This document shows positions 1-64,000 of a stretch of 64,000 nucleotides of DNA, piece after piece; the stretch's first letter is position 1, and each line of letters starts with the position of its first letter. The notes under the pieces are model-generated. The model was not told where the DNA came from. It saw nothing but the letters and a program-made list of their open reading frames with translations, and did not search any database. The translations under genes and the position numbers were made by a program. The DNA is taken from positions 2,790,001-2,854,000 of the forward strand of contig NZ_CP033896.1 in assembly GCF_003813965.1 (NCBI RefSeq). Reading direction: 5' to 3'. Origin of the DNA: Corynebacterium choanae (GTDB lineage Bacteria > Actinomycetota > Actinomycetes > Mycobacteriales > Mycobacteriaceae).

Positions 1-3000
1 ATCCTCATCGGTCACGGTTCCACCAGGGGTGATCGGGGTACCGGTTTCCGAATCGATAAGGTTGCTGCGATCAGCTGGAGTAACACCGACAACCTTGGCC
101 GTGTTCAGCAGCACACCGTTATCGGCGTCTGCTTCTTCCACACTGACCACATGCACCGGGGAGGTACAGGTGGTGGTAGCACCAGGTTCCAGTTTCGTGG
201 CAGCACAGGTCATCGTCACCCCGGCGAACATCGGGTCGGTGACTGCAATATCGCTCAAGGTCACCAGACCAGTGTTGACCACGGTGAAGGTGTAGCGCAC
301 CTCGTCGCCTGCCACGTAGAGATCCTTCTTGGTCTCTGGGGTGACATCCTTGGTCAGGGTGATCCCCGCCTTGGTTGCGGTTGGCACCGTGGCGGTTGCC
401 GCTGGCGTGGTGTCACGCAGTGGCGTGCCATTGTCGTCACCACTATTCGGGATGGTCCGCGACGCGGTGGCGGTGTTGATCTTCTCATCGCCGCCGTCCA
501 CCTCGTCTTGGGTGATCGTGGTCTGCGCGAAACAGGTCACGGATTCACCGGCTGCAATGCTGCCGATCGCATCCGGGGCAACCCCGTCTGCGGCCGGACG
601 GATACCTGCCTCGATATCGGCTGCAGACACATTCGGATAGCAGGCAACATCGCTCGCACCAGCGAACTGCTCGTCGGTGACAACCACATCAGTTGCCGGG
701 GCGTTACCACCATTAATGACTGTGACAGCCCATTCCACAACGGAACCAGCATTTACTTCACCATTGTCGGTCCCGCCGGAAACAATCCGCGATGCCTTCG
801 TGGTGGCCAACTCGGCAGAGCCGGCCACAAAGCTGGCCTTCGCCGGATCAGAGGTGATCTTCTCCCCGCGGGGGTTCTCACCGCTGACCGTCGCCACGTT
901 TTCAATCGTGTTGACAGCCTCGCCTGCAGTAGCATCCGTCTCGGTGACGGTGTAGGTCGCAGTACAGGTACCCGACTCGCCGGCGGCAAGACCCGGGCTG
1001 GTGAGTTTGTCTTCACAAACAATCACACCACCAGCAGCAGGAGCAGCAGCATTTGCATCCTCATCGGCCGTGCCGTCACCGGTTGTCTCGCCCGCATTCG
1101 TGGCGGCCGCAGCTTGCAGCATCGGATCGTCGACGACAATACCTGCCAGCGTCCGCTGACCTGTGTTCGTCACCGTAAACCGGTAGGTGACCTTGTCCCC
1201 TGCCAGATACAGTGCCTGCTGGTCAACGATTTCTTTCACCAGGGTGATGGCATCATCCTGGTTCAACCGTGCCGACTGCTTCGCAGTTGCTGAAACCGGC
1301 GGGGCGTTGCGGGTAGCACCGCTGACGGTTGCAGTGTTGTCAATGCTGTTGCCAGCATCAACATCAGCCTGAGTGACCACAATCGAAGCCACACAGGTGA
1401 CCTTGTCACCAGGTTCTAAACTGCCACCAGCAGCAGATACCAGCTCCGGCTTGTCGGCACAGGTGACCGCGGAGACTTCCGAATCCGCGTCACCGGCAGC
1501 AGCAGCCACCCGATCAGCCACAAGCTGATCGACGAGCTTCACACCATCCAGCTTCGTCTTACCGCTGTTGGTGACCACAAACTCATAGTCGATACGGTCA
1601 CCGACCCGGAAGACCCGGTCAGCTTCCACATTGATGAGCTTCTTTTCCAATTCGATGGCAGGTTGTGCCGTCGGATCGGTCACCTCATTGGAGTCGCCCT
1701 TCGGCGGGGTGATCGTAAACTCGCTGCTCGGCAGCACCGAGGTGTAGCTGGCGACGTTCACCAGATTGCCAGCGGCAATATCCTCAGCGGTTACCGTGTA
1801 CGGATCTGAGGTGCAGGTGTATTCCGCACCTGGTGCAAGCTCGGTAGGCACACAGTTGATCGCCACACCCTTTTCGGCCAAGGCCGGATCGGTGATGGTG
1901 ACATCCTTCAGCGTCGTCTTGCCGGTATTGCGGATGGTGAAGGAGTAGCTCACCTGGTCACCCTCCACGAGGAGTTCGGTCGCAGACGAGGTCTTCGCCA
2001 GCTCCAGCGATGCATCCTCGATGGTGTCAACCGTGGCGGTCGCTTCAGCCGGATCGGCGACGTTGCGGTTCGCATCGGTGCCGGTTGCCACAGCAGTGTT
2101 GCTGATGGTGACTGACTGATCGACGTCATCTTGGGTGATCTCGACGGTGGCGATACAGGTCGCGACCTCACCAGGTGCGAGGATCCCGAGTTCTGTAAAG
2201 CCGTTGGTGGCCTCGCGGCCGGCAACGGTACAGGTCAACTCGGTTACCCCACGGTCGCTGAGCATCTGGTCAGTGACCTTGCCATCCACCAGGGCTGCGG
2301 TACCGTTGTTGCGCACCGTGATCTGGTATTTCACCAGGTCACCAGCCACCAGGTTCTGCAGGTCCACACCTTCCTTGCCTGGCAGGGCAAGCTTTTCCAC
2401 CACAATGCGTGGTGCACCAGTGTTCACCGTCACCGAAGATTCATTCGAGGTCACCGAGCTACCCTGCGGTGACGTACCACCGGCAGTTGCCGTGTTCGTC
2501 AGCGTCGACGGTTTTTCATTGTCGTTGCTGACATCAGCGGCCTGCACCTTGTAGGTGCCAACCAGTTCGACCGTCTCGCCAACCGGCAACACCTTCACCA
2601 GCTCGAGGCAGGCGGCATTGTCATCAGCACAGTGCACATCGCTAATCCGCGGATCGGTGATGGTCACATCCTTGATCGTGACATTGCCGTTGTTAGTCAC
2701 TGTGAAGGTGTACGGCACTTCAGAACCAACGAGCAGGGTTTCATCAGCCTTTACCGTGGTGCTCTTCAGCAGGGTGAGCTGCGGTTTCGCTGCCGGCGGC
2801 GTCACCGTTGCGGTGTTATCGCTGTCGTCAGTATCAGACACTGTCTGCGCGGCAGGATTGCCATCCGTGCCGATGACCTTGGCGTTACCCGCGACGTCAA
2901 TCGTGTTGGAGAGGTCTTTCGCGGCGTCAATATCGTCTTGCGTGTAGGTGACGGTAACACTACACACCGCGGTCTGACCAGCAGCAAGGTTCAGCGAACC

Positions 3001-6000
3001 GGAACCGCCCAGCACCGTGGTGTTGTCGCTTGCGTCAACACAGCTCTCGACCGCCAAGGTTTCTTTCTCAGCACGTCCGCTTAGCGTGTCAGCAATGGTG
3101 ATACCGGTTACGGCCACATTGCCAGTATTGGCAACGGTGATCTTGAACTCGGTAGCACCACTATTTGCGAGCGAACCCTCGGTAGTGGTACCCCACTGCC
3201 CTTCACCGGTTGCCACTTCTTTCTTGGCTGTAATGCTCGGCGCAGCTGCTACTGGATCAACGGAAGCGGTATCAGTCTTCGGATCTAATTGCGTCAACGT
3301 GACAGAACCATCTTCGCCCGGCTTGTCGTAGCTAGGAACCGCGGCAGCAGTATTGACTTCCCGCTGCTGCGCATCAACGAATGCCTGGTCAGCGACATAT
3401 TCGCCAACACAGAAGCGAGAAGCCTGCGGCGGAATCGCGGCAATGACGACAGTATCCTGCGCCCCAGCAGAGGGGTCAAGGTTTGCAGCATCTTCGCCAC
3501 ACACCAGAGCCACAGTGTTATCGGCAGAAGTAAATGTGTCATTGATCGCCACATTCTTCAGCGTCACATTGCCGGTGTTGGTCACCTTGATGACAAAGCG
3601 CGCTTTCTCCCCGAGCGTTAACGTTGCGTTCTCTGCACCATTGACCGTTTTTTCAATGGTGAAATCAGGTGCAGCATCAACAATCTGGTGATCTGCCGAT
3701 CCGGTTGCGGTCACAGGTTCACCGTTATAGCTGCCGGTGATTGAAGCCTCGTTGTGCAGCGCCTGCTGACCGTCCACATCATCCTGGGTAACCGTGTAGG
3801 CAACCTTACAGGTGTAGGTGTCACCAACCGCCAAGGTGCCGCCCGGCGCCTGGGAAATATCGCCACGCGCAGTGGTCACATCTTGCACTGCTGCATCGAC
3901 GATCGTGCAGGTGACCGTCGCACTATGCGCGGTCGCCCACGCATCGGTGACGACGACGTCCGCCAGCGGCACATTGCCGTTATTCGAGCCGGTGATCGTG
4001 AAGTTAGCCTCTTCACCGACGGTCCGCGCCGACGTAGGCTCATCAGCCGATTTCGTCAGCGTGACAGAACGCTTAACGGCACGTACAGCGAAGTCAACCG
4101 TCGGCACACTCGCCACCGTCGTCCCGTCAATGGTCCCGTCTTCCCGCAGGCCAGGAACCGTAAACGTTGGAGTAATCGCCGCAAACGGGTTATTCGCTTC
4201 CACCCCACCGTCGATCTGGCTGGCAGCGCTGATCGGTTCACCCGACTCAGCATCAGCGAAGAAGAAGCTCCGCTTAAAGCGCTTGCGTGCCGCATCATTA
4301 TCGGCAACCTCAAACTTCACCTGATACTCGCCCGGCTTCACCTTCGGGAAGATATAGGTACCATCGGCCTTCAACACCGTCGTGACAGGCTGACCACCCT
4401 GCAGCACAGGGTTTCCTTGCGCATCCAGCAGGTGAACAATGATGTCACCGTCCTGCAGTTCGGTCACCTTCGGGGTATCAGTACCGATACCACCGGTGGT
4501 GGTTTCGCCTAGGTTAAACAGCGACCCGGAGATGCTTGGCGCAATAGTGATCGCCTGCGAATCGCAGCCATAGGAACCGGCACGGGTCGGCACACTATCG
4601 TTGGATTCAATGGTCTCCTCTGAGGAAGCTTCACAGCCAACTTGGCCGATGACCGTATTTGAGCCACCAGACACATGGTTGGTTACGGTACCGACTGCAT
4701 CGCCAGTGACCTGAAGCTTCAGGGTAACAACAGCCTTTTTCTGCTTGCCGTTTTCCTCAACACCTGTCTTGGTCAGTTTGCCCGGAATCCACACAATGTG
4801 ATCACCGTCGACGATTGGCGATTCACCAATCGCAGAAATCTCGGAAGCATTGTCATGGTTGTAGTCCTCATAGATCGTACCCACGGTTGGTTGTTCCGTG
4901 CCGACATATTTCAGACCAGCTGGAATAAAGTCACGGATCACCGGGGAGGCCAACACAGCGTCATTCTTCGTCGACACCGAGATCTGGAAGTAAACGAAAT
5001 CACCTGCACCGATGAGATAGTCGGCTGGATCCTGACCGTCAACCTTCTTCTTTGCATCAGCAAAAGATTCACCGTCGGCAGGAATAATCACCGACTTGTT
5101 CACCTTGATCTCTGGGACATAGCTCACCCGTGCGACGGATGGCTTGATGGTGCCCAGATCCTGATCATTCATCGACTTCGAGCGGTTAGCCACCCGGTTG
5201 ATTGCGATATCCTGATCGTCAATGCCGTCGCCGGATACATCGTTATTCGGCATGTTCATCGTGAACGGCAGATCAAATTGCCCGATCAGCGGCTTGTCAA
5301 AAGCAACGCGGAAGTAACGCACCTGTGACCAGTCAATGTTGTCCGGCTTGGTCTCAGCGGTAAACCACTGATTCTTGGCATTAAATGTGCTACAGTCGCT
5401 ACCTTCTGGCCAAACGCTCTGCCCAACTGGAGCCATTTCTGGACGACACGGATCAATCTCGGTGGTGTACCAGACGGTTGCCGGCGCAGGACCGGTTTCC
5501 ACGGCTTTCTGATCATTCAGATAGTTCACTTCAGGCAATGCAATGGGACCCGTTAACGTCGGGATGAGCGTTGACGAGTTAACAGCGGACTCATTAGTAA
5601 TGTTGCCCTTGTCATCAAATTCAAGATGGGTTCCCGCCATTTCCTCCTGCGAGCCGCTGAAGGTATTCATTGGAACCCAGCGTTCAGCAGGAAGCGCATC
5701 GTAGAGTACGAAATCCTTAATCGGATTCGAGCCACCGGCTCCACCACGAATTGTCCACTCAACCTGCTTGGTTGCATAGGAAGTGAGTTCGCTGGAGTCT
5801 TTACCCGGCAAAAACTGCGTTGGGTTTTGATCGGTCTCGTCCTTATCGCCCTTGGCGTACTTGGAGATCGTGGACGCACCGAAAGCAAGTACCGTGAGCG
5901 TAGCCCTCTGTGGATGCCAACGTACTCGCTCATTACCGGGTGCAGTGCAGAGGTTGCCCTCAGGGCCTTCACAACCGACATTTTCAGTGTTATTGATATT

Positions 6001-8235
6001 GTCGGTGTTTGCAGCTATCGGCTGTTTTGGATCGGCCGTAGTGATCATCGAAAGTACCCGGCTGAACTTGTTGGTCAGCGATTCCTGATTATAATTTCCG
6101 GCTACTGCACCATCGTAATTAATCCAGATGCTAAACCCGCAATTACCATCATTTTGGCCAGCCGGCAGCTCCATACCTTCAGGAACCGTCCAAGTCCAGA
6201 CTTCACCGCCGGAAGGTGAGACTTCAAACTCACCATCACTCGTCTTCGCCCGCGACCAAGTGACCTGACGTGGATCAAACGGTTTCAGCTCCGAACCAGC
6301 TGGGAATTTACCGTCTTGTGCAGCAACACAAGCGTTCGCGCTGCTGTCATTGGGCGAGTGAGGACCGCCGAAGGTGAAACCCTTTGGAAAAGCGACGACA
6401 CCATACGGCCGATATGAATCTGGTGCACTTTTTGCCAAGTTCTGCGGCCGAATCGTAAGGGAAGCACGGCCACCCACATCACCGAAAGTGGTTGCACCAA
6501 CGTAGATATTATGACGTGGCTGCGAAAACGATTCACGCACCCGCAACCTGGCAGTGCTATTAACCGAGTTCTGTCCATTTCCAGATTCGGTGGCTTCGCT
6601 TTGTTGATAGGTGATCGTCGCATCATTTGCGATTTCAACAATGTACCGCCGATCCAGCTCTTTGCCGTCAATAGCGTAGATATCTTCAGGCACATCAACA
6701 TTTCCATACACCCGGAACGTCTGACGAGCAGAACCAAGCAGATTTTCAACATCCATCGTGAACCCAGTCGCCACAAAATCAGCTGGAAGTTCGATGGGGT
6801 AGCTCACAGAACTTGAGCTTTCTTGCTGCTCACCTTTGACGACAAATTCTTTGCCACCTTCACCTTTTACAGTAAGGGTGAACGCGGGAACACCCTGGTA
6901 GAGCTCCACTTGCCCGTCTGCGCCCTCAACCTTCTGCAAGGACAGGTCCATGACAAGCTTGTTGGGTTGGAAGTAGTAACCACCATTTGCCTGGTCATCG
7001 GCTTCTTTACAAGCACTGGACTTGTATTCTGCGTCTGCCCAGGTAGCACAAGTTTGCGACCGGAATTCGTCAACAATATTCAGCGGACCGTCCGCGCCGT
7101 TTACGGCAGAGAAACTGAAGTAAGGATTCGTCGTATGGTTGAACTCTGATTTCTGTTGCGTGACGGGATCCAACGCGCCACCAGAAGCACCTTTTCCGGC
7201 GCTACCATCGACTTCTCCCTCCTGCACCGAGGCAGAGGCATCAGAAGACACACCCTTCGAATTTTTCGTCAGCGGTTCCCCACCAATAGTTTTCAAACCG
7301 TCAGGGGCCCATCCCCAGGTGTTATCCCAGGTGTTAGTTTCATTCGTTGGCTTCTGCGTCGTACGAACGACATATTTAATTCGGAAACGGGCCAGCCCAG
7401 GGGTATTCACCGCATTATCAAGTTCTTTCGTCACATTGACGCGAATCTGCCGGGTGCCAGGATCGTAGGTAAAGTTTTCCTGGCTCAACATGTACGAGTT
7501 ATCTTTCACGATAACTTGCCCCACATTCGATACATCGCCCGTAGCTGGGTTAATCTCCGGCTTCGCACCATGTGGATTAAGGAACCTTACCAGCTCGACA
7601 CCCTCTGGCAGCGTGTCAACCAGCACACCGGTTACACCTGTAGTTCCCTTACGGATGTACTGCAGCTCGTAGGTGACATACGCACCCACTGGAGCCTTGC
7701 GCATATCTGCGCTTTTTGTCACCAAATTTTCAATAGTGCCGGTCAGCTCCATTTTCGCCGAACCGGTTTCTTGTTTCCCGTTGTAGGAATAGGTGTAGTT
7801 ATACTGCTCCGAACCTGTAACTGTCGGGTTATCGTCCGACTTCCACACAACGGTAAAGGAGTTCTGACCGGCGGAAAGGCCCGTAAACGTCAAGGTCGGA
7901 GTAGACGAATAGGAATCTGCAACCTTGATCTGCCTATTCGCCGCAATGAGTCGAGCATCCGGCGCCAAAAGCGACGGCCGGTTCAGCTGCACGGTCACCT
8001 CCCCAGGGCAACCATTGCCACAGTTAATACTGATGGGAATCTGTATGTCTTCATTCCGACCAGTCTTACCCGATGTATCCCCTACCGATACCGTGACGCC
8101 ATCGATAGCGGCATGCGCACTGGGGGCGGCAACGACTTGTCCAGTGAGGATGAGAATAAAGCTAAACAAGATCGCCGCGACCGTGCGGCTCAAGGCCTTG
8201 AGGTCGATCGACCCAGCAGATCCCTGTGGAGACAT
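1..8235 (-). CDS. Giant repeat surface protein A (C-terminus beyond window)
   Basis: Minus-strand reading frame open from an ATG at 8235 to the window edge, at least 2745 aa; it is incomplete, so its sorting signal is not visible. The start is preceded by GAAAGGA about 5 bases upstream. Residues 1-43 form a signal peptide (basic start, hydrophobic core, cleavage likely after APSAHAA). Residues up to about 1380 form a region shared with the two downstream paralogues, including the motif LPEGVELVRF and a prealbumin/SdrD-B-like domain near 1230-1340. From about 1384 on, at least ten DUF11/DUF7507-like repeats of about 110-140 aa are seen, each with the pattern NTGNVTL..V.ITD, a Cys, LxPGxxxxC, and NTAT.xG. 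A secreted, wall-linked adhesin or stalk is inferred from the family and from the LAXTG anchors of its two paralogues. The ligand is unknown. Confidence 0.85.
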   Translation of the reverse strand, partial: MSPQGSAGSIDLKALSRTVAAILFSFILILTGQVVAAPSAHAAIDGVTVSVGDTSGKTGRNEDIQIPISINCGNGCPGEVTVQLNRPSLLAPDARLIAANRQIKVADSYSSTPTLTFTGLSAGQNSFTVVWKSDDNPTVTGSEQYNYTYSYNGKQETGSAKMELTGTIENLVTKSADMRKAPVGAYVTYELQYIRKGTTGVTGVLVDTLPEGVELVRFLNPHGAKPEINPATGDVSNVGQVIVKDNSYMLSQENFTYDPGTRQIRVNVTKELDNAVNTPGLARFRIKYVVRTTQKPTNETNTWDNTWGWAPDGLKTIGGEPLTKNSKGVSSDASASVQEGEVDGSAGKGASGGALDPVTQQKSEFNHTTNPYFSFSAVNGADGPLNIVDEFRSQTCATWADAEYKSSACKEADDQANGGYYFQPNKLVMDLSLQKVEGADGQVELYQGVPAFTLTVKGEGGKEFVVKGEQQESSSSVSYPIELPADFVATGFTMDVENLLGSARQTFRVYGNVDVPEDIYAIDGKELDRRYIVEIANDATITYQQSEATESGNGQNSVNSTARLRVRESFSQPRHNIYVGATTFGDVGGRASLTIRPQNLAKSAPDSYRPYGVVAFPKGFTFGGPHSPNDSSANACVAAQDGKFPAGSELKPFDPRQVTWSRAKTSDGEFEVSPSGGEVWTWTVPEGMELPAGQNDGNCGFSIWINYDGAVAGNYNQESLTNKFSRVLSMITTADPKQPIAANTDNINNTENVGCEGPEGNLCTAPGNERVRWHPQRATLTVLAFGASTISKYAKGDKDETDQNPTQFLPGKDSSELTSYATKQVEWTIRGGAGGSNPIKDFVLYDALPAERWVPMNTFSGSQEEMAGTHLEFDDKGNITNESAVNSSTLIPTLTGPIALPEVNYLNDQKAVETGPAPATVWYTTEIDPCRPEMAPVGQSVWPEGSDCSTFNAKNQWFTAETKPDNIDWSQVRYFRVAFDKPLIGQFDLPFTMNMPNNDVSGDGIDDQDIAINRVANRSKSMNDQDLGTIKPSVARVSYVPEIKVNKSVIIPADGESFADAKKKVDGQDPADYLIGAGDFVYFQISVSTKNDAVLASPVIRDFIPAGLKYVGTEQPTVGTIYEDYNHDNASEISAIGESPIVDGDHIVWIPGKLTKTGVEENGKQKKAVVTLKLQVTGDAVGTVTNHVSGGSNTVIGQVGCEASSEETIESNDSVPTRAGSYGCDSQAITIAPSISGSLFNLGETTTGGIGTDTPKVTELQDGDIIVHLLDAQGNPVLQGGQPVTTVLKADGTYIFPKVKPGEYQVKFEVADNDAARKRFKRSFFFADAESGEPISAASQIDGGVEANNPFAAITPTFTVPGLREDGTIDGTTVASVPTVDFAVRAVKRSVTLTKSADEPTSARTVGEEANFTITGSNNGNVPLADVVVTDAWATAHSATVTCTIVDAAVQDVTTARGDISQAPGGTLAVGDTYTCKVAYTVTQDDVDGQQALHNEASITGSYNGEPVTATGSADHQIVDAAPDFTIEKTVNGAENATLTLGEKARFVIKVTNTGNVTLKNVAINDTFTSADNTVALVCGEDAANLDPSAGAQDTVVIAAIPPQASRFCVGEYVADQAFVDAQQREVNTAAAVPSYDKPGEDGSVTLTQLDPKTDTASVDPVAAAPSITAKKEVATGEGQWGTTTEGSLANSGATEFKITVANTGNVAVTGITIADTLSGRAEKETLAVESCVDASDNTTVLGGSGSLNLAAGQTAVCSVTVTYTQDDIDAAKDLSNTIDVAGNAKVIGTDGNPAAQTVSDTDDSDNTATVTPPAAKPQLTLLKSTTVKADETLLVGSEVPYTFTVTNNGNVTIKDVTITDPRISDVHCADDNAACLELVKVLPVGETVELVGTYKVQAADVSNDNEKPSTLTNTATAGGTSPQGSSVTSNESSVTVNTGAPRIVVEKLALPGKEGVDLQNLVAGDLVKYQITVRNNGTAALVDGKVTDQMLSDRGVTELTCTVAGREATNGFTELGILAPGEVATCIATVEITQDDVDQSVTISNTAVATGTDANRNVADPAEATATVDTIEDASLELAKTSSATELLVEGDQVSYSFTIRNTGKTTLKDVTITDPALAEKGVAINCVPTELAPGAEYTCTSDPYTVTAEDIAAGNLVNVASYTSVLPSSEFTITPPKGDSNEVTDPTAQPAIELEKKLINVEADRVFRVGDRIDYEFVVTNSGKTKLDGVKLVDQLVADRVAAAAGDADSEVSAVTCADKPELVSAAGGSLEPGDKVTCVASIVVTQADVDAGNSIDNTATVSGATRNAPPVSATAKQSARLNQDDAITLVKEIVDQQALYLAGDKVTYRFTVTNTGQRTLAGIVVDDPMLQAAAATNAGETTGDGTADEDANAAAPAAGGVIVCEDKLTSPGLAAGESGTCTATYTVTETDATAGEAVNTIENVATVSGENPRGEKITSDPAKASFVAGSAELATTKASRIVSGGTDNGEVNAGSVVEWAVTVINGGNAPATDVVVTDEQFAGASDVACYPNVSAADIEAGIRPAADGVAPDAIGSIAAGESVTCFAQTTITQDEVDGGDEKINTATASRTIPNSGDDNGTPLRDTTPAATATVPTATKAGITLTKDVTPETKKDLYVAGDEVRYTFTVVNTGLVTLSDIAVTDPMFAGVTMTCAATKLEPGATTTCTSPVHVVSVEEADADNGVLLNTAKVVGVTPADRSNLIDSETGTPITPGGTVTDED

Positions 8236-8297
8236 AGTGTCCTTTCGGTGGCACCAGGTGGTGCACAGGCAAGACGAACATTCGACTGAGCAAACTG

Positions 8298-8332
8298 ATA
8301 AGTAGCTTCAATAGATTTATGACCTACTTATA
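8298..8332 (-). promoter_or_regulatory. Candidate promoter/operator of giant gene A
   Basis: An inverted repeat ATAAGTAG (8298-8305) and CTACTTAT (8324-8331) lies 63-97 bases upstream of the ATG at 8235. On the minus strand it overlaps TATAAG (8327-8332), which could serve as a -10 box. No convincing -35 is visible. An operator overlapping the promoter is an inference. Confidence 0.35.
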
Positions 8333-9708
8333 CAAATTTAACCTCATTAACCTACCACGTCACACCTAAAAGACATAGCCAAATACATGGCCTGACCACG
8401 GCCGATACACTGTTGTACCCCCCGAAAACGAACCCCTACCCGGTTGGCCGACCTTAAGCGAAAGCTAAAAAGGAGTACCAAAAATCGGTATTTAACTGGA
8501 TGTTTAACTGAACCCGAGAGTCACCTCCACGGCTGGCACATCCAGCGGCACCGTAAGTCACCTACCCCCGGATTGGTGCGAAATACAGTAGTTCACTGCC
8601 CATTTAAGGGGATTTACTGTGCTCGGTTGTTACACCGCCGATCTACCCCCGACCAGCGGAACCTGTCAACTATCCCTTTCTTAAGAAACTGTTCGCCGCC
8701 GCTGTCTCACCAGATACCTTCATACCGTAGGCACCTGCCCGCCCGATGATTCCGGTGAACCACCAGCCGTCAGCCCGAAAGAAAAAGTGTAGTGGCATTG
8801 GAACAACAATATAGACAGTGTGTGGCGTGTTTCCTTGTTCCGAGGGATCGGCTACGCACCGGCGAGTGGTTTTCTGCATGGGCAAAGCCGCAGCGATGAC
8901 AGGCTCATCTTGCAAGCTGCCCCCTCGTGCCATCAGAGCGATTGTATGGCAGCGGCATCCGATGTCACCGCCGCACAAGCAGCGACAAGCAGCCGTACTC
9001 GGTTCGCTGTTTGCACTAGTCCTCTGCTGCTGCGCGGAAGTCTCTGGTGTCTCGGTCCAAGATGGGCTTGCAGTGTTGGGTGGGCTTCAAATGTTCTCAG
9101 CCTCGCTGAGTCGCTTTCTCCAGGGCACCTCAACTGGATGGTCGCCAGTAACACGGTGGTGTGTTGCTGTGCTGGTCTCGGAATGGCCTGCACACCTTAG
9201 CAAACAACACCATGGTCACACCCTGCTACCGGCGGCGGCAAACCACACAATAAAAAAGCAGAGACATTTACAGTCGCCTAGTGAAGAAATCACCGACCCA
9301 GATTGCTATCACCCACAGCAAGAAACAACCCACCAACCCCGTTACTTCCCATGAGACAAGCAAAGGAACCCGGTGCCCAGGAGCCGAATCTTTCCCCCGC
9401 CCCCAGCTGACCCTAGAGTCCTTCCATCCAATCACTCACTTTGCCACCATGAGCTGCATGTTCGACGCTAGATCCCGAACGGGAACGAGTATCGGAGCGC
9501 GTGCCGCAGCCGTCTACGTCGCCTGCCACAGTCGTAGCCGTATTGGGAAATATTCTGGGGATCGGTACAGCGCCACAATCAACAACAGGTTTGCTGTAGC
9601 CGGCAAAATTCAACACAAAGAGTCCACTAATCGCTCAAACTCAACTCATAGAAGTCCGTCAATGGGCAGCACTGCCAGCAATGCCCGCCGCGCTAACAGA
9701 ACAACAAA
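8333..9708. other. Long non-coding gap between giant genes A and B
   Basis: About 1.4 kb with no gene I can support. Reading frames here (for example 8820-9200 plus strand) have unordered composition, no ribosome binding site and no recognisable motif. The part nearest gene A (8290-8400) is AT-rich and probably holds its promoter. No tRNA, transposase remnant or CRISPR-like repeat was seen. Confidence 0.5.
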
Positions 9709-9741
9709 CACGCGGGGACGAGATGATCTCATCCCCGCGTG
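9709..9741 (-). terminator. Rho-independent terminator of giant gene B
   Basis: The arms CACGCGGGGA (9709-9718) and TCCCCGCGTG (9732-9741) pair perfectly, and the interior GAGAT/ATCTC extends the stem. It starts 20 bases past the stop codon at 9761-9763. On the minus strand the hairpin is followed by TTGTTGTTCTGTT. Confidence 0.85.
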
Positions 9742-9760
9742 ATGTTCGCGAATAGTGGTG

Positions 9761-12700
9761 TTAGATCACTGCACCGCTGCCGTGTCGGCTGATACGACGT
9801 CGAGCGACAACTGCCGCACCGACGAGCAGCAACATGGCGCCAATGAGCGACAGGGTGCGCACGTCAGCACCTGTTTGAGCAAGGAGTCCCTCCTGCCGGT
9901 CACGTTGCGGCTGCACCGGTTGATCAGGGGCCGGTGTTGGTTCCTGGTGGGGCGTCACACTTGGCTTCGGCGCAACAACAAGTGGCGGCGCTGATGGCAA
10001 TGCGGTGGACGATTCCACAACGCCAGTTAGCACCGGCAAGGTAATGATCCCCACTGGAATCAACCATGCCCAACCAGGCATCGACGAGGAGTCCTTACTC
10101 GATGCTGGTGGCACTTCAATCGGATCAGTCGGCTTCACTGATGTTGTCGGAACGGTGGATGGTTCCTCTGTTGGTTCCGGTTTCTCTGTTGGTTCCGGTT
10201 CCTCTGTCGGTTCCGGTTCTTGTGTTGGTTCCGGTTCCTCTGTTGGTTCCGGCGTAGGCTCTTCGCCGTTCACCTGCACATGCAGCGGATCCGTGGCAAC
10301 TGCAAGCTCCTGGCTTTGCGTTTCCGCAATGCTACTGACCCGCAACTCGAACTCGTAGGTGTTCTGTGCCCCAACCGCTGGTTGTGGAGGCGTGAACGAA
10401 AGTTCGGTGCGCAACATTTCACCGGCACGCAACACCAGTGGGAGCAGGTGCTCATCGCTGGAGAGCACCACTTGGTTTTCTGGTGTCACCCGCAGGATCA
10501 TTCCAGGGATCGGCTCACCGGTGGCAGGGGTGACGGTCTGCCCCGCGGCATCGCGGATCGCAAAAGGATGCCCTGGTGCAATGGTGAGTCCATCGATGGT
10601 CACCTGCAAACCACGAATAGCGGTGTTGCCAGTGTTGGTGATTGCGGCAGTAATCGTTACTGGTGTTTCCGCAGGAACAATCACAGCATGGTCAGCGGTT
10701 TGACCATCGCCACGACCATCGGTGGTATCGGTCGGTGCCCCGATGTAGAGACTTGCTGTCATGCGCGGATCAGCTTCTGGTACCACAGGCGCCTTTTCGG
10801 CCACGGTGTACAGCGGATCTGTGGCGACTACCTGTTCACCATCGTCCATACCCACTGCTTGCACCTCAACGGCATAGTCATGCAGCGCATCATCTTGGGC
10901 AGGCAGGATGACCGCAAAGGTGGCTGTTGCCCCGGCCGGGAGCAGCACCACTGGGAGTTGGGGATCATCACTGATCACGATCGACCCGTCAGCAGCTTGC
11001 CGCAGCAGCGGTGTCGCTAGCAGGTCAGGATAGGTGGCAGCAAAATCCTTCGCAGCTTCAAGGGTGGTCACCGGCTCCCCGGTGGCACTGGTTATCGTGA
11101 CCGGCACACGTTGGTGTGCAAGCGACACACCACTGATCGTCGGTGCGACACCACCAACCGGTGCCACACCGGTGTTCGTAACAGTAATTGTGGCTTGCGC
11201 CTGATCGCCACGGGGCAGGACAACCGCCGACGTTGGCTGTTGCCCGTCACCTTCACCATTGGTGGTGGCAGTGGCGGATCCGATGAAAATCTTTGCGGCC
11301 AAGGTGGACGGCCGAGGAGTGATCTTCACTGTTTCGGTTGCATCGGCAGATACTGTCGCCGTGCGGGTGGCCGCTTGGACACGTGCCGCGTTAGTGATCG
11401 TCCCGGTGGTGAGATCTTCCGCAGTCACCGCAGTCGTGCCGAAACATTCAAGGATTGCTTGCGGGGCTAGGGTGATCGCATCACCAACTGTTGTTACCCC
11501 ATCATTGCTGCGATCACAGACAAGACTCCCACCCCGGCTGGTCAGCCAGTCATCGGTGATGGTCACGTCAGTCAGCGTGGTAGGTCCGGTGTTTGTGACA
11601 GTAATCGTGAAGGTGACATTCGTATCTACTGTCGCAGTCGCCACATCGGCGCGTTTCATCAACGCAATGGCCGGTTGGGCGGTTTGCACCGTGGCTGTTG
11701 CTGTCGCTTGTACCCGCTTGTCCACGACCAAATCATCCGGATCACTGGGGGTTAAGCCGGTGGCAGTTGCCGTGTTCGTCAACAGGGGCTGTGCCACATC
11801 AGCGCTGGTGATCTCATATGGCGCAGCGGCAGCACAGTCAGTTGACTCGCCCGGGGAAAGCGTAGTGGCAGCACACTCAATATCGGTTGCGCCAAGCCGC
11901 GGATCGGCAACGCGAATATCCCGCAGCGTGGTCGATCCAGTGTTGGTCACTGTGAAGGTGTAGTCGATAGTATCCCCGACCACGGCCGCCGGATAGTCGC
12001 CGACGATGGTTGCCCGCTTCACTAGCTGCAACGCCCCCGCGGTCCGGTGAGGCACCGCAGCGGTAGCCTCGTTACTCACGTTTCGATCAGGCTGCCCGGG
12101 TTGCGGATAGGCCACCTTGTCACTTGCAGTCGCCGTATTCACGGTCGAGGCGGCCGCATCAATCATCGCCTGCGTGATCGTTGTCGTGTACACGCAGCTG
12201 ACATTGTGGCCACTAGCAATGGAACCAATAGCAGAAACCGGAACGGAATCGGTTGCGGGAGTATTCCCGGCAAGCAGATCACTTACCGCCGCATCCGCAT
12301 AACACTTCGGTGTGTCATCCGCGGAGGCAAGCATCGCATCGTGCAGCTGCACATCTTCGGCGTCCGCATTGCCCTGATTGGCAATGCTGACTACCCAGCG
12401 CACCTGTGAGCCGGCCTTAGCAACAGTGTGCTCTTCACTGCTCGCAGCGTCACCAGTTGTCGAATCCTCTGGGGTATTCCCCGCTGATGCAAGCAGTTTC
12501 GCTTGCTTTGCCACCACAAGTTTCGGCTTCCCTGCTTGGAACTTCGCCAGCGCAGGTTTAGTTTCGATCGCGACACCTTGCGATGTCGTACCGGTAGCTG
12601 TGGCCGTATTGGTCACCACATTCGGGGTGCTTCCCACATTGGCGTCAGCCGCTGTGACCACATAGGTCGCGCGACAGGTCACCGACTCACCGGCGGCCAG

Positions 12701-15700
12701 CACCACATTCTGTGCCGTGGCTGTGTTGTCACTGGTGGTGCCATCATCGGTGGCCGTAGCGGCATCGCTATTGGCCGTATCGGCATCGCTGTTGGTCGTA
12801 GCCTCGCCACTATTGGTGGCTGTACCGTGTGCAGCAGTGCCAGGATCTGCAGGGCTGTCGCACACAATTGGGACACCGGCGGCGGCAAGCCGCGGGTCGT
12901 CAATAGTAACCTGGTGTGCAGTCACCTCACCGGTGTTAGTGACCCTAAACAGGTAAGTAACCGGCTCCCCGGGGCGGAACACATGATCATCCGCCGCGTC
13001 GACGTCTTTCCGCAGGGTCAGCGCCGCATCCTGCCGCAGCGTGGCATGAGCATCATCTTCTGCTTCTGCGGCAGCATTGCGCGTCGACCCGGTCACCACA
13101 ACCATATTGTCGAGCTGCTCACCTCGATCGACATCAGCTTGTGACACCCGGATCTGCGCATAGCAGGTCGTTGTCGCACCCTGTGCAAGCTTGCCCCCGG
13201 GGAAGTCGGTGAGTTCCCGGTTATCAGGGCAAAACAGCGGTTCAACACTGGTGGGATCGGCAACATACCGCTCGTCGACCTCCGAGTCGATCAAAAGGAC
13301 ATCGTCCAGGTCAGTGTCGCCGGTGTTTTCCACCACAATCTTGTAGCTGATGAAATCGCCGACCTTGAAACCATCATCCGGCTGGTTTGTAATGGTCTTT
13401 TTCACGCGCAGTGCCGGTTTCGCTACCTGCACCGTCACCGTGTTTGACTCCCCACTCGGGGTGGGCAGCTTATAGTTCGGGCTCGGTGCCGTAGAGGTAA
13501 ACGAGGCAGTGTTGACAATCTCACCGCGCACCAAATCCTCTTCGGTGACCACATGGGATGGGGAAACACATTCATACTGCTCCCCTGGGGCGATACTAAA
13601 CGGGGCACAGAAAGCTTGTGGATCATAGCCGAGCTCAGCAAGCACCGGATCGGACAGCGTGACTTTATGCAAGGTCACCGCACCGGTGTTGGTGAAGGTG
13701 AAACGGTAGTAGATCCGATCGCCGACAACCACCTTCGAGCCTGCCGGAATGTTCGTGGTTTTCGCCAAAGTCAAACCGGCCAGGGTGGCGACCTGCGCCA
13801 CCGCTTGCGCCGACGGGGTGTTTGTCGGATTGTCATTGTTGTCGGTGCCGGAAACACTGGCCGTGTTGATAATTGGCAGGGATTCATCGACAACCCCTTG
13901 CGGCACATAGCCTAAAATGCCGCATTCGACATGGGAGCCGGCCGGAAGCGGCCCAAAATCGTGAAAGCCGTCAAACACCTCATGCACATTGCCGTCCAAA
14001 ATGCAGGACAGCTGTCCGGCACCCCACTCTTTCATCTGTGCATCATCGATAACAACAGTCTTTAAATCGGTGGTGCCAATATTTTCCACCCTGATGAGAT
14101 AGACCACTTCATCATCGGCTTTGAGCGCGTTGATATCAGTTTTCGACTCATCCAGCGGAATGATCTGCTTCGTAATCGACAGATAGGGTTTCCCGGCGCG
14201 CACATCAGCGCGTGCTATTTCAGAAACAACCTTCTCCCCGGTGACGGTTTTCGCCTGCGCCTGGGCAGTGTTGATAATCGTGCCTGGCTGTTCCGGGTCG
14301 GTGATATCAGCGTCCTGGACGGTGTAGCTGGCGGTGCAGGTTACCGTCGCATTAGGGGCAAGCTCAGCAGTCTTGGTGTTGTCGCAAACAATCGTATCGA
14401 CCCGATCATCAGTGATAGTCACCTCCCGGAGGGTGACATTGCCGCTGTTGGTGACGGTGAACTGATAGTTGACGACATCACCGACCAGCAGCAGCTGGGT
14501 GGGGTCACCGGTGGTTGACTTGGTGAGCTGCAGGGCAGGCGTGAGTGTCGGCGGGGTGACGGTGGCTTGTTGTGCGCCTTCGCTGACCGGAGTGGCTTTC
14601 ACCGCAACCGGGCGAGGATTGCCATCTTCCCCGATCGTGTTCGCACTTCCGGTTGCCGTCATGGTGTTGAGATATGTGTTTCCCCGATCCACATCTTCTT
14701 GGGTGTAGGTCAACGTCACCGTACACGATAGTGTTTTGCCCACGTCGAGCTGCAGGTTGCCGTTGCTTCCCTTGGTCTCTTGGGTGTCCGGGTCGACGCA
14801 CTTGCCAATGGCGAGCTGCTCATCTCGTTCACCGGCGGTGGCAAGCACATCTGTGACGCTAATGTTGTTGACCTGCACATCACCGGTGTTGCGAACATTT
14901 AACCGGAATTGCACTTCCCGGTTTGCACCACCGACGGTGGTGTGTTGCCAACGGTCGCCGTCTTGCACGAGTTTTTCCACGCTGAGCTGCGGATTACTTG
15001 CTACGGGACGAATCGATGCTTGATCGGTTTGCACGGCCAGCGGGGTTTGCACCAATTCGCCGGCATCATTGCGCGCCATATAGTGCGATTTGGCGCTGGC
15101 CACATTGGTTTCTTCCCGCTGGTTGTCGAGGAATTGTTGGGTTGCTTGGAACTCGCCAACACAGTGCACGGTTTTCCCCGGTGCCAATTTCGGAATCGTC
15201 ACGGTGGTGTCGACCGCCTGGGACACCTCAAGGGTGTTTTTTACCAGCCCACAGACCAGCGGAATGTGTTCATCCCCGGAGAACACGTCGCTGATCGCGG
15301 TATCGATTAAGGTCACATTGCCGCGGTTTTCCACAGCGATATGGAAGCGCACCATATCGCCTTCCTGCAGCGGGATACTCGGATCCCGCGCATCAAGTGT
15401 CTTCGTGATGCTAAACCCGGGGTTCGCTGCTGCGACGGGCTGGTTGGCGGATGCTGTTGCGGTCACCGTTTTCCCGGCATAGCTGCCAGTGATGCTTGCC
15501 GTATTAGCAATCGACTGCGCATCAACATCGGCCTGAGTGGCTGTAAACGCTAAGGTGCAGCTGTAGGTGTCACCCACCTGTAAAGCGACAGAGCTTGCCG
15601 TCAGTAGGTTCCCGCGGAAGGTTTCCTGCTGTGCCTGGTTTTGCACCACACAGTCAGCGACCACGTGACGATCCGTTGCCCACTTGTCGACAAGCTGCAA

Positions 15701-18700
15701 GTCGCGCAGCGGCACATTGCCGTCATTACTGCCGGTGATGGTGAAGCTGGCCGGTTGCCCGACAGTAACCGGGGCGCTGCTATCAGCGGTTTTGTCAATA
15801 CTGATCGCCCGGTTGACTTCACGAACAGCAAAATCAACATGGGGCACATTGGCGATATCCGCCACATCCCCGCTACCGGGCACAGTAAACGCCGGGGTGA
15901 TCGCCGTGGTACCGACCGGATCATCACTCCCGCCATCAATATGATGCTCCTCAGCGATGGTTGCCGGGTCGATGGTTTCCGCGGCAAGCCACAGATATTT
16001 CTCGTTGAAGGTTTGCTGATAGTTCGCAGCAACATCAAGACGCACCTGATAGCCGTCTCCGGGCAGCACCTTCGGGAAACGATAGGTGCCGTCAGATTGC
16101 ACAGCAACCACCTGTGGTGTTTCCCCAACGACGACTGTGTTGCCTTGTGCATCCAACAAGGTGGCAGTGAGCGCATCGGCGGGAAGGCCTTGCAGCTGCG
16201 AGGTTTTCCCTGTGACTGCTTCTTCGGTCGGATCAAGCAGGAACACCGTCCCCGCGACACTCGGCAAAACCCGCAAGGTCTGCTGGTCACAATTCGCCCC
16301 GGAGTCAGCACCAGTGATAGCTGCCGCATCCTGCGGCGGGCAATCAGCAGAGGTAGGAATTTCGGCCTGTTCATGGGTGGAGCCAAACGCAAAGTTTCGC
16401 AGCACACCCACAGGTGCACCGGTGATCCGCAGCCGCATCGTCACCACTGCAGGCTTCGCCGGCGCATCCGGCCTGGTTGGATCAATCACCCCCTGGTCAT
16501 TGAGCACACCGGGAAGCCAGACAACTTTCTTCGTCGGTTTGCTTGGCAGCGCCGAATCATCGCCGACTTCCGCCAAGGCCGCATCCGCCGCCGGATCACT
16601 ATAGTCGGTGTAGACTTGACCGACGGTTTCATCGGAAAGAATTTCTTCAAAAACCAATCCTGGCGGAATAAAGTCCCGAATCATCGGGGAGGCAAGCACC
16701 ACCCCAGGTTGCTTCCCAGAGACGGTGATCTGAAACAGCACCGTATCACCAACACCGAGGAGATAATCCTGCGGATCGGTGCCATCAATGTGCTGTTTCG
16801 CATCGGCGAAACTACCCCCCGCATCCGGGATAATCACCGACTTGTTGACCTCTAGCTCGGGGGAATATTGCACCAGTGCGGAAGCAGGGGTGAACGTCCC
16901 CAAATCTGACCCATTCGATGATAGTTTCGCCCGGAATGACACCCGGTTTACCGCAATATCCCCGTCGCCAATACCGGTACCTGCCACCGTGTTTTTCGGC
17001 ATCGCCATCTCAATTGGCACATCATAAGAGCCGCTTAACGCATGATCGAAGGCGATCCGCAGATAGCGCACCTGGGAAAAGTCGGTGACCTCCTCTGCTG
17101 TCACCCACTCGTTGCGGCCGTTGAAGTCCACACAGGACGCCGCATCTGCCGGGTAGGGATCCGTCCCGGATTCCCCCATCTCCGGGCGGCACGGATTTGT
17201 TGAGGTGGAATACCACACCGTCGCCGGCAGCGGCCCTACCTTCCACCGTTTTTCGGTGTCATCAAAATAGCGGCCAACCGGCATCGTGACAGGACCGGTC
17301 AACGTGGGCACCAGTGTCGTGCCATTGGGCTCATCGTTTCCTTGCTTCCCAGTTGCCGGATCATAGGTGTGATGGGTTCCAGCGATCGTTGCCCGATCGG
17401 GTTCCCGCTCATTGACCTTCACCCACGGACCTGCAGCGGGCAACGCATCATAGAGCACATAGTCATCGAGCGAATTCGACCCGATGGTACCGATCCGCAG
17501 AAAGAACTTCACTGTGTTCGTCGCCCGGGAAACACGCGGCAGATCCGGGTTTTCTGGATATTGCGTGGACCGGAAATCCAGCGCAGGATCTTTATCCCCC
17601 CACGCATATTTTGAAATTCCCACCAGCGTATAGGGGCTGACACTCATCGACCCGCGCGCAACCGACCACCGCCTAGTGTCCACACACTGCGCCGAGGTGC
17701 CCTCCGGGCAGCCGATTGCAAACGGATTATCCACATAGCTGCCGGCGGTATCAAGCTGGCGGGTGTCATCAAAGGTGGTAAGCATCAACGCAATTGCCGG
17801 ACGAGCCGCATCCAACCGGGAATCGTCATACACCCCGGCAGGAGCCCCAACTGCGGTGACCTCATAGTCGATATAGCAATTCGAGATCTCCATATTGGCT
17901 GGCAGCACCACATTCTCAGGGACGGAAAACTGCCAAATCTGCCCACCCGACGGGGATCGCTGCTCCAACAGCGTCCAAGTAAGATCAGCGGGATTATAAG
18001 CCTTCTTCCCTGGTGGAACCTGCTCACCTTCACCGCAGCGCACATTCGGGCCAGTTGGCACAGCATCATTCGGGGAAATCTCTAACCCACCGGGCATGAC
18101 CAGATAGCCGTACGGACGAAACGGCGCCGCACCCAGATTCCGCAAACCCAACCGGAATTTCCCGTGCTTGTCCTCGCCTACTTCCCGCACTGTTGTATAG
18201 AGAAATGCCTCAGGCTGCGGCTTGGGATTATGCACATTAAGCAGTGCCGCCCGGTTTAACACCACCGGTTTACCAGCCAAATTGTTGTAGGTGATCTTCG
18301 CATCATTGGCGATCTGCACCACATCCCGCTCCCCACCGTCACTGGTGTTATAGAGACTGTCGGGAATGTCGGTGCGGCCGGCAAGCTTCATCGTAAACCG
18401 TGCCCCGGAAGCAACCTCGTCAATCACTGCAGTAAAACGCACCGGTGTGAAATCGGCAGGCAGCCCAAAATCATGCTGCACCGACTCTGCTTCCTCATCT
18501 GACGGGAACGCTACCTCGTGGACTTCACCGGCAAGATTCGCAAAACTCAGACGAATCGCCGGATGGCCTGTGCGCGGCAGCGCATCCGTGCTTCCCGGGG
18601 CCGGGGTGCGATCGACCTGATCGACAATAAGTGAGGTCGGCACATAGTGGATACCACCATCACCACCAGGGTCGGTACAGGTCGCGTTTTGATAGAGCGC

Positions 18701-19921
18701 CTTGGCATAGGTCAAACAGGTCTGTGGCCGCAGCACATCCTCGATCGTGATCGGGGCAGTGCCATACCGGGTGACCATAAAGGAAAACTTCTGATCATCT
18801 TGATGATTGACATGCGTCGAACCATAGGCGGCTTTCGCCGCCGAGCCATTGCTTGCCTTCGTAATCGTGACGGTGGCATTAGCAGGCCTGGCAACCCCCG
18901 GGCTGTCAGCCGCAATAGGGTCTCCTGCTAAGTCTGTGAGCGTTGCTGGATCGAATTTCGCAGTGTTGGTCAGCGTAATATCTTTGCCGCTGGTTTCCAC
19001 TTCATCGGTGATCACTTCGGCGACATATTTCACCCGCACAGTGCGGCCAGCGACTTGGGTTGCCGCCCAGTCAACCACCCGATCAACAGTGATCGAAATA
19101 GTTCGACTGTTTTCGTCATAGTGCACATAGTCGCTGCTCAACAGGTTGCTGTTGGTTGTGGCAAGCACCTTGTCCACTGGATAGTCGGCCGCAGCATAGG
19201 AGGAAAGATCAAACCTGGAATCCGGGGTGAGATCCGTATTTCGGAAGGCAACAAAACGCAGTCCGGCAGGCAGCGTATCGACAATAGTGCCTTGCAAACC
19301 GGTCAAACCAAGGGCTGTATTGCGTTGATACTCCACCGTATAGGTGACGTATTGTCCCTTGATAGCTTTGCTGCTTTCCACAATTTTCGCCAACGAGGTG
19401 CTGCGCTCAGCGGTGACGGTTTGCGTAAAGGTGGTGTGAGCTTTCTCGCCGTTGAGCGAAATATCTGCGGTGAGCTGGTGTGAACCGGGCGTGGTGTACA
19501 AATCCCGGGTATCCCACTCAACGGAATAGGAGACACTCGGCTCGGAAAAATACGGCATCGTCATGACCACCGGATCAGCATCCGGATCGGCAACTTCGAT
19601 CTGCGGTAAAGAAACCTGCGCGGAACCCAATGCGCCGGGAGGTCGCGGAATAGCGATCTGCATCCCAGTGCAGTTGGTGTCACATTTCACGGTGACACCG
19701 ACCTGCAGTTTGGCGCCCAGCTTGGTGGTGACGTCATCAATAGTCACTGCAGCTTTCCCGCCAGCCAAACTTGCTGTTGCCGCTGTGGCCAGTGGCGGCG
19801 CGATCACCTGAACACCGGTGACACATAACACGACCGTGGCCAATATCGCGAGTATCCGCCTTAAAAATGCACCCGCCATCGACCGGGTGGGAAGTTCACT
19901 GTGTTCAGCAAACCGGTTCAT
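9761..19921 (-). CDS. Giant repeat surface protein B with LAQTG sorting signal
   Basis: A 3386-aa protein. The ATG at 19921 is chosen over an in-frame upstream ATG at 19960 because AAGGAC sits about 9 bases before it and a signal peptide (residues 1 to about 50, core ILAILATVVLCVTG) follows directly. Residues to about 1370 form the conserved N-terminal region with an SdrD-B-like domain. Eleven DUF7507-like repeats run from about 1370 to 2875, each with two cysteines around LxPG. Two repeats of a second kind follow (KIFIG/LYIG, GDGQ, VPAE, VTNTG), then a Glu-Pro-Thr-rich segment (about 3220-3264). The end has LAQTG at 3347-3351, a hydrophobic helix and an ARRR tail, which is a cell-wall sorting signal. 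LAXTG is the type recognised by class E sortases. Repeat 8 carries a Thr/Asn/Asp-rich insertion. The role as surface stalk or adhesin is inferred. Confidence 0.92.
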   Translation of the reverse strand: MNRFAEHSELPTRSMAGAFLRRILAILATVVLCVTGVQVIAPPLATAATASLAGGKAAVTIDDVTTKLGAKLQVGVTVKCDTNCTGMQIAIPRPPGALGSAQVSLPQIEVADPDADPVVMTMPYFSEPSVSYSVEWDTRDLYTTPGSHQLTADISLNGEKAHTTFTQTVTAERSTSLAKIVESSKAIKGQYVTYTVEYQRNTALGLTGLQGTIVDTLPAGLRFVAFRNTDLTPDSRFDLSSYAAADYPVDKVLATTNSNLLSSDYVHYDENSRTISITVDRVVDWAATQVAGRTVRVKYVAEVITDEVETSGKDITLTNTAKFDPATLTDLAGDPIAADSPGVARPANATVTITKASNGSAAKAAYGSTHVNHQDDQKFSFMVTRYGTAPITIEDVLRPQTCLTYAKALYQNATCTDPGGDGGIHYVPTSLIVDQVDRTPAPGSTDALPRTGHPAIRLSFANLAGEVHEVAFPSDEEAESVQHDFGLPADFTPVRFTAVIDEVASGARFTMKLAGRTDIPDSLYNTSDGGERDVVQIANDAKITYNNLAGKPVVLNRAALLNVHNPKPQPEAFLYTTVREVGEDKHGKFRLGLRNLGAAPFRPYGYLVMPGGLEISPNDAVPTGPNVRCGEGEQVPPGKKAYNPADLTWTLLEQRSPSGGQIWQFSVPENVVLPANMEISNCYIDYEVTAVGAPAGVYDDSRLDAARPAIALMLTTFDDTRQLDTAGSYVDNPFAIGCPEGTSAQCVDTRRWSVARGSMSVSPYTLVGISKYAWGDKDPALDFRSTQYPENPDLPRVSRATNTVKFFLRIGTIGSNSLDDYVLYDALPAAGPWVKVNEREPDRATIAGTHHTYDPATGKQGNDEPNGTTLVPTLTGPVTMPVGRYFDDTEKRWKVGPLPATVWYSTSTNPCRPEMGESGTDPYPADAASCVDFNGRNEWVTAEEVTDFSQVRYLRIAFDHALSGSYDVPIEMAMPKNTVAGTGIGDGDIAVNRVSFRAKLSSNGSDLGTFTPASALVQYSPELEVNKSVIIPDAGGSFADAKQHIDGTDPQDYLLGVGDTVLFQITVSGKQPGVVLASPMIRDFIPPGLVFEEILSDETVGQVYTDYSDPAADAALAEVGDDSALPSKPTKKVVWLPGVLNDQGVIDPTRPDAPAKPAVVTMRLRITGAPVGVLRNFAFGSTHEQAEIPTSADCPPQDAAAITGADSGANCDQQTLRVLPSVAGTVFLLDPTEEAVTGKTSQLQGLPADALTATLLDAQGNTVVVGETPQVVAVQSDGTYRFPKVLPGDGYQVRLDVAANYQQTFNEKYLWLAAETIDPATIAEEHHIDGGSDDPVGTTAITPAFTVPGSGDVADIANVPHVDFAVREVNRAISIDKTADSSAPVTVGQPASFTITGSNDGNVPLRDLQLVDKWATDRHVVADCVVQNQAQQETFRGNLLTASSVALQVGDTYSCTLAFTATQADVDAQSIANTASITGSYAGKTVTATASANQPVAAANPGFSITKTLDARDPSIPLQEGDMVRFHIAVENRGNVTLIDTAISDVFSGDEHIPLVCGLVKNTLEVSQAVDTTVTIPKLAPGKTVHCVGEFQATQQFLDNQREETNVASAKSHYMARNDAGELVQTPLAVQTDQASIRPVASNPQLSVEKLVQDGDRWQHTTVGGANREVQFRLNVRNTGDVQVNNISVTDVLATAGERDEQLAIGKCVDPDTQETKGSNGNLQLDVGKTLSCTVTLTYTQEDVDRGNTYLNTMTATGSANTIGEDGNPRPVAVKATPVSEGAQQATVTPPTLTPALQLTKSTTGDPTQLLLVGDVVNYQFTVTNSGNVTLREVTITDDRVDTIVCDNTKTAELAPNATVTCTASYTVQDADITDPEQPGTIINTAQAQAKTVTGEKVVSEIARADVRAGKPYLSITKQIIPLDESKTDINALKADDEVVYLIRVENIGTTDLKTVVIDDAQMKEWGAGQLSCILDGNVHEVFDGFHDFGPLPAGSHVECGILGYVPQGVVDESLPIINTASVSGTDNNDNPTNTPSAQAVAQVATLAGLTLAKTTNIPAGSKVVVGDRIYYRFTFTNTGAVTLHKVTLSDPVLAELGYDPQAFCAPFSIAPGEQYECVSPSHVVTEEDLVRGEIVNTASFTSTAPSPNYKLPTPSGESNTVTVQVAKPALRVKKTITNQPDDGFKVGDFISYKIVVENTGDTDLDDVLLIDSEVDERYVADPTSVEPLFCPDNRELTDFPGGKLAQGATTTCYAQIRVSQADVDRGEQLDNMVVVTGSTRNAAAEAEDDAHATLRQDAALTLRKDVDAADDHVFRPGEPVTYLFRVTNTGEVTAHQVTIDDPRLAAAGVPIVCDSPADPGTAAHGTATNSGEATTNSDADTANSDAATATDDGTTSDNTATAQNVVLAAGESVTCRATYVVTAADANVGSTPNVVTNTATATGTTSQGVAIETKPALAKFQAGKPKLVVAKQAKLLASAGNTPEDSTTGDAASSEEHTVAKAGSQVRWVVSIANQGNADAEDVQLHDAMLASADDTPKCYADAAVSDLLAGNTPATDSVPVSAIGSIASGHNVSCVYTTTITQAMIDAAASTVNTATASDKVAYPQPGQPDRNVSNEATAAVPHRTAGALQLVKRATIVGDYPAAVVGDTIDYTFTVTNTGSTTLRDIRVADPRLGATDIECAATTLSPGESTDCAAAAPYEITSADVAQPLLTNTATATGLTPSDPDDLVVDKRVQATATATVQTAQPAIALMKRADVATATVDTNVTFTITVTNTGPTTLTDVTITDDWLTSRGGSLVCDRSNDGVTTVGDAITLAPQAILECFGTTAVTAEDLTTGTITNAARVQAATRTATVSADATETVKITPRPSTLAAKIFIGSATATTNGEGDGQQPTSAVVLPRGDQAQATITVTNTGVAPVGGVAPTISGVSLAHQRVPVTITSATGEPVTTLEAAKDFAATYPDLLATPLLRQAADGSIVISDDPQLPVVLLPAGATATFAVILPAQDDALHDYAVEVQAVGMDDGEQVVATDPLYTVAEKAPVVPEADPRMTASLYIGAPTDTTDGRGDGQTADHAVIVPAETPVTITAAITNTGNTAIRGLQVTIDGLTIAPGHPFAIRDAAGQTVTPATGEPIPGMILRVTPENQVVLSSDEHLLPLVLRAGEMLRTELSFTPPQPAVGAQNTYEFELRVSSIAETQSQELAVATDPLHVQVNGEEPTPEPTEEPEPTQEPEPTEEPEPTEKPEPTEEPSTVPTTSVKPTDPIEVPPASSKDSSSMPGWAWLIPVGIITLPVLTGVVESSTALPSAPPLVVAPKPSVTPHQEPTPAPDQPVQPQRDRQEGLLAQTGADVRTLSLIGAMLLLVGAAVVARRRISRHGSGAVI
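10144..10262 (-). repeat. 18-bp coding repeat, Glu-Pro-Thr stalk
   Basis: Imperfect tandem copies of GGTTCCGGTTCCTCTGTT on the plus strand encode the TEEPEP-type segment just before the sorting signal of protein B. Such segments usually span the peptidoglycan, and the repeat makes length change by slippage likely. Confidence 0.75.
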
Positions 19922-20227
19922 GCTGGACCGTCCTTCGCGCAGGGGAGACAGCACTGCCACACCTGCACAACTTGGAACAGTTTGAACACTGGCGTGCGCA
20001 CACCATCAGGATTGCTCCCATGGATCAATACAGCCAAGAAGGCAAGGACAGCAGTGGTAGCAATTGCTCTAAACCTTAAAGTAACACTGCCTTGCCTGGG
20101 CTGTTGTGCAACGTGATGAATCTCAATTCTTTTCAAGAGGTATTAACTTTCTCCTCGCTTCCCTCGTCACTGTGCTGCAGGCTCGCCATTTGCCGAATGT
20201 TTGCTGACGTTGATCCGCACAACACGA
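19922..20227. other. Leader/promoter gap upstream of giant gene B
   Basis: About 300 bases between the start of gene B and the terminator of gene C, with no coding frame I can support. An AT-rich stretch at 20105-20160 could hold the promoter of gene B, but no box pair stands out. It shows that genes B and C are probably separate transcription units. Confidence 0.5.
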
Positions 20228-20262
20228 AACCCCGGATGGTGTGGGATACACCATCCGGGGTT
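20228..20262 (-). terminator. Terminator of giant gene C
   Basis: A perfect 14-bp stem (20228-20241 with 20249-20262, arms AACCCCGGATGGTG and its complement) with a 7-base loop lies 67 bases after the stop codon of gene C. The downstream minus-strand sequence is only weakly T-rich. Confidence 0.75.
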
Positions 20263-20328
20263 ATTAGCTGGAATCAACCAGCTCTTCGCACCATGCACTG
20301 CTCGTAACGGCGGTGCTTTGTGATGCTG

Positions 20329-23300
20329 TTATGCGCTGCGGCGACGCAGCACAAGCAGTCCACCACCAAGGAGTAACAGCAGCAGTGCGACAAGACCTAA
20401 CTGATCAACGTCTGCACCAGTGCGTGCCAACAAACCATCACGAGGCGGTTCAGGCTGCACAGGCTGCGGTTGTTGTGGAGTTTGCACCTCGCTTACAGGT
20501 GGCTCTGGTGGCGTCACTGGGCCCGGAGTACTGGTCACCGGCGGCAACAGACCACTGTTGATCAGCCCGCCGAGGATTGGCACGGTGACAATAACACCAG
20601 GGACGACGATGATCCACCACGGCACCTCTGAAGAGGAACTGCCTGGTGCTACCGGTTGCGGTGGCTCTGGGGCAGGATCTGTCGGGTCAACCGGCGGATC
20701 GGTCGGATCAACCGGCGGATCGGTCGGATCAACCGGCGGATCGGTCGGGTCTACCGGCGGATCTGTTGGATCCACTGGCGGATCAGTCGGATCGGTTGGG
20801 TCTACCGGCGGATCTGTTGGGTCTACCGGCGGATCTGTTGGGTCTACCGGCTGCTCTGCGGCGACAAGCCAGAGCGGATCAGAAGCGATCACCGGAGTTG
20901 ATCCATCAGGGGTCACACCGGTGACGGTGATCATCGACTCGACGGATTCGGTGCCAGTGATTGTCACAGTGGTGGTGGCGACAATCGTTTGCCCAGGCTG
21001 TAACACCACCGGATCAAGCGTTGCATCATCGCTGAGCACCACCGTGCCGTCGCGAGTGACTCGCAGCATGAGCCCATCAGCGTGTTCCCCAGTGTCGGGA
21101 GCAACAGCGTTGCCATCTTCATCAACAAGCTGCCAGGTCGCATCATCCAAGGTGACCGGACCTGTAGTGCTTGGATACAGGTGGGTCAGCGGCTCACTGG
21201 CGGTGTTCGTCATCGCTGCGCTGATGGTGACTGGGCTACCGGCTAAGACAGGGACGGCAGTTGCCGAGGTTTGCCCATCAACTGCTGGATCAACATTGTG
21301 ATCAGCCCCAGGAAGCGTGTCACCCACATACAGTTTCGTTACCAGCTGGGCATCACCCGCACCGCGCACATAGAGCGAATCTGTGTCCGTTACTTGCGTG
21401 GCAGAGGATGTTCCCTCACCGGATACCGCCAGCGGATAATCCCGCACTCCTGCGGCTTGTTCCGGCAGCACAATCGATGCCTGCAGCTCTTGGCCAGGTT
21501 GCAGCACGACCGCGGGCAGTGCACTGTCGCTACTGAGTATCAAGCTGCCGTCCGGTTGCTGGCGAAGAACATTGCCTTCGACACCGGTTGCCGTGGTGGG
21601 TGTGGAAACTAGTTCACCGCCTGCAATCTTTAGGGTAAAGACCGGGGCTGTCGTATCCGTCTCGGGGAGGGTGAGCGCAAGCGAACCGATCGGCTCATCG
21701 CCAGTATTGGTAATGATCATCGTCGCAGTTGGCGTGGCCTGCTGCGGCACCACTACTGCTTGCTCCACGGTATCCCCGTCACCGCGACCAGCGGTCGCAG
21801 TGGTTGGCTCATCGACAAAGATCTTCGCACTAAGCGCCGGGTTAGTTGCCGGCGGCGGGGTGCTTTCCGCAGTGGTGTAGAAGTCATCCACTGACTGCAC
21901 TTGCGTGCCGGTAATCGCATCGACAGCTGTCACTGTCTGCTGGGTGTTCTTCCCGATCTGGGAGGCGGCCACCGTCACCGAACCGGTGATCGTTGCCCCA
22001 GGTGGCAGGAGAACCGCTGGCAGACTCTTATCCGCCGAAAGCACAAGCTGCCCATTGCTAAACCGCAGCACTACTCCATCGACCGGCTTCGCGGAAGTGG
22101 GAATATCCTTGCCTGCCAGCGGATTACCGGCAGCATCAGTCATGGTCAGCGTCAACGAGTCGGCCAGGGCGCCATCCACGGCGATAGTGATCGCTGTCAG
22201 TGGGCTCGTGCCAGTGTTGGTGACGGTAATTGCAGCCGGGAATGGTTTCCCAGCGGGAACAGCGACCGCCGTCGCCGGTGATTGCCCGTCATCGGTGGTC
22301 ACCGAGTCACCGAAAATTTTCCCGGCCAGCTGCGGGGTCGTCGCAGCAACCGTGTACAGCGGATCGTGGGCGGTAGTCACCGGCTGGTTTGTTTCCGCAT
22401 TGATTGCAGACGCATCCACCGGATAGCTTGCCTCTTTTGCTGTTTGTGCAGGAAGCAGAACCTCTACGGTTGCTGTAGCACCACTTGGCAGCACAACTGC
22501 TGGCAGCGTTGCATCCGCAGAGAGCACATAGCCGCTTTCCGCTTGGCGAATCACCAACCCTTCGATCCCGTCAACCGGGTGCAGATTATCCACAGTGTTG
22601 CCGGCATCGTCGGTGATCGTCACCGGCAGATTGGTCAGTGACGCAGCCGGGTAACCGTCGATCGTGATACCCACCCCAACCAGTGGTGCGGCACCACTGT
22701 TGGTGACCGTCACCGTCGCGGTCGCCTGCGTCCCATACGGCACTGTCACAGCAGTATCGGCGGTTTGCCCGTCGCCACTGGATGATTGTTCACCTTGGGT
22801 GGTGTTGTCGATAAAGATCTTGGTTGCAAGCGCCGCATCGCGGGCTTGCACCGTCACCGTCGCCGTGGAGGTGGCTTCCGGGGTCTTCTGCTGGTGGTAA
22901 GAGCCGGTCACTTCGGCAATGTTGATGAGTTCCTTTTCCGCAAGATCAGCGGTGTTAACTTCGACGCTGACTGTGCACTGGAACATTGCCTGCGGGGCAA
23001 GGGTCTTCTCACCGGCAGCGATTGCAGGATCATCACAATTAACTTTCGCACCACGCTCGGCCGCCAGCTTATCGACCACACCAATATGCTCCACGGGGGT
23101 GGTGCCAATGTTGGTGACTTCCAGGGCAAACTTGACACTGTCGCCAACCTGAGCGGATTCGGCCAGTGCAGTTTTTTTCACCTGCAGGCGCGGCAGACCA
23201 GTATCAACCGTCACTGAGGCATTCGCGGATGGACGCTCAGCAAGTGGCGTGTCCGCCGTCTGGTCAGGTTTCAGCCCGGTCACGGTCGCCGTATTCTCCA

Positions 23301-26300
23301 CACTGCCGTTCGCTGCATCAGTGGAGGTGATCACATAGGGTGCAGCAGCGGCACAAGGAGTTGACTCACCTGGGGCAAGCACATCCTTCTCACAGGTGAT
23401 AGCAATACCATCCAACTGTTGGTCAACAATCGCCACATCATGAACCGTCACCGAGCCGGTGTTGCGCACCGTGAAGGTGTACATCACCTGGTCACCGGTG
23501 GTAAGAATACCCTCCGGCGCAGCCTGCTTTTCCAGCGTCAACGCTGCCGCCGTAGTGGGCGACACGGTTACTTGCGCAGTATCGGTGACCTGCACGCGAT
23601 CGTTTGCATCATCCGGATCAGTGGTGCTGGTTGGCACCCCATTGGAGTAGCCGGTTGCTGTGGCCGTGTTGGTCAGCGGCAGTCCAGCATCGACTTCCTT
23701 CTGGCTGATGGTTTTTGTTGCGTAACAGGTGATGCTGTCACCAGGTTGTGGCAGCTGCACACCCGCAGCAATATCACTGATGGGCTCACCACTTGGACCA
23801 GTACAGGACAGCTGATCCGCCGCAAACCACGGATCGGTGATGGTGACCTCCTCTAAGGGAGTATTGCCAGCATTCGTTGCCGTCAAGGTGTAGGTGACCT
23901 CAGCGTCGGCGGCAAGCTGAGTAGTCGGTTGTGCCAATTTCTTCAGCACAAGCTTCGGCGCACCAACAGTCACCGTCACCTCATCATTGGCAGTCACGGT
24001 GTTGTTGTCATCAACCCCGCTGAGATTATCCCGCCCAGCCGGTGCCACACCAGTAACACTTGCCTCGTTGAGCAGCTGTCCTGCATCCCGCGTCGCATCA
24101 CTGTCGGTGACAATGTACGGCTCAGCAAGACAGGTGGTCGACGCATCCGGGGCAAGGGTGGTCACCGGGCAGGTGATCTGCAACCCGGCAAGCAGCGGAT
24201 CAGTAATGCTGATATCGGACAGGGTGACCTGCCCAGTGTTGGTGACGGTGAAGCTATACACAATGCGGTCACCGGCCACATACTGTTCCTTCTTCGTCGC
24301 CGCCGTGACTTCCTTGGTCAGCGAAATACCCGCCGCAAGCGCATTTGGCACCTTCGCGGTCACTTCCCCGGTGGTCACCGTCGGCGCATCATCGGCACCC
24401 GGATTAGCGACACTGCGCGACGCCGTCGCAGTGTTGACCGTGGTATTGGCAGCATCAACATCATCCTGAGTGATGGTGGTAGTCACCACACACTGCACCG
24501 CAGAACCGGCGGGCATGGACCCGAGCGCGTCAGGTGCCAGCGTTGCCGGTTCACCAGGAGGCGTCTGCACAGTTGTATCCGCATTACCTGGTGCACCAGT
24601 GGCGGTGACCGGTGTGCACACCACCGTGTTCGGGGCGGCAAACATCGCATCGTTGAGCGTGACATTGTCTGCTGGCGCATTACCAGTGTTCGTCACGGTT
24701 ACTGTCCACTCCACTGTGGAACCGGCAACCACCCGGGTTTGCTCGTCGTCCCCGGTCACGCCGCCGCTGACAATCTTGGCAGTTTTCGCCACCACAAGAT
24801 TCGGGGTGCCGCTGACAAAATCGGCAGCGACCTGTGGCGCCGATACTGGCAAACCATCGGCGGCAACACCATCAGCACTGGCAATATTGCGGATCGTATT
24901 GGGTGTGCTAGCAGTAGCAGCATCCTTTGCAGTCACCGTATAGGTGGCGCTACATTCAGCATGCTCACCTGCCCCCAACCCCGGTTTGGTCACCTGCTGC
25001 GGGCACACAATATCCACGCCCGCATCGGCAAGCATGTCGTCACTGATCGTAATGTCATGCACCGTCAACTGGCCCGTATTGGTCAACACGAACCGGTAGT
25101 TCACCGTATCGCCAGCCTGGTAGATCGGCTGCTCATTGTCGATCGACTTCTCCAACAGCAGCGACGTTTCACGTTTCAGCGGTGCCGTCACTTCCGCCGC
25201 CGCCCGCGCACTAGCCTGACGGGTATCACCGGTGGCATACGCGTTATTCAACAGTCCGTTGCCGTCATCCACATCAGCCTGGGTGACCTGCATGGTGACC
25301 GTACAGCGCACCGACTCGTCAACCGCTAACGTGCCGCCGTCGACACCAACGAACTCTGGCCGATCACCACAGTCAATCGCGCTCGCCGACGGCGTTTCGG
25401 CGGCGCTGCGCTGGGCAGCTACCGGATCCCGCAGCTTCACCCCAGTCAATGGGGTAAGGCCGGCGTTGGTTGCCACAATGGCGAACGTCACCGTATCCCC
25501 TACCCCGTAGCCGTCGGCAGGTTCATCCACAATGCTTTTCACCAACTCGATACGGGGCACAACAAGCTTGTCGGCGACAATATTGGACTCGCCGGTAACC
25601 GGGTCAGTGTTGGTGAAGTTTCCACTCGGCTTCAACGAGGTAAACGCGGCCTGGTTGAGCAGCTCACGGCCAGCAATATCGCGCGCGTCAATAGTCACCG
25701 GCGGGCTATAGCAGGTGTGTGTCTGCCCCGGTGGCAGATCGAATGGGGCACAGAAACCGGTTGCCGATGCAACATCGATACCACGCTGGGCGAGCATGTC
25801 ATCGTGCAACGTCACCTGTTTTAAGGTGACATCCCCGGTGTTTGTGAACACAAAGGTGTAGACGACCGTGTCCCCTTGAACCATATATTCCGGCGCATCA
25901 GAGGTTTTCTGCAGCGTCATGCTGGCCGCCTCAGAGGTTTCCACAGTCGCGGAGAAACTCGGCACATTAGAACGGTTACCGCGCGCATCTTCCCCTTCGG
26001 CGCTGGCGGTATTCACAATCGGCAACGACTCGTCGATATCTTCCTGCGGAATTTGGACGAGCGCCACACAGCGGGCATATTCCCCAACTCCGAGGGCAGG
26101 GATCCCTTCTGGAGAGAAGCCGTCGAATTGATCCTCTAAATTGTCGCCCACATAGCAGGGCAGATTCTTCGCCCCCCACAGGCGCAGGGTGTCATCATTG
26201 ACGTGCACATGAAACAGTGGTGCGGTGCCGTTGTTCGTCACCGTAATCTGATACACCACCGCGTCCCCGGCTTGCAGATTGTCAATATCGGCACCGTCAT

Positions 26301-29300
26301 AGCCGCGGGCTTCTTTCACAATTGCCAACCGTGGCGCACCAGTTTCAATACTCGTCGAGCTGTCATTGGACACCACCGGCTGGTGTTGCGGATCGTGACC
26401 GTGCACGCGGGCAGTATTGCTTAATGGTTTCGCGGACTGATCGTCGCGGGCAACATCGTCGGCGGTGACCGTATAGGTTCCGCTGCAGGTGGCTACCGCA
26501 CCAGGACTGAGTGTTTTCACATCATCCGGGCAGGTCAGCTTCACACCCGCGAGATCTTCTTCCAAACGAACATCGTTAATGGTGACATTTCCGGTGTTTT
26601 CAATCCGGAATGTGTAGGTGACCTCATCGCCGGCAAGCAGCAGTGTGTCAGCTGGCTTGTCGCTGGTTTTATCCAGCTGCAGGGCAGGGCTTGCCGCCGG
26701 TGGGGTGATGGTGACCGTGTTGTCGGCCAGCTGGTCGTCGCTTTCAGTTACCTCAACTTGCACCGGCTTACCGTTGTCGTCGATAGATTTCGCAACACCA
26801 GTGACCGTCACCTGGTTGGTTAAGGTTTGTTGCTGATCAACATCCTGCTGGGTGTAGTGCATGGTGACTTCACAGGTCACCGCCTGCCCGGCGCGCAACG
26901 CAATCGATCCGTTACCGGCAACAACCTGATTGTTTTCATCGGTACAGATTCCTACTTCGAGGTTTTCGCTGTGTGCTCGGCCAGTTAACGTGTCGGTGAG
27001 GGTAATCCGTTGGACTTGCACATCACCGGTGTTGCGGACAGTCAACCGGAAGGTGAGCTGACCGCCGTTGTCGAGGGTTCCTTGCCGGGTGTTGGCATAG
27101 CTGCCATCATCGGTGCGGACTTCCTTGGTGACTTGCAGCTGAGGATTCGCGGCGACTGGCTGCAGGCGCACTTCGTCTGACTTGGGTGCCATCGGCACTT
27201 CCACCAGCTCATTGTCCTCGTTGCGGGTGGAATAGTTCGGGATGACTGTAGCGACGTTCACTTCCTGGGATTGGTTTTCCAGGAACTCCTGGTCAGCGAC
27301 GAATTTCCCTAAACAGGTGTAGGTTACCTGCGGCGGAATTGCCGGAATGACAATAGCTTGTTTCGTTGCATCGTCAACGGTGAGCTTGCTGCGATCAAGA
27401 CCGCAGACAAGATTGGTTGGCTGTGACTCGTAGGAGAACTGGTCGGCGACCGCAACATTAGTCAATGTCACATTGCCGGTGTTTGCTACTTCGATCACGA
27501 ACAACACTTCGTCGCCAACGTGAAGTTGGGCGCTTTTCTCGACGGGAAGTTCGACGGTTTTCGTCACGGTAAACGCCGGTGCGGCAGTATGCACATCAAT
27601 ACTCGCGGAGTCGGTTTTCTCCACGGTTTTCCCGGCATATTCGCCGGTGATTTTTGCTTCGTTGCGCAGCGGGAGCTGCTGATCTAGGTCGGCTTGGGTG
27701 ACCTGGTATCGAACTTCACACGCGTAGTTGTCACCCGGCTGCAGAATGGCACCCGGGTCGCTGAGCAGATCACCACGCTGGTCGGTAACTGTCTGCCCAG
27801 CCTGATTAGTGATGGTGCACAGTGGGGTGACCTGGTGGCTGGTTGCCCACTCATCGGTCAGGTGGACGTTGCTCAGTGGCACATTGCCAGTGTTGGCACC
27901 GCTGATCGTAAACGATGCCGTATCGCCAACATTGCGGGGTTCGGTTTCATTCGCCGATTTCACCAGTGTCAGGTCAACAATGTTGGCTTTGACCGCAAAG
28001 TCAACATTGACCACATTGGCGCTGCCGACACCTGCCGTACCGGGCACGGTAAAGACACCGGTGACTGCCCGCGGTGTGCTGCTTGTCGTATCGATACCGC
28101 CATCGATATGGTGCGGTTCGCTGATGTCGCTATCATCGCTGCTGCTCTCGGCAGGCATGAATTGGAAACGCTGCGCAAAGGTTTCCTGATATGTGTCACT
28201 GACAGTGAGCGCAACCTGATATTCGCGGCCGGGATACACCTTGGGGAAGACATAGTTGCCTTCCTCGTCAACATCAACAGTCACCGGTTTACCGTCGATG
28301 AGTACCGGTTGCCCGGTTTCGTCGAGGAGCTGGGCGACGACTGCCCCAGCGGGCAGCTTGGTGACTCGGGGGGTGGTTTCGGTGAGTCCATCGCCTGGCG
28401 TCGTACCAAGATCAAACAGTGATCCGCGAATCGACGGGGCGATGGTGATGGTCTGCGAATCGCAGTTGTTTTGGGTGGCGCCGTCGGCGATCGCTTGAGC
28501 ATTTTGCTGGTTACAGCTGTCTTGCGTGGGAATATTGACCTGTTCCCGGGTGGTGCCGAAGGCAAAGTTTTGGATCACCCCAATGTTGTCACCGGTGACT
28601 TGCAGCCGCATGGTGACTTTCGCAGGTTTATGGGGTGCGTTTGGATTATTCGGGTCGATCACCCCGTCGTCGGTGAGCAGACCAGGAAACCACACCACTT
28701 TACTGGTGGGGTTGGTTGGCAGCACCGGGTTTTCGACGGCTGCAGCCGCCTCGTCGGCAACCGGGTCAGCATAGCTGGTGTAGACGTGGCCGGTGGTTTC
28801 ATTCTCCAGGACGTCGACAAATTTCAAACCGGCGGGGATAAAGTCGCGAATCATCGGTGATTCCAACACCACCCCGTCATTTTTGCCGGTGACGCTGATT
28901 TGGAAGAGCACATAATCGCCCACCCCAATGAGATAGTCACCAGGGTCGGTGCCGTCGAGTTCGCGGCGCGCATCGCCGAAGCTGCCGCCGGTGTCGGGCA
29001 GGATGAGGGACTTGTTCACTTCTAATTCGGGTACATATTTCACCCGTGCCACAGCCGGGGGCAGTGTGCCAAGGTCGACGTCGCCATTCGGGTTGGCGGC
29101 ACGGAACGCCACCCGGTTGATAGCAATATCGCTGTCGCCGATACCAGTGCCGGTGGTGTCATTTTCGGGCATTTTCATCGGCACAGGAATGTCGAATTGG
29201 CCGGTGAGCTGGGTTAAGAATTCGATCCGCAGATAGCGGATGCTTGCCCAGTCACTCACCTGGTCGGCGGTTTTCCATTCGTTTTCCCCGTTGAAGGTGG

Positions 29301-32094
29301 CACAGGCTGGCCGGTCGGTGGGATATGCCCCGGCGCGGGTCGCACCCATTTCGGGGCGGCAGGGGTCGGTTGCCGCCGAATAGTAGATTTTTGCCGGGAC
29401 TGGACCGATTTTCCACCGGCGGAGGGTTTTGTCGTAGTAGGAGACGTCGGGCAGCACGATCGGTCCGGTGAGGGTAGGCACGAGCGTGTTGTTGTTCACT
29501 TCACTGCCGGTGACTTCCCCAGTGGCTGGATCATAGGTGGTGTGGGTGCCAGCAGTGGTTTCTTGGGACAGTTGCAGCGAGTTCATTGCTGTCCACGGCC
29601 CTGCCGCCGGCAGCGCGTCGTAGAGCACATAGTCTTTCAGCGGCACCGACCCGGAGGTACCTACCCGCAGGAAGAAGGTGACGTCTTTCGTCGCCCACGA
29701 GGTGGTGGCCAACTGGTCATCGGCTGGCAAGGCGGTGGTGCGGGTGTCCAGGCTGGGATCCTTGTCACCCCAGGCATATTTGTTGATTTCTGCGGCCACA
29801 AAAGGATCCACACTGACCGTGGCGGTGGAGGTTCGCCACCGTTTCATATCCCGGCAGCTTTGCTCGTCGGGGCGGCAACCAATGCCGTAAGGGTTGGTGG
29901 CAAATGCCGGTGTGGCGGCAAGTGGCTGCTCCGGGTCGGCGGCAGTCACCATTGCTTCTATGGCAGGAAATTCGTTGTCCAACACCGGATCGGTGTATTT
30001 CCCGGCCGGGGCACCCGCAGCGAACACATCAAGATCGACTTGGCAGCCGTTGACGGATGCTTTCCCTGGCACAACCACCCCTTCGGGGGCGCTATATTTC
30101 CAGATTTCACCACCGGACGGGGAACGCTGCGCAAGCCGCTCCCAGCGGAGCATATTTGGCTGGTAGACGGTTTGTCCTTCGCCAACGGTCACCCCCCGGT
30201 TACACACCGGATTGTTGTAGGCGGCAAACACTTTGTCAGGATGGATCTCCCAGCCGTTGGGCATGACAATATAGCCGGTGGGCTGATACGGCTCATCCGA
30301 ATCGTTTTTGAGGGTAAACCGCACCTTGGCAGGTTGCTCATCGGAAATGTATTTCTCCACCTTAGTTTCCAAGGTGATGCCCGGATTGGCGAAGTTTTCA
30401 TAAACCGTCATGCGTGCCGCGGCGGTGCGCACAATCGGTTTGTTTCCAAGGTCTGCATAGTCAAAACGAATATCGTTGATGAGATTGATATTCTCCAGGC
30501 GGCTGCCATCTGGTTTTTCGAAGAGCCGGTCGGGAATATCGATCCGGCCGGTGATATACCCTACTTGCCGCTCCCCGGAAGGCACCCCGGTGAGCACCGC
30601 GGTAAACCCAACAGGGATAAACCCGGCTGGGGCAGTAAGCGCGATGCGTTTGCGGTCCGTGTCGGTGTCTGCCGGCACTTCGGGCAGTTCATGTGTTTGC
30701 CCAGCGGCGTTGACGAGGGTGATTTTTGCGGCCGGGTGGCCTTGCACAACTTGGAAATCGTCGCCGCTGCCTTGATAGATCGTCACCGGCTCAAGAAGGA
30801 ACTCTTGCGGCACATAGTGCACCTTCCCATCGCCGCCGGCCACGCTACAGGGTTGTTCCTTGCCTGGCTCTTGATAGACAGCGTTGGGATACTGCAAACA
30901 TCCTTGTGGCCGCAGCCGGTCGCTGATCGTGATCGGCCCGTTGCCGTAGCGCAGCACGGAAAAGTTGAAGGTTTGTTTATCGCGATGATTGAGCTGGGTG
31001 CCCACCGGGCTTTTCCCAACCGAACCGGCACCAGCTTCAATAACGCGAATAGATTTCACCGCATCTTTGACAGTGTTGGTAACCGGGTTGCCGCCCAGAT
31101 CGGTGAGGCCTTCGTTTCGCCAACCGAAACTGTTGTCCAAGTTTTGGTTTACTACCGCTTCTTCGGTGACTCGGGCGACATATTTTATGCGCAGCACCTG
31201 CACACGTTGCGCGGCCGCATCCACGGTTTTATCCACGGTGAGCTGGATTGTTCGTGTTTCCGCGTCGTAGCGCAGATAGTCGCGGCTGATCAGCCGTTCG
31301 TCACGGTTGTTCACTGCTTTTAAAAACCCGTTGGCATAGTCGTCGACAATGTCGTTGAACGTTGCCTGCCCACCTGGGGTGGGGTCGGTGTTTAAAAATT
31401 TCACAAATTCCAGACCCGCCGGCAGCTGGTCTTTGATCACCCCAAGACTGCCGGTCACCCCTTCGCCGCTGTAGCGGAAATACTCGGCGACATAGGTGAT
31501 GTATTGGCCGTGTACTGCCTGGTTGACGGATGCAGATTTTCTGAAGGTGTAGCTCGGGCTACCGGTGATCGTGGTCGGCACAGTACCTGTGGCAGTCTGC
31601 CCGTTGAGCGCAACGGTAAATGGCACGTCTTGTTTGCTGGGATAGCTAAAGGGGTCTTTCGTCGGCCAGGAAACGGTGACACTGTACACACCGTTGCCGG
31701 TCTCCCCGAGCTTCGGGAAGGTGATCGTCGACTGCTCCCCGGTGGGGGTGGTGATGGACGCCCCGGGCGGGGCGGCGGTCACTGCGCCTTTCGGCCAGGC
31801 CGCCGCCGGGCGGGGCATGGTAATGCTGATCCCGTTACAGCTTTGCTGACAGTTCAGATTGAACGTGTAGCTGATACTCGTGCCGACTGCGGCAGTGGTT
31901 TCCACCGGCGGGGTGACCGTCACCCCACTAATCGTCCCAATAGGGGTCGCGGCAGGCTCCGCGGCCCGGGCTGGGGCAACAGTAACCTGTAATCCAACGG
32001 TAACCAGCATGATGGCGCAAAGCTGTGCCAACAACACAGCCACAGCGTGTGATCCTAGCCAGTGCCGATCAGACGATCCTTTAAGGTGCCGCAT
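20329..32094 (-). CDS. Giant repeat surface protein C with LARTG sorting signal
   Basis: A 3921-aa protein, the longest of the three. The ATG at 32094 is preferred over 32163 because AAAAGG lies about 9 bases before it and the signal peptide (about 1-47, ending PARAA) begins there. The shared N-terminal region runs to about 1370. Thirteen DUF7507-like two-Cys repeats span about 1370-3085. Four second-type repeats (KIFID, KIFGD, KIFVD, KLYVG followed by GDGQ-like and VTNTG motifs) span about 3085-3740. Next comes a Pro-Val-Asp-Thr segment built on PPVDPTD (about 3748-3807), then LARTG at 3889-3893, a Leu-rich membrane helix and LRRRSA at the end. It has two more repeats of the first type and two more of the second than protein B. 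A wall-linked surface stalk is inferred; no enzyme motif was seen. Confidence 0.92.
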   Translation of the reverse strand: MRHLKGSSDRHWLGSHAVAVLLAQLCAIMLVTVGLQVTVAPARAAEPAATPIGTISGVTVTPPVETTAAVGTSISYTFNLNCQQSCNGISITMPRPAAAWPKGAVTAAPPGASITTPTGEQSTITFPKLGETGNGVYSVTVSWPTKDPFSYPSKQDVPFTVALNGQTATGTVPTTITGSPSYTFRKSASVNQAVHGQYITYVAEYFRYSGEGVTGSLGVIKDQLPAGLEFVKFLNTDPTPGGQATFNDIVDDYANGFLKAVNNRDERLISRDYLRYDAETRTIQLTVDKTVDAAAQRVQVLRIKYVARVTEEAVVNQNLDNSFGWRNEGLTDLGGNPVTNTVKDAVKSIRVIEAGAGSVGKSPVGTQLNHRDKQTFNFSVLRYGNGPITISDRLRPQGCLQYPNAVYQEPGKEQPCSVAGGDGKVHYVPQEFLLEPVTIYQGSGDDFQVVQGHPAAKITLVNAAGQTHELPEVPADTDTDRKRIALTAPAGFIPVGFTAVLTGVPSGERQVGYITGRIDIPDRLFEKPDGSRLENINLINDIRFDYADLGNKPIVRTAAARMTVYENFANPGITLETKVEKYISDEQPAKVRFTLKNDSDEPYQPTGYIVMPNGWEIHPDKVFAAYNNPVCNRGVTVGEGQTVYQPNMLRWERLAQRSPSGGEIWKYSAPEGVVVPGKASVNGCQVDLDVFAAGAPAGKYTDPVLDNEFPAIEAMVTAADPEQPLAATPAFATNPYGIGCRPDEQSCRDMKRWRTSTATVSVDPFVAAEINKYAWGDKDPSLDTRTTALPADDQLATTSWATKDVTFFLRVGTSGSVPLKDYVLYDALPAAGPWTAMNSLQLSQETTAGTHTTYDPATGEVTGSEVNNNTLVPTLTGPIVLPDVSYYDKTLRRWKIGPVPAKIYYSAATDPCRPEMGATRAGAYPTDRPACATFNGENEWKTADQVSDWASIRYLRIEFLTQLTGQFDIPVPMKMPENDTTGTGIGDSDIAINRVAFRAANPNGDVDLGTLPPAVARVKYVPELEVNKSLILPDTGGSFGDARRELDGTDPGDYLIGVGDYVLFQISVTGKNDGVVLESPMIRDFIPAGLKFVDVLENETTGHVYTSYADPVADEAAAAVENPVLPTNPTSKVVWFPGLLTDDGVIDPNNPNAPHKPAKVTMRLQVTGDNIGVIQNFAFGTTREQVNIPTQDSCNQQNAQAIADGATQNNCDSQTITIAPSIRGSLFDLGTTPGDGLTETTPRVTKLPAGAVVAQLLDETGQPVLIDGKPVTVDVDEEGNYVFPKVYPGREYQVALTVSDTYQETFAQRFQFMPAESSSDDSDISEPHHIDGGIDTTSSTPRAVTGVFTVPGTAGVGSANVVNVDFAVKANIVDLTLVKSANETEPRNVGDTASFTISGANTGNVPLSNVHLTDEWATSHQVTPLCTITNQAGQTVTDQRGDLLSDPGAILQPGDNYACEVRYQVTQADLDQQLPLRNEAKITGEYAGKTVEKTDSASIDVHTAAPAFTVTKTVELPVEKSAQLHVGDEVLFVIEVANTGNVTLTNVAVADQFSYESQPTNLVCGLDRSKLTVDDATKQAIVIPAIPPQVTYTCLGKFVADQEFLENQSQEVNVATVIPNYSTRNEDNELVEVPMAPKSDEVRLQPVAANPQLQVTKEVRTDDGSYANTRQGTLDNGGQLTFRLTVRNTGDVQVQRITLTDTLTGRAHSENLEVGICTDENNQVVAGNGSIALRAGQAVTCEVTMHYTQQDVDQQQTLTNQVTVTGVAKSIDDNGKPVQVEVTESDDQLADNTVTITPPAASPALQLDKTSDKPADTLLLAGDEVTYTFRIENTGNVTINDVRLEEDLAGVKLTCPDDVKTLSPGAVATCSGTYTVTADDVARDDQSAKPLSNTARVHGHDPQHQPVVSNDSSTSIETGAPRLAIVKEARGYDGADIDNLQAGDAVVYQITVTNNGTAPLFHVHVNDDTLRLWGAKNLPCYVGDNLEDQFDGFSPEGIPALGVGEYARCVALVQIPQEDIDESLPIVNTASAEGEDARGNRSNVPSFSATVETSEAASMTLQKTSDAPEYMVQGDTVVYTFVFTNTGDVTLKQVTLHDDMLAQRGIDVASATGFCAPFDLPPGQTHTCYSPPVTIDARDIAGRELLNQAAFTSLKPSGNFTNTDPVTGESNIVADKLVVPRIELVKSIVDEPADGYGVGDTVTFAIVATNAGLTPLTGVKLRDPVAAQRSAAETPSASAIDCGDRPEFVGVDGGTLAVDESVRCTVTMQVTQADVDDGNGLLNNAYATGDTRQASARAAAEVTAPLKRETSLLLEKSIDNEQPIYQAGDTVNYRFVLTNTGQLTVHDITISDDMLADAGVDIVCPQQVTKPGLGAGEHAECSATYTVTAKDAATASTPNTIRNIASADGVAADGLPVSAPQVAADFVSGTPNLVVAKTAKIVSGGVTGDDEQTRVVAGSTVEWTVTVTNTGNAPADNVTLNDAMFAAPNTVVCTPVTATGAPGNADTTVQTPPGEPATLAPDALGSMPAGSAVQCVVTTTITQDDVDAANTTVNTATASRSVANPGADDAPTVTTGEVTAKVPNALAAGISLTKEVTAATKKEQYVAGDRIVYSFTVTNTGQVTLSDISITDPLLAGLQITCPVTTLAPDASTTCLAEPYIVTDSDATRDAGQLLNEASVTGVAPAGRDNLSGVDDNNTVTANDEVTVTVGAPKLVLKKLAQPTTQLAADAEVTYTLTATNAGNTPLEEVTITDPWFAADQLSCTGPSGEPISDIAAGVQLPQPGDSITCYATKTISQKEVDAGLPLTNTATATGYSNGVPTSTTDPDDANDRVQVTDTAQVTVSPTTAAALTLEKQAAPEGILTTGDQVMYTFTVRNTGSVTVHDVAIVDQQLDGIAITCEKDVLAPGESTPCAAAAPYVITSTDAANGSVENTATVTGLKPDQTADTPLAERPSANASVTVDTGLPRLQVKKTALAESAQVGDSVKFALEVTNIGTTPVEHIGVVDKLAAERGAKVNCDDPAIAAGEKTLAPQAMFQCTVSVEVNTADLAEKELINIAEVTGSYHQQKTPEATSTATVTVQARDAALATKIFIDNTTQGEQSSSGDGQTADTAVTVPYGTQATATVTVTNSGAAPLVGVGITIDGYPAASLTNLPVTITDDAGNTVDNLHPVDGIEGLVIRQAESGYVLSADATLPAVVLPSGATATVEVLLPAQTAKEASYPVDASAINAETNQPVTTAHDPLYTVAATTPQLAGKIFGDSVTTDDGQSPATAVAVPAGKPFPAAITVTNTGTSPLTAITIAVDGALADSLTLTMTDAAGNPLAGKDIPTSAKPVDGVVLRFSNGQLVLSADKSLPAVLLPPGATITGSVTVAASQIGKNTQQTVTAVDAITGTQVQSVDDFYTTAESTPPPATNPALSAKIFVDEPTTATAGRGDGDTVEQAVVVPQQATPTATMIITNTGDEPIGSLALTLPETDTTAPVFTLKIAGGELVSTPTTATGVEGNVLRQQPDGSLILSSDSALPAVVLQPGQELQASIVLPEQAAGVRDYPLAVSGEGTSSATQVTDTDSLYVRGAGDAQLVTKLYVGDTLPGADHNVDPAVDGQTSATAVPVLAGSPVTISAAMTNTASEPLTHLYPSTTGPVTLDDATWQLVDEDGNAVAPDTGEHADGLMLRVTRDGTVVLSDDATLDPVVLQPGQTIVATTTVTITGTESVESMITVTGVTPDGSTPVIASDPLWLVAAEQPVDPTDPPVDPTDPPVDPTDPTDPPVDPTDPPVDPTDPPVDPTDPPVDPTDPPVDPTDPAPEPPQPVAPGSSSSEVPWWIIVVPGVIVTVPILGGLINSGLLPPVTSTPGPVTPPEPPVSEVQTPQQPQPVQPEPPRDGLLARTGADVDQLGLVALLLLLLGGGLLVLRRRSA
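20675..20851 (-). repeat. 21-bp coding repeat, PPVDPTD stalk
   Basis: About eight copies of a 21-bp unit close to GGATCGGTCGGATCAACCGG plus one base, with one copy shortened, encode the PPVDPTD segment of protein C. Neighbouring copies are nearly identical, so recent expansion and length variation between strains are likely. Confidence 0.85.
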
Positions 32095-32522
32095 AACGGG
32101 TGCCTTTTCTTTTGGGGAACAGTGTTTCGCTTCCCCATCGATCGTGCTGCCGCCACGTGCCATAGCTGTGCAGCTGAGTGTGAAAACGACAGAGAAGTTT
32201 CACCCTCAAAAATATCACCAAATTCAAGCTACCGGTGACTGAAAAAATGCTGCATAGCTGCTATATCCACCAGGGAAAGCAGCAGACAGCCGTGGTACTC
32301 AGTGCCCCGCGCCGGCGCCCTACCAGGGATTACCAGCGGCACGATAAGCCTGACAGGGGTCGATCCTTGCCCGGTGACAACCCGGACTGATGGTAAGCAG
32401 TATCACCTTCCCACCGGATGGGGGTAGCGACCCCCGCCACCCCGTTCCGCGATCTGCGCTTAACCACAGCCGCCCCGACCCAAACTTCTCAGCATGCTCC
32501 GAAGCCGCCGGCAACGACCGGA
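32095..32522. other. Gap between tgt and giant gene C
   Basis: About 430 bases holding the leader and promoter of gene C; AT-rich sequence at 32195-32250 includes TATTTTT on the minus strand. A weak hairpin lies nearer tgt. No supported gene. Confidence 0.45.
32420..32435 (-). terminator. Weak hairpin downstream of tgt
   Basis: GGGGGT (32420-32425) and ACCCCC (32430-32435) pair around a 4-base loop, about 90 bases past the tgt stop. There is no T tract, so termination here is only possible. Confidence 0.3.
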
Positions 32523-33935
32523 TTATTGCCGCTGCTGCCCGGCATAGTAGCGGCCTAAAAACTCTTGCTTGTACTCGGCGAAATAGCCGCCATCAATCGA
32601 TGCGCGAATATTATCCACCAAGGTCACCATGAAAAACAGGTTATGAATGGTGCACAAGGTGCCGGCTAAAAATTCTTTCGCCTTAATAAGATGGTGAATA
32701 TAGGCGCGGTCAAAGTTTTCGCTGACATAGCCGCCAAGTTCCGCATCAACAGGGCGGAAATCCCGCGTGTAGCAGGCTTTCTTCAGATTTGTGCGACCAT
32801 CAAGGGTGTACACGCCGCCGCGGCGACCCAGCCGGGTTGGTGCGACACAGTCAAAGGTGTCCGCACCGTTTTCGACGGCCACAAACACATCATCTGGTTC
32901 GCTAATGCCAAGCAGGTGCCGTGGCCGGTCAGCCGGGAGCTCATCACACACCCAGCCGACAATGGTGCCCAGGTTTTCTTTCTCCAGGGCGCCACCGATG
33001 CCATAGCCACCAAACCCGCGGCGGCCTTCCGCCTCGAATTCTTGACTTAAACCGACCAGTCCCCGGGTGGCGATACGCCGCAGATCCTCATAGTGGGCAC
33101 CCTGCACTACCCCCCACAGCGACTGGGGTGGTTTGCCGTGACGTGACTCGGTGAGCTCATTATGGGCAGTTAAACAGCGCTTCGCCCATCGGTGGGTGCG
33201 TTCAACAGACTGTTCCTGATAGCGGCGGGAATCCACCAATGTCGTCAGCTCATCGAAAGCAAACATGATGTCGGCACCCAATTGGTGCTGGATCGCCATC
33301 GACACCTCTGGGGTGAAACGATGCTTTGAGCCGTCGATGACACTGCGAAAGTTCACGCCTTCTTCATCCACATGCGCCAGCCGGTCTTTTTTCTGTCGCA
33401 CCTCATCAGCGGACACTTCCCCGGCAGTCATCGAAATCACTTTCTTGTAGCCAGCCCCCAAACTCATCACCTGGAATCCACCGGAGTCGGTGTAGGTTGG
33501 CCCATCCCAGCGGGCGAACTTCGCCAACCCGCCTGCCTCATCCACCAAATCGGCACCGGGCTGTAAATACAGATGGTAGGCGTTGCCGAGAATCGCCTGC
33601 GCACCGGTGAGTTTGATCTGGTCAGGGGTTAAGGTTTTCACGGTTGCTTTCGTCCCCACCGGAATAAACGCCGGGGTGTGAATATCGCCGTGAGGGGTGT
33701 GAATAATCCCGGTGCGGCCATGGGCGGAACCGGCCAATGCGGTGCCAAGGGTGAATCCTTCCCGGAACCCGGCCGCTGATGCGGGCTGCGCGGCAGCAGC
33801 AGCGTTACCACCCACCTCGGTGTGCCCGTCGCCGGCGGCAGGAATGCCAGAAGCTTCGGCACTCGCAGGTGCGGCGGAAGATGACTGATGGTCAGGTGTA
33901 CGTTGCGGCTGCTCCATTCGATCGAGTGTAATCAT
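32523..33935 (-). CDS. tgt: tRNA-guanine transglycosylase, zinc cysteines missing
   Basis: Queuine/preQ1 tRNA-ribosyltransferase family, which swaps guanine-34 in GUN-anticodon tRNAs for a queuosine precursor. The catalytic landmarks are present: DSGGFQ (about residue 150), FAFDELTT and FDCVAPTR (about 360). The zinc site is unusual. Where E. coli Tgt has ECDCYTC, this protein has ELGGYVS (about 397-403), so all three Cys ligands are replaced, while the fourth ligand (His of TIHN) remains. The N-terminus carries about 40 Ala-rich residues ahead of the enzyme fold. The start is uncertain: ATG at 33935 is used, but 33917 and 34025 are in frame and none has a clear ribosome binding site. It could be an active Tgt that folds without zinc or a diverged paralogue. 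Confidence 0.85.
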   Translation of the reverse strand: MITLDRMEQPQRTPDHQSSSAAPASAEASGIPAAGDGHTEVGGNAAAAAQPASAAGFREGFTLGTALAGSAHGRTGIIHTPHGDIHTPAFIPVGTKATVKTLTPDQIKLTGAQAILGNAYHLYLQPGADLVDEAGGLAKFARWDGPTYTDSGGFQVMSLGAGYKKVISMTAGEVSADEVRQKKDRLAHVDEEGVNFRSVIDGSKHRFTPEVSMAIQHQLGADIMFAFDELTTLVDSRRYQEQSVERTHRWAKRCLTAHNELTESRHGKPPQSLWGVVQGAHYEDLRRIATRGLVGLSQEFEAEGRRGFGGYGIGGALEKENLGTIVGWVCDELPADRPRHLLGISEPDDVFVAVENGADTFDCVAPTRLGRRGGVYTLDGRTNLKKACYTRDFRPVDAELGGYVSENFDRAYIHHLIKAKEFLAGTLCTIHNLFFMVTLVDNIRASIDGGYFAEYKQEFLGRYYAGQQRQ

Positions 33936-33971
33936 CAGCAACACTGGGACGCTAGCCGCCCGCCGGATCAC

Positions 33972-34071
33972 CCAACCATAAGCCGGCAACCCGCTAGATC
34001 GCCCAACTATAAGCCAGCCACTCATCGGTGAAACGACCAGCCAATCATCGGTGAAACCATAAGCCGGCCAC
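33972..34071. repeat. Short degenerate repeats upstream of tgt
   Basis: Three copies of a unit close to CCATAAGCCGGC (ending near 33986, 34018 and 34069) alternate with two copies of ATCGGTGAAAC (34024-34034, 34047-34057). They fill the tgt-MMPL gap. Function unknown; they may hold the tgt promoter or be a small local duplication. Confidence 0.6.
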
Positions 34072-34127
34072 TAGCTTACGGCGGCACACACGATATTGTC
34101 CTTCGCGACGGGGACAGCCGCCGCGGA

Positions 34128-36671
34128 CTAGAGGGTGTCTGCCGCCGACGATGCGTTGCGCCGCGCCCACTTGCGACGGCCACGAGCCTGTGACTCTTTC
34201 AACTCCCGGTCGGCCGTGGAATCCTGTGCTTTGCGCAGCGTCTCAAAGGTGTGCGCCAGCGCCTCACCTTCAATATCGATCCGCGGCAGAAGACGATCCA
34301 ACCATTTTGGAATCCACCACGTTGCCCGGCCCAGCAAAAACATTGTTGCCGGCACCAACCCCATGCGCACCAGGAACGCGTCACAAAACACGCCCACAGC
34401 CAGGGCGAAACCGAAAATTTTGATAAACGGCAGCGGCTGGGAGATAAACGCCACGAACACGCTGATCATAATCAACGCGGCAGCGGTCACCACCCGCGAC
34501 CCCATGGAGAACCCTTCGATCACGGACTCTTCGACCGCATTGTAGGCCGGATTGCTGCGCGGCCGATCTTTCGTTGCCGCATAATGCTCCCGCATCCGGG
34601 ATACCAGGAACACCTGATAGTCCATCGCCAAGCCGAACGTCACCCCGATGAGGAAAATCGGCATGAAGGAAATAATTGGGGCAGGAGTGTTCACCACACC
34701 CCACAGGCCTTCCTGCCAAAACAGCACTGTGAGCCCAAAAGCGGCACCGACGCTGAGCAAAAATCCAAGGCCTGCAATCAGCGGCACCATCACCGACCGG
34801 AACACAATGAGCAGCAGCAAAATCGCCAACCCCACAACAACCCCTAAATAGGCTGGCATCGCATTCGCGAGGGTTTCGGTGATATCGGCCTGAATAGGGG
34901 TGAGGCCAGTAATACCCATGCGGACACCGGTGGTTTTCACCAGCTCTTCTTGCGCATAGCGCAACGACCCCAACACTGTGGTGGTCTCCGGGTCGGCAGG
35001 ACCAGTCCGTGGCGTCAGCAGCATCTGTGCCGCCATCCCATCGGTAGATATCCCAATAATTTGGATATGTTGCACATCCGGATTAGTGCCAAAAAGTTGC
35101 AGCACACGGGCAAACGCAAACCCGGCAGCAGCCTGGGTTACCTGTGTAGAGCTCAGCGGCGCATTCGCCGCGATCCCGGCCTCGATCGCCCCATCCACCA
35201 GTGGGGCAATAGCTGGTGCCTGTGTATCCACCCCGTGGGCATCAACCACCACTAGGAAGGGGGCGTTGACCCCAGGTCCGAACCCTTCCGCCAACAAGTC
35301 GGCGCTGCGCCGCTGAGTGGTGGTGGTTTCCTGGGTGGAATCCGACGGCAAAGCCATCTCCAGATCGAGGGCTGGCAGCGATAATGCGCCTAATCCTAAA
35401 ACAACAAATGCCATCACCAGTGCCGGATAGCGGTGCACAAACCGTGCCCAGCGCTGCCCCTTTTTCACCCGGGCATCTTCCCGCGCCTGCGCCTGCTCAT
35501 CGGTTTCATCACCGTCCAAATCCCGCGGCCGCGGATTACCGGCAATACCAGGGATTTTCACCCCGAACACAAACTTGCCGCACAGCCCGATCAGCGCCGG
35601 CAGCAGCGTCAACGCCACCGCGACCGCAATCGCCACCGTAAATGCTGCCGCCAACCCCATATAGGTCAAAAACGGGATCCGTACCAGCGCCAGTGCTGCC
35701 AGCGCAATGATCACCGTCAATCCGGCAAACACCACCGCTGAACCAGCGGTGCCGCAGGCAATACCCACAGCCACATCACGCGGATATTTCCGATATTCCG
35801 TGCGGAAACGAGACACAATAAACAGCGCATAGTCAATACCGACAGCTAGCCCTAGCATGACCGCCAACACCGGGGTGACATTGTTTAAATCCACCACCGC
35901 TGTCGCCAACACAATCGACAGCGAACCCAAGCCGATGCCGACCACCGCAGTCACCAGCGGCAACCCTGCCGCCACCACCGAACCGAAGGTGAAGATCAAC
36001 ACAATAAACGCAACCGCCAAACCGATCGCTTCAGAGGTGGAACGAATCTCGATCGGATCACCAAACCCGGAGCCGCCGGTTTCCACGATAAGACCAGCAT
36101 CCCGGCCATAATTCATCGCGTCACGAATCGCTGCCCGCTGCTCGTCGGTCACCGCCATAGAATTCGGCGCATCCAGCTCGAAACTGGTGAACCCGATACG
36201 CCCATCCGGGCTTAACACCGCAATATTCGCCGCATCGGCTTCCGCGGTTTCCCGCGGCAGTCCCATCGATGTTTCCTGCTCAATGATGGTTTTCCGCAAT
36301 GCGGGATTAACCAGCACCGGATTGCCGAAACGCTGATCAGGAACAAATCCGGGCACCTGCTCGAGACGGTGCACAACAGCGTCGACCGCCTCAAAATAGG
36401 TGGGCTCATCCAGCCGATGCCCATCAGGGGCTGCAAATACTACAGTCACCCCGGCAACCAGCAGCGGATTTTTCTGTTCGGGGAAATTTTTCTCCACCAG
36501 ATAGGAGGCGTCCTCCGATGGTGTTCCCGGAATAGAGAACACATCATTGAACCCTTTTTCAAACGCAGCCGATGCGCCGCCAACCCCAGCCAGCAGCAGC
36601 ACCCAGGCGACGATCACCGTCCATTTGCGGCGGTACGAAAACCGGCCCAACTGATATAACCAGTGCGCCAT
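34128..36671 (-). CDS. MMPL-family (RND) membrane transporter
   Basis: 847-aa integral membrane protein of the MmpL/RND superfamily, whose members use the proton gradient to export lipids or hydrophobic compounds. A first helix at about 17-37 is followed by a large outside domain, then a five- to six-helix block (about 195-370). The same plan recurs in the second half. Each half has the Asp-Tyr pair of MMPL proteins within its helix block: DYALFIVSR at about 280 and DYQVFLVSR at about 684. These pairs form the proton relay in characterised relatives. AGAGGAAG precedes the ATG. It appears to be a stand-alone gene, 102 bases from the end of the tgt upstream repeats, with no biosynthetic partner nearby, so the substrate cannot be named. 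Confidence 0.9.
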   Translation of the reverse strand: MAHWLYQLGRFSYRRKWTVIVAWVLLLAGVGGASAAFEKGFNDVFSIPGTPSEDASYLVEKNFPEQKNPLLVAGVTVVFAAPDGHRLDEPTYFEAVDAVVHRLEQVPGFVPDQRFGNPVLVNPALRKTIIEQETSMGLPRETAEADAANIAVLSPDGRIGFTSFELDAPNSMAVTDEQRAAIRDAMNYGRDAGLIVETGGSGFGDPIEIRSTSEAIGLAVAFIVLIFTFGSVVAAGLPLVTAVVGIGLGSLSIVLATAVVDLNNVTPVLAVMLGLAVGIDYALFIVSRFRTEYRKYPRDVAVGIACGTAGSAVVFAGLTVIIALAALALVRIPFLTYMGLAAAFTVAIAVAVALTLLPALIGLCGKFVFGVKIPGIAGNPRPRDLDGDETDEQAQAREDARVKKGQRWARFVHRYPALVMAFVVLGLGALSLPALDLEMALPSDSTQETTTTQRRSADLLAEGFGPGVNAPFLVVVDAHGVDTQAPAIAPLVDGAIEAGIAANAPLSSTQVTQAAAGFAFARVLQLFGTNPDVQHIQIIGISTDGMAAQMLLTPRTGPADPETTTVLGSLRYAQEELVKTTGVRMGITGLTPIQADITETLANAMPAYLGVVVGLAILLLLIVFRSVMVPLIAGLGFLLSVGAAFGLTVLFWQEGLWGVVNTPAPIISFMPIFLIGVTFGLAMDYQVFLVSRMREHYAATKDRPRSNPAYNAVEESVIEGFSMGSRVVTAAALIMISVFVAFISQPLPFIKIFGFALAVGVFCDAFLVRMGLVPATMFLLGRATWWIPKWLDRLLPRIDIEGEALAHTFETLRKAQDSTADRELKESQARGRRKWARRNASSAADTL

Positions 36672-37108
36672 ACTTCCTCTTCTCCTGGATCATCGGTGCC
36701 CGAACCAACAACTACCAGCCCTTGCTCAAGCAATAGCTGCCGGCAATAGTGTTGCTCAAAGTCTAGTGGTCACAATCCTTGTGGGGGTAAGCGCGGCAAC
36801 GCCGCAGGTGAAATCCCCTGCAATAGCCACCGGGCAGGAAGCCCTACGGTATCTATCGCACCACCGGTGACCGGAAGTTACATAGTGGCCTGCCCACATC
36901 CCCGCACCAGCTGCCCACACCCTCGCATTAGCTGCCCGCAACTCCGCGCTCATTGTCCACAGAACCACAGTGAGTCGTGCCGGCTGCCTGCGCACCGAAT
37001 CGAAAACCCGGTGCCACTGTTGGCTGCAACACCGTTTCCCTACCAGCCGGCACTCTTCAGCAAACCAGGCTTTGCCTCACACAGGTTGTAATCGCACATA
37101 TCATGCGA
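36672..37108. other. Gap with 21-bp triple repeat
   Basis: Between the MMPL start and the tRNA-Ser terminator. Three imperfect 21-bp tandem copies beginning CTGCCC lie at 36890-36910, 36911-36931 and 36932-36952. Otherwise I see no gene or clear signal. Confidence 0.6.
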
Positions 37109-37148
37109 AGAAGCCCCCAGAATCGGACTATCGATCCTGGGGGCTTCT
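37109..37148 (-). terminator. Terminator after tRNA-Ser(CGA)
   Basis: A perfect 12-bp stem, AGAAGCCCCCAG (37109-37120) with its complement at 37137-37148, starts 5 bases after the tRNA 3' end on the minus strand. Confidence 0.8.
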
Positions 37149-37152
37149 ACTG

Positions 37153-37243
37153 TGGCGGTGGCGGGGGGATTTGAACCCCCGGTTGGGGATTACCCAACAC
37201 TCGCTTTCGAGGCGAGCACCTTCGGCCGCTCGGACACGCCACC
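37153..37243 (-). tRNA. tRNA-Ser (anticodon CGA)
   Basis: Full class II tRNA: acceptor GGTGGCG/CGCCACC, discriminator G, anticodon stem CTCGC/GCGAG with loop CTCGAAA, a long variable arm, and the T-loop GTTCAAATC. The 3' CCA is encoded. It decodes UCG. Confidence 0.95.
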
Positions 37244-37362
37244 GCGAAGTAGCTTAAAAGAAACCGCCCCAAGTTCCAAATCCTTCCCATGTCCCGGTGA
37301 TGCAACAGTCCACGGGAGTATCACCAGGGGCAGCTACCGGCACTCTGTGCGATGTGCGGCTA

Positions 37363-37608
37363 CTACTTGGTGTGATGGTCTTTGTGCAGGACTTCCTGCA
37401 CCTTGCCAACCACATCCTTGGCTACTTCCTCAGCTTTGTCGATGGCATCTTTGGCGACATCTTCAGCCTTGTCGACCACCTTCTTCACTTCAGCTTTCAC
37501 CTGATCGGCTTTGCCTTCTGCTTCCAGCTGGTTGTTATCGGTTGCTTTGCCAAGGCCTTCTTTCACCTTGCCGCCAACTTCGTCAAACTTGTTTTCAATA
37601 TCACCCAT
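37363..37608 (-). CDS. CsbD-like stress protein
   Basis: 81-aa, highly charged Lys/Glu/Ala-rich protein starting MGDIENKFDEVGGKVKEG, which matches the CsbD family of small general-stress proteins. The ATG at 37608 is chosen over 37623 because AAGGAG lies 6 bases before it. The C-terminal half has heptad-like VKKVVDKAEDVAKDAIDKA repeats suggesting an amphipathic helix, and ends with HKDHHTK. No membrane segment. Family members are induced by stress, but their biochemical role is not established. It stands alone; the 300 bases upstream, up to the tadA stop, hold no gene. Confidence 0.8.
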   Translation of the reverse strand: MGDIENKFDEVGGKVKEGLGKATDNNQLEAEGKADQVKAEVKKVVDKAEDVAKDAIDKAEEVAKDVVGKVQEVLHKDHHTK

Positions 37609-37908
37609 GTCAGGCTCCTTCATTGTTATTCATGACACCCGGTGCGGTGTGCAGCACTCCGATGTGCAGCAGTGCCCGCACCCGGTGACTCCACTGTAGC
37701 TGCATCGACGCGTGGACGACGTGCACCGTAGCAACGACATAGCGCCCACCAGCAGTTTCATCGTCGCCGCACACTGCTGTAACCCTGCCGAATCATTCCC
37801 TGCAACACCACACACCCCTGACACCCCCACCGCAGGCAAATTCTTCTCGCCATGCGGGTGTGGTATTGCTGCGAAGTGCAGTCGGATTCTCCCCGCGGTA
37901 CAGGTGGG

Positions 37909-38427
37909 TTATTCCCCGCCAGCTTCCTGGTCGCGTAAAGCACGAAAGAATGCTAACAGCAGCTCCGCGCAGGCAGCTTCGGCAATCCCACCCCGCACTG
38001 CCACATCAGTGATCCGTCCCCGCCCCCGCAGCAAATCCACCACCGAACCACACGCACCAGTTTTCGGCTCATATGCGCCGAAATACACAGTTCCAATCCG
38101 GGAGGCTTGAATAGCACCGGCACACATTGCACAAGGCTCTAACGTCACCACCAGAGTGCAATCCGCTAACCGCCACGAATCCTGCAGGTGCTGTACTGCC
38201 TGCCGGATCGCCACAATCTCGGCGTGGGCGGTGGGATCACCAGTTGCTTCCCGCTGATTCGTGCCGCAAGCCACCAGATTGCCGGAGGGGTCAACAATGA
38301 TACAACCGACTGGAATATCCCCCGCCGGTGTCTGGTGAGCCACCTCCACCGCCTGCTGCATCAACGCCTCAGCCTCATGCAACCACACCGGCTGCGGAAG
38401 AAACCCGCCGATCACCGATTCGGTCAC
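37909..38427 (-). CDS. tadA: tRNA-specific adenosine deaminase
   Basis: Deaminates A34 to inosine in tRNA-Arg(ACG). The CDA-fold zinc motifs are visible: HAEIVA with its catalytic Glu, and PCAMCAGA. The core starts at HEAEALMQQAVEVA, matching the N-terminus of E. coli TadA. The start is uncertain. GTG at 38427 gives 172 aa and lies 22 bases after the stop of the upstream gene; GTG 38460 (overlapping that gene) and GTG 38388 are alternatives, and none has a clear ribosome binding site, so translational coupling is likely. The upstream partner is the actinobacterial tRNA-adenosine-deaminase-associated protein, the usual arrangement. Two tRNA-Arg(ACG) substrate genes lie 3-4 kb away. Confidence 0.9.
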   Translation of the reverse strand: MTESVIGGFLPQPVWLHEAEALMQQAVEVAHQTPAGDIPVGCIIVDPSGNLVACGTNQREATGDPTAHAEIVAIRQAVQHLQDSWRLADCTLVVTLEPCAMCAGAIQASRIGTVYFGAYEPKTGACGSVVDLLRGRGRITDVAVRGGIAEAACAELLLAFFRALRDQEAGGE

Positions 38428-38449
38428 CCGGTCAGACTGGGTGCGGCGA

Positions 38450-39433
38450 CTACAGTTCACCAAGGTCGAATGTTTCCGCAAGCAGGTCAGCAAAACCAAC
38501 CTCGTCGGCAATGCGCAACAGCTGATCGGTTGCCCACAGTTGCGAATCGGCACAGATAACATCCATCACCTGTGCGGAAACCCCCAGATCGGCGAGGATC
38601 TCAAAATCGCCTTCCGCCCACGGCTCCAACTCGTCAAGATCATCATCGTCAATATCTGGCAGTTCAGCACCGATCTCGCTGAGCGCATCGGCAGCCAAAT
38701 CATCAACTAATGCACGGGTCGCATCCGACAGCAGCACCTTCACCCCATCAGGTGTGGGGCGAACAATGATAAAGAAATCATCGTCTAGGCACAGCAGTGC
38801 AAACGCCGGCCCTTCAGAGCGTTGTTTCCGCACTTTGGCAACAACCCGGTCAAGCGAATCTGGAATATCCACCATCTCGGTGACGATCCACTGATTGTCC
38901 CGGGTGGTAACAATGCCGATAAACGACTGCGGATCGAAATCGTCATCATCATCGTCATCGCCATCGTCATCATCGTCGTCGTCATCAGCGAAGTCGTCGT
39001 CTTCGCCGTCTACGAAATCATCGTCATCGCCATCGTCATCATCGTCGTCGTCATCAGCGAAGTCGTCGTCTTCGCCGTCTACGAAATCATCATCGTCGGC
39101 AAAGTCATCATCGTCATCGTCACCAAAATCGTCGGTGTCGTAGTCGTCGTCAGTAGCCGACTCGTCGACAGCAGCTACCCGATGATGGGTGGGATATTCG
39201 GCCTGCTGTCCAGCGGCAGAAAACTGGGCTTTCGGTTCCGTCATCTCTACCGGACGCGGATTATGCACAGGCGAAGCAGTCGACGCCTGCGCGAAACCGT
39301 CATGGGCTGCCGCACCATGCATCGGTGAGCCCTGGTCACGACCGCTATGTGCGCCTGTCACATGGCGGGTTTTGCCGGCAGTGGTGGCGCCAGTATGGGA
39401 AGGGAAAGTTGAGCCGTGACCTTGTGCGTCCAT
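38450..39433 (-). CDS. tRNA adenosine deaminase-associated protein, Asp-rich
   Basis: 327-aa protein in an operon with tadA. The C-terminal ~160 residues (from IGIVTTRDNQW to ETFDLGEL) match the actinobacterial tadA-associated family (Rv3753c-like), whose function is not known. The N-terminal ~90 residues are low-complexity. Between about 91 and 170 lies an extreme Asp-rich stretch with few other residues (FVDGE, FAD, G), created in part by a perfect 69-bp duplication. The ATG at 39433 is chosen because CTGACA and TATTTT boxes 17 bases apart end 8 bases before it, giving a leaderless mRNA. The acidic segment may bind cations or basic partners, but this is a guess. No enzyme motif seen. Confidence 0.85.
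   Translation of the reverse strand: MDAQGHGSTFPSHTGATTAGKTRHVTGAHSGRDQGSPMHGAAAHDGFAQASTASPVHNPRPVEMTEPKAQFSAAGQQAEYPTHHRVAAVDESATDDDYDTDDFGDDDDDDFADDDDFVDGEDDDFADDDDDDDDGDDDDFVDGEDDDFADDDDDDDDGDDDDDDDFDPQSFIGIVTTRDNQWIVTEMVDIPDSLDRVVAKVRKQRSEGPAFALLCLDDDFFIIVRPTPDGVKVLLSDATRALVDDLAADALSEIGAELPDIDDDDLDELEPWAEGDFEILADLGVSAQVMDVICADSQLWATDQLLRIADEVGFADLLAETFDLGEL
38951..39088 (-). repeat. Perfect 69-bp tandem duplication coding for acidic residues
   Basis: 38951-39019 and 39020-39088 are identical and in frame, each encoding 23 residues containing FVDGE and FAD within Asp runs. Flanking sequence is also GAY-codon rich, so slippage is likely. Confidence 0.9.
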
Positions 39434-39483
39434 GGAAATCAAAAATAGTCGCAAATTCTCCACTTGTCAGCCATACTTGGGGC
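39434..39483. promoter_or_regulatory. Back-to-back promoters for tadA operon and tyrA
   Basis: Only 50 bases separate the two starts. Minus strand: CTGACA (39465-39470), 17-base spacer, TATTTT (39442-39447), then 8 bases to the ATG at 39433. Plus strand: CATACT (39472-39477), then 6 bases to the GTG at 39484, with a poor -35. Both mRNAs are probably leaderless. Confidence 0.65.
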
Positions 39484-40545
39484 GTGACTGTGTCTTCGCT
39501 GAATCGTGACGTCTGTATCTTAGGGCTCGGCCTTATTGGGGGAAGTCTGCTGAAAGATCTGCAGGCTAGTGGCCATTCCGTATTCGGCTACAATCGTTCC
39601 GCTGCCGCCGTTACGGCCGCCACCAGTGAAGGCTATGCCGCAGACACCGATTTAGCAGCGGTCCTCACTGCTGCCGCGAAACGGGATGCACTCATTGTGA
39701 TTGCCACCCCCATGCCTGCAGTCGCCGCGATGCTAGATGCGATCGCCACCTATGCGCCCACCTGTTCGTTTACTGATGTGGTCAGTGTGCAACAAGCAGT
39801 CTGTGACCTGGTGGTTGAGCGTGGCCTGCAGGATCGCTATGTGGGAAGCCATCCAATGGCGGGAACTGCCCACTCCGGCTGGGAAGCCGCCCAGGAAGGC
39901 CTGTTTCACGACGCCGCCTGGGTGATCGGATTTGACGCTGCAGCAGCCGCCTTCGCTTCCAACGAGCCTGTTCCACCACAGTGGATTACCACCTTCGTCG
40001 ATGTGGTCGCCCTTGCCCACACAGTTGGCGCCCGCGTTATTCCAGCAACCGCAGCCCGTCACGATGCGGCTGTGGCACGGATCTCTCATCTACCGCATGT
40101 GCTTGCCGAAGCGTTAAGTGTGGTGGGTGATCAAGGTGGTGCGTTAAGTTTGTCGCTGGCCGCCGGATCCTATCGGGATGGAACCCGGGTCGCTGGAACC
40201 CAACCAGCGTTAGTACGGGCAATGTGCGAAACCAATCATGCTGCACTATTGGATGCGCTTGATGAAACAATCACGTTGCTTTCCGAGGCCAGGCACACCT
40301 TGGCGGCACAGCCGCCCAGTGTGGAGATCCTCGCGGAGGCCGGATATCGAGCCCGCACCCGGTTTGCTGCGCGCAGCTTAGCGGATGGAAAAACTCGTCC
40401 GGTGATTCGTCTGCAGCCGGGGGCGGATGATTGGATTCACCAGCTCATGCACGCCGAACATACAGGTGCAGTCATTGACATCTTCGCCCCGCGTCCCGAA
40501 AACTCAGGAACACACCCTAACGAGCAGCCAGATACCCTGCGGTAA
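39484..40545 (+). CDS. tyrA: Prephenate dehydrogenase
   Basis: 353-aa NAD(P)-dependent prephenate (or arogenate) dehydrogenase of tyrosine synthesis. The Rossmann motif GLGLIGGS follows the start directly (about residues 12-19), and the substrate-site motif GSHPMAGT is at about 120. The GTG at 39484 begins VTVSSLNRDVCILG, which fits the usual short N-terminus; an in-frame upstream ATG at 39325 would add unrelated sequence that overlaps the divergent gene. In corynebacteria the pathway commonly runs through arogenate, and the aminotransferase gene pat lies 2 kb downstream. No ACT domain is seen at the C-terminus, so feedback control by tyrosine through such a domain is not expected. Confidence 0.92.
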   Translation: MTVSSLNRDVCILGLGLIGGSLLKDLQASGHSVFGYNRSAAAVTAATSEGYAADTDLAAVLTAAAKRDALIVIATPMPAVAAMLDAIATYAPTCSFTDVVSVQQAVCDLVVERGLQDRYVGSHPMAGTAHSGWEAAQEGLFHDAAWVIGFDAAAAAFASNEPVPPQWITTFVDVVALAHTVGARVIPATAARHDAAVARISHLPHVLAEALSVVGDQGGALSLSLAAGSYRDGTRVAGTQPALVRAMCETNHAALLDALDETITLLSEARHTLAAQPPSVEILAEAGYRARTRFAARSLADGKTRPVIRLQPGADDWIHQLMHAEHTGAVIDIFAPRPENSGTHPNEQPDTLR

Positions 40546-40646
40546 ACCGTTTCCCGCCGAAGGGCGGGCTACCCGCTTACCCGGTTTCATCACACGGCCA
40601 CCACTGTCATGTGCCCACAGCACACCCTTGCACAAGCCCACCGTCC

Positions 40647-40684
40647 TTCCGCAAAGGCGACTCACCCTAGTCGCACCTGCGGAA
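40647..40684 (+). terminator. Candidate tyrA terminator
   Basis: Nested stem TTCCGCA (40647-40653) with TGCGGAA (40678-40684) and GCGACT with AGTCGC inside, followed by ATATTT. It lies 100 bases after the tyrA stop; a shorter hairpin, CCCGCC/GGCGGG, lies at 40553-40568. Confidence 0.65.
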
Positions 40685-40739
40685 ATATTTGGCTTCCATG
40701 CTGGGTCATAGCACTTGCCCCACCTGTGCAACGACACAC

Positions 40740-40779
40740 TGTGCGCTAGACATCAATTGTGTGCGCTGAGCATCAATTG
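40740..40779. repeat. 20-bp direct repeat
   Basis: TGTGCGCTAGACATCAATTG (40740-40759) is followed at once by a copy differing at two bases (40760-40779). Non-coding; no known function. Confidence 0.75.
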
Positions 40780-40823
40780 GCCGATAGCAGTCCCACACCA
40801 CTTAAGGGCAGGACAAAACGAAA

Positions 40824-40862
40824 ACACCCCAGTTCCTGCTGTAAAAGCAAAAACTGGGGTGT
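40824..40862 (-). terminator. Terminator after tRNA-Arg copy 1
   Basis: ACACCCCAGTT (40824-40834) pairs perfectly with AACTGGGGTGT (40852-40862). On the minus strand TTTCGTTTTGTCC follows, a typical T-rich tail. Confidence 0.85.
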
Positions 40863-40865
40863 AAG

Positions 40866-40941
40866 TGGTGCGCCCGGAGGGATTCGAACCCCCAACCTTC
40901 TGATCCGTAGTCAGATGCTCTATCCGTTGAGCTACGGGCGC
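40866..40941 (-). tRNA. tRNA-Arg (anticodon ACG), copy 1
   Basis: Cloverleaf with acceptor GCGCCCG/CGGGCGC, discriminator A, anticodon stem TCTGA/TCAGA and loop CTACGGA. The CCA end is encoded. A34 should become inosine through TadA, allowing CGU, CGC and CGA decoding. The tRNA body is identical to the second copy at 42117-42189. Confidence 0.96.
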
Positions 40942-41076
40942 ATGCTGCGCTAGGCAACGAAGAACGATGTTACACCGGCCGGGGGAAAGCTACAAATCAC
41001 CGAAACTCACCCCGGCAACCCCATCCCCCGGCACCGATCTCCCCGGCGGGTCTCCTCACAGCGGAGGTAAGGACAG

Positions 41077-41850
41077 CTATTGCCGACAGCAACCATCCGC
41101 AGCGCAGCATCCATCAGTGAAATCGCCCTCTGCATCCGCAGCGACATCGCCCCCTGCACTGTCATCCTGCGAAGACGGCGACTGACTCGATGAACCCGCA
41201 GCCACCTCGGAGTTTTCGCCGCGCAGTTGGGCAAATGCTGCGTAAAACACTTCCTCAGGTTGTGCACCGGATACCGCAAACCGATTGTTGAAAATAAACG
41301 TTGGCACACTAGTGATCCCAAGCTGAGCAGCCACCGCCTCATCCTGGCGAACCGCCGCCACATACGGTGCATCGTCGGCAATCGCCGCCTGTGCACCGGC
41401 ACGATCCAGACCAACCTTCACCGCCACATCAACCAGCACCGCCGGATCACTAATGAGTAACCCCTCCGAAAAATAGGCCTGAAATAAGGCCTCCATCAGG
41501 GCGTTTCCCAAACCGTGTTCCGCAGCATAGTGCGCAAGCTGATGTGCCCGCAGTGTGTTGGTGTGTTTCATCGCCGCAAAGTCATAGTGCAAACCAAGCT
41601 GTGCACCCTGGTCGGCAATAGAGCGGTTGATGCTGCGTGCCTGCTCGAGAGGAATGGAATATTTCTTCGCCAGCAGCGCCTCAATCGGGGTGCCGTCATA
41701 GTCGTGCGCCTGCTGATCCAGTTCGAAAGAACGCATGGTGATCTGCACTTCATCGGCAAGATCAAGCTGGTCAATAACGTGCTGCAGACGCTGCTTCCCG
41801 AGATAGCAGAAGGGGCACACAATATCGGAAAAAATATCAATAGTGATCAT
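41077..41850 (-). CDS. FrnE-like DsbA-family oxidoreductase with Cys-pair tail
   Basis: 257-aa thioredoxin-fold protein of the DsbA/FrnE (2-hydroxychromene-2-carboxylate isomerase-like) family. The redox motif is C12-P-F-C15 directly after the first beta strand, and the cis-Pro loop is GITSVPTFIFN. No signal peptide, so it is cytoplasmic, as FrnE proteins usually are; members are linked to thiol redox and oxidative stress. After the fold (about residue 210) comes a flexible Ser/Gln/Asp/Ala-rich tail that ends in GCCAADGCCRQ, with cysteine pairs at 248-249 and 254-255, which could bind metal or exchange disulfides with the active site. It lies between two identical tRNA-Arg genes and appears to be transcribed alone. 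No strong ribosome binding site is visible. Confidence 0.88.
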   Translation of the reverse strand: MITIDIFSDIVCPFCYLGKQRLQHVIDQLDLADEVQITMRSFELDQQAHDYDGTPIEALLAKKYSIPLEQARSINRSIADQGAQLGLHYDFAAMKHTNTLRAHQLAHYAAEHGLGNALMEALFQAYFSEGLLISDPAVLVDVAVKVGLDRAGAQAAIADDAPYVAAVRQDEAVAAQLGITSVPTFIFNNRFAVSGAQPEEVFYAAFAQLRGENSEVAAGSSSQSPSSQDDSAGGDVAADAEGDFTDGCCAADGCCRQ

Positions 41851-42075
41851 AGAATTACTCGTCTTTGTTGAAGGTGGAGTCGGCTACCGACGTCGATATC
41901 GACAAACCCGCAGTGTGGTCTCTGTCTTGGGCTATAACGGCCACACTCCCCTGTACTATTCCCCAACCCACCAGATACACATGTTGCCCCTTGAGCTGTC
42001 AGGTGTCATGACTTGCGTGGCTTATGTTTGCCCCTTCACCCAATCTGCGGCAAGGCTACAGGTTCCCCAACGCGA

Positions 42076-42108
42076 AAACCTCCAAGAACGCAAGGTTCTT
42101 GGAGGTTT
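42076..42108 (-). terminator. Terminator after tRNA-Arg copy 2
   Basis: A perfect 14-bp stem, AAACCTCCAAGAAC (42076-42089) with its complement at 42095-42108, and a 5-base loop, ending in TTT on the minus strand. Confidence 0.8.
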
Positions 42109-42116
42109 CCATCATG

Positions 42117-42189
42117 TGCGCCCGGAGGGATTCGAACCCCCAACCTTCTGATCCGTAGTCAGATGCTCTATCCGTTGAGCTACGGGCGC
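42117..42189 (-). tRNA. tRNA-Arg (anticodon ACG), copy 2
   Basis: The 73-base body is identical to the copy at 40869-40941, anticodon loop CTACGGA. Here the sequence after the discriminator is CAT, so the CCA end is not encoded and must be added by the CCA enzyme. Confidence 0.96.
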
Positions 42190-42202
42190 ATATTCATTTA
42201 TC

Positions 42203-42233
42203 AACACAACGTTGGAATACTCCAACAGTGTTG
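42203..42233 (-). terminator. Hairpin after tRNA-Ser(GCT)
   Basis: GTTGGA/TCCAAC (42211-42226) with outer AACAC/GTGTT pairing gives a nested stem just past the tRNA 3' end. No clear T tract follows, so it may be a processing or termination hairpin. Confidence 0.55.
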
Positions 42234-42235
42234 CG

Positions 42236-42324
42236 CGGAGGCGAGAGGATTTGAACCTCCGGTCCGCTGTTAGGCAGACAACTCATTAGCAGTGAGTCCC
42301 AATCGGCCGCTCTGGCACGCCTCC
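42236..42324 (-). tRNA. tRNA-Ser (anticodon GCT)
   Basis: Class II tRNA with acceptor GGAGGCG/CGCCTCC, anticodon stem ACTCA/TGAGT, loop CTGCTAA and a long variable arm. CCA is not encoded. Decodes AGC/AGU. Confidence 0.95.
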
Positions 42325-42479
42325 AGCCGGTGAACTTCACCAAGTATGGTGAAGATCCGACGATGGGAGATACTACCGTGCCTCTACACGCTTACGCAAC
42401 ATTGCAGGCCAATGCGGGATCTCGCAGGACGACCGGATGGGCAGCATGCTGCATTTATTACTGCCCACACCGCCATTGG

Positions 42480-42493
42480 TAGGCTCTTCTACC
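42480..42493 (+). promoter_or_regulatory. Leaderless promoter of pat
   Basis: TAGGCT (42480-42485) lies 8 bases before the ATG at 42494, and no ribosome binding site is present. This supports transcription starting at or next to the start codon. Confidence 0.5.
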
Positions 42494-43546
42494 ATGACGT
42501 TCACCCTGCGCGATGATCTTGGCCAAATTCCTCCCTATGTTCCCGGTAAACGGGCACCGGAAGCGGTGAAGTTATCGTCGAATGAGGTGCAGTTGCCGCC
42601 ACTGCCAGCCGCAGTAGCAGCAATGGCCGACGCGGCCGCGACCGCCAACCGCTATCCCGACATGTCGGTGCATGAACTAAAACATGAGCTCGCCAACCAT
42701 CTTCACATTGACGCAGCACAGGTGACCTGTGGCTGCGGATCATCGGCACTGTGTCAACAACTCGTGCAAGCCACCTGTCGCCCCGGTGAGGAAGTCATAT
42801 TTCCGTGGCGTTCATTCGAGGCCTATCCGATTTTCGCAATGGTCACCGGTGCCACCCCGGTGCCTGTTCCACTCACCGACAGCCACCACGTCGATCTCGT
42901 GGCAATGGCGCAGGCGATCACCGACCAGACACGGCTAATTTTTGTCTGCAATCCAAACAATCCCACCGGCACAACAGTCACGAAACAGGCTTTTGCCGAG
43001 TTTATGGCGGCAGTCGGCTCCAATATTGTTGTGGCGCTTGACGAGGCATATTTCGAATATGTTCGCGACGATGACACCCCCAATGCTGCGGAACTTTTGG
43101 CTGTATATCCCAACCTGGTGGGTTTGCGGACGTTTTCGAAAGCCTACGGTCTCGCCGGTGTGCGGGTTGGCTACGCCTTCGGCCACGCAGAAATCATTGC
43201 TGCTGTCGAACGATGTGCACTGCCATTTGGTGTTTCCGGGGTGGCACAAGCAGGAGCGCTGGCTTCTCTTGCGGCACAACACGAGCTGCTTGCCCGCACT
43301 GATGTGACGGTGCGGGTACGAGACACCTTCCAAACAGCAGTCGGGGCTGTGCCCTCACAGGCGAATTTTGTGTGGATTCCTACCCCCGACGCTGTAGACA
43401 TTGCAGCTCACCTCGCCGCACGAGGGGTGCTAGTGCGAGCCTTCCCGGAAGGTATTCGCATCACCGTCACTGATGAGCGGGAGATGGATGTCGCATTGCA
43501 GGCTCTCCAAGCCGTCATAGAGGACACGGGGGCGTTACAGCAGTAA
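42494..43546 (+). CDS. pat: Aromatic/histidinol-phosphate aminotransferase
   Basis: 350-aa fold-type I PLP aminotransferase of the HisC family. Motifs: KLSSNE near the N-terminus, NPNNPTG, DEAYFEY, and RTFSKAYGLAGVRVGY with the PLP-binding Lys in SKAYG. The corynebacterial gene at this location (pat, hisC2-like, Rv3772 in mycobacteria) acts on phenylpyruvate or prephenate, so it fits phenylalanine/tyrosine synthesis together with tyrA nearby; a role in histidine synthesis cannot be excluded from sequence. The ATG at 42494 is used instead of the in-frame ATG at 42437 because the -10-like TAGGCT lies 8 bases before it. The 280 bases after the stop hold no gene. Confidence 0.88.
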   Translation: MTFTLRDDLGQIPPYVPGKRAPEAVKLSSNEVQLPPLPAAVAAMADAAATANRYPDMSVHELKHELANHLHIDAAQVTCGCGSSALCQQLVQATCRPGEEVIFPWRSFEAYPIFAMVTGATPVPVPLTDSHHVDLVAMAQAITDQTRLIFVCNPNNPTGTTVTKQAFAEFMAAVGSNIVVALDEAYFEYVRDDDTPNAAELLAVYPNLVGLRTFSKAYGLAGVRVGYAFGHAEIIAAVERCALPFGVSGVAQAGALASLAAQHELLARTDVTVRVRDTFQTAVGAVPSQANFVWIPTPDAVDIAAHLAARGVLVRAFPEGIRITVTDEREMDVALQALQAVIEDTGALQQ

Positions 43547-43826
43547 GCGTAGCTTTCCGCAGTGTCCCGCCACGGTTTCCCGCCGCAGCACCATGATTGC
43601 GTTCCGCCACGCTTAGCTCCAATGTGGAAAGCGGAGACAGCTTCACCATGCGAAGCGCAGCGATGGTGACGGTTGCTGGCAGCGGGGCAGGACTATTCAC
43701 GAGCAATGCCACGGCTGAAAACCCGGCACCTGCATGCCATAACCATGCCGTAGCGAAGGGTTTTTTCTCTTCCCTAGGGTCTGCACCCGCTCATTGCATA
43801 ACTTGGGTTTCACCAGCATCAACACA

Positions 43827-43862
43827 ACACCACCCCTGTTCAATGATGAACAGGGGTGGTGT
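43827..43862 (-). terminator. Terminator after tRNA-Ser(TGA)
   Basis: A perfect 16-bp stem (43827-43842 with 43847-43862) and a 4-base ATGA loop, 4 bases after the tRNA CCA end. Confidence 0.8.
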
Positions 43863-43865
43863 GTT

Positions 43866-43953
43866 TGGCGGAAGCAGGGGGATTTGAACCCCCGGATGGT
43901 TTCCCATCGCTGGTTTTCAAGACCAGTGCATTCGGCCGCTCTGCCATACTTCC
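43866..43953 (-). tRNA. tRNA-Ser (anticodon TGA)
   Basis: Class II tRNA with acceptor GGAAGTA/TGCTTCC (one G-U pair), anticodon stem CTGGT/ACCAG, loop CTTGAAA, and a long variable arm. CCA is encoded. Decodes UCA and wobble codons. Confidence 0.95.
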
Positions 43954-44031
43954 TTGCCAGAAAAACCTTAGAGCGCTGCGGCCGTTTTGTCATATACCCT
44001 GCATAGAGCGGGTGTAACTGTGGGGGAACGG

Positions 44032-46137
44032 TTACTCGAGCAAACCGGTTGCCTGATTGATAATCCACGCGTCGCTAAATGCAGTTTGCCGCCACGACTC
44101 GTAACGGCCAGACACCCCGCCGTGGCCGGCGGCCATCTCTGTTTTCAGCAGGAATTCACCACCGGTGGCAAGATCCCGCAGTTTTGCAACCCATTTCGCA
44201 GGCTCAACGTAGAGCACCCGGGTGTCGTTGAGGGAGGTCGTCGCCAAAATGTTGGGATAGCGCTGCGCAGACACATTGTCATAGGGCGCATAGGAGGCCA
44301 TGTACTCATAGACCTGTGGATCGTGCAGAGGATCACCCCATTCTTCCCATTCGGTGACAGTCAACGGCAGTTCAGGCATGAGCATCGAGGTGAGCGGATC
44401 GACGAACGGCACATCCGCTTCAATAGCGGTGAACTTCTCCGGGGCCATGTTGGCAACCGCACCCATCAGCAGCCCACCGGCGCTGCCGCCAGAGGCCACC
44501 AGCATCTCCGGGGTGGTGACCCCGCGGTGAATCAGATGGTCAGCAGCCGCAATAAAGTCGGTGAATGTGTTGCGTTTGGTGAGCATTTTGCCGTTGTCAT
44601 ACCACAGACGACCCATCTCCCCGCCGCCGCGAATATGCGCAATCGCCACAATCATGCCGCGATCCAGCTTGGACAGGCGAAACGCAGAGAATCCTGGATC
44701 GAGTGTCACCTCATAGGAGCCATAGCCGACAAGCAGCAGCGGATGTGGGGTGTTCATGTCCAGATCAGCGCGATGAATCAGCGAGATCGGAATGCGGGCA
44801 CCATCTTCAGCTTTCGCCCACAGGCGGGTTGCCTTGTAGTCGTCAGGGTTGTAGCCGCCGAGGACTTCCTGCTCCTTGATGATGGTGCGTTCACCAGTGT
44901 CAAGGTCGAGCAGGAACAGTTTGTGGGGCTTGGTGAAGGTTTCCACACTCATCCGCAGCGAACGCGCATCCCAATCCATGTTCGTGGACGGACCGGCACT
45001 AAAGAGTTCCTCGTCGAAGGTGACTTCCTCAAAGGTAGAAAATCCGTCGCGAACATCCATAATCGCCATTCGGCCGATGGCACCCGCCCGGTAGCCGAGC
45101 AGAATCTGGCTGGCGAAGGTGTCCAATCCGGTGATTCGCACATCGTCGCGGTGCGGAATTAGTTGGGTGAGCTTGTCGAAATCAAACGGGATCGATAGCG
45201 GGGTGTAGCCGATCTCGAAGTTAGGGCCTGCCGTATTGTGCATCACCAGCCAGTAGGGGTCGCCGCCAACTTCGGCATAGGCGACGGAATATTCCACCTC
45301 GGGGCGGCGGGGTGCGAGACATTGCGGCTCGTCAGTGGGCGACGCGAAGGGGATAACATGCACCTCTGAGCTGAGTTTCGAAGCCGATTCGATGTAGATG
45401 TATTGTTCTGCCCGGTCGACGGATACTCCCAGCCAAAACCGCTCATCGGTTTCTTCGAACACGAGCACATCGTTGGCTGGATCATCACCGATCTTGTGCC
45501 GCCACACTTGGTTGGGGCGCCACATGTCATCGACTCGACAGTAGAAGAAATAGTCTTTACCAGCCCAAACCACCGATCCGGCAGTGCCTTCGATGACATC
45601 ATCCAACAGTTCCCCGGAGGTGAGGTCTTTGACATAGATGGTGAAGCGTTCATCGCCTGCCGCGTCGGTGGAATAGGCGATGAGATTGCCCGGCATGACC
45701 ACCGCCAGTTCCGCGATTTGGAAGAAGTCGTGACCTTCAGCAAGCTCGTTGACATCGAGCATGATTTCTTCGCGTGGATGCGGGGTGGTTGGTTCGATAA
45801 CAGGTGGTACTGTTTCGCCTCCTTCCGCCTTGATGCGGCAGCTAATCGGATAGCTTTGCCCTTCCACAGTGCGGACATAGTAGAAGTAGCCCTTGTAGTA
45901 CACCGGCACGGACATGTCGGTTTCTTTGATGCGGGACTTGTATTCCGCGAACAGTTTTTCTTGCAGCGGAACAAGGTGTTCAGTGCGCTGCGAAGTGTAT
46001 TCGTTTTCCGCCTCAAGATAGGCGATGGTTTCTGGATTGTCTTTGTCGCGCAGCCACTCGTAGTCGTCGACCATCTCATGGCCGTGGAAGCTGCGGATTG
46101 CAGGGATTTTCTTTGCTGATGGATGGGGCAAACTCAT
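44032..46137 (-). CDS. ptrB: Oligopeptidase B (S9A serine peptidase)
   Basis: 701-aa prolyl-oligopeptidase-family enzyme that cuts short peptides after Arg or Lys in the cytoplasm; no signal peptide. An N-terminal beta-propeller (about 70-400) precedes the alpha/beta-hydrolase domain. The catalytic triad is visible: Ser552 in SGGSAGG, Asp638 in SLNDTRV and His672 in GHGGVSGR. Other family motifs include GSYEVTLDPGF and RGGGEMGRLWY. Full family length. The ATG at 46137 follows the -10-like TACACT by 7 bases, so the mRNA is probably leaderless. It is divergent from the quinone oxidoreductase gene, 113 bases away. Confidence 0.94.
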   Translation of the reverse strand: MSLPHPSAKKIPAIRSFHGHEMVDDYEWLRDKDNPETIAYLEAENEYTSQRTEHLVPLQEKLFAEYKSRIKETDMSVPVYYKGYFYYVRTVEGQSYPISCRIKAEGGETVPPVIEPTTPHPREEIMLDVNELAEGHDFFQIAELAVVMPGNLIAYSTDAAGDERFTIYVKDLTSGELLDDVIEGTAGSVVWAGKDYFFYCRVDDMWRPNQVWRHKIGDDPANDVLVFEETDERFWLGVSVDRAEQYIYIESASKLSSEVHVIPFASPTDEPQCLAPRRPEVEYSVAYAEVGGDPYWLVMHNTAGPNFEIGYTPLSIPFDFDKLTQLIPHRDDVRITGLDTFASQILLGYRAGAIGRMAIMDVRDGFSTFEEVTFDEELFSAGPSTNMDWDARSLRMSVETFTKPHKLFLLDLDTGERTIIKEQEVLGGYNPDDYKATRLWAKAEDGARIPISLIHRADLDMNTPHPLLLVGYGSYEVTLDPGFSAFRLSKLDRGMIVAIAHIRGGGEMGRLWYDNGKMLTKRNTFTDFIAAADHLIHRGVTTPEMLVASGGSAGGLLMGAVANMAPEKFTAIEADVPFVDPLTSMLMPELPLTVTEWEEWGDPLHDPQVYEYMASYAPYDNVSAQRYPNILATTSLNDTRVLYVEPAKWVAKLRDLATGGEFLLKTEMAAGHGGVSGRYESWRQTAFSDAWIINQATGLLE

Positions 46138-46250
46138 GCCTGGCAGTGTACTTCGCGCACTGCACCAAACGTGGTTTACGCCCCCTGGTCTTCTTCCGGC
46201 TGGGATGGTGATCCCCCTGGAGATAGTGAAGTTCGCTAGGCTGGGAGCTT
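46138..46250. promoter_or_regulatory. Divergent promoters, ptrB and quinone oxidoreductase
   Basis: Minus strand: TACACT (46145-46150), 7 bases before the ptrB ATG. Plus strand: TAGGCT (46237-46242), 8 bases before the ATG at 46251. Neither gene has a ribosome binding site. Confidence 0.55.
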
Positions 46251-47219
46251 ATGAAAGCTATCACCTTGCAAGATCCCGCTGATAAGACTTCTCTTGTCCT
46301 CACTGAGGTTCCTGATCCACAGCTGCGAGCAGGGGAAGTGTTGGTTGAAGTCCATGCAGCAGGGGTGAACCGGGGTGATTTATTGCAGGCCGCCGGACAC
46401 TATCCGCCACCCCCGGGGGCAAGTGAGATTATGGGGCTGGAGTGTGCCGGGGTCGTTGTCGATTCGGGCGATACCCATGTGCCGGTCGGCAAACAGGTGT
46501 GTTGTTTGCTTGCCGGTGGCGCCTATGCGGAAAAGGTGGCGGTACCGGCCGAGCATCTCCTGGAGATTCCGCAAGGCTATTCGATGGTGGATGCTGCGGC
46601 TGTGGTGGAAGTTGCCTGTACGGTGTTTTCCAATCTGGTCATGTTGGCTGGTCTTCGCCCCGGGGAGACGGTGCTTATTCACGGCGGTGCGGGCGGTATC
46701 GGCTCGTTTGCGATCCAAATGGCCAAGGAGCTGGGCTGTACGGTGATCACAACCTGTGGCAGCGCGGAGAAAGCGGAGTATTGCCGCAAGCTGGGTGCCG
46801 ATGAGGTGATCAACTATCGGGAAGAGGATTTTGCCGAGGTCGCCAAGAATCGAGCGAATGTCATTTTGGACATTATGGGGGCGAAGTATTTGGCGGGCAA
46901 TATTCAGGCGTTGGCTAACGATGGCCGGATTGTCATTATTGGTATGCAAGGCGGGGTGAAAGGGGAGTTAAATATCGGCAAGCTGCTGCAGAAACGGGGC
47001 ACGATTATTACCTCTGCGCTGCGCAGCCGCCCCCTGCAGGACAAGGCTGAAATTGTTGCCGCCACCCAGCAGGCAGTGTGGCCGCATTTGGTGGATAAAT
47101 CGATTTCCAACTCGATTTCGAAGGTGTTTCCGCTGGCAGAAGCAGCCCAGGCGCATGCTTGGTTAGCTGGTGGGGAAAATACAGGCAAAGTGGTGCTGCA
47201 GGTGGTGGACAACGAGTAG
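46251..47219 (+). CDS. NAD(P)H:quinone oxidoreductase, PIG3-like
   Basis: 322-aa zinc-free medium-chain dehydrogenase/reductase. It begins MKAITLQDPADKTS, has the GroES-like domain (GVNRGDLLQAAGHYPPP, typical of the PIG3/QOR branch) and an NADPH-binding GGAGGIGSFAIQ at about 146-157. No zinc-binding cysteines. Relatives reduce quinones or enones; the substrate here is unknown. The position, next to an aminotransferase-like gene on the opposite strand and upstream of wzm-wzt, matches Rv3777 in M. tuberculosis. Confidence 0.88.
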   Translation: MKAITLQDPADKTSLVLTEVPDPQLRAGEVLVEVHAAGVNRGDLLQAAGHYPPPPGASEIMGLECAGVVVDSGDTHVPVGKQVCCLLAGGAYAEKVAVPAEHLLEIPQGYSMVDAAAVVEVACTVFSNLVMLAGLRPGETVLIHGGAGGIGSFAIQMAKELGCTVITTCGSAEKAEYCRKLGADEVINYREEDFAEVAKNRANVILDIMGAKYLAGNIQALANDGRIVIIGMQGGVKGELNIGKLLQKRGTIITSALRSRPLQDKAEIVAATQQAVWPHLVDKSISNSISKVFPLAEAAQAHAWLAGGENTGKVVLQVVDNE

Positions 47220-47252
47220 TCGAAACTCAGAGTCGTCCAGGTTCTTGTACCG

Positions 47253-47301
47253 CAATCACCCTGTCTGCGGCGCTGGTGTCAGCAATCGGGCAGGGTGATT
47301 G
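47253..47301. terminator. Shared terminator of converging genes
   Basis: CAATCACCCTG (47253-47263) pairs with CAGGGTGATTG (47291-47301), and on the plus strand TTGTTGCTATC follows. It lies between the ends of the quinone oxidoreductase and aminotransferase-like genes and could serve both. Confidence 0.65.
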
Positions 47302-47395
47302 TTGTTGCTATCACCCCAAGCGGTGGTGGCCGGTGTTTTTCGCCGCCTGCAGACTGTGGTGGGGCGGTGGGTTCCCCGGGGAGCGGATGGAAAAG

Positions 47396-48793
47396 TTACG
47401 TATCCAAGCCGCGGGCGATGTCGGTGAGTGCGGCGATCAGGGCTGCTATTTCTTCGCTGGTGTTTGTCGGGGTGAGGTGGATGGCAACATACTCGTGTTG
47501 TGTTGGACTGTCGTCAGTGCTGTCGGTAAATGGGTCTTGATCGCAGATAATGCCATAGTCGGCGAGCGCTGCGGCGAGTTCCGCAGCGGTGTAGCTGGCC
47601 ATGCGGATCGCTACTGTGCCAAACAGGGCAATGTCGCCGTCGCGAGTATCCGGTAGATCACCGAAGATGTGCACCTGGGGGATGTCGCTGATCGCGTCGC
47701 TGAGTTCAGCCAAAAGTCCTTCAATATGTTCTTGCACCGCAGTGAGGTAGCTATAAAGCTGTTCAGGGCGGTCAGCCTGCGGAAGGCGTGCCAGTGAGGC
47801 TAAAAAGTCGACGAGCACACATACCCCTGCAGCGGCTGATCGGCACACCTCATTCGGGGTGATCTGCGGCCAGGATGCTGGTTGTGCAGATTGTTTGCGG
47901 TACGGCTGTGCCGGCTGTGGGGGTGTTGCCCCCGGTGTGGTTGTGGATGATGCCAGCCGGAAGCTGGTGTTTGCCCCAGTGAGCTGGTCGGCCACGAATT
48001 GATCCCGGCACACTACCGCGGTGATTCCCGGCGCGCCACAGGAAGCTAAATCAGCGAGGAGAATGTCGCAGCCGAGTTCGTCAACGTTGAGCGGCAGTCG
48101 CCCGACCAGGGTACTGACATCGCAGACGATCCACAGTCGATGCTGGCTGCGGAGCGTTTCGGCGATCACTGGGAGGGGAGAGACCACGCCGGTGTGCAGA
48201 TGTGATAAAGCAAGGACTGCCAGGCGAAGTTGGGGGTCTGGTTGAGGGTTGTCGCCGGATGGGAGGTGTCCGGCCGGGTTAGTCGTCGAACCGGTGTGGT
48301 GAATGCTGATAGCGGCACCAGTGGCAGTGGCAGCAGCCCGCATGGTGTGTTCAACGATGGGGTCGACGTCGGCGCCGAGGAGGAGTCCGCCGCGGGCAAG
48401 ACGGGATTGGCAGCCGGCGGCGATTGCCACACTGGCGAGTTGTTTTGTCGCATAGAGCAGGACACAGTCCCGGTCGGCGAAGAGCAGTTCAGCGACTGCG
48501 GCGCGGGCTTGTTCGATAAGGGTGGTGTGGTCGGCGGTGCTGGTTGCCACCGGGGTGTTGATGAGATTGGGGTGGCTTCTGTCTTGGCTGGTTGTTGTTG
48601 CTGGGGTTAGCAGTGGATGGGTGAGGAGTGCCTGCCGGTGGGCGTCGGCGACGACCATGGGGAGTTGTCCAGTGCCGTTGGTGGCGAAGTCGATGATGCC
48701 TGGATGCAGGCCGGCAGTTGCTGCCCGCAGGGATTGGATAAGGATGCCGCGTTGCGACATCGGTGCGGTAACTCGAGTGTGGCTACGCATCAT
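47396..48793 (-). CDS. Class V aminotransferase-like protein without PLP lysine
   Basis: 465 aa from ATG 48793 (GGGAGG about 13 bases upstream; an in-frame ATG at 48760 is an alternative, and the frame opens further upstream). The overall plan follows cysteine-desulfurase-like fold-type I enzymes: an ALSHLHTGVVSP segment, then the cofactor Asp region IVCDVSTLVGRLPLNVDELGC. Where the family has a His-Lys pair holding PLP before a Gly-Pro motif, this protein reads LADLASCGAPG. By eye the Lys aligns with Ser251, and no other Lys is close. The protein has almost no lysine overall. Position matches the aminotransferase-like Rv3778c of mycobacteria. It may be catalytically inactive or use an unusual chemistry; a link to cell-wall synthesis rests only on location. 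Confidence 0.75.
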   Translation of the reverse strand: MMRSHTRVTAPMSQRGILIQSLRAATAGLHPGIIDFATNGTGQLPMVVADAHRQALLTHPLLTPATTTSQDRSHPNLINTPVATSTADHTTLIEQARAAVAELLFADRDCVLLYATKQLASVAIAAGCQSRLARGGLLLGADVDPIVEHTMRAAATATGAAISIHHTGSTTNPAGHLPSGDNPQPDPQLRLAVLALSHLHTGVVSPLPVIAETLRSQHRLWIVCDVSTLVGRLPLNVDELGCDILLADLASCGAPGITAVVCRDQFVADQLTGANTSFRLASSTTTPGATPPQPAQPYRKQSAQPASWPQITPNEVCRSAAAGVCVLVDFLASLARLPQADRPEQLYSYLTAVQEHIEGLLAELSDAISDIPQVHIFGDLPDTRDGDIALFGTVAIRMASYTAAELAAALADYGIICDQDPFTDSTDDSPTQHEYVAIHLTPTNTSEEIAALIAALTDIARGLDT

Positions 48794-49345
48794 GGTTCCC
48801 GGCGATCCTCCCGCGTCGCGACACCGCTGCCAGTGGTGGGCTGTTGTTGTCCTGCAATGGTCGTAGCGTTGGTGTGTTGCAGGGCTGTGCAGCCTTCTCG
48901 AGGGGTTGCAAGGTGTCGATGATCTCTGTGGTTCCACTACCCGATCCCCGCAGCGGTGACTTCAGGGTTGGCCAGTCACCACATCCGGGCAAGCAGTCCC
49001 GACGGTTGTGCCGGTGGATGATCGGCAAGGGTTGCCACAGGCTGCACCGGTTGTTGGGTAGTGCTGTTCACACCTTACCGGTTGGCCGCACATCGGCGGG
49101 TGTTACCAATATCGGATAGGTGTCTTTTCACAGGTCACTGGCATGGTGTTCCCTATTTTCCGTACTGTCGTAAGTTGCTGTGTGAACCGAGTTTTTCAGA
49201 AACCTGGGTGGTGATGTCACTGCCGGTGGGCAGCTGTGGCGCTAAGCCGCCCGGGGTGTGGCGGTGTGCTGATCGGTCGGGGGTTCGTCACCGGTTGCCC
49301 GGAAGGTTGCCGGGGTGGAAGATCTCACTGGGGCGTGCTACCGGC
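48794..49345. other. Gap between aminotransferase-like gene and wzm
   Basis: About 550 bases with no supported gene. It must hold promoters in both directions. Frames across it lack start signals and family motifs. In M. tuberculosis a large mannosyltransferase gene (Rv3779) lies at this place; nothing like it is here. Confidence 0.5.
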
Positions 49346-49359
49346 TAGGGTTAATCACT
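49346..49359 (+). promoter_or_regulatory. Leaderless promoter of wzm
   Basis: TAGGGT (49346-49351) lies 8 bases before the GTG at 49360; no ribosome binding site is present. Confidence 0.5.
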
Positions 49360-50256
49360 GTGTCCGACAATCGCCAACTTCACCGCCGGGAACTCGACCT
49401 TGCTCGCATGACGAGCAGTACTGTGCAAGCCCCGCATCCGAGCGAATCCACCACATTGAAGGCTGCGTGGAATGATTTGGTGCGCGGCTTTGGTCAGCAT
49501 CAGCTGTGGCTGCAGCTGGGCTGGCAGGATATTAAGCAGCGGTATCGACGCTCCACATTAGGGCCGTTGTGGATTACGATCGCCACCGGGGTGATGGCGT
49601 TTGCCTTAGGAATGTTGTATTCGGTGCTGTTTAAAATCCCGGTTGCCGAGTTCTTGCCGCATGTCACCGTCGGGTTGATTATGTGGAATTTTATCTCCGG
49701 GGCGATTAAGGACGGGGCGGAGATTTTCATCGAGAACGAGGGGCTGATTAAACAGCTGCCGTCAGCGTTGTCGGTGCATGTGTATCGGCTGGTGTGGCGT
49801 CAGCTGCTGTTTTTAGCGCACAATATGGTCATTTGGGTGATCCTCATGGCGATCTTCCCCCGGCATCTTGGTTGGCAGGGTTTGCTTGCGTTCCCGGCGC
49901 TGCTGCTGCTGGTGGCAAACGGGGTGTGGGTGGCAATGTTCTTCGGCATTATCGCTACCCGCTATCGGGATGTGGCGCCACTGCTGGAGGCCCTGGTGCA
50001 GCTGCTGTTTTATGTCACCCCGATTGTGTGGACGACGCAGACCCTCTACGACCAGGGTGGGTCGATCTCTGAACGGGCGAAGCTGGCGATGCTCAATCCG
50101 CTCTACCACTATTTAGAGGTGTTCCGGGCACCGCTGATTGGGGCACCGATTGTCGCGTTGAACTGGTGGGTGGTGTTAGGCTGCACCGTCGCTGGCTTGC
50201 TGATTTCCCTGCTGGCGATGAAACAGTGGCGCTTCCGGGTGAGCTACTGGGTGTAA
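49360..50256 (+). CDS. wzm: Galactan ABC exporter, permease
   Basis: 298-aa ABC-2-type membrane protein with about six helices, starting after a 60-residue cytoplasmic part. It has the motifs typical of polysaccharide exporters (DIKQRYRRSTLGPLWI before helix 1; FYVTPIVW; NPLYHYLEVFRAPL near the end). With the following ATPase it should flip lipid-linked galactan, the arabinogalactan backbone, across the membrane, as proposed for Rv3783/Rv3781. The GTG at 49360 is preferred over the in-frame ATG at 49315, whose extra residues have no family match. The ATPase gene follows after 85 bases. Confidence 0.9.
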   Translation: MSDNRQLHRRELDLARMTSSTVQAPHPSESTTLKAAWNDLVRGFGQHQLWLQLGWQDIKQRYRRSTLGPLWITIATGVMAFALGMLYSVLFKIPVAEFLPHVTVGLIMWNFISGAIKDGAEIFIENEGLIKQLPSALSVHVYRLVWRQLLFLAHNMVIWVILMAIFPRHLGWQGLLAFPALLLLVANGVWVAMFFGIIATRYRDVAPLLEALVQLLFYVTPIVWTTQTLYDQGGSISERAKLAMLNPLYHYLEVFRAPLIGAPIVALNWWVVLGCTVAGLLISLLAMKQWRFRVSYWV

Positions 50257-50341
50257 TACTCAGCTTCTTTCCCCGCAGTGCAATGCCACTGTTTTTCCGC
50301 TTTGCTTCCCGCAACTTCTTGTCTTTGTAAGGAACACGATT

Positions 50342-51160
50342 ATGGTTGCCATCGACACCTACAATGCGTGCGTCGACTTTCCAATCTTCGATGCGAAGTC
50401 CCGTTCGATGAAAAAGGCGTTTCTCGGCGCGGCCGGTGGAGCGATTGGGCGTAACGACAACAATGTGGTCATTGTTGATGCGCTGCGGGATATTAATCTG
50501 CACCTCCGGGAGGGGGACCGGGTGGGGTTGGTTGGCCACAACGGGGCAGGCAAGTCGACGCTGCTGCGGCTGCTGTCAGGGATTTATGAGCCGACTCGGG
50601 GATCGGCGATTATTGATGGCCGGGTCGCACCGGTTTTTGATCTTGGGGTGGGGATGGATCCGGAGATCTCCGGCTATGAGAACATTATTATTCGTGGTCT
50701 TTTCCTGGGGCAGACCCGCAAACAGATGAAGCAGAAAATGGATGAGATCGCCGAATTTTCCGAATTGGGCGAGTTCCTGTCGATGCCGCTGCGCACCTAT
50801 TCCACTGGTATGCGGATTCGGCTCGCCCTGGGGGTTGTGACCTCGATTGAGCCGGAGATTCTGCTGCTCGATGAGGGGATCGGGGCGGTGGATGCGGCAT
50901 TTATGGCGAAAGCCCGCAAGCGCCTGCAGGAGCTGGTGGAACGGTCCGGTATTTTGGTGTTCGCCTCTCACTCCAATGATTTCTTAGCCCAATTGTGTGA
51001 CTCGGCACTGTGGATTGACCACGGGGAGATCAAGCAGGCAGGACCGGTAGTCGATGTGGTGCGCGCCTATGAGGGGGATGGGGCGGCTGATCATGTGCAG
51101 CGGCTTATTGACCGGATGACGAAAGAGGATAGTGCGGACACACCGGGCACAGTGGATTAG
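50342..51160 (+). CDS. wzt: Galactan ABC exporter, ATPase
   Basis: 272-aa ABC ATPase of the Wzt/RfbE type. Walker A GHNGAGKST at about 65-73, a diverged signature YSTGM typical of polysaccharide and teichoic-acid exporters, Walker B EILLLDEG and the switch ASHSND. It lacks the C-terminal carbohydrate-binding domain of some Wzt proteins, as does the mycobacterial homologue. AAGGAA lies 9 bases before the ATG. Works with Wzm in galactan export; GlfT1, which adds the first galactofuranose residues, is encoded 10 kb downstream after the sialic-acid cluster. Confidence 0.92.
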   Translation: MVAIDTYNACVDFPIFDAKSRSMKKAFLGAAGGAIGRNDNNVVIVDALRDINLHLREGDRVGLVGHNGAGKSTLLRLLSGIYEPTRGSAIIDGRVAPVFDLGVGMDPEISGYENIIIRGLFLGQTRKQMKQKMDEIAEFSELGEFLSMPLRTYSTGMRIRLALGVVTSIEPEILLLDEGIGAVDAAFMAKARKRLQELVERSGILVFASHSNDFLAQLCDSALWIDHGEIKQAGPVVDVVRAYEGDGAADHVQRLIDRMTKEDSADTPGTVD

Positions 51161-51478
51161 TCTTAGCGGCGCTGCTGGCAATCTGCCCCGCTGCTGCAAG
51201 GGTAGGTCACCCGGCTGATTCGCAGGCGCAAGGTGCTGTGTTATCGACCACCTATGCGGCCGGGTTGCGGGGGTTTCCCGGCGAGCAGCAACGAGCGCAC
51301 CTATGGATGTCGTCTGGTACAACTCAAAGATGCTCGCCACGGGCACATTGCGGGAGGCAGCGACGGCGCGCACCACAGCGGGATAATTGGGGGTGGGTGC
51401 CGGCAGTCGTGTCGGTCGCGGCTTAAATCGCCCAGCTATTCCCAGGTTGGCTGGGGCATGGTGACTGCAGTAGGCAAG
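51161..51478. other. Gap between converging wzt and nanR
   Basis: About 320 bases with no gene. No strong terminator hairpin is evident. This is the left junction of the inserted sialic-acid cluster; no repeat or integration site was recognised. Confidence 0.45.
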
Positions 51479-52222
51479 CTAGTGCAGGTCAGCTTGCAGT
51501 GCTTTGGCCAGGGGGCGATAGTGTTCGATGACTGCTTTCTCATAGGCGGCGACATCGCCTTGGCAGGCGGCGCGCAGCATATCACCGTGTGCCCGGGCTG
51601 TGAGCAGCAGGCCTTCCGGGTTTTCGATGCCGAGTTTCGGCACGACTTGTTGATGCACCCGCCACATGGAGCTCACCAGCTGGCGGACGACTTCGTTGCC
51701 GGCCAGTGCCAGAATCCCGTCGTGGAAGGCCATATCGGCTTCAGCGAAGGTGGCGCCCCCTTCGGCGCGTTCAATCATGGCATCGACGAGGGCTTCTAAA
51801 CCCGGTTGGGAGGTGCCGCGCAGGGTGCGGCACACTTTAGTGCCCAGCCCCAGGTCGAGGGTACGGCGCACCTCCACGACTTCTTTCAGGGTTTGCCGAT
51901 CCCCTTGGCTGGACAGCAGTGCTTTAAACGCTAATGCTTCAACCAGCGGGGACATTGACATGGTGCCGACGAAGGAACCGGCCCCTTGCCGGATCTGCAC
52001 AATGTCGAGGGCTTCCAGCCGGCGGAGTGCTTCCCGCACCGAGGAGCGTGATACGCCGAGTGCTTCACACAGCTTTGCTTCACCGGGGAGTGGATCACCC
52101 GGCTTCAGGCCATGGGTGAGGATATATTCCTTGATGGCCTCGGTGGTGGCGTCAGTCCGATTGGCGGTAGCCATCCGTGACGCGCGCGCAATCATTGGCG
52201 AGAGGTGGTGTGGCGTACCCAT
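51479..52222 (-). CDS. nanR: GntR/FadR-family regulator, probable NanR
   Basis: 247-aa regulator. An N-terminal winged helix (VSRSSVREALRRLEALDIV is the recognition region, about 54-72) is followed by an all-helical FCD effector domain whose metal-site residues appear present (ADMAFHD, VHQQV, RAHGD). Divergent from the sialic-acid importer genes, as expected for the C. glutamicum NanR that represses sialic-acid genes until a pathway sugar phosphate binds. The ATG at 52222 is chosen because TAGTTT lies 8 bases before it, giving a leaderless mRNA; the frame also allows 52258 and 52174. An operator-like site overlaps its promoter, suggesting self-repression. The ligand is inferred from the neighbours. 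Confidence 0.78.
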   Translation of the reverse strand: MGTPHHLSPMIARASRMATANRTDATTEAIKEYILTHGLKPGDPLPGEAKLCEALGVSRSSVREALRRLEALDIVQIRQGAGSFVGTMSMSPLVEALAFKALLSSQGDRQTLKEVVEVRRTLDLGLGTKVCRTLRGTSQPGLEALVDAMIERAEGGATFAEADMAFHDGILALAGNEVVRQLVSSMWRVHQQVVPKLGIENPEGLLLTARAHGDMLRAACQGDVAAYEKAVIEHYRPLAKALQADLH

Positions 52223-52230
52223 ACTTACAA

Positions 52231-52254
52231 AAACTATCACAATTGGTCTGACAA
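52231..52254 (-). promoter_or_regulatory. nanR promoter with NanR-type operator
   Basis: TAGTTT (52231-52236 on the minus strand) stands 8 bases before the nanR ATG. TGGTCTGACAA (52244-52254) lies just upstream and matches 10 of 11 bases of TTGTCWGACAA found twice more in the cluster. Confidence 0.55.
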
Positions 52255-52561
52255 CCATTGCCCATGGGTGGGGTATTTAACGTGAGAGTCGCCATAGGAG
52301 TACGTGACCCAAGCCACGTTCACGGAAGTGCACAGCAATCACAGTATCCCCACCCGCCTGCAGCGATAGCGAAAACACCTGCAGTGAAGTTCGGATACCC
52401 TCACCATGAGACACCCCCACAATGGGGTGAGCCTGTGACTGAAACGGGTGCAATTTCGCCTGCTGAGCACCGTTTAGGTAACAGAACGGCAACAGTTGTA
52501 GTGACGTGGATAACTTTCAAGTGACAGAGTGCCCTACGGCGCGTTACCGTGTGCACATAAG

Positions 52562-52572
52562 TTGTCTGACAA
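52562..52572. promoter_or_regulatory. NanR-type operator upstream of siaE
   Basis: The perfect palindrome TTGTC-T-GACAA. GntR/FadR proteins bind short palindromes of this kind. It lies in the 700-base nanR-siaE gap, about 350 bases before the siaE start. Confidence 0.6.
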
Positions 52573-52612
52573 TTGATTTGCCGTTTGTTCCACTCTGTGG
52601 AACGGCGAGCAG

Positions 52613-52640
52613 TTGCCAGACCTTGTACTCACGTTATGTT
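52613..52640 (+). promoter_or_regulatory. Candidate siaE promoter
   Basis: TTGCCA (52613-52618), 16-base spacer, TATGTT (52635-52640). This would give a leader of about 275 bases. The inverted repeat GTTCCAC-TCT-GTGGAAC (52587-52603) lies between the operator and the -35 box. The rest of the 52255-52921 gap holds no gene. Confidence 0.5.
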
Positions 52641-52921
52641 CCAACTCAATTGCCGCACCGCATTCGCGTCCGCGCCACCGGTTTTCCGCGTAAGGGACAT
52701 TCCCACCCGCATACCGGCGTAACCGCGCTGACGCAGCCGATGCGGCAACTACCGCAGCAGACCTCTGGCCTGCTACCAGCCAACACGGATAATGAGCTCC
52801 CCCGTTGAGCAGATTGTTCCCGCTGACTGTGTGGCACACCTGGCAAACAAATGTTTGCGGCACTACGGCGGATGGTTTTTCCACCACCACCGTCTGCTGC
52901 GCTTCCCAAGGAGATACATCA

Positions 52922-54505
52922 ATGCGTTCTGCTATTCTGCGCCGTCGCGCACTGCCGGCTGCTGCCATCACGTTGAGCTCTGCGTTAGTGCTCGCCGCCT
53001 GCGGCGGCGGCGTCGATGCCCCAACCTCGTCGTCGGATACCGGCTCCGGTGATAAGGCTGCCAGCGGCGAATCGATCATCAAAGCAGCTGTCGCCTACGA
53101 CACGGACAACTATGATCCGTCGAACACCACCTCGGCACTGGCACTCGCCGCCAACTGGCACACCATGGAAGGGTTGACCGAACTCGACCCAGCCACCCGC
53201 GAAGCCTATCCGGCACTGGCTGGTGCCCTCGCCGAACAAGTCGACGACCTCACCTGGGAAGCCACCCTGCGTGACGGCGCCAAGTACTCTGACGGCACCG
53301 ACGTCACTACCGACGATGTGGTCAACGCCTTCGAACGCACCATGGAAGGCTTCTACGCCCCATTCCTGTCCTTCATCGACAAGGTAGAAAAGAAGGACGA
53401 AAAAACCGTCGTCATCACCACCAAGTTCCCATTCTCCCTGGTGAACGAACGCATCTCGCTGGTGAAGGTATTCCCGAAGGACGCCAGCGAAGCCGACCTG
53501 AAGTCGAAGCCAGTAGGCTCCGGTCCATACAAGATGACCGAAGCAATCAAGTCGAAGTCCGTCGACTTTGCAAAGAACGAATACTACAACGGCTCCCGCC
53601 CAGCCGGTGCCGACAAGATGCACTGGGACATTCAGGTCGATGACACCCCGCGTGTCACCTCGATGACCACCGGCACCGTTGAGGCCATGGAATCCGTTCC
53701 AGCCATCAACGAATCCCAGCTCAAGGACGCTTCCGTCCAGGTGGAATCCGTGCAAGGCTTCGGTCTGCCATTCGTGATGTTCAACACCAAGAAGGCACCA
53801 TTTGACGATCCACGTGTTCGCCAGGCTGTCCTCTACGGCATCGACTCCCAGCAGCTCATCGACAATGTGCTCGCCGGCAACGCAAAGCCTGCCACTTCCT
53901 TCCTGCAAGAGTCGCACCCGAACTATCACCAGGCTTCGAATGTGTACTCCTACGACCCAGAAAAAGCCAAGGCACTCCTGGCGGAAGCTGGTGTCAGCGA
54001 CCTGCACTTCACCCTCAACACCACCGACCACCCATGGATCAAGCAGCTAGGCCCAATCATCAAGGACAACCTGGCTAAGGCAGGCATCACCGTCGACACC
54101 ATCGACGCACAGGCCTCCGGCTCGATGTACTCCAACGTCACCGACGTCGACGATCCACAATTCGACGTGGTTGTTGCCCCTGGTGATCCTTCCGTCTTCG
54201 GTAACGACCCCGACCTGCTGATGAGCTGGTGGTACGGCGACAACGCCTGGACCCAGAAGCGCTCCCAGTGGAAGGACTCGGAAGGCTACACCAAGCTCCA
54301 CGACCTCATGGAGCAGGCCGTCCGCGCCTCCGGGCAGGAACAGCAAGACCTGTGGAACCAGTGCTTCGACCTCATCAGCGAAGAAGTACCGATCTACCCG
54401 CTGTTCCACCGTTCAGTCACCACCGCCTGGAACCCAGACAAGCTCTCCGGTTTCAAGCCGATCGCACTGACCGGTATGTCCTTCCTGGACGTCACACCAC
54501 AGTAA
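52922..54505 (+). CDS. siaE: Sialic-acid ABC importer, binding lipoprotein
   Basis: 527-aa family 5 (oligopeptide-type) substrate-binding protein. The lipobox LVLAAC puts the lipidated Cys at residue 27, after a basic signal peptide; a Ser/Gly/Asp linker follows. Family motifs: WEATLRDGAKYSDGTDVT and GSGPY. AAGGAG 10 bases before the ATG at 52922 decides the start; frames opening at 52805 lack it. The gene set around it (GntR regulator, permeases, lyase, ManNAc-6-P epimerase) matches the SiaEFGI importer of C. glutamicum, which uses this peptide-type fold for N-acetylneuraminate. A true oligopeptide transporter is the main alternative. Codon use is very regular (GAC, AAG, TCC), suggesting high expression. 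Confidence 0.8.
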   Translation: MRSAILRRRALPAAAITLSSALVLAACGGGVDAPTSSSDTGSGDKAASGESIIKAAVAYDTDNYDPSNTTSALALAANWHTMEGLTELDPATREAYPALAGALAEQVDDLTWEATLRDGAKYSDGTDVTTDDVVNAFERTMEGFYAPFLSFIDKVEKKDEKTVVITTKFPFSLVNERISLVKVFPKDASEADLKSKPVGSGPYKMTEAIKSKSVDFAKNEYYNGSRPAGADKMHWDIQVDDTPRVTSMTTGTVEAMESVPAINESQLKDASVQVESVQGFGLPFVMFNTKKAPFDDPRVRQAVLYGIDSQQLIDNVLAGNAKPATSFLQESHPNYHQASNVYSYDPEKAKALLAEAGVSDLHFTLNTTDHPWIKQLGPIIKDNLAKAGITVDTIDAQASGSMYSNVTDVDDPQFDVVVAPGDPSVFGNDPDLLMSWWYGDNAWTQKRSQWKDSEGYTKLHDLMEQAVRASGQEQQDLWNQCFDLISEEVPIYPLFHRSVTTAWNPDKLSGFKPIALTGMSFLDVTPQ

Positions 54506-54511
54506 GCATCC

Positions 54512-54533
54512 CCGGTGGGTAACCACCCACCGG
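54512..54533 (+). terminator. Hairpin right after siaE
   Basis: CCGGTGGGT (54512-54520) pairs with ACCCACCGG (54525-54533), 6 bases after the stop codon, loop AACC. No T tract follows; it may protect the siaE mRNA end or reduce read-through. Confidence 0.5.
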
Positions 54534-54586
54534 CGAAGCCGAAACTCCCCCTAACTGGAATACACAACCGGTACCCCAATTCCACC

Positions 54587-54699
54587 GTGCGGGCAACAGC
54601 CGTTAACCATGACGCTCGTTGCCCGCACCGCAAAAACCGTCACCGACAGTGGACGCACAGTAAGAAACAACAACCAACACTGTGCGTCCCTCCGGTGAC
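54587..54699 (+). promoter_or_regulatory. Two long stem-loops in siaE-siaF gap
   Basis: First: GTGCGGGCAAC (54587-54597) with its exact complement at 54618-54628. Second: GTCACCG plus GGACGCACAGT on the left (54639-54645, 54651-54661) with ACTGTGCGTCC and CGGTGAC on the right (54679-54689, 54693-54699). A third, smaller nested stem lies at 54846-54886. Function unknown; they may be terminators, processing sites or a small RNA. Confidence 0.5.
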
Positions 54700-54933
54700 A
54701 CAAGGAATGAAGCGTCGCCAGCGGCACACACCAACAGCGACACTGCACCGGGTGGGATCATCCACGGTGGATCACCAGACCATGCGCGTATCTTCCGAAT
54801 CTCGGACGAGTCGTCGAAGATTGGCATGACCGCTTGACCTACCGCTGCAGCAACAAGCGTGCATCCATTGCACGGGTGCTGCTGCAACGTGCAGGCGTTC
54901 ATGCCATTCTTTTTGCCGAAAAAATCACATCTT

Positions 54934-54944
54934 TTGTCAGACAA
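54934..54944. promoter_or_regulatory. NanR-type operator upstream of siaF
   Basis: TTGTC-A-GACAA, a perfect palindrome matching the site upstream of siaE except for the central base. It implies a second NanR-controlled promoter for siaFGI-nanAE. Confidence 0.6.
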
Positions 54945-54955
54945 GCTGACCTAAG

Positions 54956-54996
54956 CAGGGGATGGCTCAAGGTAACGAACCTTCCGCAATCCCCTG
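54956..54996 (+). promoter_or_regulatory. Leader hairpin downstream of siaF operator
   Basis: CAGGGGAT (54956-54963) with ATCCCCTG (54989-54996), and an inner AAGGT/ACCTT stem. It lies 12 bases after the operator, so it would be near the 5' end of the siaF mRNA. The remaining ~380 bases to siaF hold no gene. Confidence 0.45.
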
Positions 54997-55374
54997 GTGA
55001 AACCGGACAATTTTGACTTACACCCCTCCCCCCGCTGATCTGATCTCTGCCGAAAAGAGCCCGATAACTCACCAAATGCCAACACCCTCCCCGGATAGTG
55101 GCGCGACGGGATTGTTGTTCACCGCATCCTAGCCGCAATCGACACTGGTGCTACCCCCCGCGACGGGTTTGGCAACCTGGCCCACAACTCGCATCATCCA
55201 CCGGCTTGGGATAGCCTCTTCGCCCCGCGCAGCGGCTAGCCCACACCCAACACCGCACACCGCAGCCCCCATCGACAACCCGGGGTGGCGACATACTGGT
55301 TTGCTGGATCCCCCGGTGCATCATGGCGCGGTTACGAGCCGCAACACACGTTCAAGAAAGGCCACGATGTAGCA

Positions 55375-56331
55375 GTGAGCAATCTGATACGCCTTATCGG
55401 ACGGCGCCTGCTGGCGCTACCCATCATGGTGTTGGGCATCACCTTCCTAGTGTTCTTTGTGATGTCCTTCAACCCTGTCGACCCCGCCTACGGTGCGCTT
55501 GGGGAAGGAGCCACCGAAGAACAAATCGCCGCATACCATGCCGAATACGGCTTAGACGAGCCGCTGCTGACCCGCTACGGAAACTTCCTCGCCGGGTTAC
55601 TGCACGGCGATCTGGGCACCTACACCTCCCAGCGGCTTCCCGTCACCGAACGGATGGCGCAAGCCTTCCCTGTGACGATCTCGCTGACGTTCTATGGGCT
55701 GATCATTGCGGTGATTATGGCACTGATCTTCGGTGTGCTTGCCGCCCTCTACCGGGACAAGTGGATCGACCAGGTCATCCGCGTGGTTTCGATCATCTTC
55801 GTGGCCACCCCCTCATTCTGGCTGGCTGTGCTCCTGATTCAAGGGTTCACCTTGAAGTGGAATATTTTCCCCGCCGCAGGTCCGCTCTATTCCTTCGACT
55901 CGGATCCGAAAGCCTATCTCATGCGCATGGCGATGCCCGCCTTCGCCCTCGGGGTGCCGGTTGCCGGATCCCTGATCCGTGTCGTGCGTACCTCCATGGT
56001 TGAAGAACTCGACAAAGACTATGTGCGCACTGCCCTTGGTGCAGGTATCCCGAAACAGGTGGTGGTTTCCCGCAACGTGCTGCGCAATGCACTGATCACC
56101 CCGGTGACGGTGCTAGGTCTGCGGGTCGGCTACCTCATCGGTGGCGCGGTCATTATTGAAATCATTTTCGCCCTCCCCGGGATGGGTCAAGCCATCCTGG
56201 AAGGGATCACCTCCAACTATCCGGATTTGGTGCAGGGAGTCACCCTGACGGTGGCACTAGCATTCGTCATCATCAACATTGTGGTGGACATGCTCTACAT
56301 CCTCATCAATCCGCGGATCCGCTCAGTGTAG
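55375..56331 (+). CDS. siaF: Sialic-acid ABC importer, permease 1
   Basis: 318-aa DppB-type permease with six helices (first at about 10-30) and the ATPase-contact EAA loop (DYVRTALGAGIPKQVV, about 220-235). The opening MSNLIRLIGRRLLALP from the GTG at 55375 is typical of this family; AAGAAAGG lies about 13 bases before it, and the ATG TAG immediately upstream is a dead mini-frame. Longer frames from 55285 would add non-family residues. Followed 22 bases later by siaG. Forms the channel together with the N-terminal half of SiaG. Confidence 0.82.
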   Translation: MSNLIRLIGRRLLALPIMVLGITFLVFFVMSFNPVDPAYGALGEGATEEQIAAYHAEYGLDEPLLTRYGNFLAGLLHGDLGTYTSQRLPVTERMAQAFPVTISLTFYGLIIAVIMALIFGVLAALYRDKWIDQVIRVVSIIFVATPSFWLAVLLIQGFTLKWNIFPAAGPLYSFDSDPKAYLMRMAMPAFALGVPVAGSLIRVVRTSMVEELDKDYVRTALGAGIPKQVVVSRNVLRNALITPVTVLGLRVGYLIGGAVIIEIIFALPGMGQAILEGITSNYPDLVQGVTLTVALAFVIINIVVDMLYILINPRIRSV

Positions 56332-56353
56332 TGGGGATGTGGAGATAACAATC

Positions 56354-58384
56354 ATGCGTAAACAACTCACCGAACGTCTCTCCCAGCCAGGATTGCGCTT
56401 TGGCCGTCTCAAAGCCATGCCGCTTGCCAGCCGAATCTCGCTGCTATTCCTGTCGCTGCTCGTCCTCGTGGCAATTATCGCCCAGCTCGCCAGCTGGGGG
56501 ATCCTGCCGATTACCGATGTCCCCTACACCCCACTGCACGACCCGTATGCCATCGACATGCCCAACAAGGCACCCAATGGCGACTACTGGTTTGGTACCG
56601 ACTATCTCGGCCGCGATGTGCTTGCCCGCATGGTGTTCGGCGCGAAAGTCTCGCTGATCATCGGCCTGTGTGCAACCGCCTTCGCCCTGCTGTGTGCCGC
56701 AGTGTTAGGTTCGCTGGCTGCAGTGTCAGGCAAATGGGTCTCTGAGATCATCATGCGCCTGCTAGACATCATCATGTCCTTCCCCGGTATCGCCCTGGCG
56801 GCGGTGTTTATTGCCGTGTTCGGCAACTCGGTACCGGTACTGATCGTCACCATCGGGTTCCTCTACATCCCGCAGCTCACCCGGGTGGTGCGCGCCAACG
56901 TCCTCGACCAGTGGGGCGAAGACTATGTCTCTGCTGTGGTGGTTTCTGGGGCGTCAAAATTCTGGATTTTGACCAAACATGTGGCCCGCAACTGTATCGC
57001 CCCAATTCTGGTGTTTGCGACGGTGCTCGTCGCTGACGCCATCGTCTTCGAAGCATCCCTGTCGTTTATCAACGCCGGTGTTCCAGAACCGGAACCATCC
57101 TGGGGTTCGATTATTGCCCACTCCCGGCAAGGTGTGCTGGTTGGTTTCTGGTGGGGGGCACTATTCCCCGGCTTAGCCATTATGCTCACCGTGCTGGCCT
57201 TGAACATTTTGGCCGAAGGCATCACCGACGCCCTGGTCGCTGCACCATCGAAGGCCGAAGTGAAACCAAGTGATACCGGCAATCGGGAAAAGGATCAGAT
57301 CCTCACCGATCCAGTGGCCGCCTACCGGGAGCAAAAAGCCTCCCTTGAACAGCGGCTGGCAGACCTGCGCGAAGTAGAGATGCAACGCACCGACCGGTTT
57401 GAACCCGATTTAAGCGTGCCACCTCTGCTGGAAGTGAAAGATTTGTGCCTGCGCTTCCCCCGCCACGGCGATGTCAACGTCGTCGACCATGTGTCCTTTA
57501 GTGTGCGACCCGGGCAAACCATGGCGCTGGTCGGTGAATCCGGCTGCGGCAAGTCCATCACCTCCCTGGCGATTATGGGGCTGCTCGACAAGGAAGCCAC
57601 CATCGAAGGTGAGCTGAACTATGACGGCACGAATCTGCTGGATTTACCCCCCAAGCAGCATGCTTCGCTGCGCGGCCACGAAATCGCCATGATCTATCAG
57701 GATGCGTTGAGCTCCTTAAACCCGTCGATGCTGATTCGGGCACAGATGAAACAGCTCACCAAACGGGGCGGTACCCGCACCGCGGAAGAACTCCTCGAAC
57801 TAGTGGGGCTCGACCCGGAGCGCACCTTAGGGTCGTATCCGCATGAGCTTTCCGGCGGCCAGCGGCAGCGTGTGCTCATCGCTATGGCGCTGACCCGCGA
57901 CCCGAAGCTGGTCATCGCCGACGAGCCAACCACCGCATTGGACGTCACCGTGCAAAAGCAGGTGATCGAACTGCTCAACAATCTCCGGGAGAAGCTGGGC
58001 TTTGCCATGATTTTCGTCTCCCACGACCTGGCGTTGGTTGCGGAAGTCGCCCACTCGATCACAGTCATGTACGCCGGCCAAGTTGTCGAACAAGCCCCCA
58101 CCAAGGAGCTGATGACCAACCCGCAGCACGAATACACGCGTGGCCTGCTCGGGTCGGTGCTGTCCATCGAAGCAGGATCGGGTCGCCTCCACCAGGTGCC
58201 CGGTGTGGTGCCAAGTCCGAAAGACTTCCCCGCCGGCGACCGGTTCGCACCCCGATCCTCCCATCCAACCGTCGGCCTCGACACCCGTCCTGTGCTCACC
58301 GAACTTCCGGGCGGCAAGGAGCACTTTGTGGCAGTGCAGCCTGGTGAACTTGCCGCTTCGTCGACCGTGCAACGAGGAGAGTAA
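56354..58384 (+). CDS. siaG: Sialic-acid ABC importer, permease-ATPase fusion
   Basis: 676-aa fusion. Residues 1 to about 300 are a DppC-type permease (first helix at about 30-50, EAA loop near DYVSAVVVSGASKFWI). A charged linker (about 300-355) leads to a DppD-type ABC ATPase with Walker A GESGCGKS (about 394), Q-loop YQDALSSLNP, signature LSGGQRQRV (about 499), Walker B VIADEPT and the switch VSHD. Both sets of motifs are intact, so the fusion should work with SiaF and the separate ATPase SiaI as a 2+2 complex. GGAG lies 9 bases before the ATG. Such fused permease-ATPase subunits are known in actinobacterial peptide-type importers. Confidence 0.85.
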   Translation: MRKQLTERLSQPGLRFGRLKAMPLASRISLLFLSLLVLVAIIAQLASWGILPITDVPYTPLHDPYAIDMPNKAPNGDYWFGTDYLGRDVLARMVFGAKVSLIIGLCATAFALLCAAVLGSLAAVSGKWVSEIIMRLLDIIMSFPGIALAAVFIAVFGNSVPVLIVTIGFLYIPQLTRVVRANVLDQWGEDYVSAVVVSGASKFWILTKHVARNCIAPILVFATVLVADAIVFEASLSFINAGVPEPEPSWGSIIAHSRQGVLVGFWWGALFPGLAIMLTVLALNILAEGITDALVAAPSKAEVKPSDTGNREKDQILTDPVAAYREQKASLEQRLADLREVEMQRTDRFEPDLSVPPLLEVKDLCLRFPRHGDVNVVDHVSFSVRPGQTMALVGESGCGKSITSLAIMGLLDKEATIEGELNYDGTNLLDLPPKQHASLRGHEIAMIYQDALSSLNPSMLIRAQMKQLTKRGGTRTAEELLELVGLDPERTLGSYPHELSGGQRQRVLIAMALTRDPKLVIADEPTTALDVTVQKQVIELLNNLREKLGFAMIFVSHDLALVAEVAHSITVMYAGQVVEQAPTKELMTNPQHEYTRGLLGSVLSIEAGSGRLHQVPGVVPSPKDFPAGDRFAPRSSHPTVGLDTRPVLTELPGGKEHFVAVQPGELAASSTVQRGE

Positions 58385-58389
58385 CCGTC

Positions 58390-59214
58390 ATGGCGGAAAA
58401 CACAACCACCCCCATCATCGAGCTCAAGGACGTCTCGGTGACGTTCCGCTCCCGCACCGGCGGCATTATCAAACCCACCCTGGTGCATGCGGTGCGGGGC
58501 GTGAATATGAAACTCATGCCCGGCCAAACCCTTGGCCTGGTCGGCGAATCCGGCTGCGGCAAGTCCACCACTGCGAAAGTGATGTGCGGCCTGCAGCAAG
58601 CCACCTCCGGGGAGGTGTACTTCAAAGGTCGTAAAGTCACCAAACGCACCGGCAAAGATCGCGCCCAAATCGGGCGGGTGGTCTCGGTGGTGTTCCAAGA
58701 TCCGGCCACCGCACTCAATGCGCGGATGCCGATCAGTGAACAGCTCATCGACCCGCTGGTAGTGCACAAAATCGGTGATCAGGCAGCCCGGCAGCGGCGG
58801 GTGAAAGAACTCATCAGTTTTGTTGGCCTGCCTGAGCAAGTACTCGCCGCCCTGCCCGGTCAGCTTTCCGGTGGCCAGCGGCAGCGTGTCGCTATTGCGC
58901 GTGCCCTGTCGCTCAACCCGGATGCGATCATCGCCGACGAACCCACCAGCGCCCTGGATGTGTCCGTGCGGGCACAAATCTTGAACCTGCTCAGCGACCT
59001 GAAACAAGAACTGGGTTTGGCGATGGTGTTTATCTCGCACGACATTCAAACCGTGCGGTATGTCTCCGACACGATCGCGGTGATGAACGGCGGCCAAGTC
59101 ATCGAGCAAGGTGACGCCAAGTCGATTTTGCGCAACCCGCAAGACCCCTACACCCGCACCCTGCTCGGTGCAGCCCCTTCGCTGCTCCATCCGGCAGAAC
59201 TCGTCTACAAGTAG
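58390..59214 (+). CDS. siaI: Sialic-acid ABC importer, ATPase
   Basis: 274-aa DppF-type ABC ATPase: Walker A GESGCGKST (about 53), Q-loop FQDPATALNARM, signature LSGGQRQRVAIARAL (about 158), Walker B IIADEPTSALDV, switch ISHD. The C-terminus has the short oligopeptide-family tail (NPQDPYTRTLLGAAPSLL). GAGGAG before the start overlaps the end of siaG, and the start is only 5 bases after the siaG stop, so the two are translationally coupled. It pairs with the ATPase half of SiaG. Confidence 0.85.
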   Translation: MAENTTTPIIELKDVSVTFRSRTGGIIKPTLVHAVRGVNMKLMPGQTLGLVGESGCGKSTTAKVMCGLQQATSGEVYFKGRKVTKRTGKDRAQIGRVVSVVFQDPATALNARMPISEQLIDPLVVHKIGDQAARQRRVKELISFVGLPEQVLAALPGQLSGGQRQRVAIARALSLNPDAIIADEPTSALDVSVRAQILNLLSDLKQELGLAMVFISHDIQTVRYVSDTIAVMNGGQVIEQGDAKSILRNPQDPYTRTLLGAAPSLLHPAELVYK

Positions 59215-59419
59215 CGGCTGCCCGGCCGCACCTGCCACCACACAGCGGCAACAGGTCAACCCAGCGCTGTGCGCTCCACACCGCTGTCAGCTCCCTGCCT
59301 TATAGGTCACTCCCGCGACAAGCTGGGGTGGCCTGGGGCGGGCGCCGGTGGCCGGTGTGGTGTTTCCCTTCAAGTTTTTCGTTCCTATTTGTTGTTTACC
59401 GAAGAAAAGAGTCATTCTC

Positions 59420-60382
59420 ATGCATACCTTCACAGGTGTTGTTCCGCCGGTTGTCACCCCCCTGCACGCCGACGGCAGCTTTGACAAAGCTTCCTTCACC
59501 CGCCTGCTTGACCGGCTCATCGACGCTGGTGTCGATGGTCTGTTCATTCTTGGATCATCCGGTGAAGTAGCATTCTCCGACGATGAGCGGCGCGGGGAAA
59601 TTATTGCTGCCGCCGTCGACCATGTGGCCGGCAAAGTACCAGTCATGGTCGGCTGCATCGACATGGAAACCAAGCGGGTGATCGCCCACGCCAAGCAGGC
59701 GAAAGAACTCGGCGCTGATGCGATTGTCGCCACCGCCCCGTTTTATGCACTCGGCGGGCTGCGGGAAATCGAACGCCACTTCCGGCAAATCCACGCCGCC
59801 TGCGATCTGCCACTATTCGCCTACGACATTCCAGTGTGTGTCCACACGAAACTGCCCGGCGCGCTGCTGCTGCAGCTCGGCAAGGACGGGGTACTCGCCG
59901 GGGTGAAGGATTCCTCCGGTGACGATGTTTCCTTCCGGTTCCTGGCGCAGGAAAACACTGCCGCCGGCAAACCGCTTGTGCTGCTCACCGGTCACGAAGT
60001 TGTCGTCGATGGCGCCTATCTATCCGGCGCTGACGGGGTAGTTCCCGGTTTGGGCAATATTGATCCGGAATCCTATGTCAAGCAGTTCAAGGCATATCAG
60101 GCAGGCGACTGGGATGAGGTGCGGCGCCTGCAGGATCATCTCACCGAGCTGATGCGCATTGTGCTGGTCACTACCGGGGCGGTCGGATTCGGTGCCGGTG
60201 TTGGCGCGTTCAAAACTGCCCTGGCACTGCTGGGTGTTTTTGAATCCAACCGGATGCCGGAACCAGTGCCCACCCTGGTTGACGACAATGTGCAGGCCAT
60301 CGCCGATCAGCTTGCCCGCTGCGGTTTCCAGCCCACCCGTACCGCTGCTGAAGTGTCCTGCGGCGAATACGCCGGCGAATAG
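59420..60382 (+). CDS. nanA: N-acetylneuraminate lyase (DapA family)
   Basis: 320-aa class I aldolase of the DHDPS/NAL family, which splits N-acetylneuraminate into pyruvate and N-acetylmannosamine. Schiff-base Lys163 in GVKDSSG, catalytic Tyr135 in YDIPV and the carboxylate-binding GSSGE (about 49-53) are all at family positions (compare Lys165 and Tyr137 in E. coli NanA). Location between the importer genes and nanE points to sialic acid; the sequence alone could also fit another keto-acid aldolase of this family. Start MHTFTGVVPPVVTPL at 59420 is the family N-terminus; only a weak AAAAGAG precedes it. The 205 bases before it hold no operator copy. Confidence 0.75.
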   Translation: MHTFTGVVPPVVTPLHADGSFDKASFTRLLDRLIDAGVDGLFILGSSGEVAFSDDERRGEIIAAAVDHVAGKVPVMVGCIDMETKRVIAHAKQAKELGADAIVATAPFYALGGLREIERHFRQIHAACDLPLFAYDIPVCVHTKLPGALLLQLGKDGVLAGVKDSSGDDVSFRFLAQENTAAGKPLVLLTGHEVVVDGAYLSGADGVVPGLGNIDPESYVKQFKAYQAGDWDEVRRLQDHLTELMRIVLVTTGAVGFGAGVGAFKTALALLGVFESNRMPEPVPTLVDDNVQAIADQLARCGFQPTRTAAEVSCGEYAGE

Positions 60383-60441
60383 TTCTGTGCAGCCACCTCC
60401 GGGGGGTGCTTTGCAACCCGCGTAGTGCTGCAGTTTCCCCT

Positions 60442-60483
60442 CCCGCGCAGAGAGTGGCGCAATGCCGCACTGTTCTGCGCGGG
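60442..60483 (+). promoter_or_regulatory. Hairpin in nanA-nanE gap
   Basis: CCCGCGCAGA (60442-60451) pairs with TCTGCGCGGG (60474-60483), with partial pairing inside. No T tract. It may adjust nanE expression or protect the mRNA. Confidence 0.45.
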
Positions 60484-60573
60484 TCAAGACTTTGTGCAAC
60501 CCGCGCATGCCACGTGGCTGCGCACGCGACACGTTCCAACCCTTATCTACACCACCGTTAAAGAAGAAGTGCC

Positions 60574-61272
60574 ATGCTTACCCGTGAAGAACATCTTGCT
60601 GCCCTCCGCCACGGTCTCGTAGTGTCTTGCCAGGCATATCCCGGTGAGCCGCTGCGCCGCGCCGATGTGACTGCTGCTATGGCGCAGGCAGTCGTCGAAG
60701 GGGGTGCTTGCGCTGTGCGGGTGCAAGGCACCGCCGATATTGCGGCCACCCGGCAAGCGGTCGATGTGCCGATTATTGGTCTGATCAAATACGGTCACGA
60801 CGGGGTGTATATCACCCCGTCGGTGGCGCATGCCCGTGCCTGTGTGCTCGCCGGTGCTGACATTGTTGCTATTGATGCCACCTTGCGGCCACGTGGAAAT
60901 AATGAAACTTTCGCGGATGCGGTCACCGCTATTCATGAAGAATTCCCGTGGGCATTAGTGATGGCGGACTGTGCTTCCTTGGAAGATGCTGTTGCCGCCG
61001 AGGCTGCCGGTGCCGACATTATCGGTACCACCCTGGCCGGATACACACCCGGCTATGCGCATGCCCGGGAGAAAACTGCCGGCCCTGATGTGGAATTCAT
61101 CAAGGAAGTGATCGCTCAAGTTCACGCCCCGGTGCTGGTGGAGGGGCGTCTCCACCACCCAGAGGATGTGGAAAACGTTCTGGCACTTGGCGCATATGCG
61201 GCCTGTGTCGGCACTGCTATCACCCATCCGACCACAATCACCAGCTGGTTTGTTCCCGGCAGCAACAAGTAG
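60574..61272 (+). CDS. nanE: N-acetylmannosamine-6-phosphate 2-epimerase
   Basis: 232-aa TIM-barrel enzyme converting ManNAc-6-P to GlcNAc-6-P, the step after NanA and the kinase NanK. Family signatures: LVVSCQA near the start, IIGLIKY with the catalytic Lys region, IDAT, IIGTTLAGYT, EGRLHHPED and VGTAIT, in the expected order. Full family length. AAGAAG lies 6-9 bases before the ATG. NanK, NagA and NagB, needed to complete the pathway, are not in this window and should lie elsewhere. Confidence 0.9.
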   Translation: MLTREEHLAALRHGLVVSCQAYPGEPLRRADVTAAMAQAVVEGGACAVRVQGTADIAATRQAVDVPIIGLIKYGHDGVYITPSVAHARACVLAGADIVAIDATLRPRGNNETFADAVTAIHEEFPWALVMADCASLEDAVAAEAAGADIIGTTLAGYTPGYAHAREKTAGPDVEFIKEVIAQVHAPVLVEGRLHHPEDVENVLALGAYAACVGTAITHPTTITSWFVPGSNK

Positions 61273-61464
61273 CCAGCACCTACCGCCACCTGGCTGCCCG
61301 GCCGGGCGAGCGGTCGCTGATACATCGTTGCCGCCAACACACTGTTGTCTCGCATGCGTGACACTGCTGTGTGCAAGCCCCGTATCGCCGTATGATCGCC
61401 GATCGATACAAGGCACCTGGTCGCCACTGGGCATCGGACGACTCGACGCCACCAGTACACTGCC

Positions 61465-61539
61465 CTGCAAGCTGGTGGCGTTTAGTGTGCTGCAAGTTGG
61501 TGGCGTTTAGTGTGCTGCAAGCTGGTGACGTTTAATGTG
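61465..61539. repeat. Three tandem 25-bp repeats before glfT1
   Basis: Copies at 61465-61489, 61490-61514 and 61515-61539 (unit CTGCAAGCTGGTGGCGTTTA plus GTGTG) differ at one to three bases, and a fourth partial copy begins at 61540. They lie in the non-coding 61273-61597 gap at the right junction of the sialic-acid cluster, 58 bases before glfT1. No gene is supported in this gap. Confidence 0.85.
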
Positions 61540-61584
61540 CTGTAAGACGCTGCAGCCTTCGGCACGCAACCGGCGAACCTGTGG

Positions 61585-61597
61585 AACAATATCGGGT
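61585..61597 (+). promoter_or_regulatory. Leaderless promoter of glfT1
   Basis: AACAAT (61585-61590) lies 7 bases before the ATG at 61598. No ribosome binding site. Confidence 0.4.
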
Positions 61598-62515
61598 ATG
61601 TCGTTTGTTGCTGATCCGAATATCGCAGCTGTTATTGTCACCCACAATCGGCGCGACATGGTCGCCGAATCGTTGCGTATTGTTGCCCAACAGCGCACCG
61701 CCCCCCGCTGGATCATTGTTGTCGATAACGGTAACGATCCGGCGGTGCGGGAACTCGTGACAGAGATTTGCGGTGAACGCGGCATCTGGCTTGGCAGTGC
61801 CACCAATCTTGGTGGCGCCGGTGGTTTCGCATACGGGTTTCTCCACGCCCTCGCACTTGGTGCCGATGCGGTGTGGTGTGCCGACGACGACGGGCGCCCC
61901 GCTGACGATACAGTCTTAGGCACTCTGCTGGAATGCGCCTACCAGCATCAGCTTGACGAAGTTTCCCCGGTGGTTGTCGATAAACAGCAGCCCGAACTGT
62001 TAGCGTTCCCGCTGCGGCGGGGCACCACGTGGCGCCGTACCCGGGCGGAACTTATCGACCCGCAGCAGCAAGAATCCAATCTGCTGCCAGGGATCGCCTC
62101 CTTGTTCAATGGGGCGTTGCTCTCTGCCACAGCCTTAGAGCGGATCGGGGTACCCGACTATCGACTGTTTATCCGTGGCGACGAAGTGGAATATCACCGT
62201 CGTCTGGTGCGCAGCGGTCTTCGTTTCGGTACCTGCCTGACCTGCGCATATCTGCACCCGAACGGGTCGGAGGAATTTAAACCAATCCTCGGCGGCCGCA
62301 TGCACACCCAATATCCGGATAATGCCACGAAACGGTTTTTCACCTATCGCAACCGCGGCTATCTCATGAACCAGCCGGGGATGCGTCGCCTTATTCCGCA
62401 AGAATATGCCCGTTTCGCCTGGTTCTTCCTGATTCAACAGAAAGACCCGGCCGGATTTTGGCGCTGGTTTACCCTGCATCAGCAAGGACGCAAGGAACAG
62501 TTCCGCCGTCCTTAA
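61598..62515 (+). CDS. glfT1: Galactofuranosyltransferase GlfT1
   Basis: 305-aa GT2-family glycosyltransferase. An N-terminal nucleotide-sugar domain (AAVIVTHNRRDMV) is followed by the metal-binding ADDDGRP (about 95-101), then NGALLSA and IRGDEVEYHRR with the likely catalytic acidic residues. In mycobacteria GlfT1 (Rv3782) adds the first galactofuranose residues to the lipid-linked rhamnosyl-GlcNAc acceptor, and its gene sits between the two exporter genes; here it is 10 kb from wzt. The ATG at 61598 is chosen because the family N-terminus starts there. A run of six T after a tiny hairpin at 62541-62560 may end transcription. Acts on the cytoplasmic membrane face. Confidence 0.88.
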   Translation: MSFVADPNIAAVIVTHNRRDMVAESLRIVAQQRTAPRWIIVVDNGNDPAVRELVTEICGERGIWLGSATNLGGAGGFAYGFLHALALGADAVWCADDDGRPADDTVLGTLLECAYQHQLDEVSPVVVDKQQPELLAFPLRRGTTWRRTRAELIDPQQQESNLLPGIASLFNGALLSATALERIGVPDYRLFIRGDEVEYHRRLVRSGLRFGTCLTCAYLHPNGSEEFKPILGGRMHTQYPDNATKRFFTYRNRGYLMNQPGMRRLIPQEYARFAWFFLIQQKDPAGFWRWFTLHQQGRKEQFRRP

Positions 62516-62726
62516 CCCTGCAGGAACATCACGCAGTAATTTGCTTGGCAACAATTTTTTCCTGGCAAGGGAACCGGTTGCTATCCGCAGCAGACTAACT
62601 ATTTCAGGCCGGTATTCCTAGCCTGCCAGCAACGAAAATACATCGAGAACATCTTCTCTGCTGGTGGGATACTTACCGACAGCCTACGTTTCGTCATCTA
62701 CGCCACGTTTGGAGGCACCGCACATT

Positions 62727-63122
62727 ATGGACGAGCATTCCTCGTACACCCCATCCGGATCGATCAATCCCTGGACTATGCCAACCACCGGTATGCAATG
62801 GTGTGATTGTGGTGCAGACTGCGAGCTTGAACGAGAAGAAGTCGCGGCAATGTTCACCGACCTCGGGTTTGACGACGGCAATCTTGTTCCGGTGGACGTG
62901 GTCGCCGCAATCATTCAACACATTTGGGATTACGAGTCGGTGTGTGTGTTTTTTGTTGACCATCTGCGCCGCAGCCTGAAAGCCATCCACGGCTCGATGG
63001 AGACGATGGTGTTGTTTGCTGAGGCAGTCGATATTGTTGGCTATTTCACGAAAACGTGGCAAGGCTGCCCAGAGCTTGACGAATGCACCGACACCATCAA
63101 TTTTCTTCGGATTTTTGATTAG
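62727..63122 (+). CDS. Hypothetical small acidic protein
   Basis: 131 aa, not recognised. GGAGG at 62711-62715 lies 11 bases before the ATG at 62727; a GTG at 62664 would add 21 residues. The N-terminal third has clustered cysteines (WCDCGADC). The rest looks mainly helical and acidic (VDVVAAIIQHIWDYESVCVFF, with further Cys in GCPELDEC). No signal peptide. The evenly spread hydrophobic pattern and the start signal suggest a real gene. Converges on the next gene, with 47 bases between. Confidence 0.6.
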   Translation: MDEHSSYTPSGSINPWTMPTTGMQWCDCGADCELEREEVAAMFTDLGFDDGNLVPVDVVAAIIQHIWDYESVCVFFVDHLRRSLKAIHGSMETMVLFAEAVDIVGYFTKTWQGCPELDECTDTINFLRIFD

Positions 63123-63169
63123 CACGACCGGGTACAACCGCCCCCAAGCGCGCCCTGTGGGTAGGCAGG

Positions 63170-63715
63170 CTACTGAGGCTGTGGGGGCGCCGCTGCAGCC
63201 GGTTGCAAGGTGGGTGGCGGCAACGGGTGCACGCTGGCGGTGAAGGCGCGATGCGCCAGGGTTTTCAACCTGGTGTTGAGGTGTGGCAAGTCGGGTTCGT
63301 CGCGGCCAATGGATCCTTGCGCCCCGACGCAAAGCAGACTGTGTTCTTCTTCCGCGGCGGGAATAGTCAGCACCGCTTCGACGGTTATCGTCCACAATCC
63401 CACATCGAAACGGTCCACTGCCGCAGGGGAGGCGAAAAACTCGGCTACCGTGCACGTTTCGGTGCTGTGATCAGCGGGAAGACTGGGAACACTATTCGCG
63501 GTGACAGGCGGGGTGGGGGCGAAACTCATCCGGACTGCCTGCCGCAGCAGCGTCATTGGCGCCCCGCCACTGATGCCAATGAGTCGGGAGATTTCTTCCC
63601 GGCTGTGCACTATCCCGGCGCGCACAATGATGATCGTGGCTGCCGGTGAGGTGGCATGTTGTGCATGGTGGTGATCCAGGATGGCGACGTCGGCTATCCG
63701 CTGATCTGGGCTCAT
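63170..63715 (-). CDS. Hypothetical protein
   Basis: 181 aa, not recognised. TACGCT (63724-63729) lies 8 bases before the ATG, the same leaderless layout seen at other genes here. The first half has a mixed alpha/beta pattern (ATIIIVRAGIVHSREEISRLIGI); the second includes WTITVEAVLTIPAAEEEHSLLCVGA. The tail is Pro/Ala/Gln-rich (PPPTLQPAAAAPPQPQ). No signal peptide or membrane helix. It could be the distal gene of a unit that starts beyond the right edge. Confidence 0.55.
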   Translation of the reverse strand: MSPDQRIADVAILDHHHAQHATSPAATIIIVRAGIVHSREEISRLIGISGGAPMTLLRQAVRMSFAPTPPVTANSVPSLPADHSTETCTVAEFFASPAAVDRFDVGLWTITVEAVLTIPAAEEEHSLLCVGAQGSIGRDEPDLPHLNTRLKTLAHRAFTASVHPLPPPTLQPAAAAPPQPQ

Positions 63716-63859
63716 ACTGTGTAAGCGTAGCGATATTTCGACGATCCTGACCGCACCGGCAGCTTCCGTGGTGAGGCGAACGCCACCGGGGCGGTGCTCT
63801 TCGGCTTCACGGGCATCGGCTGGTTGCGTTGCGCGAGGGGATTATTACCGGCTGTAAGG

Positions 63860-64000
63860 CTACTGTTGCACCCCTGGCGTCTGTTCGCCGAGGGGTAGTG
63901 GGCGCGGATGTTCACCGAAGCTGTCGCGCAGATAGCTGCGCCGCCGCCGGGCTGATTCCACCGCCAACCAGGCGTCAACTATTGCAGCGACTTCCATGGT
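63860..64000 (-). CDS. C-terminal end of an unidentified protein
   Basis: Open minus-strand frame from the window edge to a TAG at 63860-63862. It reads at least 46 residues, including VAAIVDAWLAVESARRRRSYL and FGEHPRPLPLGEQTPG. An ATG at 63997 falls within it, but the frame continues off the window, so it is probably the end of a longer gene. Not recognised. The 144 bases down to the next gene hold only that gene's promoter. Confidence 0.45.
   Translation of the reverse strand, partial: TMEVAAIVDAWLAVESARRRRSYLRDSFGEHPRPLPLGEQTPGVQQ

What the first reader, a model, noticed from the sequence alone, without database searches (positions are those of the whole stretch)
1..32094. Tandem array of three giant DUF11/DUF7507-like repeat surface proteins
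Half of the window is three consecutive paralogues (at least 2745, 3386 and 3921 aa) sharing one design: signal peptide, ~1370-aa head, 10-13 two-Cys repeats, second-type repeats, Pro-rich stalk, sorting signal. Each has its own terminator or leader. Such large arrays of unnamed corynebacterial adhesin-like proteins are little studied, and the head domain has no function I can assign.
Basis: partly seen in the sequence, partly recalled or inferred. Interest (0 to 1): 0.75.

Follow-up and report, generated by a model that had tools for sequence, protein, structure and literature searches.

The report
Giant surface adhesins sharing one head
This Corynebacterium genome encodes seven related surface proteins, six of them giants of 3,399 to 3,944 amino acids, that are predicted to be fixed to the cell wall and likely act as long adhesive fibres, and the unnamed head they share also occurs on other kinds of stalk in a few distant bacteria.

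Summary
The window carries three consecutive giant paralogues (GA, 3,914 aa in full; GB, 3,399; GC, 3,944). The genome has four more: three giants at separate loci and a 1,232-aa form with the same head but no DUF7507 repeats. All seven end in an LAxTGA sorting signal.

The main repeats are DUF7507 (CLIPPER_2): 82 two-Cys copies in six giants, with the Lys/Asp/Asn isopeptide triad kept in 80, 80 and 82 of 82. Repeats match by position between paralogues (353 of 410; chance about 48), so the array predates the duplications. The three window genes are not a clade (AU p = 6e-5), so this is no simple local triplication. They sit between tgt and a Vut_1 gene, which are neighbours in 5 of 9 relatives checked.

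The head is no single unknown domain but probably about seven beta-sandwiches, three of them matching CLIPPER or pilin folds; one carries an NPCRPE...C...W insertion. The head is rare (6 of 242 Corynebacterium genomes) but recurs near the N-terminus of surface-type proteins in several phyla. Best reading: isopeptide-stapled, sortase-anchored fibrillar adhesins with an uncharacterised tip. Adhesion itself is inferred.

The parts
1..8235 (-). GA, giant surface protein; N-terminal 2,745 of 3,914 aa lie in the window
   Evidence: whole gene L011:1492-13236
9761..19960 (-). GB, giant surface protein, 3,399 aa from GTG (3,386 from a later ATG)
20329..32163 (-). GC, giant surface protein, 3,944 aa (3,921 from a later ATG)
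4114..8106 (-). GA head, aa 44-1374
   Evidence: alignment; first repeat; coordinates by arithmetic
15857..19783 (-). GB head, aa 60-1368
   Evidence: alignment; coordinates by arithmetic
28024..31956 (-). GC head, aa 70-1380
   Evidence: alignment; coordinates by arithmetic
31036..31566 (-). GC head domain 2 (aa 200-376), CLIPPER-like fold
30397..31032 (-). GC head domain 3 (aa 378-589), pilin-like fold
29029..29802 (-). GC head domain 5 (aa 788-1045), CnaA-type pilin-like fold with a large insertion that carries the CRPE signature
29350..29361 (-). CRPE motif of GC
17180..17191 (-). CRPE motif of GB
5437..5448 (-). CRPE motif of GA
1..4113 (-). GA two-Cys DUF7507 repeats (array of 13 runs on beyond the window)
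11324..15856 (-). GB, 11 two-Cys DUF7507 repeats
22852..28023 (-). GC, 13 two-Cys DUF7507 repeats
10190..11305 (-). GB, 2 Cys-less repeats
20785..22830 (-). GC, 4 Cys-less repeats
9764..10189 (-). GB Pro-rich stretch, upstream hydrophobic segment, LAQTGA, membrane segment, Arg tail
20332..20784 (-). GC Pro-rich stretch, upstream hydrophobic segment, LARTGA, membrane segment, Arg tail
9709..9741 (-). terminator-like hairpin after GB
   Evidence: 7 found in the stretch, shuffles mean 2.2; this is the longest stem, 15 pairs
20228..20262 (-). hairpin after GC with a weak T tail
   Evidence: read from the sequence; not reported by the scan
32523..34025 (-). tgt, the conserved gene upstream of the array
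   Evidence: PF01702; synteny

Best explanation
The three window genes belong to a seven-gene family of surface proteins that are predicted to be sortase-anchored fibrillar adhesins, in which a long stalk likely holds a conserved multi-domain head away from the cell. Shown by sequence or computation: a hydrophobic N-terminus, a head shared by all seven, 11-15 DUF7507 repeats in the six giants with Lys/Asp/Asn triads and one Cys pair each, 1-4 further Cys-less repeats, and an LAxTGA sorting signal. Inferred: the protein is exported by Sec; each DUF7507 repeat closes a Lys-Asn isopeptide bond and a disulfide; a sortase (probably the one that stands alone, not the one in the pilus cluster) cuts at LAxTG and joins the protein to peptidoglycan; some 20-25 beta-sandwich domains form a stiff rod that presents the head beyond the mycolate outer layer. 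The head would bind a surface ligand, and the best candidate site is the conserved NPCRPE...C...W insertion in head domain 5. The paralogues keep one stalk plan while their heads have diverged, so they may differ in target, and the 1,232-aa form would show the same kind of head close to the cell.
For: DUF7507 503 and 613 bits in GB and GC against a cut-off of 27. Triad Lys 80, Asp 80, Asn 82 of 82 two-Cys repeats, at the residues listed for this isopeptide family in PMC12617251 (passages). LAxTGA, hydrophobic segment and Arg tail in 7 of 7; two sortases; LAXTG is the class E sortase signal (PMC5148588, passages), and the housekeeping sortase SrtF anchors an LANTG protein in C. diphtheriae (PMC12445094, passages). 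Head domains 2, 3 and 5 match CLIPPER or pilin folds, and a weak DUF11 match (E 5.8e-4, under the cut-off) falls in GA head domain 2. Domain 5 triad in 13 of 13 heads; GF alone of the seven own heads has lost Lys, Asp and Asn of domain 2 together. Head and stalk are separable: same head on other stalks or none, similar repeats behind another N-terminus.
Confidence: 0.72

Rival explanations
1. They are structural coat or aggregation proteins: the long rods carpet the cell and the heads stick to one another or to sister cells, with no dedicated foreign ligand.
For: Seven copies in one genome, one stalk plan kept in order, and acidic pI of 4.3-4.5 for the six giants. PMC12617251 (passages) mentions DUF11 proteins that stabilise cell aggregates in Methanothermobacter.
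Against: A coat does not need a head that is kept across phyla with a fixed signature, nor a short stalkless form.
Confidence: 0.17
2. The head is an enzyme or a catalytic trap at the tip of a stalk, with the CRPE insertion as its active site.
For: The domain-5 insertion holds residues that never vary: C935, R936, P937, C954 and W963 in 13 of 13 heads, and no library covers it.
Against: The matched folds are structural beta-sandwiches; the two Cys would most simply form a disulfide.
Confidence: 0.05
3. They are pilus subunits: the proteins are polymerised by the pilus-cluster sortase, or decorate that pilus.
For: The genome has a pilus-type cluster with a sortase, and one of its small pilins also ends in LARTGANV. 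Head domains resemble pilin domains.
Against: None of the seven genes is within 55 kb of that cluster; six are already fibre-long by themselves, and the LAxTG signal differs from the LPxTG type of that cluster's larger pilins.
Confidence: 0.04

Closest known systems
CLIPPER / CLIPPER_2 (DUF11 / DUF7507) fibrillar adhesins (PMC12617251)
   Same: Stalk of tandem DUF7507 and DUF11-type beta-sandwiches with Lys/Asp/Asn triads, on a surface-anchored protein.
   Different: An unnamed head of about 1,370 aa, itself partly built of CLIPPER-like domains, with the CRPE insertion.
Corynebacterial and other Gram-positive pilins (SpaD, BcpA)
   Same: Head domains 3 and 5 align with isopeptide-type pilin domains.
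   Different: Not encoded beside a pilus sortase; no sequence match to solved chains.
MSCRAMM adhesins (SdrD, UafA, ClfB, Cna)
   Same: Multi-domain beta-sandwich N-terminus on a wall-anchored stalk; weak fold matches.
   Different: No sequence relation found at E 0.01; the dock-lock-latch arrangement was not shown.
'SdrD B-like domain-containing protein' of C. epidermidicanis and Corynebacterium sp. LK2510 (P0006, P0007)
   Same: Same head with the CRPE signature and LAxTGA anchor.
   Different: Stalk of SdrD-B-like repeats in place of two-Cys DUF7507; one homologue found per species in that search.
G011 4,411-aa protein (unnamed Corynebacterium)
   Same: 23 two-Cys DUF7507 repeats, upstream hydrophobic segment and LAxTG anchor.
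   Different: Different N-terminus, no CRPE motif.

Membership tests
DUF7507 (CLIPPER_2) repeat proteins | Pfam PF24346 match above the curated cut-off | tested here: met
   503.1 and 612.7 bits, cut-off 27, 12 and 13 stretches in GB and GC
DUF7507 (CLIPPER_2) repeat proteins | Lys/Asp/Asn isopeptide triad in the repeats | tested here: met
   Lys 80, Asp 80 (Glu 2), Asn 82 of 82; family triad from PMC12617251
DUF7507 (CLIPPER_2) repeat proteins | isopeptide bond actually formed | not testable with these tools
   needs mass spectrometry or a structure
Sortase substrate of the LAxTG kind | C-terminal LAxTG, hydrophobic segment, basic tail | tested here: met
   7 of 7
Sortase substrate of the LAxTG kind | a sortase in the same genome | tested here: met
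   two Sortase-domain genes
Sortase substrate of the LAxTG kind | that sortase belongs to class E and takes this signal | not tested
   class inferred from context and recall; no class tree was built
Fibrillar adhesin | signal peptide, repeat stalk, wall anchor | tested here: met
   hydrophobic N-terminus by eye, repeats and anchor by computation
Fibrillar adhesin | an adhesive domain that binds a ligand | tested here: inconclusive
   no named adhesion domain in GB, GC or the head-only form; fold matches unspecific
MSCRAMM (dock-lock-latch) | paired DE-variant Ig domains with a latch strand | tested here: inconclusive
Pilus subunit | gene beside a pilus-type sortase | tested here: not met
   sortases at C1:2708405 and C1:93987; none of the seven genes within 55 kb
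Pilus subunit | pilin motif lysine and intermolecular polymerisation | not tested
   no motif scan was run

The most novel reading that the evidence does not exclude
The head is an undescribed, portable adhesin tip: a string of isopeptide-type beta-sandwiches whose fifth domain carries an NPCRPE...C...W insertion that forms the ligand site. It has spread between phyla (Actinomycetota, Chloroflexota, Bacteroidota, Gammaproteobacteria) on whatever stalk is at hand, and this Corynebacterium has turned it into a seven-member set of tips: six on long stalks of one ancestral plan and one short form.
Probability: 0.4. Interest if true: 0.68.

Novelty: new variant of a known kind. Interest (0 to 1): 0.5.

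Why it matters
It turns 'a head domain with no function' into a searchable module with a signature, approximate domain boundaries and a natural stalkless form of 1,232 aa, which is a practical size to express and solve. It also offers a clear case in which a long adhesin repeat array was laid down once and then kept in order through several gene duplications, instead of homogenising. That makes it possible to test whether the reach or the order of a stalk is under selection.

Tried and rejected
Assembly artefact: rejected. The genome is one contig, and the six giants are too different from each other (best local identities 33.7-46.9% over 15 pairs) to be a misjoined repeat.

Simple local triplication: rejected. 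GA groups with GD (about 137 kb away) and the head-only form, GB and GC with GE; holding GA+GB+GC together costs 127 log-likelihood units, p-AU 6e-5. Three rows have long end branches (H199, H024, H139), so the deeper order is unsure.

Two-Cys repeats as a novelty: rejected. In 9 loci outside this genome, 61 of 68 matched repeats have exactly two Cys and 7 have three or four; one further weak match (L048) has none. The proteins of L043, L044, L045 and L047 were in the same search and gave no match.

Conserved promoter or leader: no 8-mer shared by four or more of the six upstream regions. Rfam at gathering threshold finds only tRNAs in the window and L011-L014.

Head function by sequence: Pfam on GB and GC (PPO1_DWL in GB at E 0.12, ignored) and on the head-only form, NCBIfam on GA and GC, PHROGs on the GC head, PDB chains with profiles A1 and A4 (best E 0.61, ignored). 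GA, GD, GE and GF were not run whole against Pfam. PADLOC was not searched.

First genome-contig scan with the whole-head alignment: 134 stretches matched a pattern, none was confirmed. The second scan, with the domain-5 alignment, gave 7 of 48.

Protein database: the search with GC residues 780-1210 returned 5 proteins, all on this genome's contig, but scored only 1,717 candidates and did not list GB; the search with the G043 protein returned 2 of 1,670 scored. Absence there is weak evidence.

Foldseek top hits (integrins, complement) have TM-scores under 0.2 and were read only as 'many beta-sandwiches'.

Weak genus hits: one search listed 13 of 242 genomes. Seven match there only at E 1.5e-6 or worse; one of them, G199, proved to carry the head, the other six did not match. 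G086 matched only by a short piece and not. In one search, G011 (E 6.5e-5) was dropped: the matched stretch lies in its repeats, its 4,411-aa protein has no CRPE motif, and it aligns with the giants only from about residue 1,215 on. One search scored two candidates per genome and at most ten, so copy numbers elsewhere are lower bounds. In one search, G601 and G867 were not followed up.

Naming the species: not achieved.

Literature: PMC searches for Corynebacterium + DUF11 + surface protein, DUF7507, Corynebacterium + fibrillar adhesin, Corynebacterium + isopeptide + giant + surface protein, and CLIPPER domain + adhesin listed no paper whose title or abstract opening describes these proteins or this head. 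I saw listings only, except for three papers read in passages. That library lacks most subscription journals.

Full report
WHAT IS THERE. The left half of the window is three minus-strand genes, called here GA (1-8235, running off the edge; 3,914 aa in full), GB (9761-19960, 3,399 aa) and GC (20329-32163, 3,944 aa). The window lies at 2,790,001-2,854,000 of a single 2,986,773-base contig. The genome belongs to Corynebacterium: a genome placed in the same genus (G043) has the contig length of the record of C. epidermidicanis. The species could not be named. By tgt, its best match among 242 genomes of the genus is only 78% identical.

THE FAMILY IS LARGER THAN THE WINDOW. A DUF11 search of the whole genome finds repeats in six giant frames: GA, GB, GC, and three more on the same strand near 2.64, 2.52 and 2.24 Mb (GD 3,862, GE 3,844, GF 3,917 aa). 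A search with a head alignment adds a seventh member near 533 kb (GG, 1,232 aa). GG has the head, then a Glu-Pro-Thr stretch, then the same anchor; Pfam finds no family in it. The best local alignments of the 15 giant pairs are 33.7-46.9% identical.

ANATOMY. Searches with a profile built from these proteins find 98 repeats in the six giants: 82 with exactly two Cys (13, 11, 13, 15, 15 and 15 in GA to GF) and 16 with none (4, 2, 4, 1, 2 and 3). The two-Cys type is Pfam DUF7507 (503 and 613 bits for GB and GC, cut-off 27). In the 82 aligned copies, Lys is kept in 80, Asp in 80 (Glu in 2) and Asn in 82. These are the triad residues listed for DUF7507, renamed CLIPPER_2, in PMC12617251 (passages read). 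The Cys pair is usual for DUF7507 in related genera (61 of 68 repeats). The C-terminus is LAxTGA, a hydrophobic segment and Arg residues in 7 of 7, with a second hydrophobic segment 37-45 residues upstream of the motif in 7 of 7. That anchor is ordinary for the genus: a profile of it matches in 156 of 242 genomes, although many of the listed matches cover only the sorting-signal part.

TRIADS IN THE HEAD. In 13 heads (seven own, six from other Corynebacterium), domain 5 keeps K795, D849 and N1016 in 13 of 13. Domain 3 keeps D415 and N563 in 13 of 13 and K384 in 12. Domain 6 keeps its triad in the six giants; in the other seven rows this region is partly unaligned or absent. In domain 2, Lys is kept in 11, Asp in 12 and Asn in 12, and GF alone of the seven own heads has lost all three together. 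That joint loss is what a bond-forming set should show.

THE SIGNATURE. The domain-5 insertion carries [ND]PCRP[EN], then a Cys, then a Trp: C935, C954 and W963 are kept in 13 of 13. Only 6 of 242 Corynebacterium genomes, this one included, carry the head (after dropping G011). Yet 396 genomes across the phylum give five more in one distant family plus one weak match, G601. A scan of named genomes gives seven loci: Propionibacteriaceae MAG, Streptomyces sp. NRRL B-1347, a gammaproteobacterial MAG, a Saprospiraceae MAG, two Anaerolineae or Anaerolineales MAGs and one unclassified MAG. Of the 11 such loci read (four of the six phylum genomes and all seven of the scan), 10 have a frame with the motif (L080 reads CRSE; L082 has none), at residue 792-924 of frames of 1,083-4,272 aa, some of which run to the end of the fetched DNA. 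The scan behind seven of them used the CRPE pattern, so CRPE itself is circular there. In an alignment of 21 heads (the 13 and the 8 of 11 distant ones that a whole-head profile matched), Lys795, Asp849, Asn1016, Cys954 and Trp963 are kept in 20, 21, 21, 21 and 20; these residues were not in the pattern. Six of the seven named records are metagenome bins, whose labels can be wrong.

STALKS ARE SWAPPED. The same head sits on SdrD-B-like stalks (P0006, P0007), on other stalks (G139, G024, G199) and on none (GG). Conversely, G011 has 23 two-Cys DUF7507 repeats behind a different N-terminus. Head and stalk are separable units.

HISTORY. Of 410 comparisons of a two-Cys repeat with another paralogue, the best match has the same index (from either end) in 353; random indices give a mean of 48 and a maximum of 67 in 200 trials. 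Only 2 of 82 repeats have their best match in their own protein. So the array existed before the duplications and has since been kept in order; the differences in number lie towards its C-terminal end. The tree puts the seven own heads on one side of a branch (95/97), GG with GA and GD (99/99), and GF with GB, GC and GE (91/89). GA+GB+GC as a clade is rejected, p-AU 6e-5. GG inside the set suggests that it lost its stalk; this is inference and depends on the root.

SITE. The three window genes lie between tgt (its end at genome position 2,822,523) and a convergent Vut_1 transporter gene (its end at 2,785,819), 36.7 kb apart. In 5 of 9 relatives examined (G012, G025, G139, G011, G024) these two genes are convergent neighbours within 0.9 kb or overlapping; in G178 they are about 4.8 kb apart; in G050, G043 and G018 the transporter was not found in the fetched stretch. 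GE follows a gene that reads as rpoC, and GF lies between genes that read as nrdF and ctaD (names by recall). No shared upstream motif was found, and hairpins follow GB and GC, so the genes are probably transcribed separately.

HOW IT LIKELY WORKS. Inferred: export, closure of isopeptide and disulfide bonds in the domains, cutting at LAxTG and coupling to peptidoglycan, then display of the head on a rod of 20-25 domains. In C. diphtheriae the housekeeping sortase SrtF anchors the LANTG protein CmrA2 (PMC12445094, passages), and class E sortases recognise LAXTG (PMC5148588, passages). This genome has one sortase in a pilus cluster and one alone; the lone one is the likelier enzyme. Three Thioredoxin_4 (DsbA-like) places are present, so disulfide formation is plausible. 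What the head binds is unknown.

VERDICT. A real and well-formed feature of a known kind, giant isopeptide-stapled wall-anchored proteins, with three points that are not routine: an unnamed head with a signature that crosses phyla, a seven-copy expansion that includes a stalkless form, and a repeat order kept through the duplications.

Noticed in passing
L015:6692-14993 (G000:C1 about 2.707-2.715 Mb): Pilus-type cluster: sortase, a 540-aa SpaA-like pilin with LPATGG, a 1,353-aa VWA protein with LPDTGG, and a 307-aa pilin-like protein that ends in LARTGANV.
   Followed up: partly
C-termini of all seven proteins, e.g. window 20332-20676 and 9764-10108: A second hydrophobic segment with W and P lies 37-45 residues before LAxTGA in 7 of 7; similar anchors occur widely in the genus. 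It might sit in the mycolate outer layer; this is a guess.
   Followed up: partly
window 8236-9708: About 1.5 kb between GB's hairpin and GA without a convincing gene; no Rfam match.
   Followed up: no
16 Cys-less repeats, e.g. window 20785-22830 and 10190-11305: A second repeat type that starts K-[IL]-[FY] and carries G-D-G-[QN]; similar segments are visible in the G139 protein.
   Followed up: partly
L046:4598-14289 (G018): The head-bearing gene of G018 lies in two consecutive frames of 1,055 and 2,130 aa; broken gene or sequencing error.
   Followed up: no
L078:2765-16000 (G011): A 4,411-aa protein with 23 two-Cys DUF7507 repeats and a different N-terminus.
   Followed up: partly
G000:C1 near 0.307, 2.500, 2.602, 2.748 and 2.754 Mb: Five further large frames of 1,263-2,170 aa in the same genome with the same type of anchor.
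   Followed up: no
L085, L086, L087, L088, L089: The CRPE head in bins labelled Gammaproteobacteria, Saprospiraceae, 'bacterium', Anaerolineae and Anaerolineales, on frames of 1,657-4,272 aa.
   Followed up: partly
window 37153-43953: Five tRNA genes (Ser, Arg, Arg, Ser, Ser) within 7 kb, both Arg with anticodon ACG.
   Followed up: no
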